Shown here: positions 1-64,000 of the stretch, one piece after another
Numbering within the stretch: position 1 is the stretch's first letter
Layout of the letters: each line of letters begins with the position of its first letter
Assembly: GCA_025642075.2 (NCBI GenBank)
Contig: JAODUO010000053.1
Span: forward strand, 1,675,001 to 1,739,000
Reading direction: 5' to 3'
Length of the DNA stretch: 64,000 bases
Source: Ridgeia piscesae
Lineage: Eukaryota > Annelida > Polychaeta > Sabellida > Siboglinidae
Notes under the pieces: model-generated
The model's input: only the letters and a program-made list of their open reading frames with translations
Told to the model about the DNA's origin: nothing
The model's database searches: none
Translations under genes and position numbers: made by a program

Positions 1-715
1 TCTCGCTCTCTCGTCTCTCTCTTCGTCTCTCGCTCTCTGTCTCTCGCTCTCTGTCTCTCGCTCTCTGTCTCTCGCTCTCTGTCTCTCGCTCTGTCTGTCT
101 GTCTGTCTGTCTATCTCTCTCTCTCTCTCGCTCTGTCTCTCGCACTCTATCTCTCGCTCTGTTTCTCGCTCTCTGCCTCTCGCTCTCTGTCTCTCGCTCT
201 CTGTCTCTCGCTCTCTGTCTGTCGCTCTCTGTCTGTCACTCTCCGTCTGTCGATCTCCATCTGTCGCTCTCTGTCTCTCGCTCTCTGTCTCTCGCTCTCT
301 CACTCTCTCTCGCTCTCTGTCTCTCGCTCTCTGTCTCTCGCTCTCTCTCTCTCTCCTCTCTCTCTCTTCTCTTTGACTCTCGCTCTCTGTCTCTCGCTCT
401 CTGACTCTCGCTCTCTGTCTCTCGCTCTCTGTCTCTCACTTTCTCTCTCGCTCTCTGACTCTCGCTCTCTCTCGCTCTCTCTCACTCGCTCTCTCTCTCT
501 CTCGCTCCCTCGCTCCCTCGCCCTCGCTCCCTCGCACTCTCTCTCTCGCACTCTCTCTAGCTCTCTCTCGCTCTCTATCTCGCTCTCTCTCTCCCTCTTT
601 CCCTCCCCCTCCCTTCCTACCTCTCTCCCTCACCCGCCCCTCTCTTCCTACCTCTAACCCTTCCTATACCTCCCTTCCTACCTCCCTCCCTCCTTCCCTC
701 CCTCCCTCCTTCACT
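1..715. repeat. CT-rich low-complexity tract
   Basis: Almost pure pyrimidine on the + strand, built from ctctctgtctctcgctct-like words and ending in CCCT/CTTC runs near 600-715. It is an imperfect microsatellite with no codon structure; the Ser/Leu-rich or Arg/Glu-rich reading frames in it are artefacts. Long polypurine-polypyrimidine DNA of this kind can form triplexes, but that is general knowledge and not visible here. Confidence 0.9.
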
Positions 716-2759
716 ATGCTGATTGGTGTCGATAATATCTTAAATAAAATAACAAAATTTGTCTTAGTCTACATCTGTTATATGTTTATTATTTTATGTT
801 ATGTATTCTTGTTTACCAATTTGAGTTATATGGAATTATACGAATTATGTATCAACATTTTAAAGTAATTCCCTGTTACATTTTATGAAGGACAAAATGG
901 CGACGATGTGTGCGCCATCTTGGTTTCACGTCGCCTATTGTAAAACATACCTATCCATAACTGTGCATGGATGAATAATTATAGTTCAACATGTTAGTAT
1001 GTTTAATGTATCATATGATATAATATAACATATAAGCGATGTTTTAACGCCATTCTGCAATACAAATAACTTAACTGGAAATAGTTAAGACAAGTTTACA
1101 CCACAATCTCGCCAGTCACACACTATATGGTATATAAGGAAAGGAAATTGCTACTATAATTGTAACTGATGTGTATTCGATGCCTCGTGGCAAAGGGTGT
1201 ATCACGTGATGCTCGCAATATGGAGGGTCACATCCGGCAATGGAACGCCGGGCTTAGGGGCAGATACTCCCTCCCTTTCTCGTAGCACAGTGGTCAGTTG
1301 TGAAGTTTGAAGGTCGTGACATTTCTCGCCAGGGGAACGTTGTAAGGAGCAACCAATGCGGAGTCCCGAGCCCAAGTAGATACATTAGATACTGTACTAT
1401 AGGCAGAATGTTCCCAGTGTCTCCCACTTCCGGATACCCTCTTTTTTCATTATCTCTTTTTAAATTATATAAATATTATAAATTTCATGGATTTTATCTT
1501 TAAAATATTCTGTTTTTAGCATGTTATCTCAGTTTCACGATAAACTTTAATTAATTCGTTCTACGTTTGTTTATGTTTATGGAAAAATATATTATTGAAA
1601 GATATAAAAATGTAATAATTACGTTGCCTTGTAGGACTTTCATGTAATCTTTAAAATACATATATTGTATATGTATTGATGGATTTTTGTTATTTTGCTT
1701 TTGTTCATTATATTTTAATAACTATTATATTGTTCTCACGTAGCGCTTATATGTCTGTTAGCATTGCTTTGTTATAGAAACACCAGATAAGAGGTGAAGA
1801 GAAAGCCACCTGGCACAGAGACACTGAACAAGAAAAAAAGGATATGGGATAGACCAGGAGAATATGGCCACAAACAGACACCTTGAACAGAAGATATATT
1901 AGCAGAGTAAATAAGAATTGTTACTTGACTGCAGTGCCACCAACAGTGTCACTCTTGCGAAGACACTAATTTGAACAAGTCTACGTCAGTCCTATTATAA
2001 AGTTACATTGTGTTAGTCAATAAAGCAATGTCAACATTGTATTAGTCAATAAAGCAATGTCAACATTGTATTAGTCAATAAAGCAATGTCATAACTATTT
2101 TACACACACATACCCCACATAAAACCTAATATGTATTAAATGACACATACCCTATTCATATTTGGGATGTCATTAGACATACAGAGGATAATCAATTAGA
2201 GAAAATGCTGGATATTGTTAGGTAATGCAAAATGTCCTGTTGTAATAACCACCATTAAGAACTCATGCTTGCGGGAAACAACTGTACTGGTTTTGTAATT
2301 TTCAGGTAGAAACAATCGTTAAAATAGGGTGTTTGACAGCCATGGTGACGGATGATGTGTTTTCACAAAAGAAGAGTTCAAAACAAAGTTAGCAGTGTTA
2401 TCCAGAAAAGTGAATTTGTGCATACTTGTTTTTAGATTTTTAATAATGATGTGTTCCTGTCAGATGATATAAATTAAAATGTTCTAATAATATAAAATAC
2501 AGTTGTGACTGATTGCATTTAGATTGCAACTGTGTTGTAATGCAAATGCATTGTCAGTTGTTTGTCTAACCATTTTGTTCACTTGGATAGTTTAGGATAA
2601 TATCGATTCAGTGTTGTGTGTGGCAGGTTCACACCCTGCTGGTGTTCCTTAAGCAAACATTACAAGTTGTGTGCACACGCATTGATTCTGTTTAATAAGT
2701 TTAGCTGCTTTTGTGATATCTCTGAAATGCATCGAACTATCGTCAAGTATTGATACCAA
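716..2759. other. AT-rich intergenic DNA, no gene seen
   Basis: No coding exon could be supported. Small features: an imperfect 10-bp inverted repeat near 893-927 (caaaatggcg / cgccatcttg), and a 29-bp unit (ttagtcaataaagcaatgtc...) repeated three times at about 2013-2091. The open frame at 1300-1503 has no recognisable domain. Confidence 0.6.
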
Positions 2760-2763
2760 TGTA

Positions 2764-2766
<3 letters not shown>

Positions 2767-2837
<71 letters not shown>
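2767..2837. repeat. (AT)n microsatellite
   Basis: About 70 bp of uninterrupted AT dinucleotides. Confidence 0.95.
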
Positions 2838-2840
<3 letters not shown>

Positions 2841-3256
2841 AACGTATATAGAATATTAATGCTTTCTTCATAAATGGCCTGCACTTGTGCAAAAAAGGAA
2901 TTAATATGCAACCCAAACAACTAAGACATAAGACCTACATGTGGACTGTAGAAGAATGTAGATAAAATGTTTCTCGCTGGCAGCATCATATTCTACCGGG
3001 TCATCAAGTTAAGTGTAACAGTAACAACTCTTGTTGAGGTCAGCATAGATTATGCCGAAGACTGCAGTGGCAATATCAAGGCATGGGAGTTGTCATACTT
3101 CAAAAACTGCTATTTTAGGAAAGTTGTTCAAAGACTGCTATTTTAGGAAAGTTGGAGTCTTCCATCTAATATGTCATGTTTGGTTGGCTACAAGACAGGA
3201 ACTGGATGAAATGGTAGAGAGAGACGTGATTGCTGGATAAGAAGTGGTGATCCCCA

Positions 3257-3470
3257 TGAAGGGTGAGACAGAGCAAGAGAGCGGGAGAAAGGGAGAGAGC
3301 GAGAAAAAGAAGGAGAGAGAGCGAGAGAAAGTGCAAGAGATAGAGCGAGGAGAGAGAGAGAGAGAGCAAGAGAGAGCACAGCCCACCAGAAGAAAAATAA
3401 CCCATCAAAACATACAGCCCACCAGAATAAAGATAGCCCACTAGAATAAAGATAACCCACCAGATTATAC
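3257..3470. repeat. GA-rich tract followed by short degenerate repeats
   Basis: A purine-rich agag/gagc stretch (3260-3375) passes into a few copies of a roughly 22-bp word containing cccaccagaataaagatag (3378-3470). Just upstream, the word ctgctattttaggaaagtt is duplicated (3107-3155). Confidence 0.8.
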
Positions 3471-5379
3471 ACAGCACATTGGATCTCATATCAAGTTGGT
3501 TTTAAACATTACCTAACGTGTGTAATAATGATGCATATGGTTTACAATTTTCATTATATAAAACACAGCTTACATAAAGTATGTCATGCTAGAAAACTAA
3601 CTGATTATAATTTTTCAAATTAATGAAAAATCTATTACAGAATAGAATAATTTCAAAATATTAATCAGTTACATTTATAGCAAGTGTATGTAACCAAGTA
3701 CACATAAAATAATGTATCTGGACATAGCCCTGATTGATATAACAATTTATCCTGTATGGGTGAATTTTTAATAAAACTTACTTAAAATAACACATTTGTC
3801 AATACACTGTAACTGTTTTAAATAAAAAGCACACTACAGTATGTTCTTTCTTGTAACAAACTGAACTGCACTGACTGGGAATACAGTGTAATGCACACAA
3901 ATACACACAAATCACTCTAAATGGAACTTAGCTGTATCCAACATAACAAGGTTCATATCGCAAAAACTATGAGTACATTAAAATAACTTATTGTGTACAT
4001 CTTACATTGATTTACAGTGTTATACAGTTTCTGAAAACATGCATTCATTAATGGTAACACAACATAAATACACAAGCATTCTTGTGTAATGTATAACTGA
4101 ATAATGCACACATAGTTTTACCATTCGTTATAGAAGCTGTATCAATTGCAGATCCTAGCTTAGAAAAAAACATTACTGTTACCACCTTTACATGTATGCC
4201 TTTGTTATATTTAATATGCACGATTTTTAGTTAGTGTTTTTTCTCTTACTTATAGTCCATGTAAGCATAAGAATTATTGCAAATGTAGTTTTACATCTGA
4301 ACTAACTATGGCAATCTATTTTTGGAAAATGTGTAATGCAAACAACATATTTCTATTATCACAGGTCTTTTTTTATAAAAAAAAAAAAAACTTCGTAACA
4401 ATTCTATATTTTCACAGTGTAGATCATAAGTAATATTATGGAAAATTTGTTTTAAGTATTTATGAAAATGCAATAATAAGGTAACATTTTTAAATGCCTT
4501 GTCCACTGTCACATAAACTACAGTTGACACGACTGTCACGAGGCACCATCATTAATGATGTGATAATTTTGAGTGATTTCAGCCACAGTACACCACACAT
4601 GCAATTTTTTAGGACGATGCACACATAATTAGAATCAACCCAATGTCTGCGTTAGATGTATAAAACTATATCATTTGGATAATATGTGCACATGCACGTT
4701 ACACGTATATTTGCATAAATTACACAGCATGCTGCACATAGTAGTTCCCTTGGGCTTAGTACTAGGGCTTTGGGTAATGATATTAAATAATTATGTAAAC
4801 ACCGCAAACACAGGAACCGGAAGTGGCCAGCCTCAGCGACTGTCTCAAACTGTCCCGTCTGAGGATGGAGGCTGTCAGACCCTGCCAAGCAGATTCACTA
4901 CGATTCATTTACGCACTGTGTGCGTACACTTATGCGGGTTGTCTAATATAATGGCCAACAGCAAAACAGGTTTGCATTTGTGTGTTATATTAATTCATTA
5001 TCATCGCTCGCCAATTTGCCAAGGGGTTTCCCTCGGGCTGTCATAGTCGCGGTGTCGCTGTCGGTCGCTACCGTTAACAATGAATTCACGAATATGACAG
5101 CCACATTCATGAATCATTGATAAGTCAAAAGATCAACGTACCATAGCATCAATGACGCTGATTGTGTATACTGTATTCACTAACGAAATAGACATCAAGG
5201 GTGAGTAAAACGACTTCATGCTGGTAGTAATACAATCCAGATTGTTACTTTGAAGTCTTTGACTTTGTGGACCAGGCAGTGCATTTGGAGATTTGTTGAC
5301 AGTTTCAATCAAAGTGATGCAGTTGGAAGTTTTGGGTGAGCTTTAATGATTTTGAATGCATCCACAAGAAATATTTAAC
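3471..5379. other. AT-rich intergenic DNA
   Basis: No exon, RNA gene or clear element recognised. It contains an A-run near 4378-4390. The open frame 4675-5046 lacks any known motif and is judged random. Confidence 0.5.
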
Positions 5380-6460
5380 AGCACGGTAATGGTTCTGAAG
5401 GCGTACACTAAAAGGCGGGCCACGAACTGGCAGACCGCGCGGAAACGACAAACCACATTCACAAAGATGCTACCGATCTTTGTTCCATATTTACAAGCTT
5501 TGTTGTTGTTTGCGCGTGTGATCGTAAATATTGGAAACTTTTATTATTATGTTGTACTAACAATTCTAATTGTAATACCGAATGGTGTTACTTGTATTTA
5601 TAAAATCTTAGAAATACATTAAAATGCTAGGCCTTACTAATTCACTAGTTATTTTAGTATGTTCTCATTTACAACTCTATGTGTGACCTTATTTTATGAA
5701 ATATTCCATAATTCATGCATATTGTTATGACCTATATGTTTATATTACTCATTTAAACTGATTTGTGATTTTTTGGCAGGCAAAAGTGAACGTATGAATG
5801 TTGTATTCACAACTTTGTCAATTGTAGGTGTATTCAGGCTCAGGCTTATATATATATATATAATCTATATACTGATATTACTTTATCCTGTGTCATTTGT
5901 GTAGCAGTTGATGCCATTGTTAAAGTCAAACTACTATAGTGACATTGATACATGTCTTATTTGTTGCGTGGTGCTACAGTATTATAACGAAAAGACTGAT
6001 TTGTGAGTTTTATTTGCCAATACTGTTGTTATATTTTATGTGCATGTTTTTGGTAAGGTAAAAATATGGATACTGTTGCTTCTAGGGGTGTTCATTTTGA
6101 ACATGGTATACATTTTATTATACACACACACGCATGCACGCACGCACGCAGGAGATGTCATTGTTGTAGTCAAATAGTAATACTAAGAACAGAGTGTCCA
6201 CAAACAAACAACAAATCCAATAATGTTTATTTCATCTTTTTTATAGCTAACTTATAGTAGTGTAGTTAAATTTGCTTGTTACACGTATGTCATTATTGCA
6301 AGACTTCTCAACATCACAAGAACACCGTAAAAACAGCACCTATAACAACGCACATAAACATGGAGCATATCGATCGGTGGCATTTGTGTGAATGTGGTCT
6401 GCCAGTTCGTGGCCCGCCTTTTAATGTGCGCCGTTCTGAAGCAGTGATTCAGCCCACACA
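5380..6460. repeat. Pair of inverted repeat copies (possible DNA-transposon ends)
   Basis: About 100-150 bp at 5385-5540 recurs in reverse complement at about 6280-6450. Both carry the exact word cgggccacgaactggcagac in opposite orientation, with similar sequence continuing inward (caaaccacattcacaaagatg against accacattcacacaaatgcc). They could be the terminal inverted repeats of a ~1.1-kb non-autonomous transposon or two inverted copies of one interspersed repeat. No target duplication was found. The interior holds a short (TA)n at 5850 and a CACGCA-type run at 6122-6150. Confidence 0.5.
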
Positions 6461-6499
6461 GTATACATTTCATTCTGACTTTCTGATTACAACTGGAAG

Positions 6500-7090
6500 G
6501 TGATGAAGACTAATTAGGCATTTTAATTAATTAGTATTATATTTGGACATGACTATTCAGTTTCACAGTATACAGCAGGGTCAGGAATGGAAGTCTTCAG
6601 GGACACATCTTTACCAACGTCATGAAATTGTGTTTCAATGGAAATTACATGGGTATACGTCAACACATCAACATGCTGTTCTTGTCATTATTTATGTTTA
6701 TTTCGCAATATTTATGTTTATTTCAAACAAATAGTCCATATGTATTCATAAAATATAATACAATTTAAAAATAAAAAGGCACAATACTTAAAAAAACTAA
6801 AGCAATTATGAGGTACAAGTAAAATAATAAATACATGGGTAATAAAAAAAATAGGTCATGAAATAAAATTGAATAAGTGATTAAAATAGGGTAAAAAATA
6901 CAATATTATGTGTACAATAGGGATCTCCAGTATCTGTACATCGGACTTATAAAATGTATATCGGTATGAAAGTAATTCGTAAATAAAGGATTTTCAGACT
7001 GATGAAACAACATAAAAGGGTAAATATAGATGAACGAATGCGTTCATTAAAAGATTTAGTATAATTGGTGGCAAACATAAAACTTGCACT
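6500..7090. other. AT-rich DNA before the 60-bp array
   Basis: No recognisable feature. The last bases before the array, aaacttgcactacatg, already match the array unit up to its donor-like gtaagt. Confidence 0.5.
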
Positions 7091-10000
7091 ACATGGTAAG
7101 TGAAGTAGAATTCTGAGACTGTTGTTGTATGTGACGGTACATGTAATGCTACATGGTAAGTGAAGTAGAATTCTGAGACTGTTATTGTGTGTGACGGTAC
7201 ATGTAATGCTACATGGTAAGTGAAGTAGAATTCTGAGACTGTTGTTGTATGTGACGGTACATGTAATGCTACATGGTAAGTGAAGTAGAATTCTGAGACT
7301 GTTGTTGTATGTGACTGTACATGTAATGCTACATGATAAGTGAAGTAGAAGTCTGAGACTGTTGTTGTATGTGACGGTACATGTAATGCTACATGGTAAG
7401 TGAAGTAGAATTCTGAGACTGTTGTTGTATGTGACGGTACATGTAATGCTACATGGTAAGTGAAGTAGAATTCTGAGACTGTTGTTGTATGTGACGGTAC
7501 ATGTAATGCTACATGGTAAGTGAAGTAGAATTCTGAGACTGTTGTTGTATGTGACGGTACATGTAATGCTACATGGTAAGTGAAGTAGAATTCTGAGACT
7601 GTTGTTGTATGTGACGGTACATGTAATGCTACATGGTAAGTGAAGTAGAATTCTGAGACTGTTGTTGTGTGTGACTGTACATGTAATGCTACATGGTAAG
7701 TGAAGTAGAATTCTGAGACTGTTGTTGTGTGTGACGGTACATGTAATGCTACATGGTAAGTGAAGTAGAATTCTGAGACTGTTGTTGTATGTGACGGTAC
7801 ATGTAATGCTACATGGTAAGTGAAGTAGAATTCTGAGACTGTTGTTGTATGTGACGGTACATGTAATGCTACATGGTAAGTGAAGTAGAATTCTGAGACT
7901 GTTGTTGTATGTGACGGTACATGTAATGCTACATGGTAAGTGAAGTAGAATTCTGAGACTGTTGTTGTGTGTGACTGTACATGTAATGCTACATGGTAAG
8001 TGAAGTAGAATTCTGAGACTGTTATTGTATGTGACGGTACATGTAATGCTACATGGTAAGTGAAGTAGAATTCTGAGACTGTTGTTGTGTGTGACTGTAC
8101 ATGTAATGCTACATGGTAAGTGAAGTAGAATTCTGAGACTGTTGTTGTATGTGACGGTACATGTAATGCTACATGGTAAGTGAAGTAGAATTCTGAGACT
8201 GTTGTTGTGTGTGACTGTACATGTAATGCTACATGGTAAGTGAAGTAGAATTCTGAGACTGTTGTTGTGTGTACGGTACATGTAATGCTACATGGTAAGT
8301 GAAGTAGAATTCTGAGACTGTTGTTGTGTGTGACTGTACATGTAATGCTACATGGTAAGTGAAGTAGAATTCTGAGACTGTTATTGTATGTGACGGTACA
8401 TGTAATGCTACATGGTAAGTGAAGTAGAATTCTGAGACTGTTGTTGTGTGTGACTGTACATGTAATGCTACATGGTAAGTGAAGTAGAATTCTGAGACTG
8501 TTGTTGTGTGTGACGGTACATGTAATGCTACATGGTAAGTGAAGTAGAATTCTGAGACTGTTGTTGTGTGTGACTGTACATGTAATGCTACATGGTAAGT
8601 GAAGTAGAATTCTGAGACTGTTATTGTGTGTGACGGTACATGTAATGCTACATGGTAAGTGAAGTAGAATTCTGAGACTGTTATTGTATGTGACGGTACA
8701 TGTAATGCTACATGGTAAGTGAAGTAGAAGTCTGAGACTGTTATTGTATGTGACGGTACATGTAATGCTACATGGTAAGTGAAGTAGAATTCTGAGACTG
8801 TTGTTGTATGTGACGGTACATGTAATGCTACATGGTAAGTGAAGTAGAATTCTGAGACTGTTATTGTATGTGACGGTACATGTAATGCTACATGGTAAGT
8901 GAAGTAGAATTCTGAGACTGTTATTGTTGAGACTGTTATTGTATGTGACGGTACATGTAATGCTACATGGTAAGTGAAGTAGAATTCTGAGACTGTTGTT
9001 GTATGTGACGGTACATGTAATGCTACATGGTAAGTGAAGTAGAAGTCTGAGACTGTTGTTGTATGTGACGGTACATGTAATGCTACATGGTAAGTGAAGT
9101 AGAATTCTGAGACTGTTATTGTATGGACAGTACATGTAATGCTACATGGTAAGTGAAGTAGAATTCTGAGACTGTTGTTGTATGTGACGGTACATGTAAT
9201 GCTACATGGTAAGTGAAGTAGAATTCTGAGACTGTTGTTGTGTGTGACTGTACATGTAATGCTACATGGTAAGTGAAGTAGAATTCTGAGACTGTTGTTG
9301 TGTGTGACGGTACATGTAATGCTACATGGTAAGTGAAGTAGAATTCTGAGACTGTTGTTGTATGTGACGGTACATGTAATGCTACATGGTAAGTGAAGTA
9401 GAAGTCTGAGACTGTTGTTGTAAGTGACGGTACATGTAATGCTACATGGTAAGTGAAGTAGAATTCTGAGACTGTTGTTGTAAGTGACGGTACATGTAAT
9501 GCTACATGGTAAGTGAAGTAGAAGTCTGAGACTGTTGTTGTATGTGACGGTACATGTAATGCTACATGGTAAGTGAAGTAGAATTCTGAGACTGTTGTTG
9601 TATGTGACGGTACATGTAATGCTACATGGTAAGTGAAGTAGAATTCTGAGACTGTTGTTGTATGTGACGGTACATGTAATGCTACATGGTAAGTGAAGTA
9701 GAATTCTGAGACTGTTGTTGTATGTGACAGTACATGTAATGCTACATGGTAAGTGAAGTAGAATTCTGAGACTGTTGTTGTATGTGACTGTACATGTAAT
9801 GCTACATGATAAGTGAAGTAGAAGTCTGAGACTGTTGTTGTAAGTGACGGTACATGTAATGCTACATGGTAAGTGAAGTAGAATTCTGAGACTGTTGTTG
9901 TATGTGACTGTACATGTAATGCTACATGGTAAGTGAAGTAGAATTCTGAGACTGTTGTTGTGTGTGACTGTACATGTAATGCTACATGGTAAGTGAAGTA

Positions 10001-11782
10001 GAATTCTGAGACTGTTGTTGTATGTGACGGTACATGTAATGCTACATGGTAAGTGAAGTAGAATTCTGAGACTGTTGTTGTGTGTGACGGTACATGTAAT
10101 GCTACATGGTAAGTGAAGTAGAATTCTGAGACTGTTGTTGTGTGTGACGGTACATGTAATGCTACATGGTAAGTGAAGTAGAATTCTGAGACTGTTGTTG
10201 TGTGTGACGGTACATGTAATGCTACATGGTAAGTGAAGTAGAATTCTGAGACTGTTGTTGTATGGGCGGTACATGTAATGCTACATGGTAAGTGAAGTAG
10301 AATTCTGAGACTGTTGTTGTATGTGACGGTACATGTAATGCTACATGGTAAGTGAAGTAGAAGTTTTGAGACTGTTGTTGTATGTGACGGTACATGTAAT
10401 GCTACATGGTAAGTGAAGTAGAATTCTGAGACTGTTGTTGTATGTGACGGTACATGTAATGCTACATGGTAAGTGAAGTAGAATTCTGAGACTGTTATTG
10501 TATGTGACTGTACATGTAATGCTACATGGTAAGTGAAGTAGAATTCTGAGACTGTTGTTGTGTGTGACGGTACATGTAATGCTACATGGTAAGTGAAGTA
10601 GAATTCTGAGACTGTTGTTGTGTGTGACGGTACATGTAATGCTACATGGTAAGTGAAGTAGAATTCTGAGACTGTTGTTGTATGTGACGGTACATGTAAT
10701 GCTACATGGTAAGTGAAGTAGAATTCTGAGACTGTTGTTGTATGTGACGGTACATGTAATGCTACATGGTAAGTGAAGTAGAATTCTGAGACTGTTGTTG
10801 TATGTGACGGTACATGTAATGCTACATGGTAAGTGAAGTAGAATTCTGAGACTGTTGTTGTATGTGACTGTACATGTAATGCTACATGGTAAGTGAAGTA
10901 GAATTCTGAGACTGTTGTTGTGTGTGACTGTACATGTAATGCTACATGGTAAGTGAAGTAGAATTCTGAGACTGTTGTTGTATGTGACGGTACATGTAAT
11001 GCTACATGGTAAGTGAAGTAGAATTCTGAGACTGTTGTTGTATGTGACGGTACATGTAATGCTACATGGTAAGTGAAGTAGAATTCTGAGACTGTTGTTG
11101 TATGTGACGGTACATGTAATGCTACATGGTAAGTGAAGTAGAATTCTGAGACTGTTGTTGTATGTGACTGTACATGTAATGCTACATGGTAAGTGAAGTA
11201 GAATTCTGAGACTGTTGTTGTGTGTGACTGTACATGTAATGCTACATGGTAAGTGAAGTAGAATTCTGAGACTGTTGTTGTGTGTGACGGTACATGTAAT
11301 GCTACATGGTAAGTGAAGTAGAATTCTGAGACTGTTGTTGTGTGTGACGGTACATGTAATGCTACATGGTAAGTGAAGTAGAATTCTGAGACTGTTGTTG
11401 TATGTGACGGTACATGTAATGCTACATGGTAAGTGAAGTAGAATTCTGAGACTGTTGTTGTGTGTGACGGTACATGTAATGCTACATGGTAAGTGAAGTA
11501 GAATTCTGAGACTGTTATTGTATGTGACGGTACATGTAATGCTACATGGTAAGTGAAGTAGAATTCTGAGACTGTTGTTGTGTGTGACTGTACATGTAAT
11601 GCTACATGGTAAGTGAAGTAGAATTCTGAGACTGTTGTTGTGTGTGACGGTACATGTAATGCTACATGGTAAGTGAAGTAGAATTCTGAGACTGTTGTTG
11701 TGTGTGACGGTACATGTAATGCTACATGGTAAGTGAAGTAGAATTCTGAGACTGTTGTTGTGTGTGACGGGACATGTAATGC
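7091..11782. repeat. 60-bp minisatellite, ~78 copies, each with a consensus splice donor
   Basis: The unit is 60 bp and nearly invariant. Key words are acatgtaatgctacatg, then gtaagtgaagtagaa, then ttctgagactgttgttgt. Units differ mainly at a few sites (gttgttgtat/gttattgtgt; gacggt/gactgt; attctg/agtctg). Rare length changes lie near 8272, 8925-8940, 9125 and 10263. Because 60 is a multiple of three, the minus strand gives frames of 400-700 codons with a 20-residue period. These arise from the array and should not be called genes. Almost every unit carries ATG|GTAAGT, a consensus 5' splice site on the + strand, the strand of the VKR gene downstream. Confidence 0.97.
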
Positions 11783-11929
11783 TTTTCAAGCTAAGATTTT
11801 TTAATTTGCACCAAAAACTAGAAATGTACATTGGACTACAGTATGCTTGAAATAAAGTAATTTGGTGGAAGTACTACAAAGACAACATTTTCGAGCTAAA
11901 ACATTAGCTTGTGCATAAAGGCATCTATT

Positions 11930-12420
11930 TGTCTGACAATGTCGTCATCATCAGTAAGTCTGTTGTTGATTATATGACCAAGATATTAAACAATTCACCA
12001 TACCTGTCACAGCGATCTGTAAGTTTTCTCAAACAGCAACACTGGGAGAAATAATACAGAGGTCATCAGCATACATCAAGTGGTTGATTAAGGTGCCTGC
12101 ATAAAGATAACCAATTTGTTGAGATTTACGCTCAAGTCATCCTTGTTCACATTGAAAAGGTGAGGTGAAAGGATACCACTCTGTTTAACACCATTTGAAA
12201 CAGTAAAAAAGCTAGAAAAGCCCTGACATCATCTTATGGTAATTTTTTTGGGTGCTATACAATAAAAGTGGGACAGCCACAGTCAATTAATTTACCAAAT
12301 AACTTGCAATGTTTAGTGTTCTTATCAAATCTGAATGCTAGATCTAACCACCACCTACTCTTGTGTACCATATAATACAATGCCAAATAAATGTACAGGG
12401 TAGCTGTTTAGTTACATTTA
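11930..12420 (-). pseudogene. LINE reverse transcriptase core fragment (decayed)
   Basis: The minus strand, read with frame shifts, gives RT-like segments: an F-D-K...KLFGKLIDCG stretch near 12300, SGILSPHLFNV near 12175, and the catalytic box MYADDLCIISPS near 12070-12100. Stops and shifts show it is dead. It points away from the neighbouring RT fragment at 12425, so these are separate insertions or a rearrangement. Confidence 0.75.
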
Positions 12421-12424
12421 ATAA

Positions 12425-12975
12425 TCATATACAGCTGAATAGTCAGTGAAGAAGGAGGATCAGAGGAAGCAGTAAGAGCAAGAGTCGGTGCAGCGTGGGG
12501 CAAGTGGAGAGACCTATCCGGAGTCATCAATGACAAGAAAATGCCAAGGAAACTAAAGATCAAGCTCTACATGACTGTCGTTAGACCAGTACTTCTGTAT
12601 GGAGCAGAATGTTGGACAGTTAGAAAGAAGGAGGAACAGATTCTCGAGAAAACAGAGATGAGGATGTTGAGGTGAATTAAAGGTGTAACACTGAGACAAA
12701 GTAAAGAGTGTGGACATCAGAAAAGAGCTAGGAGTGAATAGCATACAAGAGAAAGTAAGAGAGATGAGACTACGCTGGTATGGACACATGCAGAGAATGG
12801 AAGAAAACAACAAAGTGAGAGCAATTGTTGATATGATAGTGCCAGGAAAAAGACCAAGAGGGAGATGGATGGATTGCGTCCGAAGGGACATGCAGGAACT
12901 GCGGATCAGCCCGGAGGAAGCCCACGACAGAACATTCTGGAAATCAAGAATTCGGGCCACTGACCCCACCTAGTG
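12425..12975 (+). pseudogene. LINE C-terminal RT fragment, RTE/BovB-like
   Basis: The first part contains KLKIKLYMTVVRPVLLYGAE and CWTVRKKEE, then an in-frame TGA near 12673 and a frame change. The second part (12710-12973) contains LRWYGHMQRM and GKRPRGRWMDCVRRDM, the usual ending of RTE-type LINE proteins. The 5' half is missing, consistent with 5' truncation at insertion. Clade assignment rests on recalled motif style. Confidence 0.8.
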
Positions 12976-13394
12976 GGAAAAGGAGGAGAAGAAAATACTG
13001 CAGAATAACAGTTCAACTAAAGGTGGTGAATAAAACAAACGGTGCTAGCAAGTTACGATGGACTTTGAGGAATTGGGCAAATGTGATTTTAACTAATAAT
13101 GTACCATACTTTGCTCCTGAGAGCTCAGGATTCTGACTGATTCATCTAATCAGCCAATGTAATTCTGACAGTATAACACTTTGTGATCACAATGACAATG
13201 TGTGATCACCAAAAGCCAGACTGTCAGTATGAATAATGAAACTTAGTCAAATAAAACGCCATCTGATGCTCGGTGAGTAATACACCATCAATCACAATTG
13301 GCATGACAGAGAAAGGTCACAGTGTTGCATTTTTCATTAAATAAATAAGCATACTGAGATGTTTATTAGGTACACAAGAGAATATTTGTTACAA

Positions 13395-13925
13395 ACATCT
13401 GTTAGGAAGAGCCACTCTCATCTCTCAAGATTCATCCCATCCTGCCCATGACCTGTTTGAACCTCTTCCATCTAGTCGCTGATTCAGATCCATCAAAACC
13501 ACGACCAACTGCTTTAGTACTGGCTTTTTCCCCTTAGCTATTCAAGCCCTGTCAAAACAGAAGTTTTTTTTTCTCCCACCCACAGCAAACACACATTCCA
13601 CTTTCCGATGAGTTTTTATTGTATATTTTATCATAATGTATATATTTATTTCATATTTTACATTTTAAGCTAATATATTTCTATTAGATCATATTAATTA
13701 TGTATCGATGTTATAAAGAATTTTATTTTTATTCAGACCTTTTTATGTGATTGTTCTTATTTATTTTATTTAAAGTACAGTAGTAGTATATTTTATCATC
13801 ATCGTTTGGTGCATGTGAATGTATTATGATGTGAATGTACTAGTACGACGACCAATATCATTACACATTCCAATGTTTTATTGTAACTATAATGTGAACA
13901 CATGGCCATAAAGCTGTCTTATCTT
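13395..13925 (+). pseudogene. LINE C-terminal fragment (L2/Rex1-like) with 3' UTR
   Basis: Translated pieces near 13405-13560 (HPAHDLFEPLPSSR, then a TTNCFSTGFFPLAIQALSKQ-like end) fit the common L2/CR1/Rex1 C-terminal pattern of a short arginine/asparagine-rich stretch, then F-PLAIQ. AT-rich sequence follows to a cataaagctgtcttatctta tail near 13905-13925. Only the C-terminus remains. Confidence 0.6.
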
Positions 13926-15234
13926 AATACCATTTGGCTCTAGCTCAAAATCATGCAAAATTATAAACATCAACCTTTAAAATATGAAACTGGACTCGTA
14001 TCATTATTATGTTTTGGCTGCTTTCTTTGGCTCATATGTTAAATAAAAAACTAATAAATAGTGTCTATTAAAAATAATTTGGTAAGTTTGAGTATATATT
14101 AGCAGCTAAAGTTGCAGAAATTGATCAATCAAATGTTTCCCTTGTACTGAATGTTTGACATCGATTTTTATAACCCAGTCCTAGCTGGACCTAGTATATT
14201 CTTAGAAGACAAGCAGGATGTTGCAAATAAACATAATTACATTAGCTAACCAAAACAACAACTTGAACAAAAGTATGGACTTATATAAACTACACGTATT
14301 TAGAAGAAATAATTAGTGTCACTGTTGTATGATTAATTGTTGACGATAGAGCTTTATTGGTGTTTGAAGTTCGATTCAGTAACTTTATTCCAGTCTCAAC
14401 AGGCACATGCAGCAAATGCATGTGACTCTGAGGTCCATATGACGACATGATGATGTGATACCTCCAAATTAGATAATGAATAATATTGCTAATAAATATA
14501 ACACAAAGCATAGGATTGGCGCAGTGCCGGACAACAGGAAGAATGTGCCTGGAAGTCCAAGAAACCTGTTGTCCATAGCACCCAGGCTGCTAACAGTGGA
14601 CAATAGTAAGCACTAATTACCTTGAAGCATTGTGACATCCTGTGGCAGGTGTGCCAGTGGAGTGTCTGTTTATAGCTGCCAGTTAATTGTTATTCACGAC
14701 AACCGCTGCCCTCTAGTGGTGGTTGTTAGTAAACATATTCTCACATGCATATTCTGTTCGGTGGTGTGTACAGTGTACACGCTGGCTGCGGATTGTTAGC
14801 TGTGCTCAGATATAACTCAACGCCGTATACAACACATCTGCCGTGTTTTGATAGAGGTGGGTGTTTGTTTCATCAGGACCAGTAGTCTAGTGTGACTGTT
14901 TGGTGTTACACCGTGTATCAACATTTGGTGTATTACCTTATAGGACACCATAGGATGGTTCTGATCACAGGATACACATTGGGCATCAGTGATCCGATCT
15001 TCATCTTCAAAATCTAATGTTAATGGTTCTATATTCAGTAATTATTTTTAGTTGAGCGACACATTCATATAAGCCTGCCTGGATGGACTAGAATTTGCCT
15101 AAACACTGTTTACATGGATTCAGTGATTACAGGTTCCTACAGGTTCTTTTCTCTTGTATTAGGCATTGCTGCCTCTTGTGCTAGCTCTGTCTTTAACATT
15201 GTGTCGAGATTGTGTGACTGTGTCTGAAGGTGAC
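13926..15234. other. Intergenic or 5'-flanking DNA upstream of VKR
   Basis: No coding exon seen. This is where a promoter or non-coding 5' exon of VKR might lie, but no core promoter element could be picked out with confidence. Confidence 0.4.
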
Positions 15235-15480
15235 AGTTCATGGTAGAGGTGGTGCAGTGAAGTCTGTTTTTATAGGATGGTTTTTCCATAATTTATCAAG
15301 TTTTTCTTCAAGTGATTGGACTGATGGAGCACCTACCACAGACTGTGGCAGACTATTCCATACATCTGTACTTCGGAACATTAATTATTTGTTTCTAATG
15401 TTTAATCAGCATCTTTCTTTAAATATGTTTAGGTTGTGTTCTCTAAGTATTGAATCATTTCCTTTAATGTAATAACATTT
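15235..15480 (-). pseudogene. LINE reverse transcriptase C-terminal relic
   Basis: Reverse-strand translation gives FRSTDVWNSLPQSVVGAP followed by SVQSLEEKLDKLWKNHPIK, the standard end of jockey/CR1-type polymerases (W-N-S-L-P then a K-rich amphipathic helix). A stop lies in the preceding segment. The + strand open frame over the same bases is a shadow. Confidence 0.75.
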
Positions 15481-15677
15481 CAATTATCTGTATAATTATA
15501 ATTTTTTTTAATTGTTTGTGGGGTTTATGGTCTGATGCATAATGCTTGTTGTGCCTGACACTGCCTGTACCGTGTATGTTGTGATATGTAATCAGTTTAT
15601 TTTTCACCAGGACATTGCAGTGACTGGTTGGTAGGAAGCAAGTGACAAAAGACTGGTCATAGTTTTGACACTGGACA

Positions 15678-15777
15678 ATGGGATGGACACGACCCTTCAG
15701 TCTCTTCTTGCTAGTGGTCAGCCTACTTCAGCTGGTCAGTTTAGCGGTCAAGTCTCCCTGTATCCGCCATGCTGCAA
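15678..15777 (+). CDS. VKR: VKR exon 1: start codon and signal peptide
   Basis: The ATG sits in acaATGG, a good initiation context. The segment MGWTRP then a run of F/L/V ([16 protein letters not shown]) is a typical signal peptide. The donor CAA|GTAAGT leaves phase 1, which matches exon 2. A 5' UTR acceptor may lie at ttttcaccag (about 15610), so an upstream non-coding exon is possible. Confidence 0.8.
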
Positions 15778-18700
15778 GTAAGTCCACATTCTCCTCAGCA
15801 CTAGCTGCTCACACAGGAAATAAAATATGTACTTTGAAAAGGATGATAAATTTGCATGTTTTAATGGAAGAAGATTGATGGATATTTCCAGGGCATAAAT
15901 AAACAAATAATAAATAAAATAACCATGTTTGTGTGTGTAAAATAAAATTGTTGTCTGTGTTTATTTAATTAGTGTTTTTATGCAGAGTAATTTGGTCATA
16001 TTTTAGCATACCACACAATAAATGGGACTGTCTTAATCACAGAAGTGCAGCTTTAGGATCCATTTAGTTAACCCTAGATGCTTGGATCATGAGTACTCTG
16101 GGGTTTGCGCCCCGGTATTTTTTATATGGGCTTGAGATAGGATTGACATCAAATGGGGAAAATCTCAGATCTTATTTAACAAAGGATTCTGTTTAGTGAT
16201 GAATTCCCTATGAGTTTATTAGCATAATGAAGTGTTCCCCAGAAATGTTAGTCTCATCTGAGAACATGATTCAAATTAGCTACAGTCGGGTACCAAGTAC
16301 CAAGTATTGTTCCTTTTCTACCCAATGACTGTCTTAGTTGATTAGTCCCCTGTATTTTCCAGGAACCTTGGATCATGTGTTTCACAACAGGGTTTTATTC
16401 CTAGTAGTCAGCTCAACATCGATAAATGTGCTTTCTATGTATCTAAACCCAAAATATGGAATCAACTTCCTATCATGATGAAATGAGTGGAGCAGTGAAT
16501 GGTCGATGTTGTTCAATGCTGAAAAATGTAAATGTATACATTACGGATACAACAATAAACAGTATGATTATTTTATGGGAAAGGAATGCATTGAAACAAC
16601 ACACGAGGAGAGAGACTTAGGGGTCATAATCACAGAAACACTGGATGTAACAAAGCAATGTGTCAGGGCAGCTAATAAGGCAAATGCAATGCTAGGCATG
16701 ATAAATAGAGCCTTTAAATATAAAACCAAAGAGGTAGTTTTAAAACTATATAAATCCTTAGTGAGACCTCACCTGGATTACTGTATTCAGGCATGGCGCC
16801 CATTTAAACAGAAAGATACAGATTTATTAGAATCTATACAACGAAGGATGAGCAGGATTATTCCTGAATTAAGGCATTTAGACTATCCAGGTCGACTAAG
16901 AATACTAAAAATAACAACTTTGGAAACAAGAAGGGTGAGAGCCGATTTATTGGAAGTTTTTAAAATAATAAATGGGTTGGATAGTATTTTTCCTGCCGAT
17001 TTCTTTATTATGGAAAATGAGGATGGCAAAACAAGAGGGCACCCTTACAAAATACACAAATTACACTCTAGGCTTGATATACGAAAGTACTCTTTCACTC
17101 AAAGGATAGTAAACGATTGGAATAGACTTCCTGGAAGTGCTGTTATGTCCGCAAGCGTCAACCAATTTAAGGGTCACATTGACAAGTATCTACGAAATAG
17201 GGCGGAGGATTACACGAGTCAGCGATTGACTCCCTTCCTCGTCAACTCCTCGACTACGTAGTAGAAGAGGATTCAAGGTAAATTCAAGGTAAAATCAACA
17301 GCAACTCTAGAACATTTCACATACAAAAAACAAAAATTGCATTTGTTTGAAATCACATTGCCACCCTAAACCACTGACAGTGCCATGCTGTAATGATGAC
17401 TTTTGCCCGGCCCCACCCATGTTTATGTCGAATGATACTTTGTAGTTGCATCACTTGTGCCCCTGAGCTCAGATTCGTGTTTTACAGAGTTGCGTCCGAG
17501 ACGCCACTTCTACATGGGTGGTCAGAGCCTGCCCATCACCATCGAGACAAGTGACCGTGCTTCTCAGCAGCTGTCCAGCCACATCCTTCGTATACTGCTC
17601 ACCGAAGTCCTCGGCTATGAAAAAGTTGAGATCCACAGTGGATACAACTCCATGAATGCAACTGACACTCTGAACCGACTGGCTGGGTGCAGTACTAGGT
17701 CAGTTCTACTCAGTATCATATGAGTCTTTTAAAGGTGACTGTGTAGGCCATAGCTTTATGTAGAGACCCGTCCACTGTAGAGACTGGCTGGGTGCAGTAC
17801 TAGGTCAGTTCTACTCAGTATTCATATGAGTGTTTTAAAGGTGACTGTGTAGGCCATAGCTTTATGTAGAGACCCGTCCACTGTAGAGACTGGCTGGGTG
17901 CAGTACTAGGTCAGTTCTACTCAGTACTCATATGAGTGTCTTAAAGGTGACTGTGTAGGCCATAGCTTTATGTAGAGACCCGTCCACTGTAGAGACTGGC
18001 TGGGTGCAGTACTAGGTCAGTTCTACTCAGTATCATATGAGTGTCTTAAAGGTGACTGTGTAGGCCATAGCTTTATGTAGAGACCCGTCCACTGTAGAGA
18101 CTGGCTGGGTGCAGTACTAGGTCAGTTCTACTCAGTATCATATGAGTCTTTTAAAGGTGACTGTGTAGGCCATAGCTTTATGTAGAGACCCGTCCACTGT
18201 AGAGACTGGCTGGGTGCAGTACTAGGTCAGTTCTACTCAGTATCATATGAGTGTCTTAAAGGTGACTGTGTAGGCCATAGCTTTATGTAGAGACCCGTCC
18301 ACTGTAGAGACTGGCTGGGTGCAGTACTAGGTCAGTTCTACTCAGTATCATATGAGTCTTTTAAAGGTGACTGTGTAGGCCATAGCTTTATGTAGAGACC
18401 CGTCCACTGTAGAGACTGGCTGGGTGCAGTACTAGGTCAGTTCTACTCAGTATCATATGAGTGTCTTAAAGGTGACTGTGTAGGCCATAGCTTTATGTAG
18501 AGACCCGTCCACTGTAGAGACTGGCTGGGTGCAGTACTAGGTCAGTTCTACTCAGTACTCATATGAGTGTCTTAAAGGTGACTGTGTAGGCCATAGCTTT
18601 ATGTAGAGACCCGTCCACTGTAGAGACTGGCTGGGTGCAGTACTAGGTCAGTTCTACTCAGTATCATATGAGTCTTTTAAAGGTGACTGTGTAGGCCATA

Positions 18701-21700
18701 GCTTTATGTAGAGACCCGTCCACTGTAGAGACTGGCTGGGTGCAGTACTAGGTCAGTTCTACTCAGTACTCATATGAGTCTTTTAAAGGTGACTGTGTAG
18801 GCCATAGCTTTATGTAGAGACCCGTCCACTGTAGAGACTGGCTGGGTGCAGTACTAGGTCAGTTCTACTCAGTACTCATATGAGTGTCTTAAAGGTGACT
18901 GTGTAGGCCATAGCTTTATGTAGAGACCCGTCCACTGTAGAGACTGGCTGGGTGCAGTACTAGGTCAGTTCTACTCAGTACTCATATGAGTGTCTTAAAG
19001 GTGACTGTGTAGGCCATAGCTCTATGTAGAGACCCGTCCACTGTAGAGACTGGCTGGGTGCAGTACTAGGTCAGTTCTACTCAGTACTCATATGAGTCTT
19101 TTAAAGGTGACTGTGTAGGCCATAGCTTTATGTAGAGACCCGTCCACTGTAGAGACTGGCTGGGTGCAGTACTAGGTCAGTTCTACTCAGTACTCATATG
19201 AGTGTTTTAAAGGTGACTGTGTAGGCCATAGCTCTATGTAGAGACCCGTCCACTGTAGAGACTGGCTGGGTGCAGTACTAGGTCAGTTCTACTCAGTACT
19301 CATATGAGTGTCTTAAAGGTGACTGTGTAGGCCATAGCTTTATGTAGAGACCCGTCCACTGTAGAGACTGGCTGGGTGCAGTACTAGGTCAGTTCTACTC
19401 AGTATTCATATGAGTGTTTTAAAGGTGACTGTGTAGGCCATAGCTTTATGTAGAGACCCGTCCACTGTAGAGACTGGCTGGGTGCAGTACTAGGTCAGTT
19501 CTACTCAGTATTCATATGAGTGTTTTAAAGGTGACTGTGTAGGCCATAGCTCTATGTAGAGACCCGTCCACTGTAGAGACTGGCTGGGTGCAGTACTAGG
19601 TCAGTTCTACTCAGTATCATATGAGTGTCTTAAAGGTGACTGTGTAGGCCATAGCTTTATGTAGAGACCCGTCCACTGTAGAGACTGGCTGGGTGCAGTA
19701 CTAGGTCAGTTCTACTCAGTATTCATATGAGTGTCTTAAAGGTGACTGTGTAGGCCATAGCTCTATGTAGAGACCCGTCCACTGTAGAGACTGGCTGGGT
19801 GCAGTACTAGGTCAGTTCTACTCAGTACTCATATGAGTGTTTTAAAGGTGACTGTGTAGGCCATAGCTTTATGTAGAGACCCGTCCACTGTAGAGACTGG
19901 CTGGGTGCAGTACTAGGTCAGTTCTACTCAGTATCATATGAGTGTTTTAAAGGTGACTGTGTAGGCCATAGCTTTATGTAGAGACCGTCCACTGTAGAGA
20001 CTGGCTGGGTGCAGTACTAGGTCAGTTCTACTCAGTATCATATGAGTGTTTTAAAGGTGACTGTGTAGGCCATAGCTTTATGTAGAGACCCGTCCACTGT
20101 AGAGACTGGCTGGGTGCAGTACTAGGTCAGTTCTACTCAGTATTCATATGAGTGTTTTAAAGGTGACTGTGTAGGCCATAGCTTTATGTAGAGACCCGTC
20201 CACTGTAGAGACTGGCTGGGTGCAGTACTAGGTCAGTTCTACTCAGTATCATATGAGTGTCTTAAAGGTGACTGTGTAGGCCATAGCTTTATGTAGAGAC
20301 CTGTCCACTGTAGAGACTGGCTGGGTGCAGTACTAGGTCAGTTCTACTCAGTACTCATATGAGTGTCTTAAAGGTGACTGTGTAGGCCATAGCTTTATGT
20401 AGAGACCCGTCCACTGTAGAGACTGGCTGGGTGCAGTACTAGGTCAGTTCTACTCAGTATCATATGAGTGTCTTAAAGGTGACTGTGTAGGCCATAGCTT
20501 TATGTAGAGACCCGTCCACTGTAGAGACTGGCTGGGTGCAGTACTAGGTCAGTTCTACTCAGTATCATATGAGTGTCTTAAAGGTGACTGTGTAGGCCAT
20601 AGCTTTATGTAGAGACCCGTCCACCCATCATTTGGACGGGTAAAAACGAATATGGACGGGTAGAAATATGGTGGACGGGTAAAAAATGAAGGAGCAAAAA
20701 AAAATAGATGTTGTTAGTTATGCCTTGAAAGTGAGTGAAAATGGTGTCACATGTGTGTTTGTAGTCCATTACAGGTCATAGACACATTTAAAAGTTTGTA
20801 AAGTGGCTTAACAGTTAATATCCAAGTGTCCACCAACACATGTGTGACTGGCAATAATTTTATCCTGCATAAAGCCCTGGTGTAGGCCAATAATAAATTA
20901 CACAATCCAACCACTTGCAACATGTATGACAATATCATTGCTATGGTTTTGTTCATGGGAAGCTACGTATGCCAGAAGTTGAAACAGTAATAAATAATTA
21001 TGTTGTTTATGATATGTGTAATAATGGACATTGCTTATGTTTCCACCAAAGCTTTGTTATCCTTTCTAAAAAAATTGAAACTACGTTTTTCACACAACTG
21101 TACTCAAAGTCAGCGGCACAAACATATTTCATCAGCGTACAAGTTATTTTAATATTGAATCATGACAGCAAAATTAATAAATATATCAATAAATACGTTA
21201 ACTTAACCAATAAAAGAACACCTGTATCATTAAACATATTGTTATATGTGGATAAAATTTAAACTCTATCGGTTGTTTATAATTGATTCTCTCTGGTGTG
21301 ATCTCTAATGTTACAGCTGCCACTTGGAGTCAAGACTGGCCGTGCCTCAGACTATGGTGAATCTGGAGGTTTGGATGCACGCTGGCTTCAACCTGGAACC
21401 CTGGCTCAAATACCAGCCCCTGGTAGACTATGGTCCACTCGGACCAACCGGACGGTCAGTGGTCAAGTTGGGCTGGCTGAAGTGTCACTAGAATGTTTTA
21501 TTTCTTCATCTGATGAAGTATTTTAATGTACCCAGTCATTCATACATGCACACACAGTAAAAATGCATGCATGTGCACATGCAGTTACATAATCACACAG
21601 GCAGTTTATGTATTCACACACATACATTCACATACACGCACACACATTCACACACTCAACCACACACACAGTTGACACATGCAGACACACACACACTCAC

Positions 21701-21797
21701 TCAACCACACACACACACGCACACGCACACTAGCACACGCACACACACACTAACACACACACACACACACACACTCACACATTCAACCACACGCACG

Positions 21798-21869
<72 letters not shown>

Positions 21870-24800
21870 GGTTGTTGTTGTAGATGTTGTTGTATGTGTT
21901 GTTGTAGATGTGTTGTTGTTGTTGTTGTAGTAGATGTGTTGTTGTTGTAGTAGATGTGTTGTTGTTGTTGTAGGTTTGGCTGGTTCCTCCCAGTGTTCAC
22001 GGCGGAGAAGAACTGGCTGATGTCCCACTATATAGTGGACAACTGGCGTGCCCTCAAGCTGGACGCAGTGACCGCACAGTTCCAGCTCAATGACAAACAC
22101 GGCCTCATCAAGAACTACCTGACACACCGCGACAAGAGCAGCAACCTCCGCTTCTGTAGCGGCCCCAGCTGCACCAACGGCATCTTCCACGGCCGCCAGT
22201 GTCAACACAACAAGAACAAGTGTGCCCTGCTCCTCACCAGCTACCCGGGTAGGTGTACGTCTACTGCCAGTGACCACAGGGTTAGGTGTGTGGGTGTTTA
22301 CTTACCAGATACCTAGGGGAGTGAATATTTACTAAACATATATTTAGCGGAGTGAATATTTACTAAACAGATACTTAGGGGAGTGAATATTTACTAAACA
22401 GATACTTAGGGGAGTGAATATTTACTAAACAGATACTTACGGGAGTGAATATTTACTAAACAGATACCTAGGGGAGTGAATATTTACTAAACAGATACCT
22501 AGGGGAGTGAATATTTACTAAACAGATACCTAGGGGAGTGAATATTTACTAAACAGATACCTAGGGGAGTGAATATTTACTAAACAATACCTAGGGGAGT
22601 GAATATTTACTAAACATATACTTAGGGGAGTGAATATTTACTAAACAGATACTTACGGGAGTGAATATTTACTGAACAGATACTTAGGGGAGTGAATATT
22701 TACTAAACAGATACTTACGGGAGTGAATATTTACTGAACAGATACTAGGGGAGTGAATATTTACTAAACAGATACATAGGGGAGTGAATATTTACTAAAC
22801 AGATACACAGGGGAGAGTATATTTACTAAACAGATACATAGGGGAGTGAATATTTACTAAACATATACCTAGGGGAGTGAATATTTACTAAACATATACT
22901 TAGGGGAGTGAATATTTACTAAACAGATACTTACGGGAGTGAATATTTACTGAACAGATACTTAGGGGAGTGAATATTTACTAAACAGATACTTACGGGG
23001 AGTGAATATTTACTGAACAGATACCTAGGGGAGTGAATATTTACTAAACAGATACACAGGGGAGTGAATATTTACTAAACAGATACATAGGGGAGAGTAT
23101 ATTTACTAAACAGATACATAGGGGAGTGAATATTTACTAAACAGATACATAGGGGAGTGAATATTTACTAAACAGATACATAGGGGAGTGAATATTTACT
23201 AAACAGATACTTACGGGGAGTGAATATTTACTAAACAGATACCTAGGGGAGTGAATATTTACTAAACAGATACACAGGGGAGTGAATATTTACTAAACAG
23301 ATACATAGGGGAGAGTATATTTACTAAACAGATACATAGGGGAGAGTATATTTACTAAACAGATACACAGGGGAGAGTATACTTACTAAACAGATACATA
23401 GGGGAGAGTATACTTACTAAACAGATACATAGGGGAGAGTATATTTACTAAACAGATACATAGGGGAGTGAATATTTACTAAACATATACCTAGGGGAGT
23501 GAATATTTACTAAACATATACTTAGGGGAGTGAATATTTACTAAACAGATACTTACGGGGAGTGAATATTGACTGAACAGATACTTAGGGGAGTGAATAT
23601 TTACTAAACAGATACTTACGGGGAGTGAATATTTACTGAACAGATACCTAGGGGAGTGAATATTTACTGAACAGATACACAGGGGAGTGAATATTTACTA
23701 AACAGATACATAGGGGAGAGTATATTTACTAAACAGATACATAGGGGAGAGTATATTTACTAAACAGATACACAGGGGAGAGTATACTTACTAAACAGAT
23801 ACATAGGGGAGAGTATATTTACTAAACAGATACATAGGGGAGTGAATATTTACTGAACAGATACTTAGGGGAGTGAATATTTACTAAACATATACTTAGG
23901 GGAGTGAATATTTACTAAACATATACCTAGGGGAGTGAATATTTACTAAACATATACTTAGGGGAGTGAATATTTACTAAACATATACTTAGGGGAGTGA
24001 ATATTTACTAAACAGATACTTAGGGGAGTGAATATTTACTAAACAGATACTTAGGCAGGTGTCTGTTGACCAGATGCTGACCAGATACAGCCAGGCACAG
24101 GTGGTTCGTAGAATACAAACAGAGAAATAATTCTGCTTGAAAGGAGTAGAAGAAAGGTTGATTATGGTGGTTTTTTAATTGCAAGGGTATTTTGGATTGC
24201 TTTGTGAGTCACAAGATGGTGTAGTTTGAGACTTTTTCTGAGTCTCGAGTGAGTTGCTGTTGACTGCTTTTTAGTCTCACGGTGAAGTTTTACAAACATC
24301 AAGGTTTGCCGACGAAGATTTTCAGGTAGAGATGCAGACTAGAAACATTCCCTTCCAGTAGGTTAGTGGTCACTGATTGACCGACTGTGTTGACAGAACT
24401 GGACATGGGAGTGCTACAGAGCCAGGTGAACAGTCTCAGTCTGGATGTGTCTGTGGCGTGGATCGGTCCCCACCTACACAGCTTCGTGCACCAGCGCACA
24501 GTCAACTACCTGCCCACCCTCTTCTTCAACTGGATGCCCAACACACTCACCGCCATGGGCAACTACAGCCGCATCAGCTTCCCCCACTGCAAGGTAGGGA
24601 CACTCTATGGGCAACTACAGCCGCATCAGCTTCCCCCACTGCAAGGTAGGGACACTCTATGGGCAACTACAGCCGCATCAGCTTCCCCCACTGCAAGGTA
24701 GGGACACTCTATGGGCAACTACAGCCGCATCAGCTTCCCCCACTGCAAGGTAGGGACACTCCATGGGCAACTATAGCCGCATCAGCTTCCCCCACTGCAA

Positions 24801-27800
24801 GGTAGGGACACTCTATGGGCAACTACAGCCGCATCAGCTTCCCCCACTGCAAGGTAGGGACACTCTATGGGCAACTACAGCCGCATCAGCTTCCCCCACT
24901 GCAAGGTAGGGACACTCTATGGGCAACTACAGCCGCATCAGCTTCCCCCACTGCAAGGTAGGGACACTCTATGGGCAACTACAGCCGCATCAGCTTCCCC
25001 CACTGCAAGGTAGGGACACTCTATGGGCAACTACAGCCGCATCAGCTTCCCCCACTGCAAGGTAGGGACACTCCATGGGCAACTATAGCCGCATCAGCTT
25101 CCCCCACTGCAAGGTAGGGACACTCTATGGGCAACTACAGCCGCATCAGCTTCCCCCACTGCAAGGTAGGGACACTCTATGGGCAACTACAGCCGCATCA
25201 GCTTCCCCCACTGCAAGGTAGGGACACTCTATGGGCAACTACAGCCGCATCAGCTTCCCCCACTGCAAGGTAGGGACACTCTATGGGCAACTACAGCCGC
25301 ATCAGCTTCCCCCACTGCAAGGTAGGGACACTCCATGGGCAACTAAGCCGCATGCCCCACTATAGGGACACTCAGGCTGTTCCCCCACTGCAAGGTAGGG
25401 ACACTCTATGGGCAACTACAGCCGCATCAGCTTCCCCCACTGCAAGGTAGGGACACTCTATGGGCAACTACAGCCACATCAGCTTCCCCCACTGCAAGGT
25501 AGGGACACTCCATGGGCAACTACAGCCGCATCAGCTTCCCCCACTGCAAGGTAGGGACACTCTATGGGCAACTACAGCCGCATCAGCTTCCCCCACTGCA
25601 AGGTAGGGACACTATGGGCAACTTCGATTGAGCTACTCGAGTTACTCGGGTAACCCCAACGTGGTATCCGGTTTATGATAATTTACACTGCGCGCGCAGT
25701 ACCATGCGCGTAATCCAACTGAACAGCGATGATCATGATCACGGACATAAACGCCTTATGTGGATAAATAAAATAAAGTAATCAGTTGTTTAGTGTATAA
25801 ATTGTGACGTTCATCTTATTGGTCTTAAATTATAATTCATAGAATGTGGTGACATTAATCCAGATTAATTTTTTTAAATGATTGTGTCATGTAATGTTTA
25901 ATTAATTTCTTGTGCAGTAGGGGCCTATGTTCCCTTTTGGCTATCACTGCTAATGACGTCAGTTATGCGAGTGAACTCATGATTGCCTCGAGTAGCGGCC
26001 TTGAAGATTCACCTTGCTAATCTATGTCAAAAATGGTCACGCGCTCTAGTGATCTCGGCTTAGCTCAATCGAAGTCGGCCTATGTGGGCATGGGTGGGGC
26101 TACACAGCCATTTTGCTGTCTCACCACAGGAGTTTGGATCATTAGATGGACTTAACAGAACTGAACAGAAGCCTGGATGTAATTTACCGTGGTGGAGATA
26201 TCGGTCTTTGTTATTTCTAATTTTGCAAACAACAATTACTGCCATTTTGGAATTGTAAATGATATGATTTTGAATTGTAAAATTAGTAAAAACCGACTGT
26301 TGTCATCTGTCTTTCTTTATCACCTAATCACTCATCCTGCCACTGTTTAGTTGTCATCAAAATAAGTTAAGATAAGGTTAATATGCCTAAGCTAATGGAG
26401 CTTGCAATGTCATTTAAAATAGTTGATCACCTCATTGCCAGGTCATTATGAATACTTCAATTGTGTTCTTCCCCCCAAGGTTGTTGACGAACGACCACAG
26501 AACTGTGACTTTGAGGTGAGTCAGCTGATGAAGGTCATGTGGACGAAGATCCGCACGCACGCACCTGAGGCATATCACGTGATCAGTCACATGACCTTCA
26601 CGCAGGACCAGTACGAGGACCTGCTGCGTCTATACGTCGGTGTGAACCCGCAGTACGCGAACTCTGACCTCAAATTGGAGGAGGCAGCCTGCAAGTGGGT
26701 GCGTCACCATGGCAACGTGTGGCACCAGTGGATGCCAAAGAATCTGCTTACAAAGAAACGCATCTACCTGGGCGGAATGTTCCCCCTGCGCGGACCCTAC
26801 TGGCGCCAACCTGGCATCGTCCCAGGTATGTCACACCTATATGCTCAAGAATCCAAGCGCAGAGTAGCGACATAAACAATCATTAGGCATAATCACAAAT
26901 GGGGACAGGAATGAGTTGTCATTGGAGCGAGAGACCGCCAAAAGTTTAGGGTGGGATAGCAGTTACAAACAAATATGTGGTGAGTTTTTTCAAACGTTGG
27001 CTATAATTTCTGACGATATCATAGTGATAAAAACTTGATTCCAGATCTTTGGCACAGTTATAGAAAAAACATGTATGCTAGTATTGGGTTTAGTTTTAGG
27101 GACAAAGTGTTAGCAAATGGATGAACTATTTGTACATCTTAAACTGCACTTAATGATTTTGTATATCATGCCTTCTCAGTATCGTGAATGGACATGTGTT
27201 CGCATAGGAATCGGTTGGGATGTTCCCAAATGAGACGCCACTCAAGGGAATTCGACATACTGAAATGTGCCATTTAAAATGCATTCATTGGTTACAAATG
27301 ATTTGTTGATCTACATAATACCTTCAATATATAATATGGCACCATATTCTTGTTTTTTATACAAAAATGTCTATTAATGAATTAAGTGAATCAGAAACAA
27401 AACCAAATATGGTTGTTCAAGAATTTCTGCCCCCTTTTAAAAATACGTATTTTACCAATACTTTAGTAAAATAATGGTGTCATCATAAACGCTTTTTCAT
27501 TACAATACAATACAATACAGTAACCTTTAATGATCCCAAAAGGGAAATTCACATGGTAGACATTCACATAACACAACAATATTCGGTTTTTTTTACAAAA
27601 TAATCTTAATAATAGTAGTAGTGGTCATTTCTCCATTGTATCCCTCCCTCCCTCCCTCCCTCCCTCCCTCCCTCCCTCCCTCCCTCCCTCCCTCCCTCCC
27701 CCTCCCTCCCCCTCCCTCCCTCCCTCCCTCCCTCCCTCCTCCTCCCTCCCTTCCCTCCCTCCCCGATTTCGTGTTGAGCCTGATTGAAGTTGGAAGTAAA

Positions 27801-30130
27801 GTGTTACAATATCGGTTCGTGCGTGCTCTTTCAGACAGATATCTACAGCCAGACTTTGCAACAAAATAGTGCAGTGGATTAGATGTGTCTTTTAAAATGT
27901 CTATCGTCTTCCTGATCACACATGATTCGTAAAAAGTTCATCCACTATTGGAAGTGTCACACCAAGATTTTGCTCACTGACCGGACAACGCGATTGAGCA
28001 GCACTCTGTCCTTCACTGACAAACTTCCACCCCAGCAAATTAGACAGTAGCACAGAACTGACTGGACAGTAGATTTATAGAAGAGATGATTAACTGTCCT
28101 ATATACTTTTGAGTTTCCTTAGATTTCTGACAATGTACTTCCTTTGACAAAATGACAACACTCATTATGGTTTACATGTACATGGCAATAATGTTTAAAA
28201 CCCAGAAAAGCGAAGTAAACACATTTTATAATTATAATTGCATTTCCTGCCAGTTGTCCACACATTCCAGCACTGGAAAGAATTGGTTCTATTTCAGGTG
28301 CCCAGATGGCGCTGGAGTTGATCAATCGGGACCCAGAGATTCTGGGGGAGAACGAACTGGTGCTGCTTATACAAGACACTCAGTGCAAGACTGACCTGGT
28401 CATCAAACAGTTCCTCTACTACCTCGTCAATGACACCTACCCCATAGCCGGCATACTAGGTGGGTAGTTGCCTTGTTTATAACACCTACCCCATAGCCAG
28501 TATACTAGGTGGGTAGTTGCCTTGTTTATGACACCTACCCCATAGCCAGTATACTAGGTGGGTAGTTGCCTTGTTTATGACACCTACCCCATAGCCAGTA
28601 TACTAGGTGGGTAGTTGCCTTGTTTATGACACCTACCCCATAGCCCAGTAAGCCCACATACTAGGTGGGTAGTTGCCTTGTTTATGACACCTACCCCATA
28701 GCCCACATACTAGGTGGGTAGTTGCCTTGTTTATAACACCTACCCCATAGCCGGCATACTAGGTGGGTAGTTGCCTTGTTTGTGACACCTACCCCATAGC
28801 CGGCATACTAGGTGGGTAGTTGCCTTGTTTATAACACCTACCCCATAGCCAGTATACTAGGTGGGTAGTTGCCTTGTTTATAACACCTACCCCATAGCCA
28901 GTATACTAGGTGGGTAGTTGCCTTGTTTATAACACCTACCCCATAGCCAGTATACTAGGTGGGTAGTTGCCTTGTTTATGACACCTACCCCATAGCCAGT
29001 ATACTAGGTGGGTAGTTGCCTTGTTTATAACACCTACCCCATAGCCAGCATACTAGGTGGGTAGTTGCCTTGTTTATAACACCTACCCCATAGCCAGTAT
29101 ACTAGGTGGGTAGTTGCCTTGTTTATAACACCTACCCCATAGCCAGCATACTAGGTGGGTAGTTGCCTTGTTTATAACACCTACCCCATAGCCAGCATAC
29201 TAGGTGGGTAGTTGCCTTGTTTATAACACCTACCCCATAGCCAGCATACTAGGTGGGTAGTTGCCTTGTTTATAACACCTACCCCATAGCCAGCATACTA
29301 GGTGGGTAGTTGCCTTGTTTATGACACCTACCCCATAGCCGGCATACTAGGTGGGTAGTTGCCTTGTTTGTGACACCTACCCCATAGCCAGTATACTAGG
29401 TGGGTAGTGGCCTTGTTTATGACACCTACCCCATAGCCAGCATACTAGGTGGGTAGTTGCCTTGTTTATGACACCTACCCCATAGCCGGCATACTAGGTG
29501 GGTAGTTGCCTTGTTTATGACACCTACCCCATAGCCAGTATACTAGGTGGGTAGTTGCCTTGTTTATAACACCTACCCCATAGCCAGCATACTAGGTGGG
29601 TAGTTGCCTTGTTTGTGACACCTACCCCATAGCCCACATACTAGGTGGGTAGTTGCCTTGTTTATGACACCTACCCCCTAGCCGGCATACTAGGTGGATA
29701 GTTAGGTGGATAGTGACCTTGTCAAAGACACCTACCCCATTCAAAAATTCAGGTGTACATTGGACAGAATTATTAACCAGATGTCTTGTTGTGTCTCTGA
29801 TTTAATTTATATAAACACGTATGAAATGGTTATTTTGGTTGGCAATGCTTCACTCACATTTTGTGATGATTAAATAAAGATATCAGTAAAATGTCAGATT
29901 GAAACCAACTGTATCAAGTAGTAGTGTGTGAATATGATGGGGTAATGATGTTTGTACTTTGTGAAGGTGAAATATCCAGGAGACCAGGACTAGATATAAT
30001 AATAATAATACACTTTATTTATACACTAAAATCCAAAGTACAAGCTCTGTTCAGTAGTGTTCACATTGTAAAAAGGAAATATAATATAATGCAAGTAAAA
30101 AATATATATATATATATATATAAATAAAAT

Positions 30131-30181
<51 letters not shown>

Positions 30182-33100
30182 AAATCTAAAAGCAATTAAT
30201 AAATAATAACAATTATATTACATGCTGGATGAGCCACTTAAAACATTAAAGTCAATCTTAAAATGTATAGAGGAACTAGACATTAAAAGCAATTTTAAAA
30301 TAGAATGTCTTAAGGTGTGTTTTAAATTTGTTCATGCACTCTGTGGAACGTATATCCTCAGGAAGTGCGTTCCACAGAGTTGGTCCTGCACGGGAAAATG
30401 GTATCTCACTTGTCTTATGTTTATTCGTAGTAAATGTAAATCCAATTGGAATACTGTGACAGACAGCATGTCACACCATAGAAGTAATTCCACAGTCACC
30501 AGGTGCACAGCATGTGGCAGTTATTCTGTACTTGTTACTTGTGTTCTGTGGAATTTAATATCAACACATTCTGTGTTGTATTAAGTGATGTTTCCCCTGG
30601 TTACCAGTGTACGTCATCGTGTGGATGGCGTAGGTCGTAGCCTGTCACCGCTGTCACTACAACTGCCACACACTGGTTTGGTGTGAATGCAGCAGGCCTG
30701 GTACAATTCTGATTTGAACTGGAATTTAATTGATACACAATTTAAGTTATTAATAACCAACACTAATTAAGTTGCAGTTGAAATCCCATAATGATTAAGA
30801 CAAAAAAACTTGATGGTCAAAATATTTGAACATGTAAACTGTAAAATATCCTCCCTCAGTTGTACTGATTTAATATGTGCCATTTTGTTATGTTCACCAT
30901 GGAATGTGTTGTGTTCACCATGGAATGTGTTATGTTCACCATGGAATGTGTTGTGTTCACCATGGAATGTGTTATGTTCACCATGGAATGTGTTATGTTC
31001 ACCATGGAATGTGTTATGTTCACCATGGAATGTGTTATGTTCACCATGGAATGTGTTTAATGTTCACCATGGAATGTGTTATGTTCACCATGGAATGTGT
31101 TATGTTCACCATGGAATGTGTTACATTGGCCAAACAGCAAAATAAAGCAACAACCCAGCACATATATAAAAGGATTTATTGCCAGATAACACTGGGATTG
31201 TGTATCTTAAAGTTGTAGCCTTTGCATTTAGCTTAAAACTCCATTCCCTCACAGCATATAAATATCCCAGTTTTATTTGACCCATAACTAAATTAAACCA
31301 AAATGGCAATCAGTTTGCTGTTTCTTTGTGCTTTTAGTTTTTACATTCCATAAGCTGCCAGTTCAATTTATTATCTCAAGTTACGTGTGTTGTAATTTCA
31401 TAAATTGTCCATTCATCAGTTAATATGTTAATTTTATCATCTAAAATTGTGATTGTTTATGCTAACCAGATTGTGAGTTTGACTATTACTTGTAATATAT
31501 TCAAATATCCATATTCACACTCCATATTCAGTAAAACCAGCAATGTTTTGTGATTTAACATGAACTTATCGCTTCTGAAGAATACTGATGCCAAGAAGTA
31601 CCAGGTAGTGGGACTAAAATAGGTTGTGAAAAACACCTAAGTCCAGCAGTGTCAAGGAAAGTGTGTATTGAATTAACACTTGTCATGGTGAGTTTCCGCG
31701 AGCAGGAACAGTTTTCATCAAGTTAGCAACAGAAACTGCCACTTACGTGTTTTGCCAATTATCTCTGACGGAGAAACTTGCAGAAATGGGAAAGAACCTA
31801 AGGTCAAAGCTCAGTCAAACAATGGAGCACTGGATAAGAGGTGGCATTTAAAATTATGTACTCAGTATGTAAAGTTGCTGTGAAAAATATTTATGAAAAA
31901 TAAAATATATATATATACATGTGCACAATCTTGTCATTTGTGTGACGTGTCTACAGTTGGTGTATCTCTCCACTCCACCACAGGGCCCGGCTGTTCGGAG
32001 GCAGCCAAGTCAATCGCTGGCATCTCGAAGCACTTCAACACGGTGACCGTGAGTTACAGTGCCGAGGCCCTGGAGCTCAGCAACAGACAGGAGTTTCCTC
32101 TCTTCTTCCGCACCGTGCCACAGATCTCACAGAACGGGTACGTTAAGGCTTCCCATATCTCAATTGTGCAACTGTCTGAAAATCTGATTGCCTATGATGG
32201 TCAGTCATGTTTTGAAAACGTCCTCACAGAGTGATTTCCAAGGAAAATCCCTGCTGTCATGGTTACATAATTCACTATGTCTGTACATGTTACAATTACG
32301 AATCCACCTAATGTTTTACGTGTTTGCTACCATATGATTGACATATTGCATGCTATTGATATCGAGTAATCAGTATAGACCGAAGAATGAGGAAACACGT
32401 GTACATAAGCTGTATAATCTGTAGCTGTTGCTCGGGAGCACTGTAAGTGTAACTGTTCCCAGGAACAAAGGTCCACTCATCTCTTACCCAGGAACAAAGG
32501 TCCACTCATCTCTTACCCAGGAACAAAGGTCCACTCATCTCTTCATTCCATTTCACAGATCACACACCTCTCATCTATCAACGCTGATGTATTTTATAAA
32601 CACAACAACCGCTATTGCAAGTCATTCGTCCTTGCAAGCCAGGGATTGTTGCACTGCGCTACTGTACCCCTGGCTGATCGTCTACGCAAACCATGGGAGT
32701 GAGCGGAGTCAAAATATAAAATTATAGCAGTAGACTTCAATAGTTGCTACTGTATCAGCCGTGGGAACAGAACTAATATCCGCCCAGTCACATCGTAGAC
32801 ATTGCATGTAATAAGAGCAACGAGAGGCAGAAATCATACAAAATATTATATCACATGACCAAAGGCTGACCACACTCCTCGTGGGCAATTTCATTGGCTG
32901 AAGTTAAAAGAGGAGTTTTGTTAAGGGGTGTCCCGGGGACTACGGGTAGAGAAGACCTGATGGCACTGATGCAATCAGCTGCAGCAGCCTCTGCAGCGAC
33001 CCCTACTACCTGGGAGAATTAAGTGGTGAACAATCCTCTAGATGGCACCTCTGTAACCAATGCTTTTATTTCGTTGCTGTGTAGACGTGTAACCAAGTAT

Positions 33101-36100
33101 GGAATAATCCAGCAACTGAGTTACTCTTTCTAGCTTCCAATTGTAATAAAGAACAACGATAAGGACCATGTTTTACACTGCTTGTAGCGCCATCTACCTG
33201 AAGCTGTTCAAGCAGTTCGACTGGCAACAGGTGGCGCTGTTAGCAGAGGATGGGCAGGACTTCCCGGAGTACCACCGATATCTGCACGACCTGTTTGTCA
33301 ACAATGATGTAACTGTCGTGTACAGGCGCAAAATAGTCTCGCAATTCAATGATGACGACATCCAGGCAGTAGGTGGCAGCACTGGAACATTTCCCTGACA
33401 TGTGTAATGTCTTTAGTTACACATAAGACTATGGTTATGCTTTATAAAGCAAACAACCACTGCTTAGAAGGTCGTGTACAAGCGTTTTGTTACCAACTGC
33501 AGCCGTACACAAGCATTATACCAGACAATGTAAGCTATTTTATGTTAGGAAATTGAACACGACCCACAGACTACTGTCAATTACTGTCAGAGATCTACAC
33601 ATGGAACGGACTAACAAGTGAAATAACACAGTTACCAAGTTTGCAACAATTTAAGAAAAGATTCAAGTCTACGTTACTTTCTTCATATTTATGAACAGCT
33701 ATCACAATGTTAACAAATTATTGTTAATGTTACTTTGTATTCTATCTTGTAACTCTTACTGCAATTACTGTGTGTTCTAATTTGAAAACAGCTCCTTACT
33801 GGTCACATGACTTCTGCTATGTCCCTTCAACAGCAGCAGCCGCTCACCAATCATGAGATTGTATTGTAATGTATTGTATTGTATTATCTTTACGTTTTCT
33901 ACAAAGTGAACCAAATAAATACCACATATAGGAATCATTACGTTGTGTATTTAGTGTAAAATGGTTTCACTTTATGAGGTTGATATTGTTGTATTTCAGC
34001 ATTTGGCGGGTATTCGTGCTGCGAATGCCAGAATCATCATTGTGACAGGCTTTGAGCACTTGGCCCGAATACTTCTGTGTGCAGCCTACAGACAGGTGGG
34101 TAGTGTGCCTTCTGTGTGACACCTACAGACAGGTGGGTAGTGTACCTTCTGTGTGACGCCTACAGACAGGTGGGTAGTGTACCTTCTGTGTGACGCCTAC
34201 AGACAGGTGGGTAGCATGCCTTCTGTGTGACACCTACAGACAGGTGGGTAGTGTACCTTCTGTGTGACGCCTACAGACAGGTGGGTAGTGTACCTTCTGT
34301 GTGCAGCCTACAGACAGGTGGGTAGTGTACCTTCTGTGTGACGCCTACAGACAGGTGGGTAGTGTACTTCTGTGTGCGCCTACAGACAGGTGGGTAGTGC
34401 CTTCTGTGTGACACCTACAGACAGGTGGGTAGTGTACCTTCTGTGTGCAGCCTACAGACAGGTGGGTAGTGTACCTTCTGTGTGACACCTACAGACAGGT
34501 GGGTAGTGTACCTTCTGTGTGCAGCCTACAGACAGGTGGGTAGCGTGCCTTCTGTGTGACACCTACAGACAGGTGGGTAGTGTACCTTCTGTGTGACGCC
34601 TACAGACAGGTGGATAGTAGTGTCCATTCTGTGTGACGCCTACAGACAGGTGGGTAGCGTGCCTTCTGTGTGACACCTACAGACAGGTGGGTAGTGTACC
34701 TTCTGTGTGACGCCTACAGACAGGTGGGTAGTAGTGTACCTTCTGTGTGAAGCCTACAGACAGGTGGATAGTGTGCCTTCTGTCTCTCGTCATGGCTATT
34801 GTCATTATGATGTGCTGTACAGTGTATTCGACCTGAATAGAAAGACATCCTACTAGTGGGACTTTTTTATTGTTATGAAAATATTTTTAGGACTGGTAGG
34901 ATGGCGTTAATTTGGAGTTGGCTGTATTAGAAGGTAAAATCAGGTTAGACCATACCTTACTTGGCTAAACGTTTTCCGACATGTAATTTTACCCACCTGG
35001 CAAGTTTACATTCGATCTTAAACTGAATCTTGTAATTGGAGCTATCAATGGCTACAAACAACATTCATGCATTTCGACAGTTAATAAACATTCATGTCGG
35101 TGTCTGTCACAGGGGATGACAGCAGCCAAAGGCTACGTGTGGTTCATGCCGACCTTCTTCACGGACACCTGGTGGCACAGCCGGACACTAAGTCGGCACC
35201 AGAATGCAATGTTGACGTGTAGCGGTACAGAGATGGCCCAGGCAGTGCAGGGCTACTGGGCCCTCAGTTACCTGTTCTTTGGGCCGGAGGAGGTACAAGT
35301 GGTCGGGAACCTCAGCGTGAAAGACTGGCAAGATATTTACAGGAGGAAACTGGACATACTGGTGAGTCTGTCGTCATGGTAACAGTCATACACTTAATGT
35401 ATCAAAATGGTCGCTGGTTGGTAGTCGATGTCTAGTGGGTGGAGGAGTAATTACGTTTTACGTGTCGAATTTGAATAAACTTCTTGTAAAAGATTGCAAT
35501 GACAGATACGTGGCACCAAAGTGTAAGTACATTGGCTCTACAGTTCGTAAACACGGAGCTGATTTGGTTGTTATGGGTATTTGCTTTGTCCTGATTGTTT
35601 GTGATTGTTTTATCATTTGTTTGCAATGTAGAGATGCCAGTGCATTCTCGTTTGTTTGCTTAAATGAATGACCAGAATTATTCTGGGTTTGTTTTCAGGC
35701 TTTCTCCAATGGTCTCCTTGAGTAATATTTTATCATTCTGTTAAATATTGAACATTTGCGAGGGTTTATGACAGTTCACAAGTGTTTATTTCCAGGGTAT
35801 CAAGAAGTATGACAGTCCGTACGCGAAATATGCGTATGATGCGGTGTGGACATTTGCTCTTGGTCTCAATGAACTTCTGCTGGACGACCCGTCAGCTCTC
35901 GAATCTCTGCACACTGACAAGACCTCCAAGTGAGTTCAACCCACAGTCTTTAGGTCGACACAACCCACTGTCTCTCCACACTGACCACACCACCATATGG
36001 ACACAACCCACTGTCTCTCCTCACTGACCACACCACCATATGGACACAACCCACTGTCTCTCCTCACTGACCACACCACCACATGGACACAACCCACTGT

Positions 36101-39100
36101 CTCTCCACACTAACCACACCACCATATGGACACAACCCACTGTCTCTCCACAGTGACCACACCACCATATGGACACAACCCACGGTCTCTCCACACTGAC
36201 CACACCACCACATGGACACAACCCACTGTCTCTCCACACTGACCACACCACCACATGGACACAACCCACGGTCTCTCCACACTGACCACACCACCGTATG
36301 GACACAACCCACTGTCTCTCCACACTGACCACACCACCATATGGACACAACCCACTGTCTCTCCACACTGACCACACCACCATATGGACACAACCCACTG
36401 TCTCTCCACACTGACCACACCACCATATGGACACAACCCACTGTCTCTCCTCACTGACCACACCACCATATGGACACAACCCACTGTCTGTCCACACTGA
36501 CCACACCACCATATGGACACAACCCACTGTCTCTCCTCACTGACCACACCACCATATGGACACAACCCACTGTCTCTCCTCACTGACCACACCACCATAT
36601 GGACACAACCCACTGTCTCTCCTCACTGACCACACCACCATATGGACACAACCCACTGTCTCTCCACACTGACCACACCACCACATGGACACAACCCACT
36701 GTCTCTCCACACTGACCACACCACCGTATGGACACAACCCACTGTCTCTCCACACTGACCACACCACCATATGGACACAACCCACTGTCTCTCCACACTG
36801 ACCACACCACCATATGGACACAACCCACTGTCTCTCCACACTGACCACACCACCATATGGACACAACCCACTGTCTCTCCTCACTGACCACACCACCATA
36901 TGGACACAACCCACTGTCTCTCCACACTGACCACACCACCATATGGACACAACCTACTGTCTCTCCACACTGACCACACCACCACATGGACACAACCCAC
37001 TGTCTCTCCTCACTGACCACACCACCATATGGACACAACCCACTGTCTCTCCCACTGACCACACCACCATATGGACACAACCCACTGTCTCTCCACACTG
37101 ACCACACCACCATATGGACACAACCCACTGTCTCTCCACACTGACCACACCACCATATGGACACAACCCACTGTCTCTCCACACTGACCACACCACCATA
37201 TGGACACAACCCACTGTCTCTCCACACTGACCACACCACCATATGGACACAACCCACTGTCTCTCCTCACTGACCACACCACCATATGGACACAACCCAC
37301 TGTCTCTCCACACTGACCATGCCACCATATGGACACAACCCACTGTCTCTCCACACTGCCACACCACCATATGGACACAACCCTACTGTCTCTCCACACT
37401 GACCATGCCACCATATGGACACAACCCACTGTCTCTCCACACTGACCACACCACCATATGGACACAACCCACTGTCTCTCCACACTGACCACACCACCAT
37501 ATGGACACAACCCACTGTCTCTCCACACTGACCACACCACCATATGGACACAACCCACTGTCTCTCCACACTGACCACACCACCATATGGACACAACCCA
37601 CTGTCTCTCCACACTGACCATGCCACCATATGGACACAACCCACTGTCTCTCCACATTGACCACACCACCATATGGACACAACCCACGGTCTCTCTACAT
37701 TGACCACACCACCATATGGACACAACCCACGGTCTCTCCACATTGACCACACCACCATAAGTCCTATATGTTAAGATGGAGAATATGGATTTCCTACCCC
37801 CAACAGCCCCCAGCCTCGTTTTCGCACGCGACACTTACACGCCCTATTACATACTGTAGCATTAAAAAACTGAGGGGTTTCACATCTCAAGGCATCAAAT
37901 CCGTTGTTGTTCGTTAAACTTTAACCTCTCTGAATGATACATGCTGATAACCTATAATATAATATACAATACAGGAACAAGACACAAACATTTGTGACTA
38001 ATTAATTTTGTCTTTTATAAAGCCATCACCAGCTCAAAGGGCAATCAAAATAAACAATTCAGTGTTGCTTAGATGGGAATGAAGGTATTCCTCGTGTAGC
38101 ATCCAGTACCAATACATTGACACACCACACCTGTGTGTGCCATGTGCATGCAGCACCCTTTGGTACATAATATTGAACTAAGGACTTTTGCTTGGTTTCT
38201 GCCCTAATAAGTATCCACATCATTGCTGGTTGCTGCTTGCAGACAGTTTGCCAAGGTGTTGGCCAACGTGCGATTCTCAGGGGCTTCTGGACCTGTTGAG
38301 TTCAACGGCGCTGACCGCACAGGCATCATAAATGTCCACCAGTACGTGGGCAACTGCAGCCACCAGATCGGCCAGTTCAAGTCACACAAAGAAGCCAAGA
38401 AGCAACAATTGACCCTTGACCTGTCGGCAGTCAACTGGCTTGGAGGGAAGATACCATCAGATGGAAGACAAGGTGGGCTTCCCATTTGTGATGACTCTGG
38501 TCGTTGACATTTCATCCCATTGTAGCCTGTCCATCTCGGAAGAAAGATTTATTTGATTTTGTTGATGTTTATGATGTGATATTATTTGCTGCCGAGTCAC
38601 ATGTTAATGTTAATTATGAAGACTTTACCATAATAATACTTTATTATATTACCATTATTCTACATACAGATATATTGTTTTATATATTACATATGCCAGT
38701 ACAGTGTGTTGAACATAATTAAAAATAAACTGAACTGTTCCGTAGTTTTATTAAATCCTCTAGTTCTGAATTTTCCCTGACTTAACTTGTAAACAATTAC
38801 TACAAGCATTTCTGATTTGATTCTTGGACCTTTGAACTCTGGCCACCTTTGATCAAGATCAACTAAATAAATGTTAACTTAAAGCTACAGAGGGGACATG
38901 AACAAGGTATCCTTTGGGGTACCACACCCGTCCAACGGTTATTCTCCAGCGTCACCAGCTTGTGTAACATTCACTTGTTGGTGCAGACTTGAAGACGTGT
39001 ACTGTAGAGCGGTGGCGAGCGTTCCTGCACACCGACTGTGATGCGGCCATCGCCATCGCCAACGTGCTGGGCATCCTCCTCTTTGGCCTCATCATGCTCC

Positions 39101-42100
39101 TGTGTCTGGTCGCGGTCAAACGAAGGTACGTCGTATCCCCAACGAAAAATAAAACATTGTTCAATCGTTGTTTTACTAAGTTCCTCCTGTTCCTTGTGGT
39201 ACATCGGGCGATAAGTTTTCTCCATTTGTCATCAAGATTTCTTTATTATCTATACGTGTAAAAATATTTCTCCCAGATTTGTATTAAATATCTCGCACCA
39301 AGTCTTTGTCAGCTTTTCTTTCTCTCTTTCTGTTGCTACCGTCAGGCGCCCATTCCATTGCTACATGTCCCAGTCACTATCTTGATAAATGAAGTATATG
39401 TCCAGCTAGTCTCCGTCATCGAGACGACAATGTCACGCAGACTGTCCCACTCCCACTCACCTCATCACATGTTTATTGGTGATAAATGATGCTCTCTAGG
39501 AAATGCCCATATTAGTATGTTATCATTAGAAGAAACTGTACATATTAATATATTATTAGACTAATATAATAATACATTATCAACCCCTGCTACTTCCAGT
39601 AGTCTGTCTTCAGACCTCTCTGTCCCTCATCTGTTTGTAACTGTTGGGTCCAGGTCCCCATGTTCCAGTACCTCTGCTTGTTTGCCAAGAGCAGTTGTCC
39701 ACAGGATGAATGTTGACATTGGGTCTTCTTTGTTACGATAGCAGAGACAATCAACTTACAGACTCCTTGTGAGAATCTCGTCTACATCCCTGAATGGATC
39801 CTTACTGCCCCAGTGGTCATTTGGGCACTTCCGTAGCAAGCTAATGTGATATAACTGCAATCTGATACAACTGTAGCTTACAGTTGAGGTGTCTGTGGCC
39901 CAGGTACGACATGAAGGTGCGAGCCACCCAGGAGAGGATGAAGGAGTTGGGCCTGCTGGGAGACGACAACTGGCTCTCCCTCGACCAGTGGGAGATTGCG
40001 CGGGAACACGTTGTCCTCAACCGCAAGCTGGGCATTGGGGCGTTTGGGACGGTGTATGGTGGGGAGGCCCGCATCAGTGACTCGTGGGTCGCAGTCGCTG
40101 TAAAGACACTTAAGATGGGCTCAAACACAGAGGACAAGGTCAGTCACTGTTAGAGTTAGAGCAGTTGAAAATGATACACAGTTTTGCCTTTATTTTTTAA
40201 ATTACTATTATAAAATGTATTCATTAGATCAGAAATATGTCTAAATCTGGATGAAGCAGAACCGATGATGCACTTAGTTCCTTTATGTGTCCATTCATCC
40301 AATGACAACTTTCATATGGTTTACAAATATGGCATACCTTGTGATTATTATTCTGTCAGTCTGTATTTGTCTGACAAGGACTACGGTTGTTACTATTATT
40401 CTGTCGGTCTGTATTTGTCTCACAAGGACTGTGGTTGTTACTATTATTCTGTCGGTCTGTATTTGTCTCACAAGGACTACGGTTGTTACTATTATTCTGT
40501 CGGTCTGTATTTGTCTCACAAGGACTACGGTTGTTACTATTATTCTGTCGGTCTGTATTTGTCTCACAAGGACTACGGTTGTTACTATTATTCTGTCGGT
40601 CTGTATTTGTCTCACAAGGACTGTGGTTGTTACTATTATTCTGTCGGTCTGTATTTGTCTCACAAGGACTACGGTTGTTACTATTATTCTGTCGGTCTGT
40701 ATTTGTCTCACAAGGACTACGGTTGTTACTATTATTCTGTCGGTCTGTATTTGTCTCACAAGGACTACGGTTGTTACTATTATTCTGTCGGTCTGTATTT
40801 GTCTCACAAGGACTACGGTTGTTACTATTATTCTGTCGGTCTGTATTTGTCTCACAAGGACTACGGTTGTTACTATTATTCCGTCGGTCTGTATTTGTCT
40901 CACAAGGACTACGGTTGTTACTATTATTCTGTCGGTCTGTATTTGTCTCACAAGGACTAGGTTGTTACTATTATTCTGTCGGTCTGTATTTGTCTCACAA
41001 GGACTGTGGTTGTTACTATTATTCTGTCGGTCTGTATTTGTCTCACAAGGACTACGGTTGTTACTATTATTCTGTCGGTCTGTATTTGTCTCACAAGGAC
41101 TACGGTTGTTACTATTATTCTGTCGGTCTGTATTTGTCTCACAAGGACTACGGTTGTTACTATTATTCTGTCGGTCTGTATTTGTCTCACAAGGACTACG
41201 GTTGTTACTATTATTCTGTCGGTCTGTATTTGTCTCACAAGGACTGTGGTTGTTACTATTATTCTGTCGGTCTGTATTTGTCTCACAAGGACTGTGGTTG
41301 TTACTATTATTCTGTCGGTCTGTATTTGTCTCACAAGGACTGTGGTTGTTACTATTATTCTGTCGGTCTGTATTTGTCTCACAAGGACTGTGGTTGTTAC
41401 TATATTCTGTACGGCTGACTTTGAGCACAGGAACATAGTGAAGCTGCTGGGAGTGTGTACCCGGGGCGAGCCTGCCTACATGATCATGGAGTTCATGCTG
41501 CATGGTTGGTTCTACTGTCATCTTGTCATTTGATAAGAAATAAGTGGTTGTTACTATTATTCTGTCGGTCTGTATTTGTCTCACAAGGACTGTGGTTGTT
41601 ACTATTATTCTGTCGGTCTGTATTTGTCTCACAAGGACTGTGGTTGTTACTATTATTCTGTCGGTCTGTATTTGTCTCACAAGGACTGTGGTTGTTACTA
41701 TTATTCTGTCAGTCTGTGTTTGTCTCACAAGGACTGTGGTTGTTTGCAGCTGGACTTTCTAAGTGAGGCGGAAACAATGAAGCGCTTTGAGCACAGAAAC
41801 ATAGTGAAGCTGCTGGGAGTGTGTACACGGGGCGAGCCCGCCTACATGATCATGGAGTTCATGCTGCATGGTTGGTTCTACTGTCATCTTGTCATTTGAT
41901 AAGAAATAAGTTGAAAAGTTAATATAAAATGTGTGTGAAAGACAAGTAAACAATAATTGGAACACGTTACTTAGATAAAATAACATAATTTGTTATGTTA
42001 ATTAGTTGAGTTAATTATTTAAATTTGGTATCTCTCCATGCTTCCTTTATCTTTGCTTACCTTGGTTACCACCATCATTATGTGCTCCCTTCTCTTGCCT

Positions 42101-43715
42101 CAATCACTCTATGCCCTCTCCCTTTGCCTCCCTCGCCATATGCTCTCTGTCTGTCCAGGTGACCTGAAGACGTTCCTGCTGGCACGGAGACAGTTGGTCA
42201 GTCAGAAAACGAAGGAAGCAGAAGATGTCAGTCCAGAGAACCTCACTCGGATGGCCCTTGACATAGCGTATGGGCTGCAGTACCTGCGTGACCTGCACTA
42301 CGTACACAGGTGAGTGGACACTGTTAGATTGATGACCAAGCACCCACAGTGTGAAGTCTGTTGTCTCCCTTCCTGACATCCTCATTGTCAGTAGATTTTG
42401 ATTAGAGCACCGGGCAGAAACAACCAATAGTTAGGCCTCATTTTGAATATTGTATACAAGCATGGAGGCCATATCGCAAGAAGGATATTGACATGTTAGA
42501 AAGAGCATAAAGGAGAGCAACTAAAGTGATACCAAAACTCAGGGATATTAGTTATGAAATGCGTCTAGGAGAGTGTGGTTTAACAACACTAGACACCAGG
42601 AGATTGAGAGGAGAATTTAAAATATGTAATGGGTGTGAAAATATTGATGAAATATTTTTTTCTCAGTTAAGGAAGAGAGAAGGACTAGAGGACATGGAGT
42701 TACATTAACAAAGAAGCAGTGTAAACTACATATGAAAAAAATCTCATTTTGACAAAGAACAGTAAATGAATGGAACAGATTATCAGCAGATTGTATAAGC
42801 CAAAGGCCTTCCTTATCCACCTGCCATCTAGAGTTGATTCTCTCGGTCGCGAGCTTATTAAAAATAATAATAGCAATGATAGTTAGTGAATAGATGTCTG
42901 GTATCAAAAGAATGTTTGTGTTCCGGTAAGAAGAATAAGTTGTCTTACTGGTGGCATACTGTCCTCCACTGGCTGCATTATCTGTGACCTGACATGTGTG
43001 TTGCAGAGACTTGGCCTGTCGCAACTGTCTGCTGGATGCCAGTAAGGTAGTGAAGATTGGTGACTTTGGCATGGCTAAGCCCATCTACGACTCGGACTAC
43101 TATCGACTGAACAAACGTGGTATGTTGACACTTCAAAGACAACAACTTGTCACAGCCTACTGGGTGTTGTAAAGATATGTCATACATATTTAGTGAAGTT
43201 TAGCTAAAGATAACGTCATACATATTAAGTCAAATTTACCTAAAGATAACTTTTTTTAAAGTGTTATGGTCATAATTTTTTTCTTTCAAGGGAGCTTTGT
43301 AGACTCTTTGAGAAGAAGCTACACCAGTATAGTGAGGCATGATACTTGATGTATAAACCTGGCTCTCAGTTGTGGACTGTCTATCCTTCATGATTCAGAG
43401 ATCATGTTTATGCCAGTCCCGTCTCAATTTGGAGTGCAAAAGAACCACTGAGTGTGACAAGTCCCCTGGCAGTGACCACCCTCAGTGCCAGCGTAGTTAG
43501 GTCGGCTTGACGATAATATTCTGAAAAAGACTTACTAGTTCAATGACACACCACAAGGCCATTTTAACCACAATATGTGCAGACTAGCCCGTTAATTCAA
43601 AATGCGTAGAAGTGCAGTGTGCCTGGATACTTCTATGCTATGAGTTGTAGTATAAGTTGAGATGATGTTTAGTTTGACCTCAGGCCAGAGACTACAGTGT
43701 AAAGGTAGTTTATAG

Positions 43716-43778
<63 letters not shown>

Positions 43779-45185
43779 ATATAAATATTATATATATATA
43801 TGTATATATATATATATTATATATATATATGTATATATAAATATTATATATATATATATATATAAATATTATATATATATATAATATATATATATATATA
43901 TAATATAATATAATGATTTGGATATTACACCATAGAAACCTTCCTGAGTAGGTTCTGATGCCGTGACTGTCTGTTGTCAGGGATGTTGCCAGTGCGTTGG
44001 ATGGCCCCAGAAAGTCTGGGAAGTGGCGTCTTCACACACAAGTCTGACATCTGGAGTTTTGGCGTGGTCCTCTATGAGATCATGACCTTCAGCAACATCC
44101 CGTACCAAGGCTTCTCCAACAAACAGGTGGTGGAATACATCAAGGCAGGGAGCACCATCCTCCTGCCCCAGAAACACCCCATGCTACTGTGAGTTTACAG
44201 GCGGCAGTTAATTCTCACGTAATCATTTAAAGGAGGGTTTCTGGTCATCAGTTTGTATATTTGTTATCCAATAGGTGTTCTCAGGGCTGTAATAAATATA
44301 TTCATTGAAGGTGTGTCCACCAAGTTGTCTAGAATTGGTAAAAAAATTATAATAAAATAATTTTTAGATGTGATATAAATGGTGGCCATTTTGCATGTTG
44401 CGATGGAAACGGGATTAGGCAAGAAACATGTTCGTATATTTTAGTCAATCACACGAGACCCACTTTACTGCATGGGCACACACAAATTATGTTGATGGCC
44501 CATTACAAAATATCCTGTCTAGCTACCCCTAACATTGTAAAGCATTGCTGTATTACTTGTATGGAGCAGGATGTCATATAGAAAGTTCACGCGTATTATT
44601 ATTATTCACAGGCGAAAACAACTTCACGCATGTTGGAACTTTGACCCTGAGGGTCGTCCGACAGTGGATGACCTCATCGAGGTGCTGGTGGCCCACCCCA
44701 CCCTGGCCACGCCCTGTCTAGACACCCCGTCGTCAGCTGTTGACCCTGCGGCATCACGTGACCACCACATGCTGTCACGCCTGCGTCACCGTTCGGGCAC
44801 TGGTGACAACCCTCACCACCCCCATCACAGCAGTAGTGGGTTCTTTTCCCACGCCCTCCCTCTCCCGCCCGACCCCTTCCACCTCCTTCACAACCGCCAC
44901 AGCCCCACCCCCAACCCCCACAGTCGCCCCATGTCTGACCCCAGTAACGAGGTCGAGGTGACCGCCATGTTGGAGTGGTGTTGGCAGGCAAAGACCACCC
45001 AAGTAGCAGAGGGGACCAGCGGTGACACGATGTCACTGTCTGTGTTGGGCAGCACGAGCAGTCCGAGTCACACGCAAGGAAACTGGTCTCCGACACGGAA
45101 GAGTTCCACCGACAGCGACTACAGCAGCAGCTACTCAAAGAGCTACAGTCACAGCACAATGACGCCGTGTCACAACGTGAAGTGA
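15678..45185 (+). CDS. VKR: Venus kinase receptor, complete coding region in 20 exons
   Basis: Joined exons: 15678-15777, 17488-17698, 21317-21454, 21974-22248, 24397-24593, 26480-26825, 28298-28459, 31984-32137, 33188-33368, 34000-34095, 35113-35361, 35796-35929, 38243-38472, 38987-39125, 39904-40138, 41750-41870, 42159-42309, 43007-43119, 43981-44188, 44612-45185. All junctions are GT-AG and all phases match, giving 1337 residues. Order: signal peptide (1 to ~25), N-terminal region ~35-390 resembling a type-2 periplasmic binding protein, Venus flytrap ~400-820, membrane helix ~844-868, tyrosine kinase ~900-1180, Ser/His/Pro-rich tail. The kinase has [12 protein letters not shown] (Lys938), Glu955, HRDLACRN (Asp1041), DFG (Asp1059) and the insulin-receptor-like activation loop YDSDYY. 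The family is a single-pass plasma-membrane receptor; insect members bind neuroparsin-type hormones or amino acids and act in reproduction. The ligand here is unknown. Five introns carry arrays grown from the upstream exon end. Family call very firm; the first exon is the least certain. Confidence 0.93.
16500..17262 (+). pseudogene. LINE (CR1/jockey-like) RT C-terminal fragment, 251-codon frame still open
   Basis: Lies inside VKR intron 1. The open frame 16506-17261 contains [75 protein letters not shown] and [14 protein letters not shown], the ordered motifs of the thumb and C-terminal part of non-LTR retrotransposon polymerases. The catalytic YADD part is absent, so this is a 5'-truncated copy. 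It lacks internal stops and is therefore younger than its relative at 42430. It has no expected activity. Confidence 0.88.
17488..17698 (+). CDS. VKR: VKR exon 2: N-terminal ligand-binding-like region
   Basis: Residues ~34-103. Acceptor tgttttacag, donor AG|GTCAGT, phase 1 in and phase 2 out. Contains [20 protein letters not shown] and [15 protein letters not shown], which resemble the opening strand-helix of a substrate-binding protein. The last ~20 nt are the start of the 105-bp array. Confidence 0.88.
17679..20625. repeat. 105-bp minisatellite seeded on the exon 2 donor, ~28 copies
   Basis: Each unit begins gactggctgggtgcagtact (the end of exon 2, with AG|GTCAGT), runs through 60-70 bp of intron with catatgag and ggtgactgtgtaggcca, and ends ctttatgtagagacccgtcc, which is the head of the interspersed element lying at the right end of the array. 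Units vary in tatcatatgag/tactcatatgag, gtctttt/gtgtctt/gtgtttt and cttta/cttcta-type changes. Confidence 0.97.
20600..20879 (+). mobile_element. Interspersed element copy 1 (~280 bp) with 10-bp target duplication
   Basis: Closely matches a second copy at 53512-53810 (shared tagttatgccttgaaagtga, tcacatgtgtgtttgtagtc, gcaataattttatcctgcat). The head has a short hairpin (acccgtcca / tggacgggt) and three tggacgggta words. The 10-mer gtgtaggcca flanks both sides (20590-20599 and 20880-20889), a likely target-site duplication. No coding capacity; a MITE or SINE-like element is possible, but the class is unknown. Confidence 0.75.
20890..21316. other. Rest of VKR intron 2
   Basis: AT-rich, with nothing recognised; ends at acceptor taatgttacag. 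Confidence 0.5.
21317..21454 (+). CDS. VKR: VKR exon 3
   Basis: Residues ~104-149, phase 2 to phase 2. Includes [12 protein letters not shown] and [16 protein letters not shown]. The spacing of NLEVW, a V-D-YGPLG and then G-W-F-L-P in exon 4 recalls glycine-betaine-type (OpuAC-like) substrate-binding proteins. The frame opening at 21308 is out of phase and is a shadow. Confidence 0.9.
21567..21866. repeat. (CA)n microsatellite
   Basis: Imperfect then pure CA dinucleotides on the + strand in intron 3. Confidence 0.95.
21867..21973 (+). repeat. TTG-rich tract forming the intron 3 acceptor
   Basis: Runs of gttgttgttg with repeated ttgttgtag or ttgtagtag, the last of which is the acceptor of exon 4. 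The tract is T/G rather than C/T rich and offers several alternative TAG acceptors. Confidence 0.8.
21974..22248 (+). CDS. VKR: VKR exon 4
   Basis: Residues ~150-241, phase 2 in, phase 1 out (CCG G|GTAGGT). Contains [20 protein letters not shown] and a cysteine-rich patch ([17 protein letters not shown]) followed by [10 protein letters not shown]. The cysteines suggest an extracellular disulfide-stabilised domain. Confidence 0.92.
22303..24053. repeat. ~31-bp minisatellite in intron 4, ~56 copies
   Basis: Unit key words: ggggagtgaatatttactaa and acagatacctagg. Starts about 55 bp after the exon 4 donor, where gtttacttaccagatacctagg looks like a founder unit. Variants (gatacttacggg, gatacacagg, gagagtatatt) come in blocks, suggesting multi-unit duplications. 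Confidence 0.96.
24397..24593 (+). CDS. VKR: VKR exon 5
   Basis: Residues ~242-307. Acceptor tgttgacag, donor AAG|GTAGGG, phase 1 in and 0 out. Includes [16 protein letters not shown] and [14 protein letters not shown]. The final 38 nt, encoding [13 protein letters not shown], are the founder of the 52-bp array. Two longer frames over this exon run into repeats and are shadows. Confidence 0.92.
24555..25612. repeat. 52-bp minisatellite seeded on the exon 5 donor, ~20 copies
   Basis: Each unit is the last 38 nt of exon 5 (atgggcaactacagccgcat ... cactgcaag) plus gtagggacactct of the intron, so nearly all units keep the donor AAG|GTAGGG. One scrambled unit lies at 25338-25385. Most units are identical, pointing to recent expansion or homogenisation. 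Confidence 0.97.
25613..26479. other. Rest of VKR intron 5
   Basis: Unique-looking sequence, with gcgcgcagtaccatgcgcg near 25690. No element or exon recognised. Ends in a C-run acceptor, ttccccccaag. Confidence 0.5.
26480..26825 (+). CDS. VKR: VKR exon 6: end of N-terminal domain and start of Venus flytrap
   Basis: Residues ~308-422, phase 0 to 1 (CCA G|GTATGT). [18 protein letters not shown] closes the first domain; [17 protein letters not shown] then starts the ANF-receptor-type Venus flytrap (compare the typical G-G-x-F-P-L opening), and GIVPG continues into exon 7. Confidence 0.93.
26826..27489. other. VKR intron 6, left part
   Basis: AT-rich with nothing recognised before the LINE tail at about 27490. 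Confidence 0.5.
27490..28095 (-). pseudogene. LINE (L2/Rex1/CR1 type) C-terminus with 3' tail, reverse orientation
   Basis: Minus strand, 28050 to 27770: [20 protein letters not shown], then [10 protein letters not shown] and, after a frame change, [19 protein letters not shown] and [12 protein letters not shown], a clear LINE C-terminal domain. Downstream on the minus strand, aatttcccttttgggatcat followed by repeats of tattg is the classic 3' end of this LINE group. A (CCCT)n run at 27640-27765 interrupts the 3' UTR. Confidence 0.82.
27640..27765. repeat. (CCCT)n microsatellite
   Basis: About 125 bp of ccct tetranucleotides inside the LINE remnant. Proline/serine or glycine/arginine frames here are artefacts. 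Confidence 0.95.
28298..28459 (+). CDS. VKR: VKR exon 7: Venus flytrap
   Basis: Residues ~423-476. Acceptor ctatttcag, donor CTAG|GTGGGT, phase 1 to 1. [25 protein letters not shown] and [11 protein letters not shown] match the first lobe of class C receptor/ANF-type binding domains. The last ~28 nt found the 49-bp array. Confidence 0.93.
28432..29700. repeat. 49-bp minisatellite seeded on the exon 7 donor, ~25 copies
   Basis: The unit is acacctaccccatagccggc atactag (exon 7 end) followed by gtgggtagttgccttgttta. Almost all units keep CTAG|GTGGGT. Two units have small insertions (about 28645 and 28690). Confidence 0.97.
29701..29984. other. VKR intron 7, short unique stretch
   Basis: No feature seen. 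Confidence 0.4.
29985..30450 (-). pseudogene. LINE C-terminal relic with (TA)n inside
   Basis: On the minus strand, 30440 to 30290 reads [43 protein letters not shown], a standard non-LTR polymerase end. The 3' side includes gtgtataaataaagtgtatt and (ATT)n near 30000, typical of a LINE tail. A (TA)n microsatellite sits at about 30101-30178. The + strand frame 30222-30584 is a shadow. Confidence 0.75.
30886..31126. repeat. 21-bp minisatellite, ~11 copies
   Basis: Unit atgttcaccatggaatgtgt with T; open in several frames because 21 is a multiple of three. Lies in VKR intron 7. Confidence 0.95.
31127..31983. other. VKR intron 7, right part
   Basis: AT-rich, with short tata run at 31905. No exon or element recognised. 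Ends at acceptor ccaccacag. Confidence 0.5.
31984..32137 (+). CDS. VKR: VKR exon 8: Venus flytrap
   Basis: Residues ~477-527. Phase 1 in, phase 2 out (AACGG|GTACGT). Contains [40 protein letters not shown] and RTVP, matching the flytrap motif of class C receptors in which bound amino-acid contacts often lie (SYSA...L). Confidence 0.93.
32138..33187. other. VKR intron 8
   Basis: Contains a 30-bp unit with ggaacaaaggtccactcatc repeated about three times (32460-32545). Otherwise nothing recognised. Confidence 0.6.
33188..33368 (+). CDS. VKR: VKR exon 9: Venus flytrap
   Basis: Residues ~528-588. Acceptor ctgcttgtag. The donor GCA|GTAGGT was chosen because it gives phase 0 into exon 10. Includes [20 protein letters not shown] and a [11 protein letters not shown] segment typical of the second lobe. 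Confidence 0.9.
33555..33900 (+). pseudogene. LINE C-terminal relic
   Basis: In intron 9. Translates to [20 protein letters not shown] then [16 protein letters not shown], the usual polymerase C-terminus, followed by a tail ending in (tgtat)n at 33868-33888. The tail resembles the 3' end of the LINE copy at 27490. Confidence 0.75.
34000..34095 (+). CDS. VKR: VKR exon 10: Venus flytrap
   Basis: Residues ~589-620. Acceptor gtatttcag, donor CAG|GTGGGT, phase 0 to 0. [20 protein letters not shown] then [12 protein letters not shown]. The last 24 nt found the 37-bp array. Confidence 0.93.
34071..34775. repeat. 37-bp minisatellite seeded on the exon 10 donor, ~19 copies
   Basis: Unit: cttctgtgtgcagcctacag acag (exon 10 end) then gtgggtagtgtac. 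The donor CAG|GTGGGT persists in nearly all units. gcagcc/gacgcc/gacacc variants alternate. Confidence 0.97.
34776..35112. other. VKR intron 10, right part
   Basis: No feature recognised; acceptor gtctgtcacag. Confidence 0.4.
35113..35361 (+). CDS. VKR: VKR exon 11: Venus flytrap
   Basis: Residues ~621-703, phase 0 to 0 (CTG|GTGAGT). [40 protein letters not shown]. The G-x-x-x-x-x-Y-V-W motif is characteristic of GABA-B/ANF-type flytraps. Confidence 0.94.
35796..35929 (+). CDS. VKR: VKR exon 12: Venus flytrap
   Basis: Residues ~704-747. Acceptor atttccag, donor CCAA|GTGAGT, phase 0 in and 2 out. [20 protein letters not shown] is the conserved Y-A-Y-D-A-V-W-x-x-A-L-A-L-N type motif. Its end (ctctgcacactgacaagacc) resembles the 43-bp array unit. 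Confidence 0.94.
35904..37757. repeat. 43-bp minisatellite, ~43 copies, with eroded exon-end ancestry
   Basis: The unit contains ctgtctctccacactgacca and caccaccatatggacacaac. It aligns with the exon 12 end (atctctgcacactgacaagacctcc then aagtgagttcaacccaca). The donor AAGTGAGT has become catatggaca in the array. Minus-strand frames of 80-270 codons here are array artefacts. Confidence 0.95.
37758..38242. other. VKR intron 12, right part
   Basis: No exon or element recognised; ends at tgctgcttgcag. Confidence 0.4.
38243..38472 (+). CDS. VKR: VKR exon 13: end of Venus flytrap
   Basis: Residues ~748-824, phase 2 in, 1 out (CAAG|GTGGGC). [19 protein letters not shown] is the conserved F-x-G-x-x-G-x-V-x-F motif near the flytrap C-terminus. 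It ends with the juxtamembrane [12 protein letters not shown]. Confidence 0.94.
38473..38986. other. VKR intron 13
   Basis: AT-rich, no feature recognised. Confidence 0.4.
38987..39125 (+). CDS. VKR: VKR exon 14: transmembrane helix
   Basis: Residues ~825-870, phase 1 in, 2 out (CGAAG|GTACGT). The hydrophobic run [20 protein letters not shown] then LVAV, followed by KRR, is the single membrane helix with a positive-inside stop-transfer signal. Confidence 0.93.
39126..39903. other. VKR intron 14
   Basis: No tandem array and no recognised element. Confidence 0.4.
39904..40138 (+). CDS. VKR: VKR exon 15: kinase glycine loop and catalytic lysine
   Basis: Residues ~871-949. [17 protein letters not shown] is the nucleotide loop and [11 protein letters not shown] holds Lys938. 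Preceded by a juxtamembrane segment with [17 protein letters not shown]. Donor AAG|GTCAGT, phase 0. Confidence 0.96.
40342..41409. repeat. 48-bp minisatellite in intron 15, ~22 copies
   Basis: The unit contains ggttgttactattattctgt, cggtctgtatttgtctcaca and aggacta. It looks like an acceptor region: a ttactatt branch-like word, a T-rich tract and cacaag|ga. Six frames stay long-open because 48 is a multiple of three; none is a gene. Confidence 0.96.
41415..41544 (+). pseudogene. Broken duplicate of VKR exon 16
   Basis: Matches 41782-41910 (most of exon 16, its donor and ~40 bp of intron) with only about three substitutions. The acceptor is lost (tgtacgg instead of tttgcag). About 30 bp is missing between two CTTT words of the exon, and one further G is gone. 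It cannot be spliced in as a normal exon. Confidence 0.9.
41545..41746. repeat. 48-bp minisatellite, second block of ~4 units
   Basis: Same unit as the larger block. The final partial unit, ggactgtggttgtttgcag, is itself the exon 16 acceptor. Confidence 0.94.
41750..41870 (+). CDS. VKR: VKR exon 16: kinase helix C
   Basis: Residues ~950-990. [20 protein letters not shown] carries the helix C glutamate (Glu955). [20 protein letters not shown] is the hinge region. Donor CATG|GTTGGT, phase 0 in and 1 out. The upstream near-copy at 41415 is not used in this model because it has no acceptor. Confidence 0.95.
42159..42309 (+). CDS. VKR: VKR exon 17: kinase, up to the HRD
   Basis: Residues ~990-1039. 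[12 protein letters not shown] then a charged insert, [22 protein letters not shown]. Donor ACAG|GTGAGT splits the HRD arginine codon. Phase 1 in, 2 out. Confidence 0.95.
42430..42800 (+). pseudogene. Decayed LINE fragment related to the one at 16500
   Basis: In intron 17. Interrupted reading gives [57 protein letters not shown] and [12 protein letters not shown], collinear with the intron 1 copy but with stops and shifts. Confidence 0.8.
43007..43119 (+). CDS. VKR: VKR exon 18: catalytic loop and activation loop
   Basis: Residues ~1040-1077. [11 protein letters not shown] and [20 protein letters not shown]. The paired tyrosines of YDSDYYR match the insulin-receptor autophosphorylation loop pattern. 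Acceptor gtgtgttgcag, donor CGTG|GTATGT, phase 2 in, 1 out. Confidence 0.96.
43120..43718. other. VKR intron 18, left part
   Basis: No element recognised. Confidence 0.4.
43719..43912. repeat. (AT)n microsatellite
   Basis: Imperfect AT/TATA repeats with occasional g and aatatt. Confidence 0.95.
43981..44188 (+). CDS. VKR: VKR exon 19: kinase C-lobe
   Basis: Residues ~1078-1146. [36 protein letters not shown] and [14 protein letters not shown] are conserved tyrosine-kinase motifs (APE, DxWSFG). Donor CTACT|GTGAGT, phase 1 in, 2 out. Confidence 0.96.
44189..44611. other. VKR intron 19
   Basis: No feature recognised; ends at attattattattcacag. Confidence 0.4.
44612..45185 (+). CDS. VKR: VKR exon 20: end of kinase and C-terminal tail
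   Basis: Residues ~1147-1337. [20 protein letters not shown] is the last kinase motif (C-W-x-x-D-P-x-x-R-P). The remaining ~160 residues are rich in His, Ser and Pro, probably disordered, and may carry docking sites. TGA at 45183-45185. Open frames in other phases and on the minus strand are shadows of this GC-rich exon. Confidence 0.94.
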
Positions 45186-48150
45186 GCCAGTCTGACACGG
45201 TCCCCATTGTCATTGGGTGGGTTGTCTTTCCTGAGGTGGTCCCCCGTTCACACTATTGTGGATCACTTCTCTTGAGATGGTCCCCAATTGACAGTGTGTA
45301 TATTCCTCTCTTGATATTGGCTTTATATTAGATCACCTCTCTTGAAATAGCATGTCCTCTATTAAGGTGGACCCTTACTGCCAGTACTGTCACACACCTC
45401 TCTTGAGAGAGTCCCCTATTGCTGGTGACATGTGTCACCAATGCTGATACTATCCCTGTTGTCGGTGAAGTGGATTATCTGTTGTGAAATTGTCTGATTG
45501 CAACTTGAGATTATCCCACGATGATCCCTTGCTGTCAGCAATACAAATTACCTGTGTGTTAAAGATAGCAATCTCAAGTAAATAATAACAAACATTTATT
45601 AACAGAAAATAAATGTCTCCAAATTATTTATGGTAGTTACGTACAGGTGATATGCAATCATGTTTACCTTTAGAATATGGTACATTTTGCTATGCAGATG
45701 TTTTGTAAGTTACCCTGTTGAGTCAAGATATGAGTTTAGAAAATGAATCTCAAGTTTATATTGTAGATACATGGAATGTCTTGTTCAGTTGACTTGCTTA
45801 ATTTATCAGTTGGACGTTGAATTTTTTTATTTAGTTTGTCAGACTGTATGATTAACTTCATACATAGTACAATACATTTTTTTGGACATGCTCTGTGTAT
45901 GTTTAAAGACAAACACGTTTGCATGTACGCACAAAGACATGTGCATTAAATGCAGCATGATGGATCACTGGTCTCTGCATTTTGTCTGATCTCTTGACAG
46001 AAGAATACTTCTTATTGTATACAATATTTACTTTTCGTGATCATATGTGTTATTTATTGATGAATTTCTAATAGTAGTTAATTTGGATGATGATATTACA
46101 TTTAGTAATATTGACATTTTAAAGTTTACACATTTGTTATTATTAATATAACTACCATTGTTATGTGGATGTATTGTTTAAATATATTATATGTATGTGG
46201 ATGCAGTAAAATTGCATAAAATATTTAAGTACACATAAATTATTGCCGGTTCACAACTTCAAGCCATGAAAATACATTTTTATATAGCATTTTAAATGTA
46301 AAACTACACAACCTCTTGCACAAACATAGAAATAATGTTATATATATATCTGTGTTTGAGGTTACACATCTGTGTTCAAGGTTATATATCTGTGTTTCTT
46401 ATAACAAAGTTTGCTGGAAACAATTTGTGCATTGCATATTTATGTAACAGTACACATTGCAGAGGCTACTGCCACATTACCTGGGACACTATTTCTATGA
46501 CACATTGCAGAGGCTCCTGCCACATTACCAGGGACACTATTTCCATGACACACATCCTGGAGTTGAGCAATTATACTGTACAGTATCCCTAGTATTTAAC
46601 AAACAATACGAGTTTAAAAAACTGATAAGTATGTTAGTGGGACAGTCTTGCATAATCTCATATTGCTGCCCTTCCTCTACAGTTGTCTAGTGTAACTCTT
46701 TTTTACACTACAGATTTATACTGATTTCTTATAGATTTGCATATATATTGTATGGAAAGAGGTTGTTGACTATTTCTGAAATATAATTACTTACTTAATC
46801 ATCTTCATGTGGGATCACACATAAGGCCGCAACCAAAGAACGCCAATGTTTTCTGTCTGCTGCCAACTTCATGGCTTGGCCCCAATGCCATCTGAAACAC
46901 TGAAATTGTGTGTGGGTGTGTGTGTACACAACTGCACACATGTGTGTCTGCTTATTATATTGACCGTCATGCTATATTGTGATGTTTATTTGTGGAGGTT
47001 AATAGTCCTGGTGCTCTCTCTGTGTGCATTGTTGTATTTTCTTTATTTACATGTCACATTTGACAACTATGAGGCAAATGCATCAACACTCTTTTTGTGC
47101 TGTTGCAGCCTATGGCCGGTGCAAACATATGTTATGGTAATACTAAAGCAATCTTTATCTGCATGTGTATAGCATTCGTAGCTAGGTATACCTTGTGATT
47201 ATCGTTTGTGGTGTGTTGTGTTGCTAACTGCTTTTAAAGGCCTATATTCAATCTGCTTTTAAAGGCCTATAATCAGTTGTGTGCTGTAACACTGTCACAG
47301 TGTACTTATGCTGTTATGTACTTTCCTGGTGCATATGACAGAAGTCTGTAGGCTTCGCAAGGACTACCCAGTATACATGTACCACTGCTATTTGCAAATG
47401 CTGGAGTAATACTTCAGCTGTACTCTTGTTTAATATGTATCAGTGTATGTTTGTCGTGACATTTACCTGTGGCAAACTAAAGGGCAGCTTACAAAGTGTG
47501 TCAATTTGTCATTCCCTTTACGCCGATTGGCTGTGACATGGTCTGACGTATGGATGGATGCCATATAGTAGTTAACTGTTTATATCTACCTACATAACAC
47601 ACATGTGTGTATAATATGTATTTATTGTAATTGGATTGTATTGGATTGTCAATTGCTTTTTTGAAGCAGCGAGTTGGTTTAAGACTTTAAGCTGAGAAGC
47701 AGCCATGTGTTCATCAATGTTAATTAATTAGTTGGCTGTGTTGCTTTTGTCAATGAGGTCACATTCCATGTACACGAAAGGCCCAACGGTGCTTAATATT
47801 TACAGTTGTGTAGTATAAGCAATATCAACTTTCTAGTCAACCTTTGTATAAGTGCTGTTTTGTTTGATTGTTGTTTACATTCAGTTTAAATGTTCTTCCT
47901 TCATTCATTGATTTGCTCATCTTATTTCAGTCTTGTTTACAAAAACGCAAAGTGAACGTGTGTAGTATTAACTGTTATGCTTCTTTGTTGAAATGTGTCG
48001 TAGGTTCAAAGGAATCATCAGACAAATCAACTAATTATTTTCTACTGGATCTGGTCAAAATGGCAGCAGGTGTTCCACATCTGTGAATAACTTTATTGTT
48101 TAATCACTACTGAAAATTACGTACTCTGTTGATTTAAGTCAGTAATTATC
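45186..48150. other. VKR 3' flank and intergenic DNA
   Basis: A first AATAAA is at 45608, about 420 nt after the stop, and could end the VKR transcript, though this is unproven. A ~45-bp duplication (cattgcagaggct...) lies at 46456-46552. No other gene seen. Confidence 0.5.
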
Positions 48151-48318
48151 TTGAAGACACATAACCAATGCTAAGTCCAGAAGACACATAACCAATGCTA
48201 AGTCCAGAAGACACATAACTAATGCTAAGTCCAGAAGACACATAACTAATGCTAAGTCCAGAAGACACATAACTAATGCTAAGTCCAGAAGACACATAAC
48301 CAGTGCTAAGTCCATGTG
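48150..48318. repeat. 27-bp minisatellite, 6 copies
   Basis: Unit aagacacataaccaatgcta agtccag. Confidence 0.95.
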
Positions 48319-49339
48319 TTCTTTTCAACACTTGCTTGAAGAAACTCATTGGGCAGACAGATGAAACATTGTCAAGCAGAAACCAAGTGCCAGTTTAAAG
48401 AACAAATACTCAATTTTATGAAAATCTAGCCTGCTGTTTGGTATAATGTCTTGTGCTATCTGATGGTTTGTTACATTTTGTTTTTACATTACCTTATGGA
48501 GTTACATGAAATGGATTTAAAAATCCACATAATTTAGACGTACCTGCCTAGTATATCCAGGTGTTGTGCTATTATTAACAGTCATTTTCTTGAAACATTC
48601 CATAATTGTATAATTATTGTTATATAAGTAACAATGCATTTTGTTTTCTGGATTTAATCACCCCGATCTTGTTCTTTAGCTATTTCAAATAAATTAATAG
48701 GGAGATGGGTGATTTTTATAAGAATCATGTCTTGTGTTAACATTGATATCGGTGGATACTTTGTAAGTGCAAAAGTGAACAGCGTTCAAAACTGAACATT
48801 TTAAATTTGATTTGTTAATGAACTATGATGCACTTTGTTTTCAATAAAATGTTGTTTGTGTCCAAACTGCAGTAGTTATTTATTGCATTTTTTAGGTTTT
48901 AACCTAATTATTTCTAACATATGATGTGTAAATGAAAATAAAATAGTAGCAGACTGGGTGTGTTTAAAAACAAACTTCACAAATATCCCAGAAAAAGTGG
49001 GTTACTTGGATTGTCAATTAGCTTCTTTTCTACACATAGCTTGAGGGCTTTCTACACCGAATGGAAATCAAACCTATGTCTTTTAAAAAGTTTTTACTGG
49101 AAAACCAATCCCATTGCTTAACACCATCATTTTTTAAAAACTCTTTGAAAAGGAATAAAAACCTTTGGCACCCAAATTGGCCCAAAAAATTAAAACCAAA
49201 GGTTTTTTTGGGGGGGAAACCAATTCTTTAAAAAACAATTACCTTTTTTTTTAACCAATTATAAAAGTTATGACTAAAAGTTTTGACACATGCAAGGAAA
49301 ACATTTGGTTCTTTTCCCTTTGAGTTACAAACTGCCAAT
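48319..49339. other. Intergenic DNA, part of doubtful quality
   Basis: AT-rich; AATAAA at 48843. From about 49060 to 49340 the sequence has unusual homopolymer runs and repeated aaacc/ttttggg words suggestive of consensus error. Confidence 0.4.
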
Positions 49340-49910
49340 TTTAACTGGAAAAAAATGCCTAGGAAACCAAAACCCAGGACTATATGTGCATGGTGGGTCG
49401 TCTGATGTGATTAAAAATCTGGGGGATTACATTATTTTGAAATAGTTTAGTGTTTTTTACTTGAGCTTTTGTTTTATCGGCAGCCAATTTTTATTTAAGA
49501 AAAATTTGGGGAAAAACTGTTTCCCAAATAAATTTGTATCTGTATCTAATTTGCAAGAACTGACTCATGTTTACGTGAGGATCGATCTAGTGACTAGTGT
49601 TGTGTTGGATATATAGTGATCTAGCGGGATATCTATAAGGTTATGTTCCATATTGTACATTATGCTAAGTCTTTTAATTTTCTTCTTGTTTGGAGGATGT
49701 CCCACTGGAGGTCTTTAAAAAGTTGGGTTACTGTTCCTGGCTCTCTAGAATAGTTTTGTGTACAAAATCTGGCAGCTTGTCTTTCACTTTCACTTTGGAT
49801 TCTTTCTAAGTTTTAATATGTATGTTTTAGGCAGTGTGGATCCCATGATGCAGACGCATATTCAAGTATTGGTCGGACAAGGGTTGTGTAGGCTATAGAC
49901 AAATATACTA
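49340..49910 (-). pseudogene. LINE RT fragment, inverted relative of the 50.4-kb copy
   Basis: The reverse complement matches about 50795-51330 of the + strand copy (shared tgcatggtgggtcgtctga, tctaatttgcaagaactgac, aggttatgttccatattgta, gtgtggatcccatgatgcag). Its left half is degraded. Confidence 0.85.
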
Positions 49911-50064
49911 GAACTAGTATTATTATTTAAAAAAATTGTCAAGCTCGATTACACATAGCCCTTAGCAATCTCTAGTAAGAATATCGTTATTGTGGTCTGG
50001 CTGAAGGACATTGGCGATCAAACGATTGTGGCACCGTCTACCGGGTGAGTACACAAATACAACT

Positions 50065-50073
50065 GGCGGGAAA
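50065..50073 (+). promoter_or_regulatory. Possible E2F-type site upstream of the PARP gene
   Basis: ggcgggaaa fits the E2F consensus and lies about 90 bp before the ATG, a plausible position for a DNA-repair gene promoter. A single short match can be chance. Confidence 0.3.
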
Positions 50074-50164
50074 TGTTGGTTGTGATGCGTTTATTTACAA
50101 CCCACTTGCCTCTGTTTATGTCAGGAATCCTTCGTTTTTAAACTGTGATCCAGTCCCTTGTAAA

Positions 50165-50189
50165 ATGCCTCCAAAGAAGCGAAATGCAG
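50165..50189 (+). CDS. PARP2: PARP2-like exon 1 (25 nt)
   Basis: Encodes MPPKKRNA plus one base. Donor GCAG|GTAAAA. Phase 1 joins exactly to exon 2 (G+GA), producing a lysine-rich N-terminus typical of PARP2/3. Too short for ORF finders, so chosen on phase, start context (taaaATGCC) and basic content. Intron 1 is about 5.25 kb. Confidence 0.65.
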
Positions 50190-53100
50190 GTAAAAAATAT
50201 CGCGATAGTGTATAGTTAAGAAACAAATGCTATAGGTTATAAAACAACATTGGGCGATATTTGAGAACCAACCAGGATTATTTTCGTGCATGCTTACGTT
50301 TGCATTTTTTAACAACATCGGTAAAACTGCTTTTGTTGATTACTACTGCTATGTGGCAACATTAACAATACCTTTGGCAATGGATCCAATAGGTTTATTT
50401 ATACATTAACATTTCATAGTAGTTTAAAACATGGATTAAACTTCGCCTTTTTGCAGATGACTGCCTACTAGTACTATATCAACCAATTAAATCAGACAAT
50501 GACATTTCTCTCCTCCAAAATGATCTAATCAAACTTGAGGAATGGCAAAACACCTGGCTTATGAAATTCAATCCCACCAAATGCTTCACAATGACATTAG
50601 CCTCAAGAAAACCGACACCAAATATTTACACCTTCTGTGGCCAACAACTTAAATCTGTTCAATCACATTGTTATCTTGGTGTACAAATATCAAATACATT
50701 AAATTGGACAGCACAATGCAACTCAGTCGCTAGGAAAGCACAACAGACTCTAGGAGTCATTAGGAGAAATCTAAATAAATGCCCAACCCACATTAAGTCA
50801 ATAGCCTACACAACCCTTGTCCGACCAATACTTGAATATGCGTCAGCATCATGGGATCCACACTGCCTAAAACATATTAAAACCTTAGAAAGAATCCAAA
50901 GACAAGCTGCTGCAGATTTTGTACACAAAACTATTCTAGAGAACCAGGAACAGTAACCCAACTTCTTAAAGACCTCCAGTGGGACACCCCCTCTAAACAA
51001 GAAGAACAATTAAAAGACTTAGCATAATATACAAAATGGAACATAACCTTATAGATATCCCACTAGATCACTATATCCAACACAACACTAGATCCTCACG
51101 TAAACATGACAGTCAGTTCTTGCAAATTAGATACTCTGCAAACATATTTGGAAACTGCTTCTTCCCAACAACAATTAAAGAATGGAATTCTCTCCCCCCC
51201 AAACACTGTCTCAAGTGAATCACTAAACTATTTCAGAATAATTTGGTCCAACATTTTAACAATTAAGTCAGACGACCCACCATGCACACTGGCGTGATGT
51301 GTCCCTAGGACATTTTGCCAGTTACAGATACAGAAACCAAATGCAGTCGTACCCAGTCCCAGGGACATGGCCAACCGCCAAGGCATGGCATGATCATTCG
51401 TTGTTAATCCAGTACTTAATTAAATAATACCCCATTCACACTAGCAAATTTAACCCAGTACGAAACCGGTTTCGCTCCCGTTGAGCGTTCACACTACAAA
51501 ATCCTCCTTGGGGTGGTTTCGAACCTGTTTAGTTTTGAACCAGTTCAGATTGTTAGGTGAACGCAAAGGGGATTAGTGCCAAGTCGCATCAACTTTGACC
51601 TAATTAACGCCACATGTTGAGGCCGGGGATGGTTGGCCAGTCTGGGCTCTTAGCATCACTTGACCTAATTAATGCCCCACCCACTTGCATCATCTAAATC
51701 ATTAATCAAAACAAACTGATTAAAAAGTAAAGGTAAGTTCTTATATAGCGCAGTATCCAATCCTCAGGATTGCTCAGCGCTGATATGTGTGTTAACACCA
51801 TCTAACTATCTGAAGCATCAGCAATGCTCAATTAATGCATGCCATATCCACCACTTGTCTATAGCCAGATTAGTGGACAGAAACTCCCCCCACTCCAGCT
51901 TCTATAGTGTGAACACGTCAAATATTTGAACCGGCTCAGTTAATGTGCATTAACTAAGCCGGTTCGAAGCCTGTTTGTAGGGTGAAATGGAAATTTACAT
52001 GCAGAACATAAAATTTTAGTCACTAATTCCATAACATTTGGTAACAACTGACGAAGCATTACATTTGAGTGAAAGTCTATAGCATGCAACGTAATAAGCC
52101 GTTCAGTGAGTTATTAAAGCAGGGTATTCTTTGAGAATGTTAAATTCTATAGTGTATCCTGATAACATAATTATTTCAAGTAATTCTATGCCTATATTTC
52201 ATTACAAATGTACTTCATTAACCCTGCTACTGGCCAGCGAAAATCCTCTGTTGCATACTGTTACAATAACATTCATAACCCTGCAAATATTTATTATAAA
52301 AATATGAATGAGGCATCATTTTACTGCCAAATTAACTCTTTATTATAATGAAATTATACTATCTCAATTATGTCGGATAATCATGGTGATATTATTAGCT
52401 GAACGCCATCCAAAAAAAATGGAAAAAACAAACGCACTATATCCTGCTCCCAAATAATTACTGAGTGGACATATTTCTTACTTCCTGTATATGTAGCCAT
52501 ACATGTTAGCTGCCAAATAATAAAAAATGAATCGAATCCGTTGATAACTTTTATTTTTACGAAATTGTTCCAACATTGGGGCCGGGCAATCGCTGCTACA
52601 AGCTCCGGCGCAAACCAGCGGCGCAAGTGGTGAAACGTTGTGCTGATAAACGGTAGATTTTTCACACCAAAATGCATCTAGAGTCATTCTAACTATTTGA
52701 ACTAGTATAATAGCGATACACCCTGTATTCTAGAATACTGTCAGTTGTTTTGTCGAAACATATCCGAGGTAACTTTAGATAATCCAAACTTCCAAAGAAA
52801 ACGTTTGAATCTGGAAAGTTCTTCGACACGAACGTCCGCCATCTTGTTATTTCTGCCCTTGCGGGGTCGCAGTGTTTGAAAGCTTGGTTCTGATTCGCTG
52901 GACCAGCCCCATCCATATGTTTATTTTTACCAGATTGGACAAGAACAGAGCTTTCTATTGGTACCACGTATGCGGGGGTTGAGCCTTTATGAATGGATGC
53001 GTAAATTCGTTACAGAAGGCGTAGTAAACCACTCAAATTTGGGCAACAACCATGTCACATGTTTTCTATGCCCACTTGTAACTAGCTGTTATTCAGTTCA

Positions 53101-56100
53101 ATCTTCACATGAATAAATATACACAATCTTGAAAAATCTGTCAGCTATCCGATGGTACCAAATGTGCGCCACAGGTCAGTTATAGATTACACAATCTAAA
53201 AATGTTTTTCATGCAGGAAAGAGTCTCGGGCCAATTAATCGGCCATGGCTGGTCGCAGGTCACATATAACCCTGATAACATATCAAAAAGTTAACCCTGC
53301 TTATGCAGAGTTTACTGTTTGGGCTCTGCCTATAAGGTCAACAATGAAAACATATTGTTAGCTTGTTTAGTTGCTGATACCAGACTGATAGAATTAGAGG
53401 TCACTTTGTGTATTCCAGTTGCAATCAGGAGTTTGTCCTAAATTCATAATGTCTTGTAGATATCACACAAAAATTATGTCTACACTCCAAGGGTTTTATG
53501 TAACAGCACAACTTTATGTAGAGACCCGTCCACCTGTCATTTGGACGGGTAAAAATGAATATGGACGGGTAGAAATATGGTGGACGGGTGGTGGATGGGT
53601 AAAAAAATGAAGGAGCAAAAAAAGGTCTCCCAAAACCATAGATATTGTTAGTTATGCCTTGAAAGTGAGTGTAAATGGTGTCACATGTGTGTTTGTAGTC
53701 CATTTCATGTCACCAGAGACACATTTAAAAGTTTGTAAACTGGCTTAACAGTTGACACCCATGTGTCCACCAAAACATGTGTGACTGGCAATAATTTTAT
53801 CCTGCATAAACAGGAACCGTCAGTCAGTTTGTGTAGCACCGAGGTCCTTGACATGAAATACTATAATATGCCAGTCTTAAATTAATTAAAAGTGTGCCTT
53901 TATGTGAATGGTATTATTTGCCATTTTTCCGGAGTGTTATTTGACTCATTTATTAGAATAATAGTTGATCCGTCGTTTGATTCGTTTAAACCCTACATGT
54001 GCCAGTGTATGGAACTGAGTGGGTTGTTGGCTTGTTAGCCCCCCCAAAAAAACCACTAGTCATTTGATCTCTCAGTTGTAATTACACTACCCGGTAGTCT
54101 GTTCCTACCCTGGCCAGCCTCCTGCCCATCTTGAAGACCTGTAGACAGGTATGTGGAACAAAACTTCTGGTGGCGCCATCTAGAAAAGTTATTTGTGTCA
54201 CATACACATGACTGTCAGTTGAGGACAAGGGTGTCAAGTGGCAGTACATCCCTTTTCCCCACAGAGCATGTTCCGGTCTTGTTGACATGGTTGGCCATAT
54301 AGCAGTCGTAAACATTGATGATGTTCTTTTGTTCATCAATCCAAAAAGAACCATACTTTTGATTTGCATCTGCCATCACGAAAATTAAACAGTCTGTCCC
54401 AGGCCACAGTGCTGGTCCCTGCTGGAGATTGTTCAGATAGATAACGCGGTGAGCTGGTGACAGAGCATAATTAACAACAACAAAAGCGAACAGCATTGAC
54501 AAATCATAGGATTGCAATTTTGTATTTATTGGATTTTATATACGTTGCATTACAGGTTGTATTTCAAAATCTTTTTAACAATTTCACAATAGGGATTTTA
54601 ATGGGCCAGTCAGCAATCAGGTCTGTAGACCTGGGGTTATTAGGGGCCCAACAGTGAATCTTGGGGGCAGTGGATCCCCACTAAACTCGAACCCGGGGAT
54701 GAGTTGTCTTCCTACACTTAACGGGATACCCCAGTTAGTGAGAGATTCACAGCATTTACTTACATCTGTATAATATATTGGTTGTGCATAATAATTGTGC
54801 ACAAAGATCGTTAATAAACAATTGATTATAGTATAATTGTATCAGAAAGACTCCATGTTGGATTCAGGGCGCTGCCATCTTGAGACTTATGCGCCAGTGA
54901 TGTAAACCGCTTACGTCACTGGCGCATGCACGTTCGAACATCCTACGTTTGTCCAATGGTACTTGATGTATCCAGTACGTTGCGGATTGCTTACGTCACA
55001 ATCACAATTATTAGCGAAGATTCCGCCAATCATTGTCTTTTTCAACAATGCGCCAGTGACGTAAACAATTTGGCTTACGTCACTGGCGCATAAGTCTCAA
55101 GAAGGCAGCGCCCTGAATCTGTTTTTTATACCACTAAACTATAACTAATTGTTTATTAACGATCTTTGGGCAAAATTACTTGGCACAACCAATATGGTAT
55201 ACAAATGTAAGTTAATACTGTGAACCTCTCACTGACTGGAGTATCCCTTTAAATGTAAATTTGTAATCTGAGGTGATTTTTCCATAGACATCCGAATGAA
55301 TGTATTTGCCATGGAGTAAGCATAAGGTACTCAAAGCAATCCTTGCCTTTGGTGATATGTTGCAGGTTGTTAGAACTTACTGAAACACATTTTCACATGG
55401 ATGACTGGGTGTTACTCATTATTATTGCTGTGATTGCCCACAGGAGCTGCCTCTGGGGCATCAGCCAAGAAGGCACGGGTAAGTGTCGAGCCTCCCTGCT
55501 TGGACCATCTTGTCGTCCAGTGGGAGTATGAGGAACGCAAGGGTCAGTGGGTCATCTTTGCCTCGAATCATGGTGACATCTTGACCACAGCATTCACTGC
55601 TGGAGATACGGAGGTAAGTACACATTTAGAAATATAACTGGAGTGTGATACTGGACTATTGACCACCTAACTCGCATAGAAAATTGTTGGCATCAAGCCA
55701 ACAGAAATAGATGTTGAACATATGAGAATGGCCAGACAGTCTATCTACCCCTCCCCATATTGTGATGAAACTCTGGCTTATAGTCCATCGTAGTCATTAG
55801 ATGTATTTTAGATGGAATTAACACAGTTGCCAAGGTTATAACAAACAAATTCTTCCTTTACACTTGCCGAAGGACTATTGGATGTTTCTGTTTGTCTTTC
55901 TTTATTAACTCATGCCTTGGTAGTGCAATGACTGCACAGTGCAGTATACACCGTCTAAGTCATTACAGTATATTTTAGTTGCATATATTTTTGGCGAGGC
56001 AGTTAAATATGGCAGTGATGCGCATAGTTGAGATGTGAGGAACTAAACGTGATTTGACCAAATACACACACATCATTTACAAACTGCTTCTGGAATATCA

Positions 56101-59100
56101 CTTGCAAGTACAAATTTCAAAAATCAGACATTTTAAGATTGATTTAAATGCACCTTTGACCTTAAACTTTGATGTTTATATAACTAACATATCTAGAAAC
56201 CAGATTACTGCCAATACACTAGTGATGATAGAACACTGGCATAATTTTGCAGGAGGTGCTGGACATTAATGACCGTGTCTCGGTGAAGGTGAACTTTGAG
56301 AAGATGACTCAGAAGAACACAAAGACCGGCTGGGAGAAGAGGCTGAGATGTGCTGTCAAGGGGGACAAGGACACAAATGGTTCGCAATCAGATAATACAG
56401 TCTAGTACACACGTTTCAGTCATTAGATGATACAATCTAATACACATGTTTCAGTCATTAGATGATAGTCTAGTACACATGTTTCAGTCATTAGATGATA
56501 CAATCTAATACACATGTTTCAGTCATTAGATGATACAGTCTAGTACACATGTTTCAGTCATTAGATGATACAGTCTAGTACACATGTTTCAGTCATTAGA
56601 TGATACAGTCTAGTACACATGTTTCAGTCATTAGATGATACAATCTAATACACATGTTTCAGTCATTAGATGATACAATCTAATACACATGTTTCAGTCA
56701 TTATATGATACAGTCTAGTACACATTTTTTCAGTCAGATGATACAGTCTAGTACACACTTTTCAGCTGTTAGATGATACACTATGGTACACATGTTTCAG
56801 TCATTATGGATGACACAGTCTAGTATACGTTTTAGTCATTCATTCAGCTGAACAATCAAACAAATTTTCAGTCTTCTTTTGTAGTCAAAGTACAATGTTT
56901 AAGTCATTCTGATACAGTAAAGTACACATGTTTCAGTCATTAGGTGATACAGTCAAGTACACACATTTCAGTCATTGGGTGATGCAGTCAAGTACACATT
57001 TTTCAGTCATTGGGTGATACAGTCAAGTACACATTTTTCAGTCATTAGGTGATACAGTCAAGTACACATTTTTCAGTCATTAGGTGATACAGTCAAGTAC
57101 ACATTTTTCAGTCATTAGGTGATACAGTCAAGTACACATTTTTCAGTCATTGGGTGATACAGTCAAGTACACATTTTTCAGTCATTGGGTGATACAGTCA
57201 AGTACACATTTTTCAGTCATTAGGTGATACAGTCAAGTACACACATTTCAGTCATTAGGTGATACAGTCAAGTACACATTTTTCAGTCATTGGGTGATAC
57301 AGTCAAGTACACATTTTTCAGTCATTGGGTGATATAGTCAAGTACACATTTTTCAGTCATTAGGTGATACAGTCAAGTACACATTTTTCAGTCATTAGGT
57401 GATACAGTCAAGTACACATTTTTCAGTCATTGGGTGATGCAGTCAAGTACACATTTTTCAGTCATTGGGTGATACAGTCAAGTACACATTTTTCAGTCAT
57501 TGGGTGATGCAGTCAAGTACACATTTTTCAGTCATTGGGTGATGCAGTCAAGTACACATTTTTCAGTCATTAGGTGATACAGTCAAGTACACATTTTTCA
57601 GTCATTGGGTGATGCAGTCAAGTACACATTTTTCAGTCGTTGGGTGATGCAATCAAGTACACATTTTTCAGTCATTGGGTGATGCAGTCAAGTACACATT
57701 TTTCAGTCATTGGGTGATACAGTCAAGTACACATTTTTCAGTCATTATGTGATACAGTCAAGTACACATTTTTCAGTCATTGGGTAATACAGTCAAGTAC
57801 ACATTTTTCAGTCATTAGGTGATACAGTCAAGTACATATTTTTCAGTCATTGGGTGATACAGTCAAGTACACATTTTTTCAGTCAGATGGTACACTCTAG
57901 TACACACATTTCAGCTGTTAGATGATACACTATGGTACACATGTTTCAGTCATTATGGATGACACAGTCTAGTACACGTTTTAGTCATTCATTTCTTACT
58001 GCTGCAACAATACAAACAAATTATGTCGGTAGTCTTCGTTTTTGTAGTTCTAATCGTAATATTTTAGCTTCAAGTTGGCGTGAATATTTATAGTAAATTG
58101 TACAAAAAATATGTTTGTGTTATATTTAATTATGTTGTTTTTGATCGTAAATATTTGTCATTCTGTTTTTTAAATTGGCGAAATATATTAAAAATACACA
58201 CACCTTCCAAATTTCTTGTGCGAATGTGATATCGCAATGGGGGCGATTTTCAGACACAATTATTCAACTGAAGTTTTCCTCTTTTGTTGTATTTGTTTTT
58301 GTCACTTTTTAGCTCAACTAAATTTTTACACATGCGTCTACAGATTCATGTAACAGAATCAATGAAGGTGATCAACTGTTCAAATAAAGCCACAAAACAA
58401 TAATAAAATATCAACACCGTTCAGTAGTTGGTGTAACTAACGTAACACATATTTATAAAACCTCCGTGGATAAACTGCCAGCAGACCTTTATGAGGAGAT
58501 CGTCCGTTATGTGTTGGCCCACCTGGAACGTGTGAGAACTTGGGTTTGCAGACTACCAAATATGGCAGTGGGAAGATGAGCAGGGTGAGTGGAGCGCCTA
58601 CTCCGCCCATGTCTCCGTCAGACTCCAGCGTGGTCTCATGGACAAGTCCCCTGCTGTCTCCATCAAGGTCCGTGACGCTGAGTACACAGTGAGTCTTGGC
58701 TTGAAACCATGGCAACAAACAAATGAAGAAACCGGATTTTCACGGAATGTCACGCAGGTCAAATCAGGTAGTTAACACAAAGAATTCTTGAAATTGTTAT
58801 TACCCGGTAGTTGAATTATGACTTATTTCATTTTTTCATATTATATAGTTTGTGAAGATTACATATTGACCGTTTTTACTGTCAAGTTTTGAGAGTGTTA
58901 TTATTGTATTTTCATGAGTATAACCGCCGTCTAACATGGAAATGTAATTGTGTTACATAATATTTTAAATAGCATGGGTTATTTAATGGAAAGTACCATT
59001 TAATAGTTATTAATAGCTTTGAACATCACTCCATTTTAACTTCTAACAGTTGTGATTCAGGTTAGGGTGAATTTTAGGAAGACATTTTTTAAGGAAATGT

Positions 59101-61646
59101 TATGTTTACCAGTCTCGAAACATTCAGATACTCATAAATGTACATTATGATATGTGTATACAATAACATACGCAGTCACAAGTTAATAATAAACATATGA
59201 ATTACAGTGACGTTCAATCATCAGTCTTAGTCTCACAAATCAAATTACCACCTGTACAAAATGAACTCAGAGTCTCAGACCATAATAAAAACAGGCGTAC
59301 GGGTCTCTGGGCAGATGGAAATGTGGACCTTGCGTGAATCGGCTGCTAAACAACATCAACTTGTTCGTGGCTGAGGTGATTCTGTTAAATGCAGTCCACT
59401 GTATTTTGAGGAAACACCAGCCATTTCACTCACATCTCAGATGCAGTTGCTGCACCCGTGTCTGCGCCATCAGCCAGCGCTACCATGGTTACGGCCAATG
59501 GGAGCAAGGTGAAGGCCAATGGGAGCAAGGTGAAGGCCAGTGGAGAAGGTGTCAAGGTCACAAATGGCCGTGCTGCAGGGGCAAGTGGCAGCAGGAACAA
59601 GTCGGCGGCTGTGAAAGATGAGAGAGGCAAATCAGGTGAGTGTAACAAGTATGAAAAGGTTTTGTGCATTGTCTATAGGTAGTTTATAATGATGAGTCAT
59701 AGTAAAACTGCTGAACTGCGATGAACTAATTTTAGTGTGTATATTAGTTTATGCCATTAATAAGGCCAAACGTCATAACAAACATTTAGAATACGGGCAC
59801 ATGCATCAATAAATATGCCACATTTTGTTGTGAGTTTTGGTGAACATGACGGACAGAATATTCTTGTGTTAAATTAATAGATATATATTTATTCACTTTG
59901 TTATAGTGAGGACTGTGGTCTTGAAAGGCAAGGCACCCGTTGATCCTGAATGCACCGCCAAACTCAAAGTAGCACACGTCTACTATGAGGGGAATGACGT
60001 CTATGACGTCATGCTAAACCAGGTATTTCATTGTTGCCATTTCAGCATAATGGTGTGGTATATAATGTATATGTAATAGACAATTCCGCTGGTTTCTGTT
60101 TCCCAGTTAAATACAACTTCAGACACCCGTTACTACATATTATTCCCGTACTACACACAATGTCAGACTTGTTTAGTAGGTCTTTCAAATGTCCCAGACA
60201 ACTTTTGGTTCCAGATTGTGATATGTATGATGTATCTACATTGTACATATATAATGTGACATTTGTGACATCTGCAGAGTTCATGGCCCATTGACTGTAT
60301 ATCAGATTCTCTTAAATAATTCTTATAAATTATAATTATAAATTGTAATGATTACTATGCTCATAATGAACCAATTTTTAAGAGACTTTACCTCTGAAAG
60401 CTTGAAGACATATACAGTTAAGCAACTCAAATTTATTTATAAATTTTATAAATTGATCAGCAGGCAGATGCCTAGATATTTCAATCAAAACCTACTTGTA
60501 TTAAATACCCAGCCCCATCAACATCCTACTAGAGCACGTACAAATGGTTTTCTAAATTACAATTCGCCAGAATAAACATTAGGTTCAGCATAGCAAAGTC
60601 ATTCAAACATTCTCTCGATGCATTATTTATGAAATATTCACACATACAAAGCCATGGATTTTCCACCTACCCGTTATATCAAAATACATTATTTAAAACT
60701 ACTACGAACGTGTATGACTATCTGACATCTGACAGCGATGGATATTTATGTACAAATACTCACATTAATTGATACATGGTTCAATGCTTAAAGCCTCGCA
60801 GAGAAATCTACATGGTGTTTGAATGAACCGGTCTCTGGGAAGTAAAATATAAAATGAATTGAGCTGTCCTGGGCACTGGGGACTGAAATAAAACTGAAAT
60901 GCATATTTATCTGGTGGTTTGCAGACAAACTTGAGTAACAACAACAACAAGTATTACCTAATCCAACTGCTGGAGGACGACCAGCGACGTCAGTACAGTG
61001 TGTGGCTGAGGTGGGGGCGTGTGGGGGCCAAGGGACAGAACAACCTTGTTGCCTGCGGCCCAGACCTGGATGAAGCTAAAGAGATCTTCACCAAGAAGTG
61101 TGTACTGACATTGTCTCTCAAGTCGCTACAATGTTCTAATTGTGATGCTGACGATTTTATACTGTTTAGATATTAATCAGGAAGGAATTAACTTACTTAC
61201 TTCGGAGCGTAGTATTTGAAACGTAGATTTTGACCCATCATCTGTGCTTATTCTGTGGGTCTTGGTCACATGCTGGTGTCATTAAGTATGGCTCAGGTTT
61301 AGACATTATTGATGATAAATGTAGCAGTATTGAGGCTGTTTTGTAGGAATTTCATATTTATGTATAAAACTTGTCAGTGATATACATTTATTTCTCAGAC
61401 GATTTATAAAATGTTCCCAACAAGTCATAATGCAGACAACTTATATTTTCACAGCCGTCTGGGAAAAATAAAACTTGCAATTTTTTACAAATCATACAAA
61501 AAATAGTTTTATCATATCAATGTTTGTCATGCACTAAAACTGTATTTAGATTTTCTGACAAGACGAAAAACGACTGGGCATCCCGAAGGAATTTTGAGAA
61601 AATCCCTGGAAAGTATGACATGGTCAAACTGGACTATACAACAGAG
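50165..61646 (+). CDS. PARP2: PARP2-like poly(ADP-ribose) polymerase with two N-terminal WWE domains (5' part)
   Basis: Joined exons: 50165-50189, 55444-55613, 56253-56379, 58552-58767, 59441-59635, 59907-60022, 60925-61097, 61550-61646. All phases agree, giving 373 codons up to a phase-0 donor; the gene continues past the window. Order: MPPKKRNA-type basic N-terminus (likely nuclear signal, with SAKKAR nearby), WWE domain 1 (~25-105), WWE domain 2 (~109-178), Ala/Gly/Ser/Lys linker (~180-245), WGR domain (~262-365). WGR motifs: YYEGNDVYDVMLNQTNL, YYLIQLLEDD, VWLRWGRVG, KNDWASRRNFEKIPGKYDM, closely like PARP2. PARP2-type enzymes bind DNA breaks through WGR and attach ADP-ribose to nuclear proteins; WWE domains generally bind ADP-ribose chains. 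Vertebrate PARP2 lacks WWE. The catalytic domain is not visible, so PARP2 against PARP3 subtype rests on WGR only. Confidence 0.88.
50440..51335 (+). pseudogene. LINE (jockey/CR1-like) RT fragment in PARP intron 1
   Basis: Begins at the catalytic box FADDCLLVLYQPI (about 50452), then NDLIKLEEWQNTWLMKFNPT, KCFTMTLASRK, HCYLGVQISNTLNW, TLVRPILEYASASWDPHCLK and, after frame shifts, FFPTTIKEWNSLPPKHCLK. Multiple stops show it is dead. Its inverted relative is at 49340-49910, so the two flank PARP exon 1. Confidence 0.9.
51432..51990. mobile_element. Possible MITE with imperfect inverted ends
   Basis: The left end (ccattcacactagcaaa...cgaaaccgg...gcgttcacactacaaaa) pairs loosely with the reverse complement of the right end (ccatttcaccctacaaacag...cgaaccgg...gtgttcacactatagaa). 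No coding content and no clear target duplication. Includes a cttatatagcgcagt word near 51740. Confidence 0.4.
51991..53511. other. PARP intron 1, unannotated stretch
   Basis: Moderately GC-rich near 52600-52960. Two minus-strand frames (52478-52687 and 52689-52967) show no family I recognise and are not called. Confidence 0.4.
53512..53810 (+). mobile_element. Interspersed element copy 2 (~299 bp)
   Basis: Second copy of the element at 20600-20879, same strand, with a 20-bp insert (aaaggtctcccaaaaccata) and ~85-90% identity by eye. Starts ctttatgtagagacccgtcc and ends ctgcataaa. It is single and not tandemly expanded. Confidence 0.8.
53811..54721. other. PARP intron 1, unannotated stretch
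   Basis: Minus-strand frames 54082-54369 and 54215-54517 look protein-like in composition but match no family I recognise. An old pseudogene or transposon piece is possible. Confidence 0.35.
54722..55248. mobile_element. MITE with ~250-bp inverted repeats and TTAA target sites (piggyBac-like)
   Basis: 527 bp, almost a complete palindrome. Ends: cgggataccccagttagtga on the left and, reversed, agggatactccagtcagtga on the right, each next to TTAA (54718-54721 and 55249-55252), the hallmark target of piggyBac-type elements. Inner arms pair over gatcgttaataaacaatt and cagggcgctgcc. Carries several gccagtgacgtaa / ttacgtcactggc words. No transposase. Confidence 0.8.
55444..55613 (+). CDS. PARP2: PARP2-like exon 2: WWE domain 1, first half
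   Basis: Residues ~9-65. Acceptor gattgcccacag, donor GAG|GTAAGT, phase 1 in, 0 out. VQWEYEERKGQWVIFASNHG is the WWE start (W-x-x-E...G-x-W). FTAGDTE ends the exon. Confidence 0.9.
55614..56252. other. PARP2-like intron 2
   Basis: No feature recognised. Confidence 0.4.
56253..56379 (+). CDS. PARP2: PARP2-like exon 3: WWE domain 1, second half
   Basis: Residues ~66-108. VLDINDRVSVKVNFEKMTQK, NTKTGWEKRLRC. The donor AATG|GTTCGC is weak but is the one that gives phase 1 into exon 4. The tandem array begins about 5 bp after it. Confidence 0.85.
56385..57992. repeat. ~35-bp minisatellite after the exon 3 donor, ~43 copies
   Basis: Unit words: cagtcattaggtgatacagt and caagtacacattttt. Two subfamilies: a left block with gatacaatctaatacacatg, and a homogeneous right block from ~56930. 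A shared broken motif (cagctgttagatgatacact, tatggtacacatg) closes both blocks at ~56760 and ~57915, pointing to a large block duplication. Confidence 0.95.
57993..58551. other. PARP2-like intron 3, right part
   Basis: AT-rich, nothing recognised; ends tgggtttgcag. Confidence 0.4.
58552..58767 (+). CDS. PARP2: PARP2-like exon 4: WWE domain 2
   Basis: Residues ~108-179, phase 1 to 1 (TCAG|GTAGTT). WQWEDEQGEWSAYSAHVSVR, AEYTVSLGLKPWQQ and TNEETGFSRNV follow the WWE consensus (W-x-W-E-D...G-x-W, then Y-x-V-x-x, then Q-x-N-x-x-T-G). Confidence 0.92.
58768..59440. other. PARP2-like intron 4
   Basis: AT-rich, nothing recognised. Confidence 0.4.
59441..59635 (+). CDS. PARP2: PARP2-like exon 5: low-complexity linker
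   Basis: Residues ~180-244. Acceptor cacatctcag, donor TCAG|GTGAGT, phase 1 to 1. Contains a short internal repeat encoding ANGSKVK twice, plus basic Ser/Lys residues, probably disordered and nuclear. Confidence 0.88.
59907..60022 (+). CDS. PARP2: PARP2-like exon 6: start of WGR
   Basis: Residues ~245-283, phase 1 in, 0 out (CAG|GTATTT). LKGKAPVDPECTAKLKVAHV, YYEGNDVYDVMLNQ. The D-P-E-C and V-Y-D-V-x-L-N-Q motifs are PARP2/3 hallmarks. Confidence 0.94.
60023..60924. other. PARP2-like intron 6 with a possible LINE relic
   Basis: About 60360-60770 (+) encodes pieces such as IYKFYKLISRQMPRYFNQ and RINIRFSIAKSFKHSLDALF that resemble degenerate LINE C-termini. Stops interrupt it and the assignment is weak. 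Confidence 0.35.
60925..61097 (+). CDS. PARP2: PARP2-like exon 7: WGR core
   Basis: Residues ~284-340. Acceptor gtttgcag, donor AAGAA|GTGTGT, phase 0 in, 2 out. TNLSNNNNKYYLIQLLEDDQ, YSVWLRWGRVGAKGQ and DEAKEIFTKK are the WGR core motifs. Confidence 0.95.
61098..61549. other. PARP2-like intron 7
   Basis: No feature recognised. Confidence 0.4.
61550..61646 (+). CDS. PARP2: PARP2-like exon 8: end of WGR
   Basis: Residues ~341-373. Acceptor ctgtatttag, donor GAG|GTGAGT, phase 2 in, 0 out. FSDKTKNDWASRRNFEKIPG, KYDMVKLDYTTE. The next exon should start the PARP regulatory domain. Confidence 0.94.
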
Positions 61647-61671
61647 GTGAGTTGGTGGTCAGTTGTGGCCC

Positions 61672-64000
61672 AGTAGCTGGAATGGCCTCTTCTACCTGGT
61701 GTCTGTGTCAAGCAGTTGGCCTCTTCTACCTGGTGTCTGTGTCAAGTAGTTGGCCTCTTCTACCTGGTGTCTGTGTCAAGTAGTTGGCCTCTTCTACCTG
61801 GTGTCTGTGTCAAGTAGTTGGCCTCTTCTACCTGGTGTCTGTGTCAAGCAGTTGGCCTCTTCTACCTGGTGTCTGTGTCAAGTAGTTGGCCTCTTCTACC
61901 TGGTGTCTGTGTCAAGCAGTTGGCCTCTTCTACCTGGTGTCTGTGTCAAGCAGTTGGCCTCTTCTACCTGGTGTCTGTGTCAAGCAGTTGGCCTCTTCTA
62001 CCTGGTGTCTGTGTCAAGTAGTTGGCCTCTTCTACCTGGTGTCTGTGTCAAGCAGTTGGCCTCTTCTACCTGGTGTCTGTGTCAAGTAGTTGGCCTCTTC
62101 TACCTGGTGTCTGTGTCAAGTAGTTGGCCTCTTCTACCTGGTGTCTGTGTCAAGCAGTTGGCCTCTTCTACCTGGTGTCTGTGTCAAGTAGTTGGCCTCT
62201 TCTACCTGGTGTCTGTGTCAAGTAGTTGGCCTCTTCTACCTGGTGTCTGTGTCAAGAGTTGGCCTCTTCTACCTGGTGTCTGTGTCAAGTGTTGGCCTCT
62301 TCTACCTGGTGTCTGTGTCAAGGTTGGCCTCTTCTACCTGGTGTCTGTGTCAAGCAGTTGGCCTCTTCTACCTGGTGTCTGTGTCAAGTAGTTGGCCTCT
62401 TCTACCTGGTGTCTGTGTCAAGTAGTTGGCCTCTTCTACCTGGTGTCTGTGTCAAGTAGTTGGCCTCTTCTACCTGGTGTCTGTGTCAAGAGTTGGCCTC
62501 TTCTACCTGGTGTCTGTGTCAACTGTCAAGCAGTTGGCCTCTTCTACCTGGTGTCTGTGTCAAGCAGTTGGCCTCTTCTACCTGGTGTCTGTGTCAAGCA
62601 GTTGGCCTCTTCTACCTGGTGTCTGTGTCAAGCAGTTGGCCTCTTCTACCTGGTGTCTGTGTCAAGTAGTTGGCCTCTTCTACCTGGTGTCATGTGTCAA
62701 GCAGTTGCCCTCTTCTACCTGGTGTCTGTGTCAAGCAGTTGGCCTCTTCTACCTGGTGTCTGTGTCAAGTGGTTGGCCTCTTCTACCTGGTGTCTGTGTC
62801 AAGTAGTTGGCCTCTTCTACCTGGTGTCTGTGTCAAGTAGTTGGCCTCTTCTACCTGGTGTCTGTGTCAAGTAGTTGGCCTCTTCTACCTGGTGTCTGTG
62901 TCAAGTGGTTGGCCTCTTCTACCTGGTGTCTGTGTCAAGCAGTTGGCCTCTTCTACCTGGTGTCTGTGTCAAGCAGTTGGCCTCTTCTACCTGGTGTCTG
63001 TGTCAAGTAGTTGGCCTCTTCTACCTGGTGTCTGTGTCAAGCGGTTGGCATCTTTCTACCTGGTGTCTGTGTCAAGTTTGGCCTCTCTACCTGGTGTCTG
63101 TGTCAAGTAGTTGGCCTCTTCTACCTGGTGTCTGTGTCAAGTAGTTGGCCTCTTCTACCTGGTGTCTGTGTCAAGTAGTTGGCCTCTTCTACCTGGTGTC
63201 TGTGTCAAGTAGTTGGCCTCTTCTACCTGGTGTCTGTGTCAAGTAGTTGGCCTCTTCTACCTGGTGTCTGTGTCAAGTAGTTGGCCTCTTCTACCTGGTG
63301 TCTGTGTCAAGTAGTTGGCCTCTTCTACCTGGTGTCTGTGTCAAGTAGTTGGCCTCTTCTACCTGGTGTCTGTGTCAAGTAGTTGGCCTCTTCTACCTGG
63401 TGTCTGTGTCAAGTCAAGCAGTTGGCCTCTTCTACCTGGTGTCTGTGTCAAGCAGTTGGCCTCTTCTACCTGGTGTCTGTGTCAAGCAGTTGGCCTCTTC
63501 TACCTGGTGTCTGTGTCAAGCAGTTGCCCTCTTCTACCTGGTGTCTGTGTCAAGTAGTTGGCCTCTTCTACCTGGTGTCTGTGTCAAGTGGTTGGCCTCT
63601 TCTACCTGGTGTCTGTGTCAAGTAGTTGGCCTCTTCTACCTGGTGTCTGTGTCAAGTAGTTGGCCTCTTCTACCTGTGTCTGTGTCAAGTGGCCTCTCTA
63701 CCTGGTGTCTGTGTCAAGTAGTTGGCCTCTTCTACCTGGTGTCTGTGTCAAGTAATTGGCCTCATCTACCTGGTGTCTGTGTCAAGTAGTTGGCCTCTTC
63801 TACCTGGTGTCTGTGTCAAGTAGTTGGCCTCATCTACCTGGTGTCTGTGTCAAGTAGTTGGCCTCTTCTACCTGGTGTCTGTGTCAAGTAGTTGGCCTCT
63901 TCTACCTGGTGTCTGTGTCAAGTAGTTGGCCTCTTCTACCTGGTGTCTGTGTCAAGTAGTTGGCCTCTTCTACCTGGTGTCTGTGTCAAGAGTTGGCCTC
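61672..64000. repeat. 34-bp minisatellite after the exon 8 donor, ~68 copies, runs off the window
   Basis: Unit: agttggcctcttctacctgg tgtctgtgtcaag. The founder-like gtagctggaatggcctcttc starts about 25 bp after the donor GAG|GTGAGT. Short-indel units near 62260-62330, 63040-63090 and 63670-63700. Frames through it are artefacts. Confidence 0.97.

Follow-up and report, generated by a model that had tools for sequence, protein, structure and literature searches.

Tandem arrays at splice junctions of three tubeworm genes: minisatellites of the amphioxus mirage kind?

Why should minisatellites lie time and again at the edge of an intron? The question is raised by a 64,000-nucleotide stretch (the window) of the genome of the deep-sea vestimentiferan tubeworm Ridgeia piscesae, in which a first-pass annotation had described eight arrays on or just after the 5' splice sites of two genes:

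15678..45185, + strand: VKR (Venus kinase receptor) gene, complete, 20 exons, 19 introns, 1337 aa, GT-AG introns
55444..61646, + strand: PARP2-like gene, exons 2-8, partial, running on rightward past the window

Our VKR model, built independently of that annotation, is one open frame in which all 19 junctions align without insertion to the Lamellibrachia satsuma protein LSAT2_023695 (1124 of 1291 aligned residues identical), the sole exception in the alignment being a 25-aa gap within exon 8, on the L. satsuma protein side. PARP2 exons 4 (in part) to 12 are matched in the R. piscesae protein NP493_53g17011 (100% identity over 73% of the query) and exons 2-3 in the L. satsuma PARP2 protein. These database entries (R. 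piscesae PARP2; L. satsuma VKR and PARP2), which are protein records and not RNA, carry no repeat sequence where exons meet. A small exon at 24055, closing the VKR intron 4 array, would have made that array look acceptor-founded; it was ruled out, as exon 5 follows exon 4 (end 22248) without a break in the L. satsuma protein. With array length subtracted, the introns that harbour arrays are of ordinary size (median 543 bp, 8 introns, versus 639 bp, 17 introns).

Arrays were detected with TRF, which recovered all eight of those first described. Five of them cover VKR donors:

17677..20624, + strand: VKR intron 2 array, 106-bp unit x 28, spanning donor 17698/17699
24555..25623, + strand: VKR intron 5 array, 52-bp unit x about 21, spanning donor 24593/24594
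28430..29710, + strand: VKR intron 7 array, 49-bp unit x 26, spanning donor 28459/28460 (TRF end 29703, moved to 29710 by eye)
34072..34783, + strand: VKR intron 10 array, 37-bp unit x 19, spanning donor 34095/34096
35904..37759, + strand: VKR intron 12 array, 43-bp unit x 42 (TRF 35957-37759) plus a diverged first copy

The claim that all five have units spanning the junction holds exactly for introns 2, 5, 7 and 10, whose units comprise 22/84, 39/13, 30/19 and 24/13 nt of exon/intron, whose arrays start at -22, -39, -30 and -24 from the first intron base, and whose copies keep the GT in 28/28, 20/21, 26/26 and 19/19 cases, respectively. For intron 12 it holds only through the diverged first copy (35904-35949), which covers donor 35929/35930 with a score of 24 that 0/8088 background windows equalled; the unit (about 26/17 nt of exon/intron) has lost the donor from its consensus, and the TRF start lies at +27 from the first intron base. 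When the units were aligned to the adjacent exon ends, the VKR exon end was found in the interior copies of all five arrays, with 1/7751 background windows scoring equally for intron 2, 0/7751 for introns 5, 7 and 10, and 3/7751 for intron 12. The unit sequences are in general unrelated to each other, as had been proposed, with one doubtful exception, introns 7 and 10. The arrays differ in age, since the first copy is identical to the unit in intron 5 and diverged in intron 12. That they are assembly artefacts is extremely unlikely: tandem arrays are error-prone in assemblies, but the copies here are not uniform (inner copies average 0.92-0.99 identity to the consensus), and the first copies depart from the consensus in introns 7 and 10 and are diverged in intron 12.

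The three further arrays that had been placed just after donors indeed start 15-48 bp into their introns, a seventh VKR array, which holds a copied fragment, lies at the other end of its intron, and an eighth is away from junctions:

22297..24055, + strand: VKR intron 4 array, 31-bp unit x 57, starting +48 after donor 22248/22249
56395..57989, + strand: PARP2 intron 3 array, 35-bp unit x 46, starting +15 after donor 56379/56380
61683..64000, + strand: PARP2 intron 8 donor-side array (P8a), 34-bp unit, starting +36 after donor 61646/61647, continuing past the window to 66587 (144 copies)
40339..41744, + strand: VKR intron 15 array, 48-bp unit x 29, ending 5 bp before the 3' splice site of exon 16 (41750)
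41419..41545, + strand: 127-bp copy of the exon 16 end, its donor and 41 nt of intron 16, inside the VKR intron 15 array
30886-31123: second array of VKR intron 7, away from junctions, counted as a miss

Alignment to exon ends failed for the three donor-side arrays, as interior copies of VKR intron 4, PARP2 intron 3 and P8a did not contain the exon end (2257, 5873 and 4187 of 7751 background windows as good, respectively), and the exon start is likewise absent from interior copies of the VKR intron 15 array. Degenerate first copies were considered for VKR intron 4 and PARP2 intron 3 and rejected, the leftward extension being weak whether scored with the first unit (equalled in 158/6725 and 140/6725 background windows) or with the consensus unit (203/6725 and 308/6725); the same test found none for P8a. 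Strict leftward extension from TRF edges is mostly uninformative because TRF already stops at those edges. A prior shuffle test of the extension had given 0/300 for both VKR intron 4 and PARP2 intron 3, seemingly stronger than the background-window test.

To ask how far the placement departs from chance, nine window arrays were each given random positions within the intron that holds them, the PARP2 intron 8 array, which runs off the window, being excluded. Seven of nine lie near a donor versus 1.36 expected (P=1.8e-5), in agreement with the earlier judgement that chance placement is unlikely, and one of nine lies near an acceptor versus 1.36 expected. Under a stricter null, in which a single founder unit is dropped into the array-free intron, eight of these nine are near either junction versus 2.74 expected (P=1.5e-4) and four span it versus 1.28 expected (P=0.023).

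We then counted all arrays with a period of at least 15 and a length of at least 150 bp in introns with exon models, inside and outside the window: 18 arrays with units of 20-106 bp, including two misses far from any junction (VKR intron 7, 30886-31123, and the middle array of PARP2 intron 8). Eight of the 18 lie outside the window, in PARP2 and a FRAS1-like gene, and seven of these cover a splice site by TRF, six of them at 3' sites. All five counted arrays of the FRAS1-like gene (FA to FE) overlie or abut 3' splice sites, and in PARP2 intron 8 an array (P8c) covers the acceptor besides the array 36 bp after the donor. Separate origins at exon-intron borders recur in a further gene, whereas a restriction to 5' splice sites is not borne out, given the FRAS1-like arrays and P8c. 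The rule therefore concerns splice junctions in general and not donors in particular.

The border lies within the unit at the donors of VKR introns 2, 5, 7, 10 and 12 and PARP2 intron 10 and at the acceptors of FA, FD and FE; the units of VKR introns 4 and 15, PARP2 intron 3, P8a, FB and FC do not span it. FB and FC reach 2-4 nt past the acceptor by TRF, with interior copies free of exon sequence. The TRF overlap with the exon is 4 nt for FD, whose units resemble 23 nt of exon, and 8 nt for P8c, the only exon sequence there and not significant (1243/7751 background windows). Exon sequence in interior copies stands out in 8 of the 15 arrays tested and also in a 68-bp array, found after the pattern had been noted, that carries 46 nt of exon start exactly.

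Under the founder null, 11 of the 18 cover a splice site by TRF versus 3.50 expected (P=5.2e-5) and 16 are within 50 bp of one versus 8.18 expected (P=2.5e-5), in tests that rest on three genes, two of which came with the finding. In this small sample of the genome, arrays are in excess at junctions, not at donors specifically. Outside the window, seven of eight cover versus 1.97 expected (P=1.9e-4), while nearness alone is not significant (7/8 versus 4.79 expected, P=0.087). Support there depends partly on FB and FC: dropping both leaves 9/18 covering overall (P=0.0022) and 5/8 outside the window (P=0.020), and dropping FB, FC, FD and P8c leaves 3/8 outside the window (P=0.31).

Several arrays were left out of the count: those of an F-box/SPRY gene at locus L027, whose second exon was placed by eye (7445-8565, mid-intron; 9342-9654, 83 bp before an acceptor); the PARP2 intron 12 array from 73597, which starts about 460 bp after its donor and extends beyond the locus; an array of 141 bp that precedes PARP2 exon 11; short arrays and microsatellites; and those lacking a gene model, namely four beyond the FRAS1-like gene in locus L033 and most of 17 in a 200-kb sample, where some arrays are without any known junction. 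Adding three left-out intronic arrays as misses gives 16/21 near (P=0.0018) and 11/21 covering (P=0.00045).

These counts bear on the possibility that arrays are founded neutrally anywhere in introns and that their clustering reflects chance or the choice of a striking window. Array-free introns are short, so that even by chance 45% of founders (8.18/18) would come to lie no more than 50 bp from a junction, and outside the window nearness is not significant and the excess of covering shrinks to P=0.020 without FB and FC; the P values within the window and for covering over all 18 arrays, also without FB and FC, together with the exact exon sequence inside units, argue against this explanation, which we consider improbable.

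Alternatively, duplications may arise everywhere, with those at junctions surviving or spreading because the copied splice signals are harmless or helpful. At an AG|GT junction each unit could serve as donor plus acceptor (a dual-specific site), making mis-splicing at a later copy removable. AG|GT is present at all four exact donor-spanning window arrays, in which GT is intact in 93/94 copies and the donor hexamer in 91/94, and dual-specific splice sites in tandem repeats are reported for polyubiquitin UBC (PMC10809524); AG|GT is tandemly repeated in both systems, but the UBC repeats encode ubiquitin monomers whereas the tubeworm copies are intronic and their splice sites putative. The donor-core columns are not significantly less variable than the others (1/36 versus 19/207, P=0.17), leaving selection on inner donors unsupported, the VKR intron 12 unit lacks a donor, AG|GT occurs among acceptor-side units in FC only, and the scarcity of plain mid-intron arrays (two of the 18 counted are far from any junction) is left unexplained. 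Such selective retention is unlikely in our view, if worth keeping in mind.

A published model of intron birth, proto-splice-site duplication (PMC3087553, PMC2891723), shares with our arrays the tandem duplication of sequence with AG|GY. There the intron is the size of the duplicated segment, whereas a tubeworm array occupies only one end of an otherwise ordinary intron: intron length does not correspond to a whole number of units, the 16 junction cases are near one splice site with the other 93-5820 bp off, the remaining two counted arrays touch neither, and none of the 18 is within 50 bp of both. Intron birth is accordingly a very unlikely origin.

The closest likeness is to the "mirages" of amphioxus, minisatellite-like tandem copies of an exon-intron border in Adh3, troponin C, PGBD5 and the globins BflGb6 and BflGb9. 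In the portions of the reports available (PMC3087553, PMC3902484), mirages occur at 5' and 3' boundaries, have units of 10-160 bp whose copies carry AG/GT signals, leave regular mRNA splicing undisturbed and show length and somatic instability. The tubeworm arrays, judged here from genomic sequence alone, share border-spanning units, both boundary types, splice signals in the copies and a unit length inside the mirage range as described; they differ in copy number (about 6.5 to 144 versus 2-7 given for the globin and PGBD5 mirages) and in phylum, annelid versus cephalochordate. Mirages are known from amphioxus, and the literature searched yielded no annelid case. Earthworm metallothionein genes also have minisatellite arrays in an annelid intron (intron 1), along with exon 4 duplications absent from the transcript; border-spanning units are not described in the available text of that report (PMC12783039).

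We therefore favour, with about even confidence, the reading that the arrays are splice-junction minisatellites of the mirage kind, in which border DNA is duplicated and the resulting array expands into the intron. A short genomic stretch straddling or adjoining the border would be duplicated head to tail. Slippage or unequal exchange would then lengthen the array, while the copy next to the exon presumably remains the sole working splice site and the others become intron. The founding step may have been a template switch as DNA was copied in repair or replication, an event that transcription or splicing at junctions would probably favour, and the template would be genomic DNA or unspliced RNA because the units hold exon plus intron. 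The 127-bp copy inside the VKR intron 15 array, 124/127 identical to its source at 41785-41911 and 366 bp upstream of it, speaks for template switching. Counting against this reading, six folded stretches gave no consistent excess of DNA structure (z -1.80 to 1.48). R-loops, among the processes suggested earlier, are not supported as a common cause, the five spanning donor units having no consistently G-rich non-template strand (GC skews 0.18, -0.20, -0.08, 0.16, -0.65); a link of the arrays to transcription or splicing is possible.

A broader proposal, that a transcription- or splicing-coupled process recurrently copies DNA around spliceosome-bound junctions, making these general founding sites of minisatellites in some far-apart animal lineages (annelid tubeworms and amphioxus), is tentative and rather unlikely; junction DNA would then also be copied into new places, such as the exon 16 fragment. 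If the bias holds genome-wide, splice junctions would be mutational hot spots where tandem duplications arise in widely separated groups of animals, DNA instability would be tied to splicing and growth in intron length accounted for, and an unexplained oddity of amphioxus would become testable in public tubeworm genomes and RNA. The genes also differ in the intron end that is affected (VKR, six donor and one acceptor; FRAS1-like, no donor and five acceptor), a preference perhaps set by the direction of replication relative to transcription.

The first-pass annotation had described five arrays in the 20-exon VKR gene whose unit spans the exon-intron junction. This holds for introns 2, 5, 7 and 10 (I2, I5, I7 and I10), where the exon end itself is the first array copy and each unit runs from exon through the 5' splice site (donor) into intron, as follows:

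VKR intron 2: 22 nt of exon, the donor, then 84 nt of intron
VKR intron 5: 39 nt of exon, the donor, then 13 nt of intron
VKR intron 7 (28430-29710): 30 nt of exon, the donor, then 19 nt of intron
VKR intron 10 (34072-34783): 24 nt of exon, the donor, then 13 nt of intron

The fifth array, in intron 12, departs from this description, as the donor is lost from its unit, the splice site being covered by an outer copy at 35904-35949 that scores above all 8088 background windows. Three further arrays had been placed close to a donor and indeed start 48 bp (VKR intron 4), 15 bp (PARP intron 3) and 36 bp (PARP intron 8) downstream of one; the exon ends showed no resemblance to the interior copies of these three arrays.

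Of the 94 copies in the four exact donor arrays, 93 retain the GT, and inner copies are on average 92-99% identical to their consensus in the ten arrays aligned. Since donor columns were not significantly more conserved than the others (variable in 1/36 versus 19/207; P = 0.17), selection on the inner donors is not demonstrated. In I5, but not in I7 and I10, the first copy is identical to the consensus, so the arrays may differ in age. The units, thought to be mutually unrelated, are so with one possible exception: those of I7 and I10, the best of 45 unit pairs, have a similar stretch of 39 columns around the donor in common, which was equalled by 32 of 20,000 shuffles with the donor octamer fixed and may have arisen by chance. 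As a separate observation, 22 nt in the intron part of the I2 unit (17754-17775) recur at 53512-53533, where they adjoin a TGGACGGGTAAAAA repeat (together 53512-53589) that is also found after the I2 array (20633-20685).

Compared with random placement of each array within its own intron (n = 9, excluding the PARP intron 8 array, which runs off the window), a donor was spanned or lay within 50 bp of the array start in 7/9 cases versus 1.36 expected (P = 1.8e-5), making chance placement at donors as unlikely as had been supposed, with acceptors (3' splice sites) at 1/9 versus 1.36 expected. Spanning by TRF coordinates occurred in 4/9 versus 0.64 expected (P = 0.0019). Under a stricter null, in which a single founder unit is put into the intron stripped of its array, nearness to either junction (8/9, P = 1.5e-4) and spanning (4/9, P = 0.023) remained in excess.

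In a systematic sample of 20 pieces of 10 kb (200 kb), 17 arrays made up 13.4 kb. Two long arrays among them end at 3' splice sites; they lie in a FRAS1-like gene, whose best matches share 44 and 46% identity across 62% of the query. We then added the DNA neighbouring this gene and that to the right of the window. Among the FRAS1 arrays, the units of FA and FD resemble roughly 23-25 nt of exon start (equalled by 14 and 7 of 7751 background windows), FB and FC adjoin acceptors with exon sequence absent, and further FRAS1 DNA added thereafter held one more intron array (68 bp x 6.6) containing 46 nt of exon start exactly, as well as four more arrays past the gene, without a gene model. PARP2 intron 8 (6384 bp; window 61647-64000 and the adjacent locus) consists almost entirely of three different minisatellites, lying 36 bp past the donor, mid-intron and over the acceptor, the last (P8c) having a 24-bp unit and reaching 8 nt into the exon. 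In PARP2 intron 10 a 25-bp array crosses the donor with 13 nt of exon (3/7751 background windows equal). Separately, a 55-bp array in a sampled piece (L010, 9191-10000), without a gene model and outside the counts, starts 16 bp past CAG|GTAAGT.

Of the 18 arrays counted in all, 11 cover a splice site (3.50 expected, P = 5.2e-5) and 16 lie within 50 bp of one (8.18 expected, P = 2.5e-5). Outside the window, 7/8 cover a splice site (1.97 expected, P = 1.9e-4), and nearness alone showed no significant excess there (7/8 versus 4.79 expected, P = 0.087). Covering remained in excess with FB and FC removed (9/18, P = 0.0022; outside the window 5/8, P = 0.020), but outside the window not with FB, FC, FD and P8c all removed (3/8, P = 0.31). 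Entering three uncounted arrays as misses gave 16/21 near (P = 0.0018) and 11/21 covering (P = 0.00045). The preference is not confined to 5' splice sites, where the first-pass annotation had placed it: the FRAS1-like gene has 0 junction arrays at donors and 5 at acceptors, against 6 and 1 in VKR (Fisher P = 0.015, for a comparison picked post hoc); PARP2, outside this test, has 3 and 1.

Because the units combine exon and intron, mature mRNA is not the array template. Mixed GC skews argue against R-loops, put forward earlier as a possible cause, as a common cause, and DNA folding showed no consistent excess in six stretches (z -1.80 to 1.48). As the mechanism we favour template switching at junctions, which would create a duplication that slippage or unequal exchange could then expand; any reason for the junction preference is an inference. 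The array of VKR intron 15 ends 5 bp upstream of a 3' splice site and contains a 127-bp copy (41419-41545) that comprises the end of exon 16, its donor and the first 41 nt of intron 16 and is identical at 124/127 positions to its source 366 bp downstream; this captured fragment fits template switching during copying. Amphioxus "mirages" are minisatellite-like tandem copies of exon-intron borders, 5' or 3' (excerpts of PMC3087553, PMC3902484). Among the matches listed from open-licence literature, as excerpted, no junction-spanning minisatellites are described in annelids, and the nearest annelid case is the minisatellites of earthworm metallothionein intron 1, a gene whose exon 4 duplications are missing from the transcript (excerpts of PMC12783039).

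The VKR protein assembled from the 20 exons, ATG to stop, has 1337 aa; its closest relative is Lamellibrachia satsuma LSAT2_023695, followed among named matches by Capitella teleta and Paralvinella. With the R. piscesae PARP2 protein NP493_53g17011, the PARP query shares 100% identity across 73% of its length; in L. satsuma VKR and PARP2 both lie on one 220,867-bp contig. These matches make R. piscesae, a siboglinid annelid, the very probable source. The assembly analysed (628 Mb, 4875 contigs) seems to differ in version from the published one, excerpts of which give 574.96 Mb and a contig N50 of 10.42 kb (PMC9921365).

PARP2 exon 5 carries a 21-bp coding repeat (2.9 copies, 59493-59551). Upstream of VKR exon 1, a 4.7-kb array (7089-11783) holds 78 copies of a 60-bp unit whose consensus contains ATGGTAAGT, a strong donor motif, at a place with no known exon. 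Open frames at 12439-12970, 16482-17258 and 50423-50953 resemble, by eye, pieces of retroelement reverse transcriptase; that at 16482-17258 matched no Pfam family. A dispersed repeat occupies 30000-30400, the query 30000-30600 having at least 82 genome matches.
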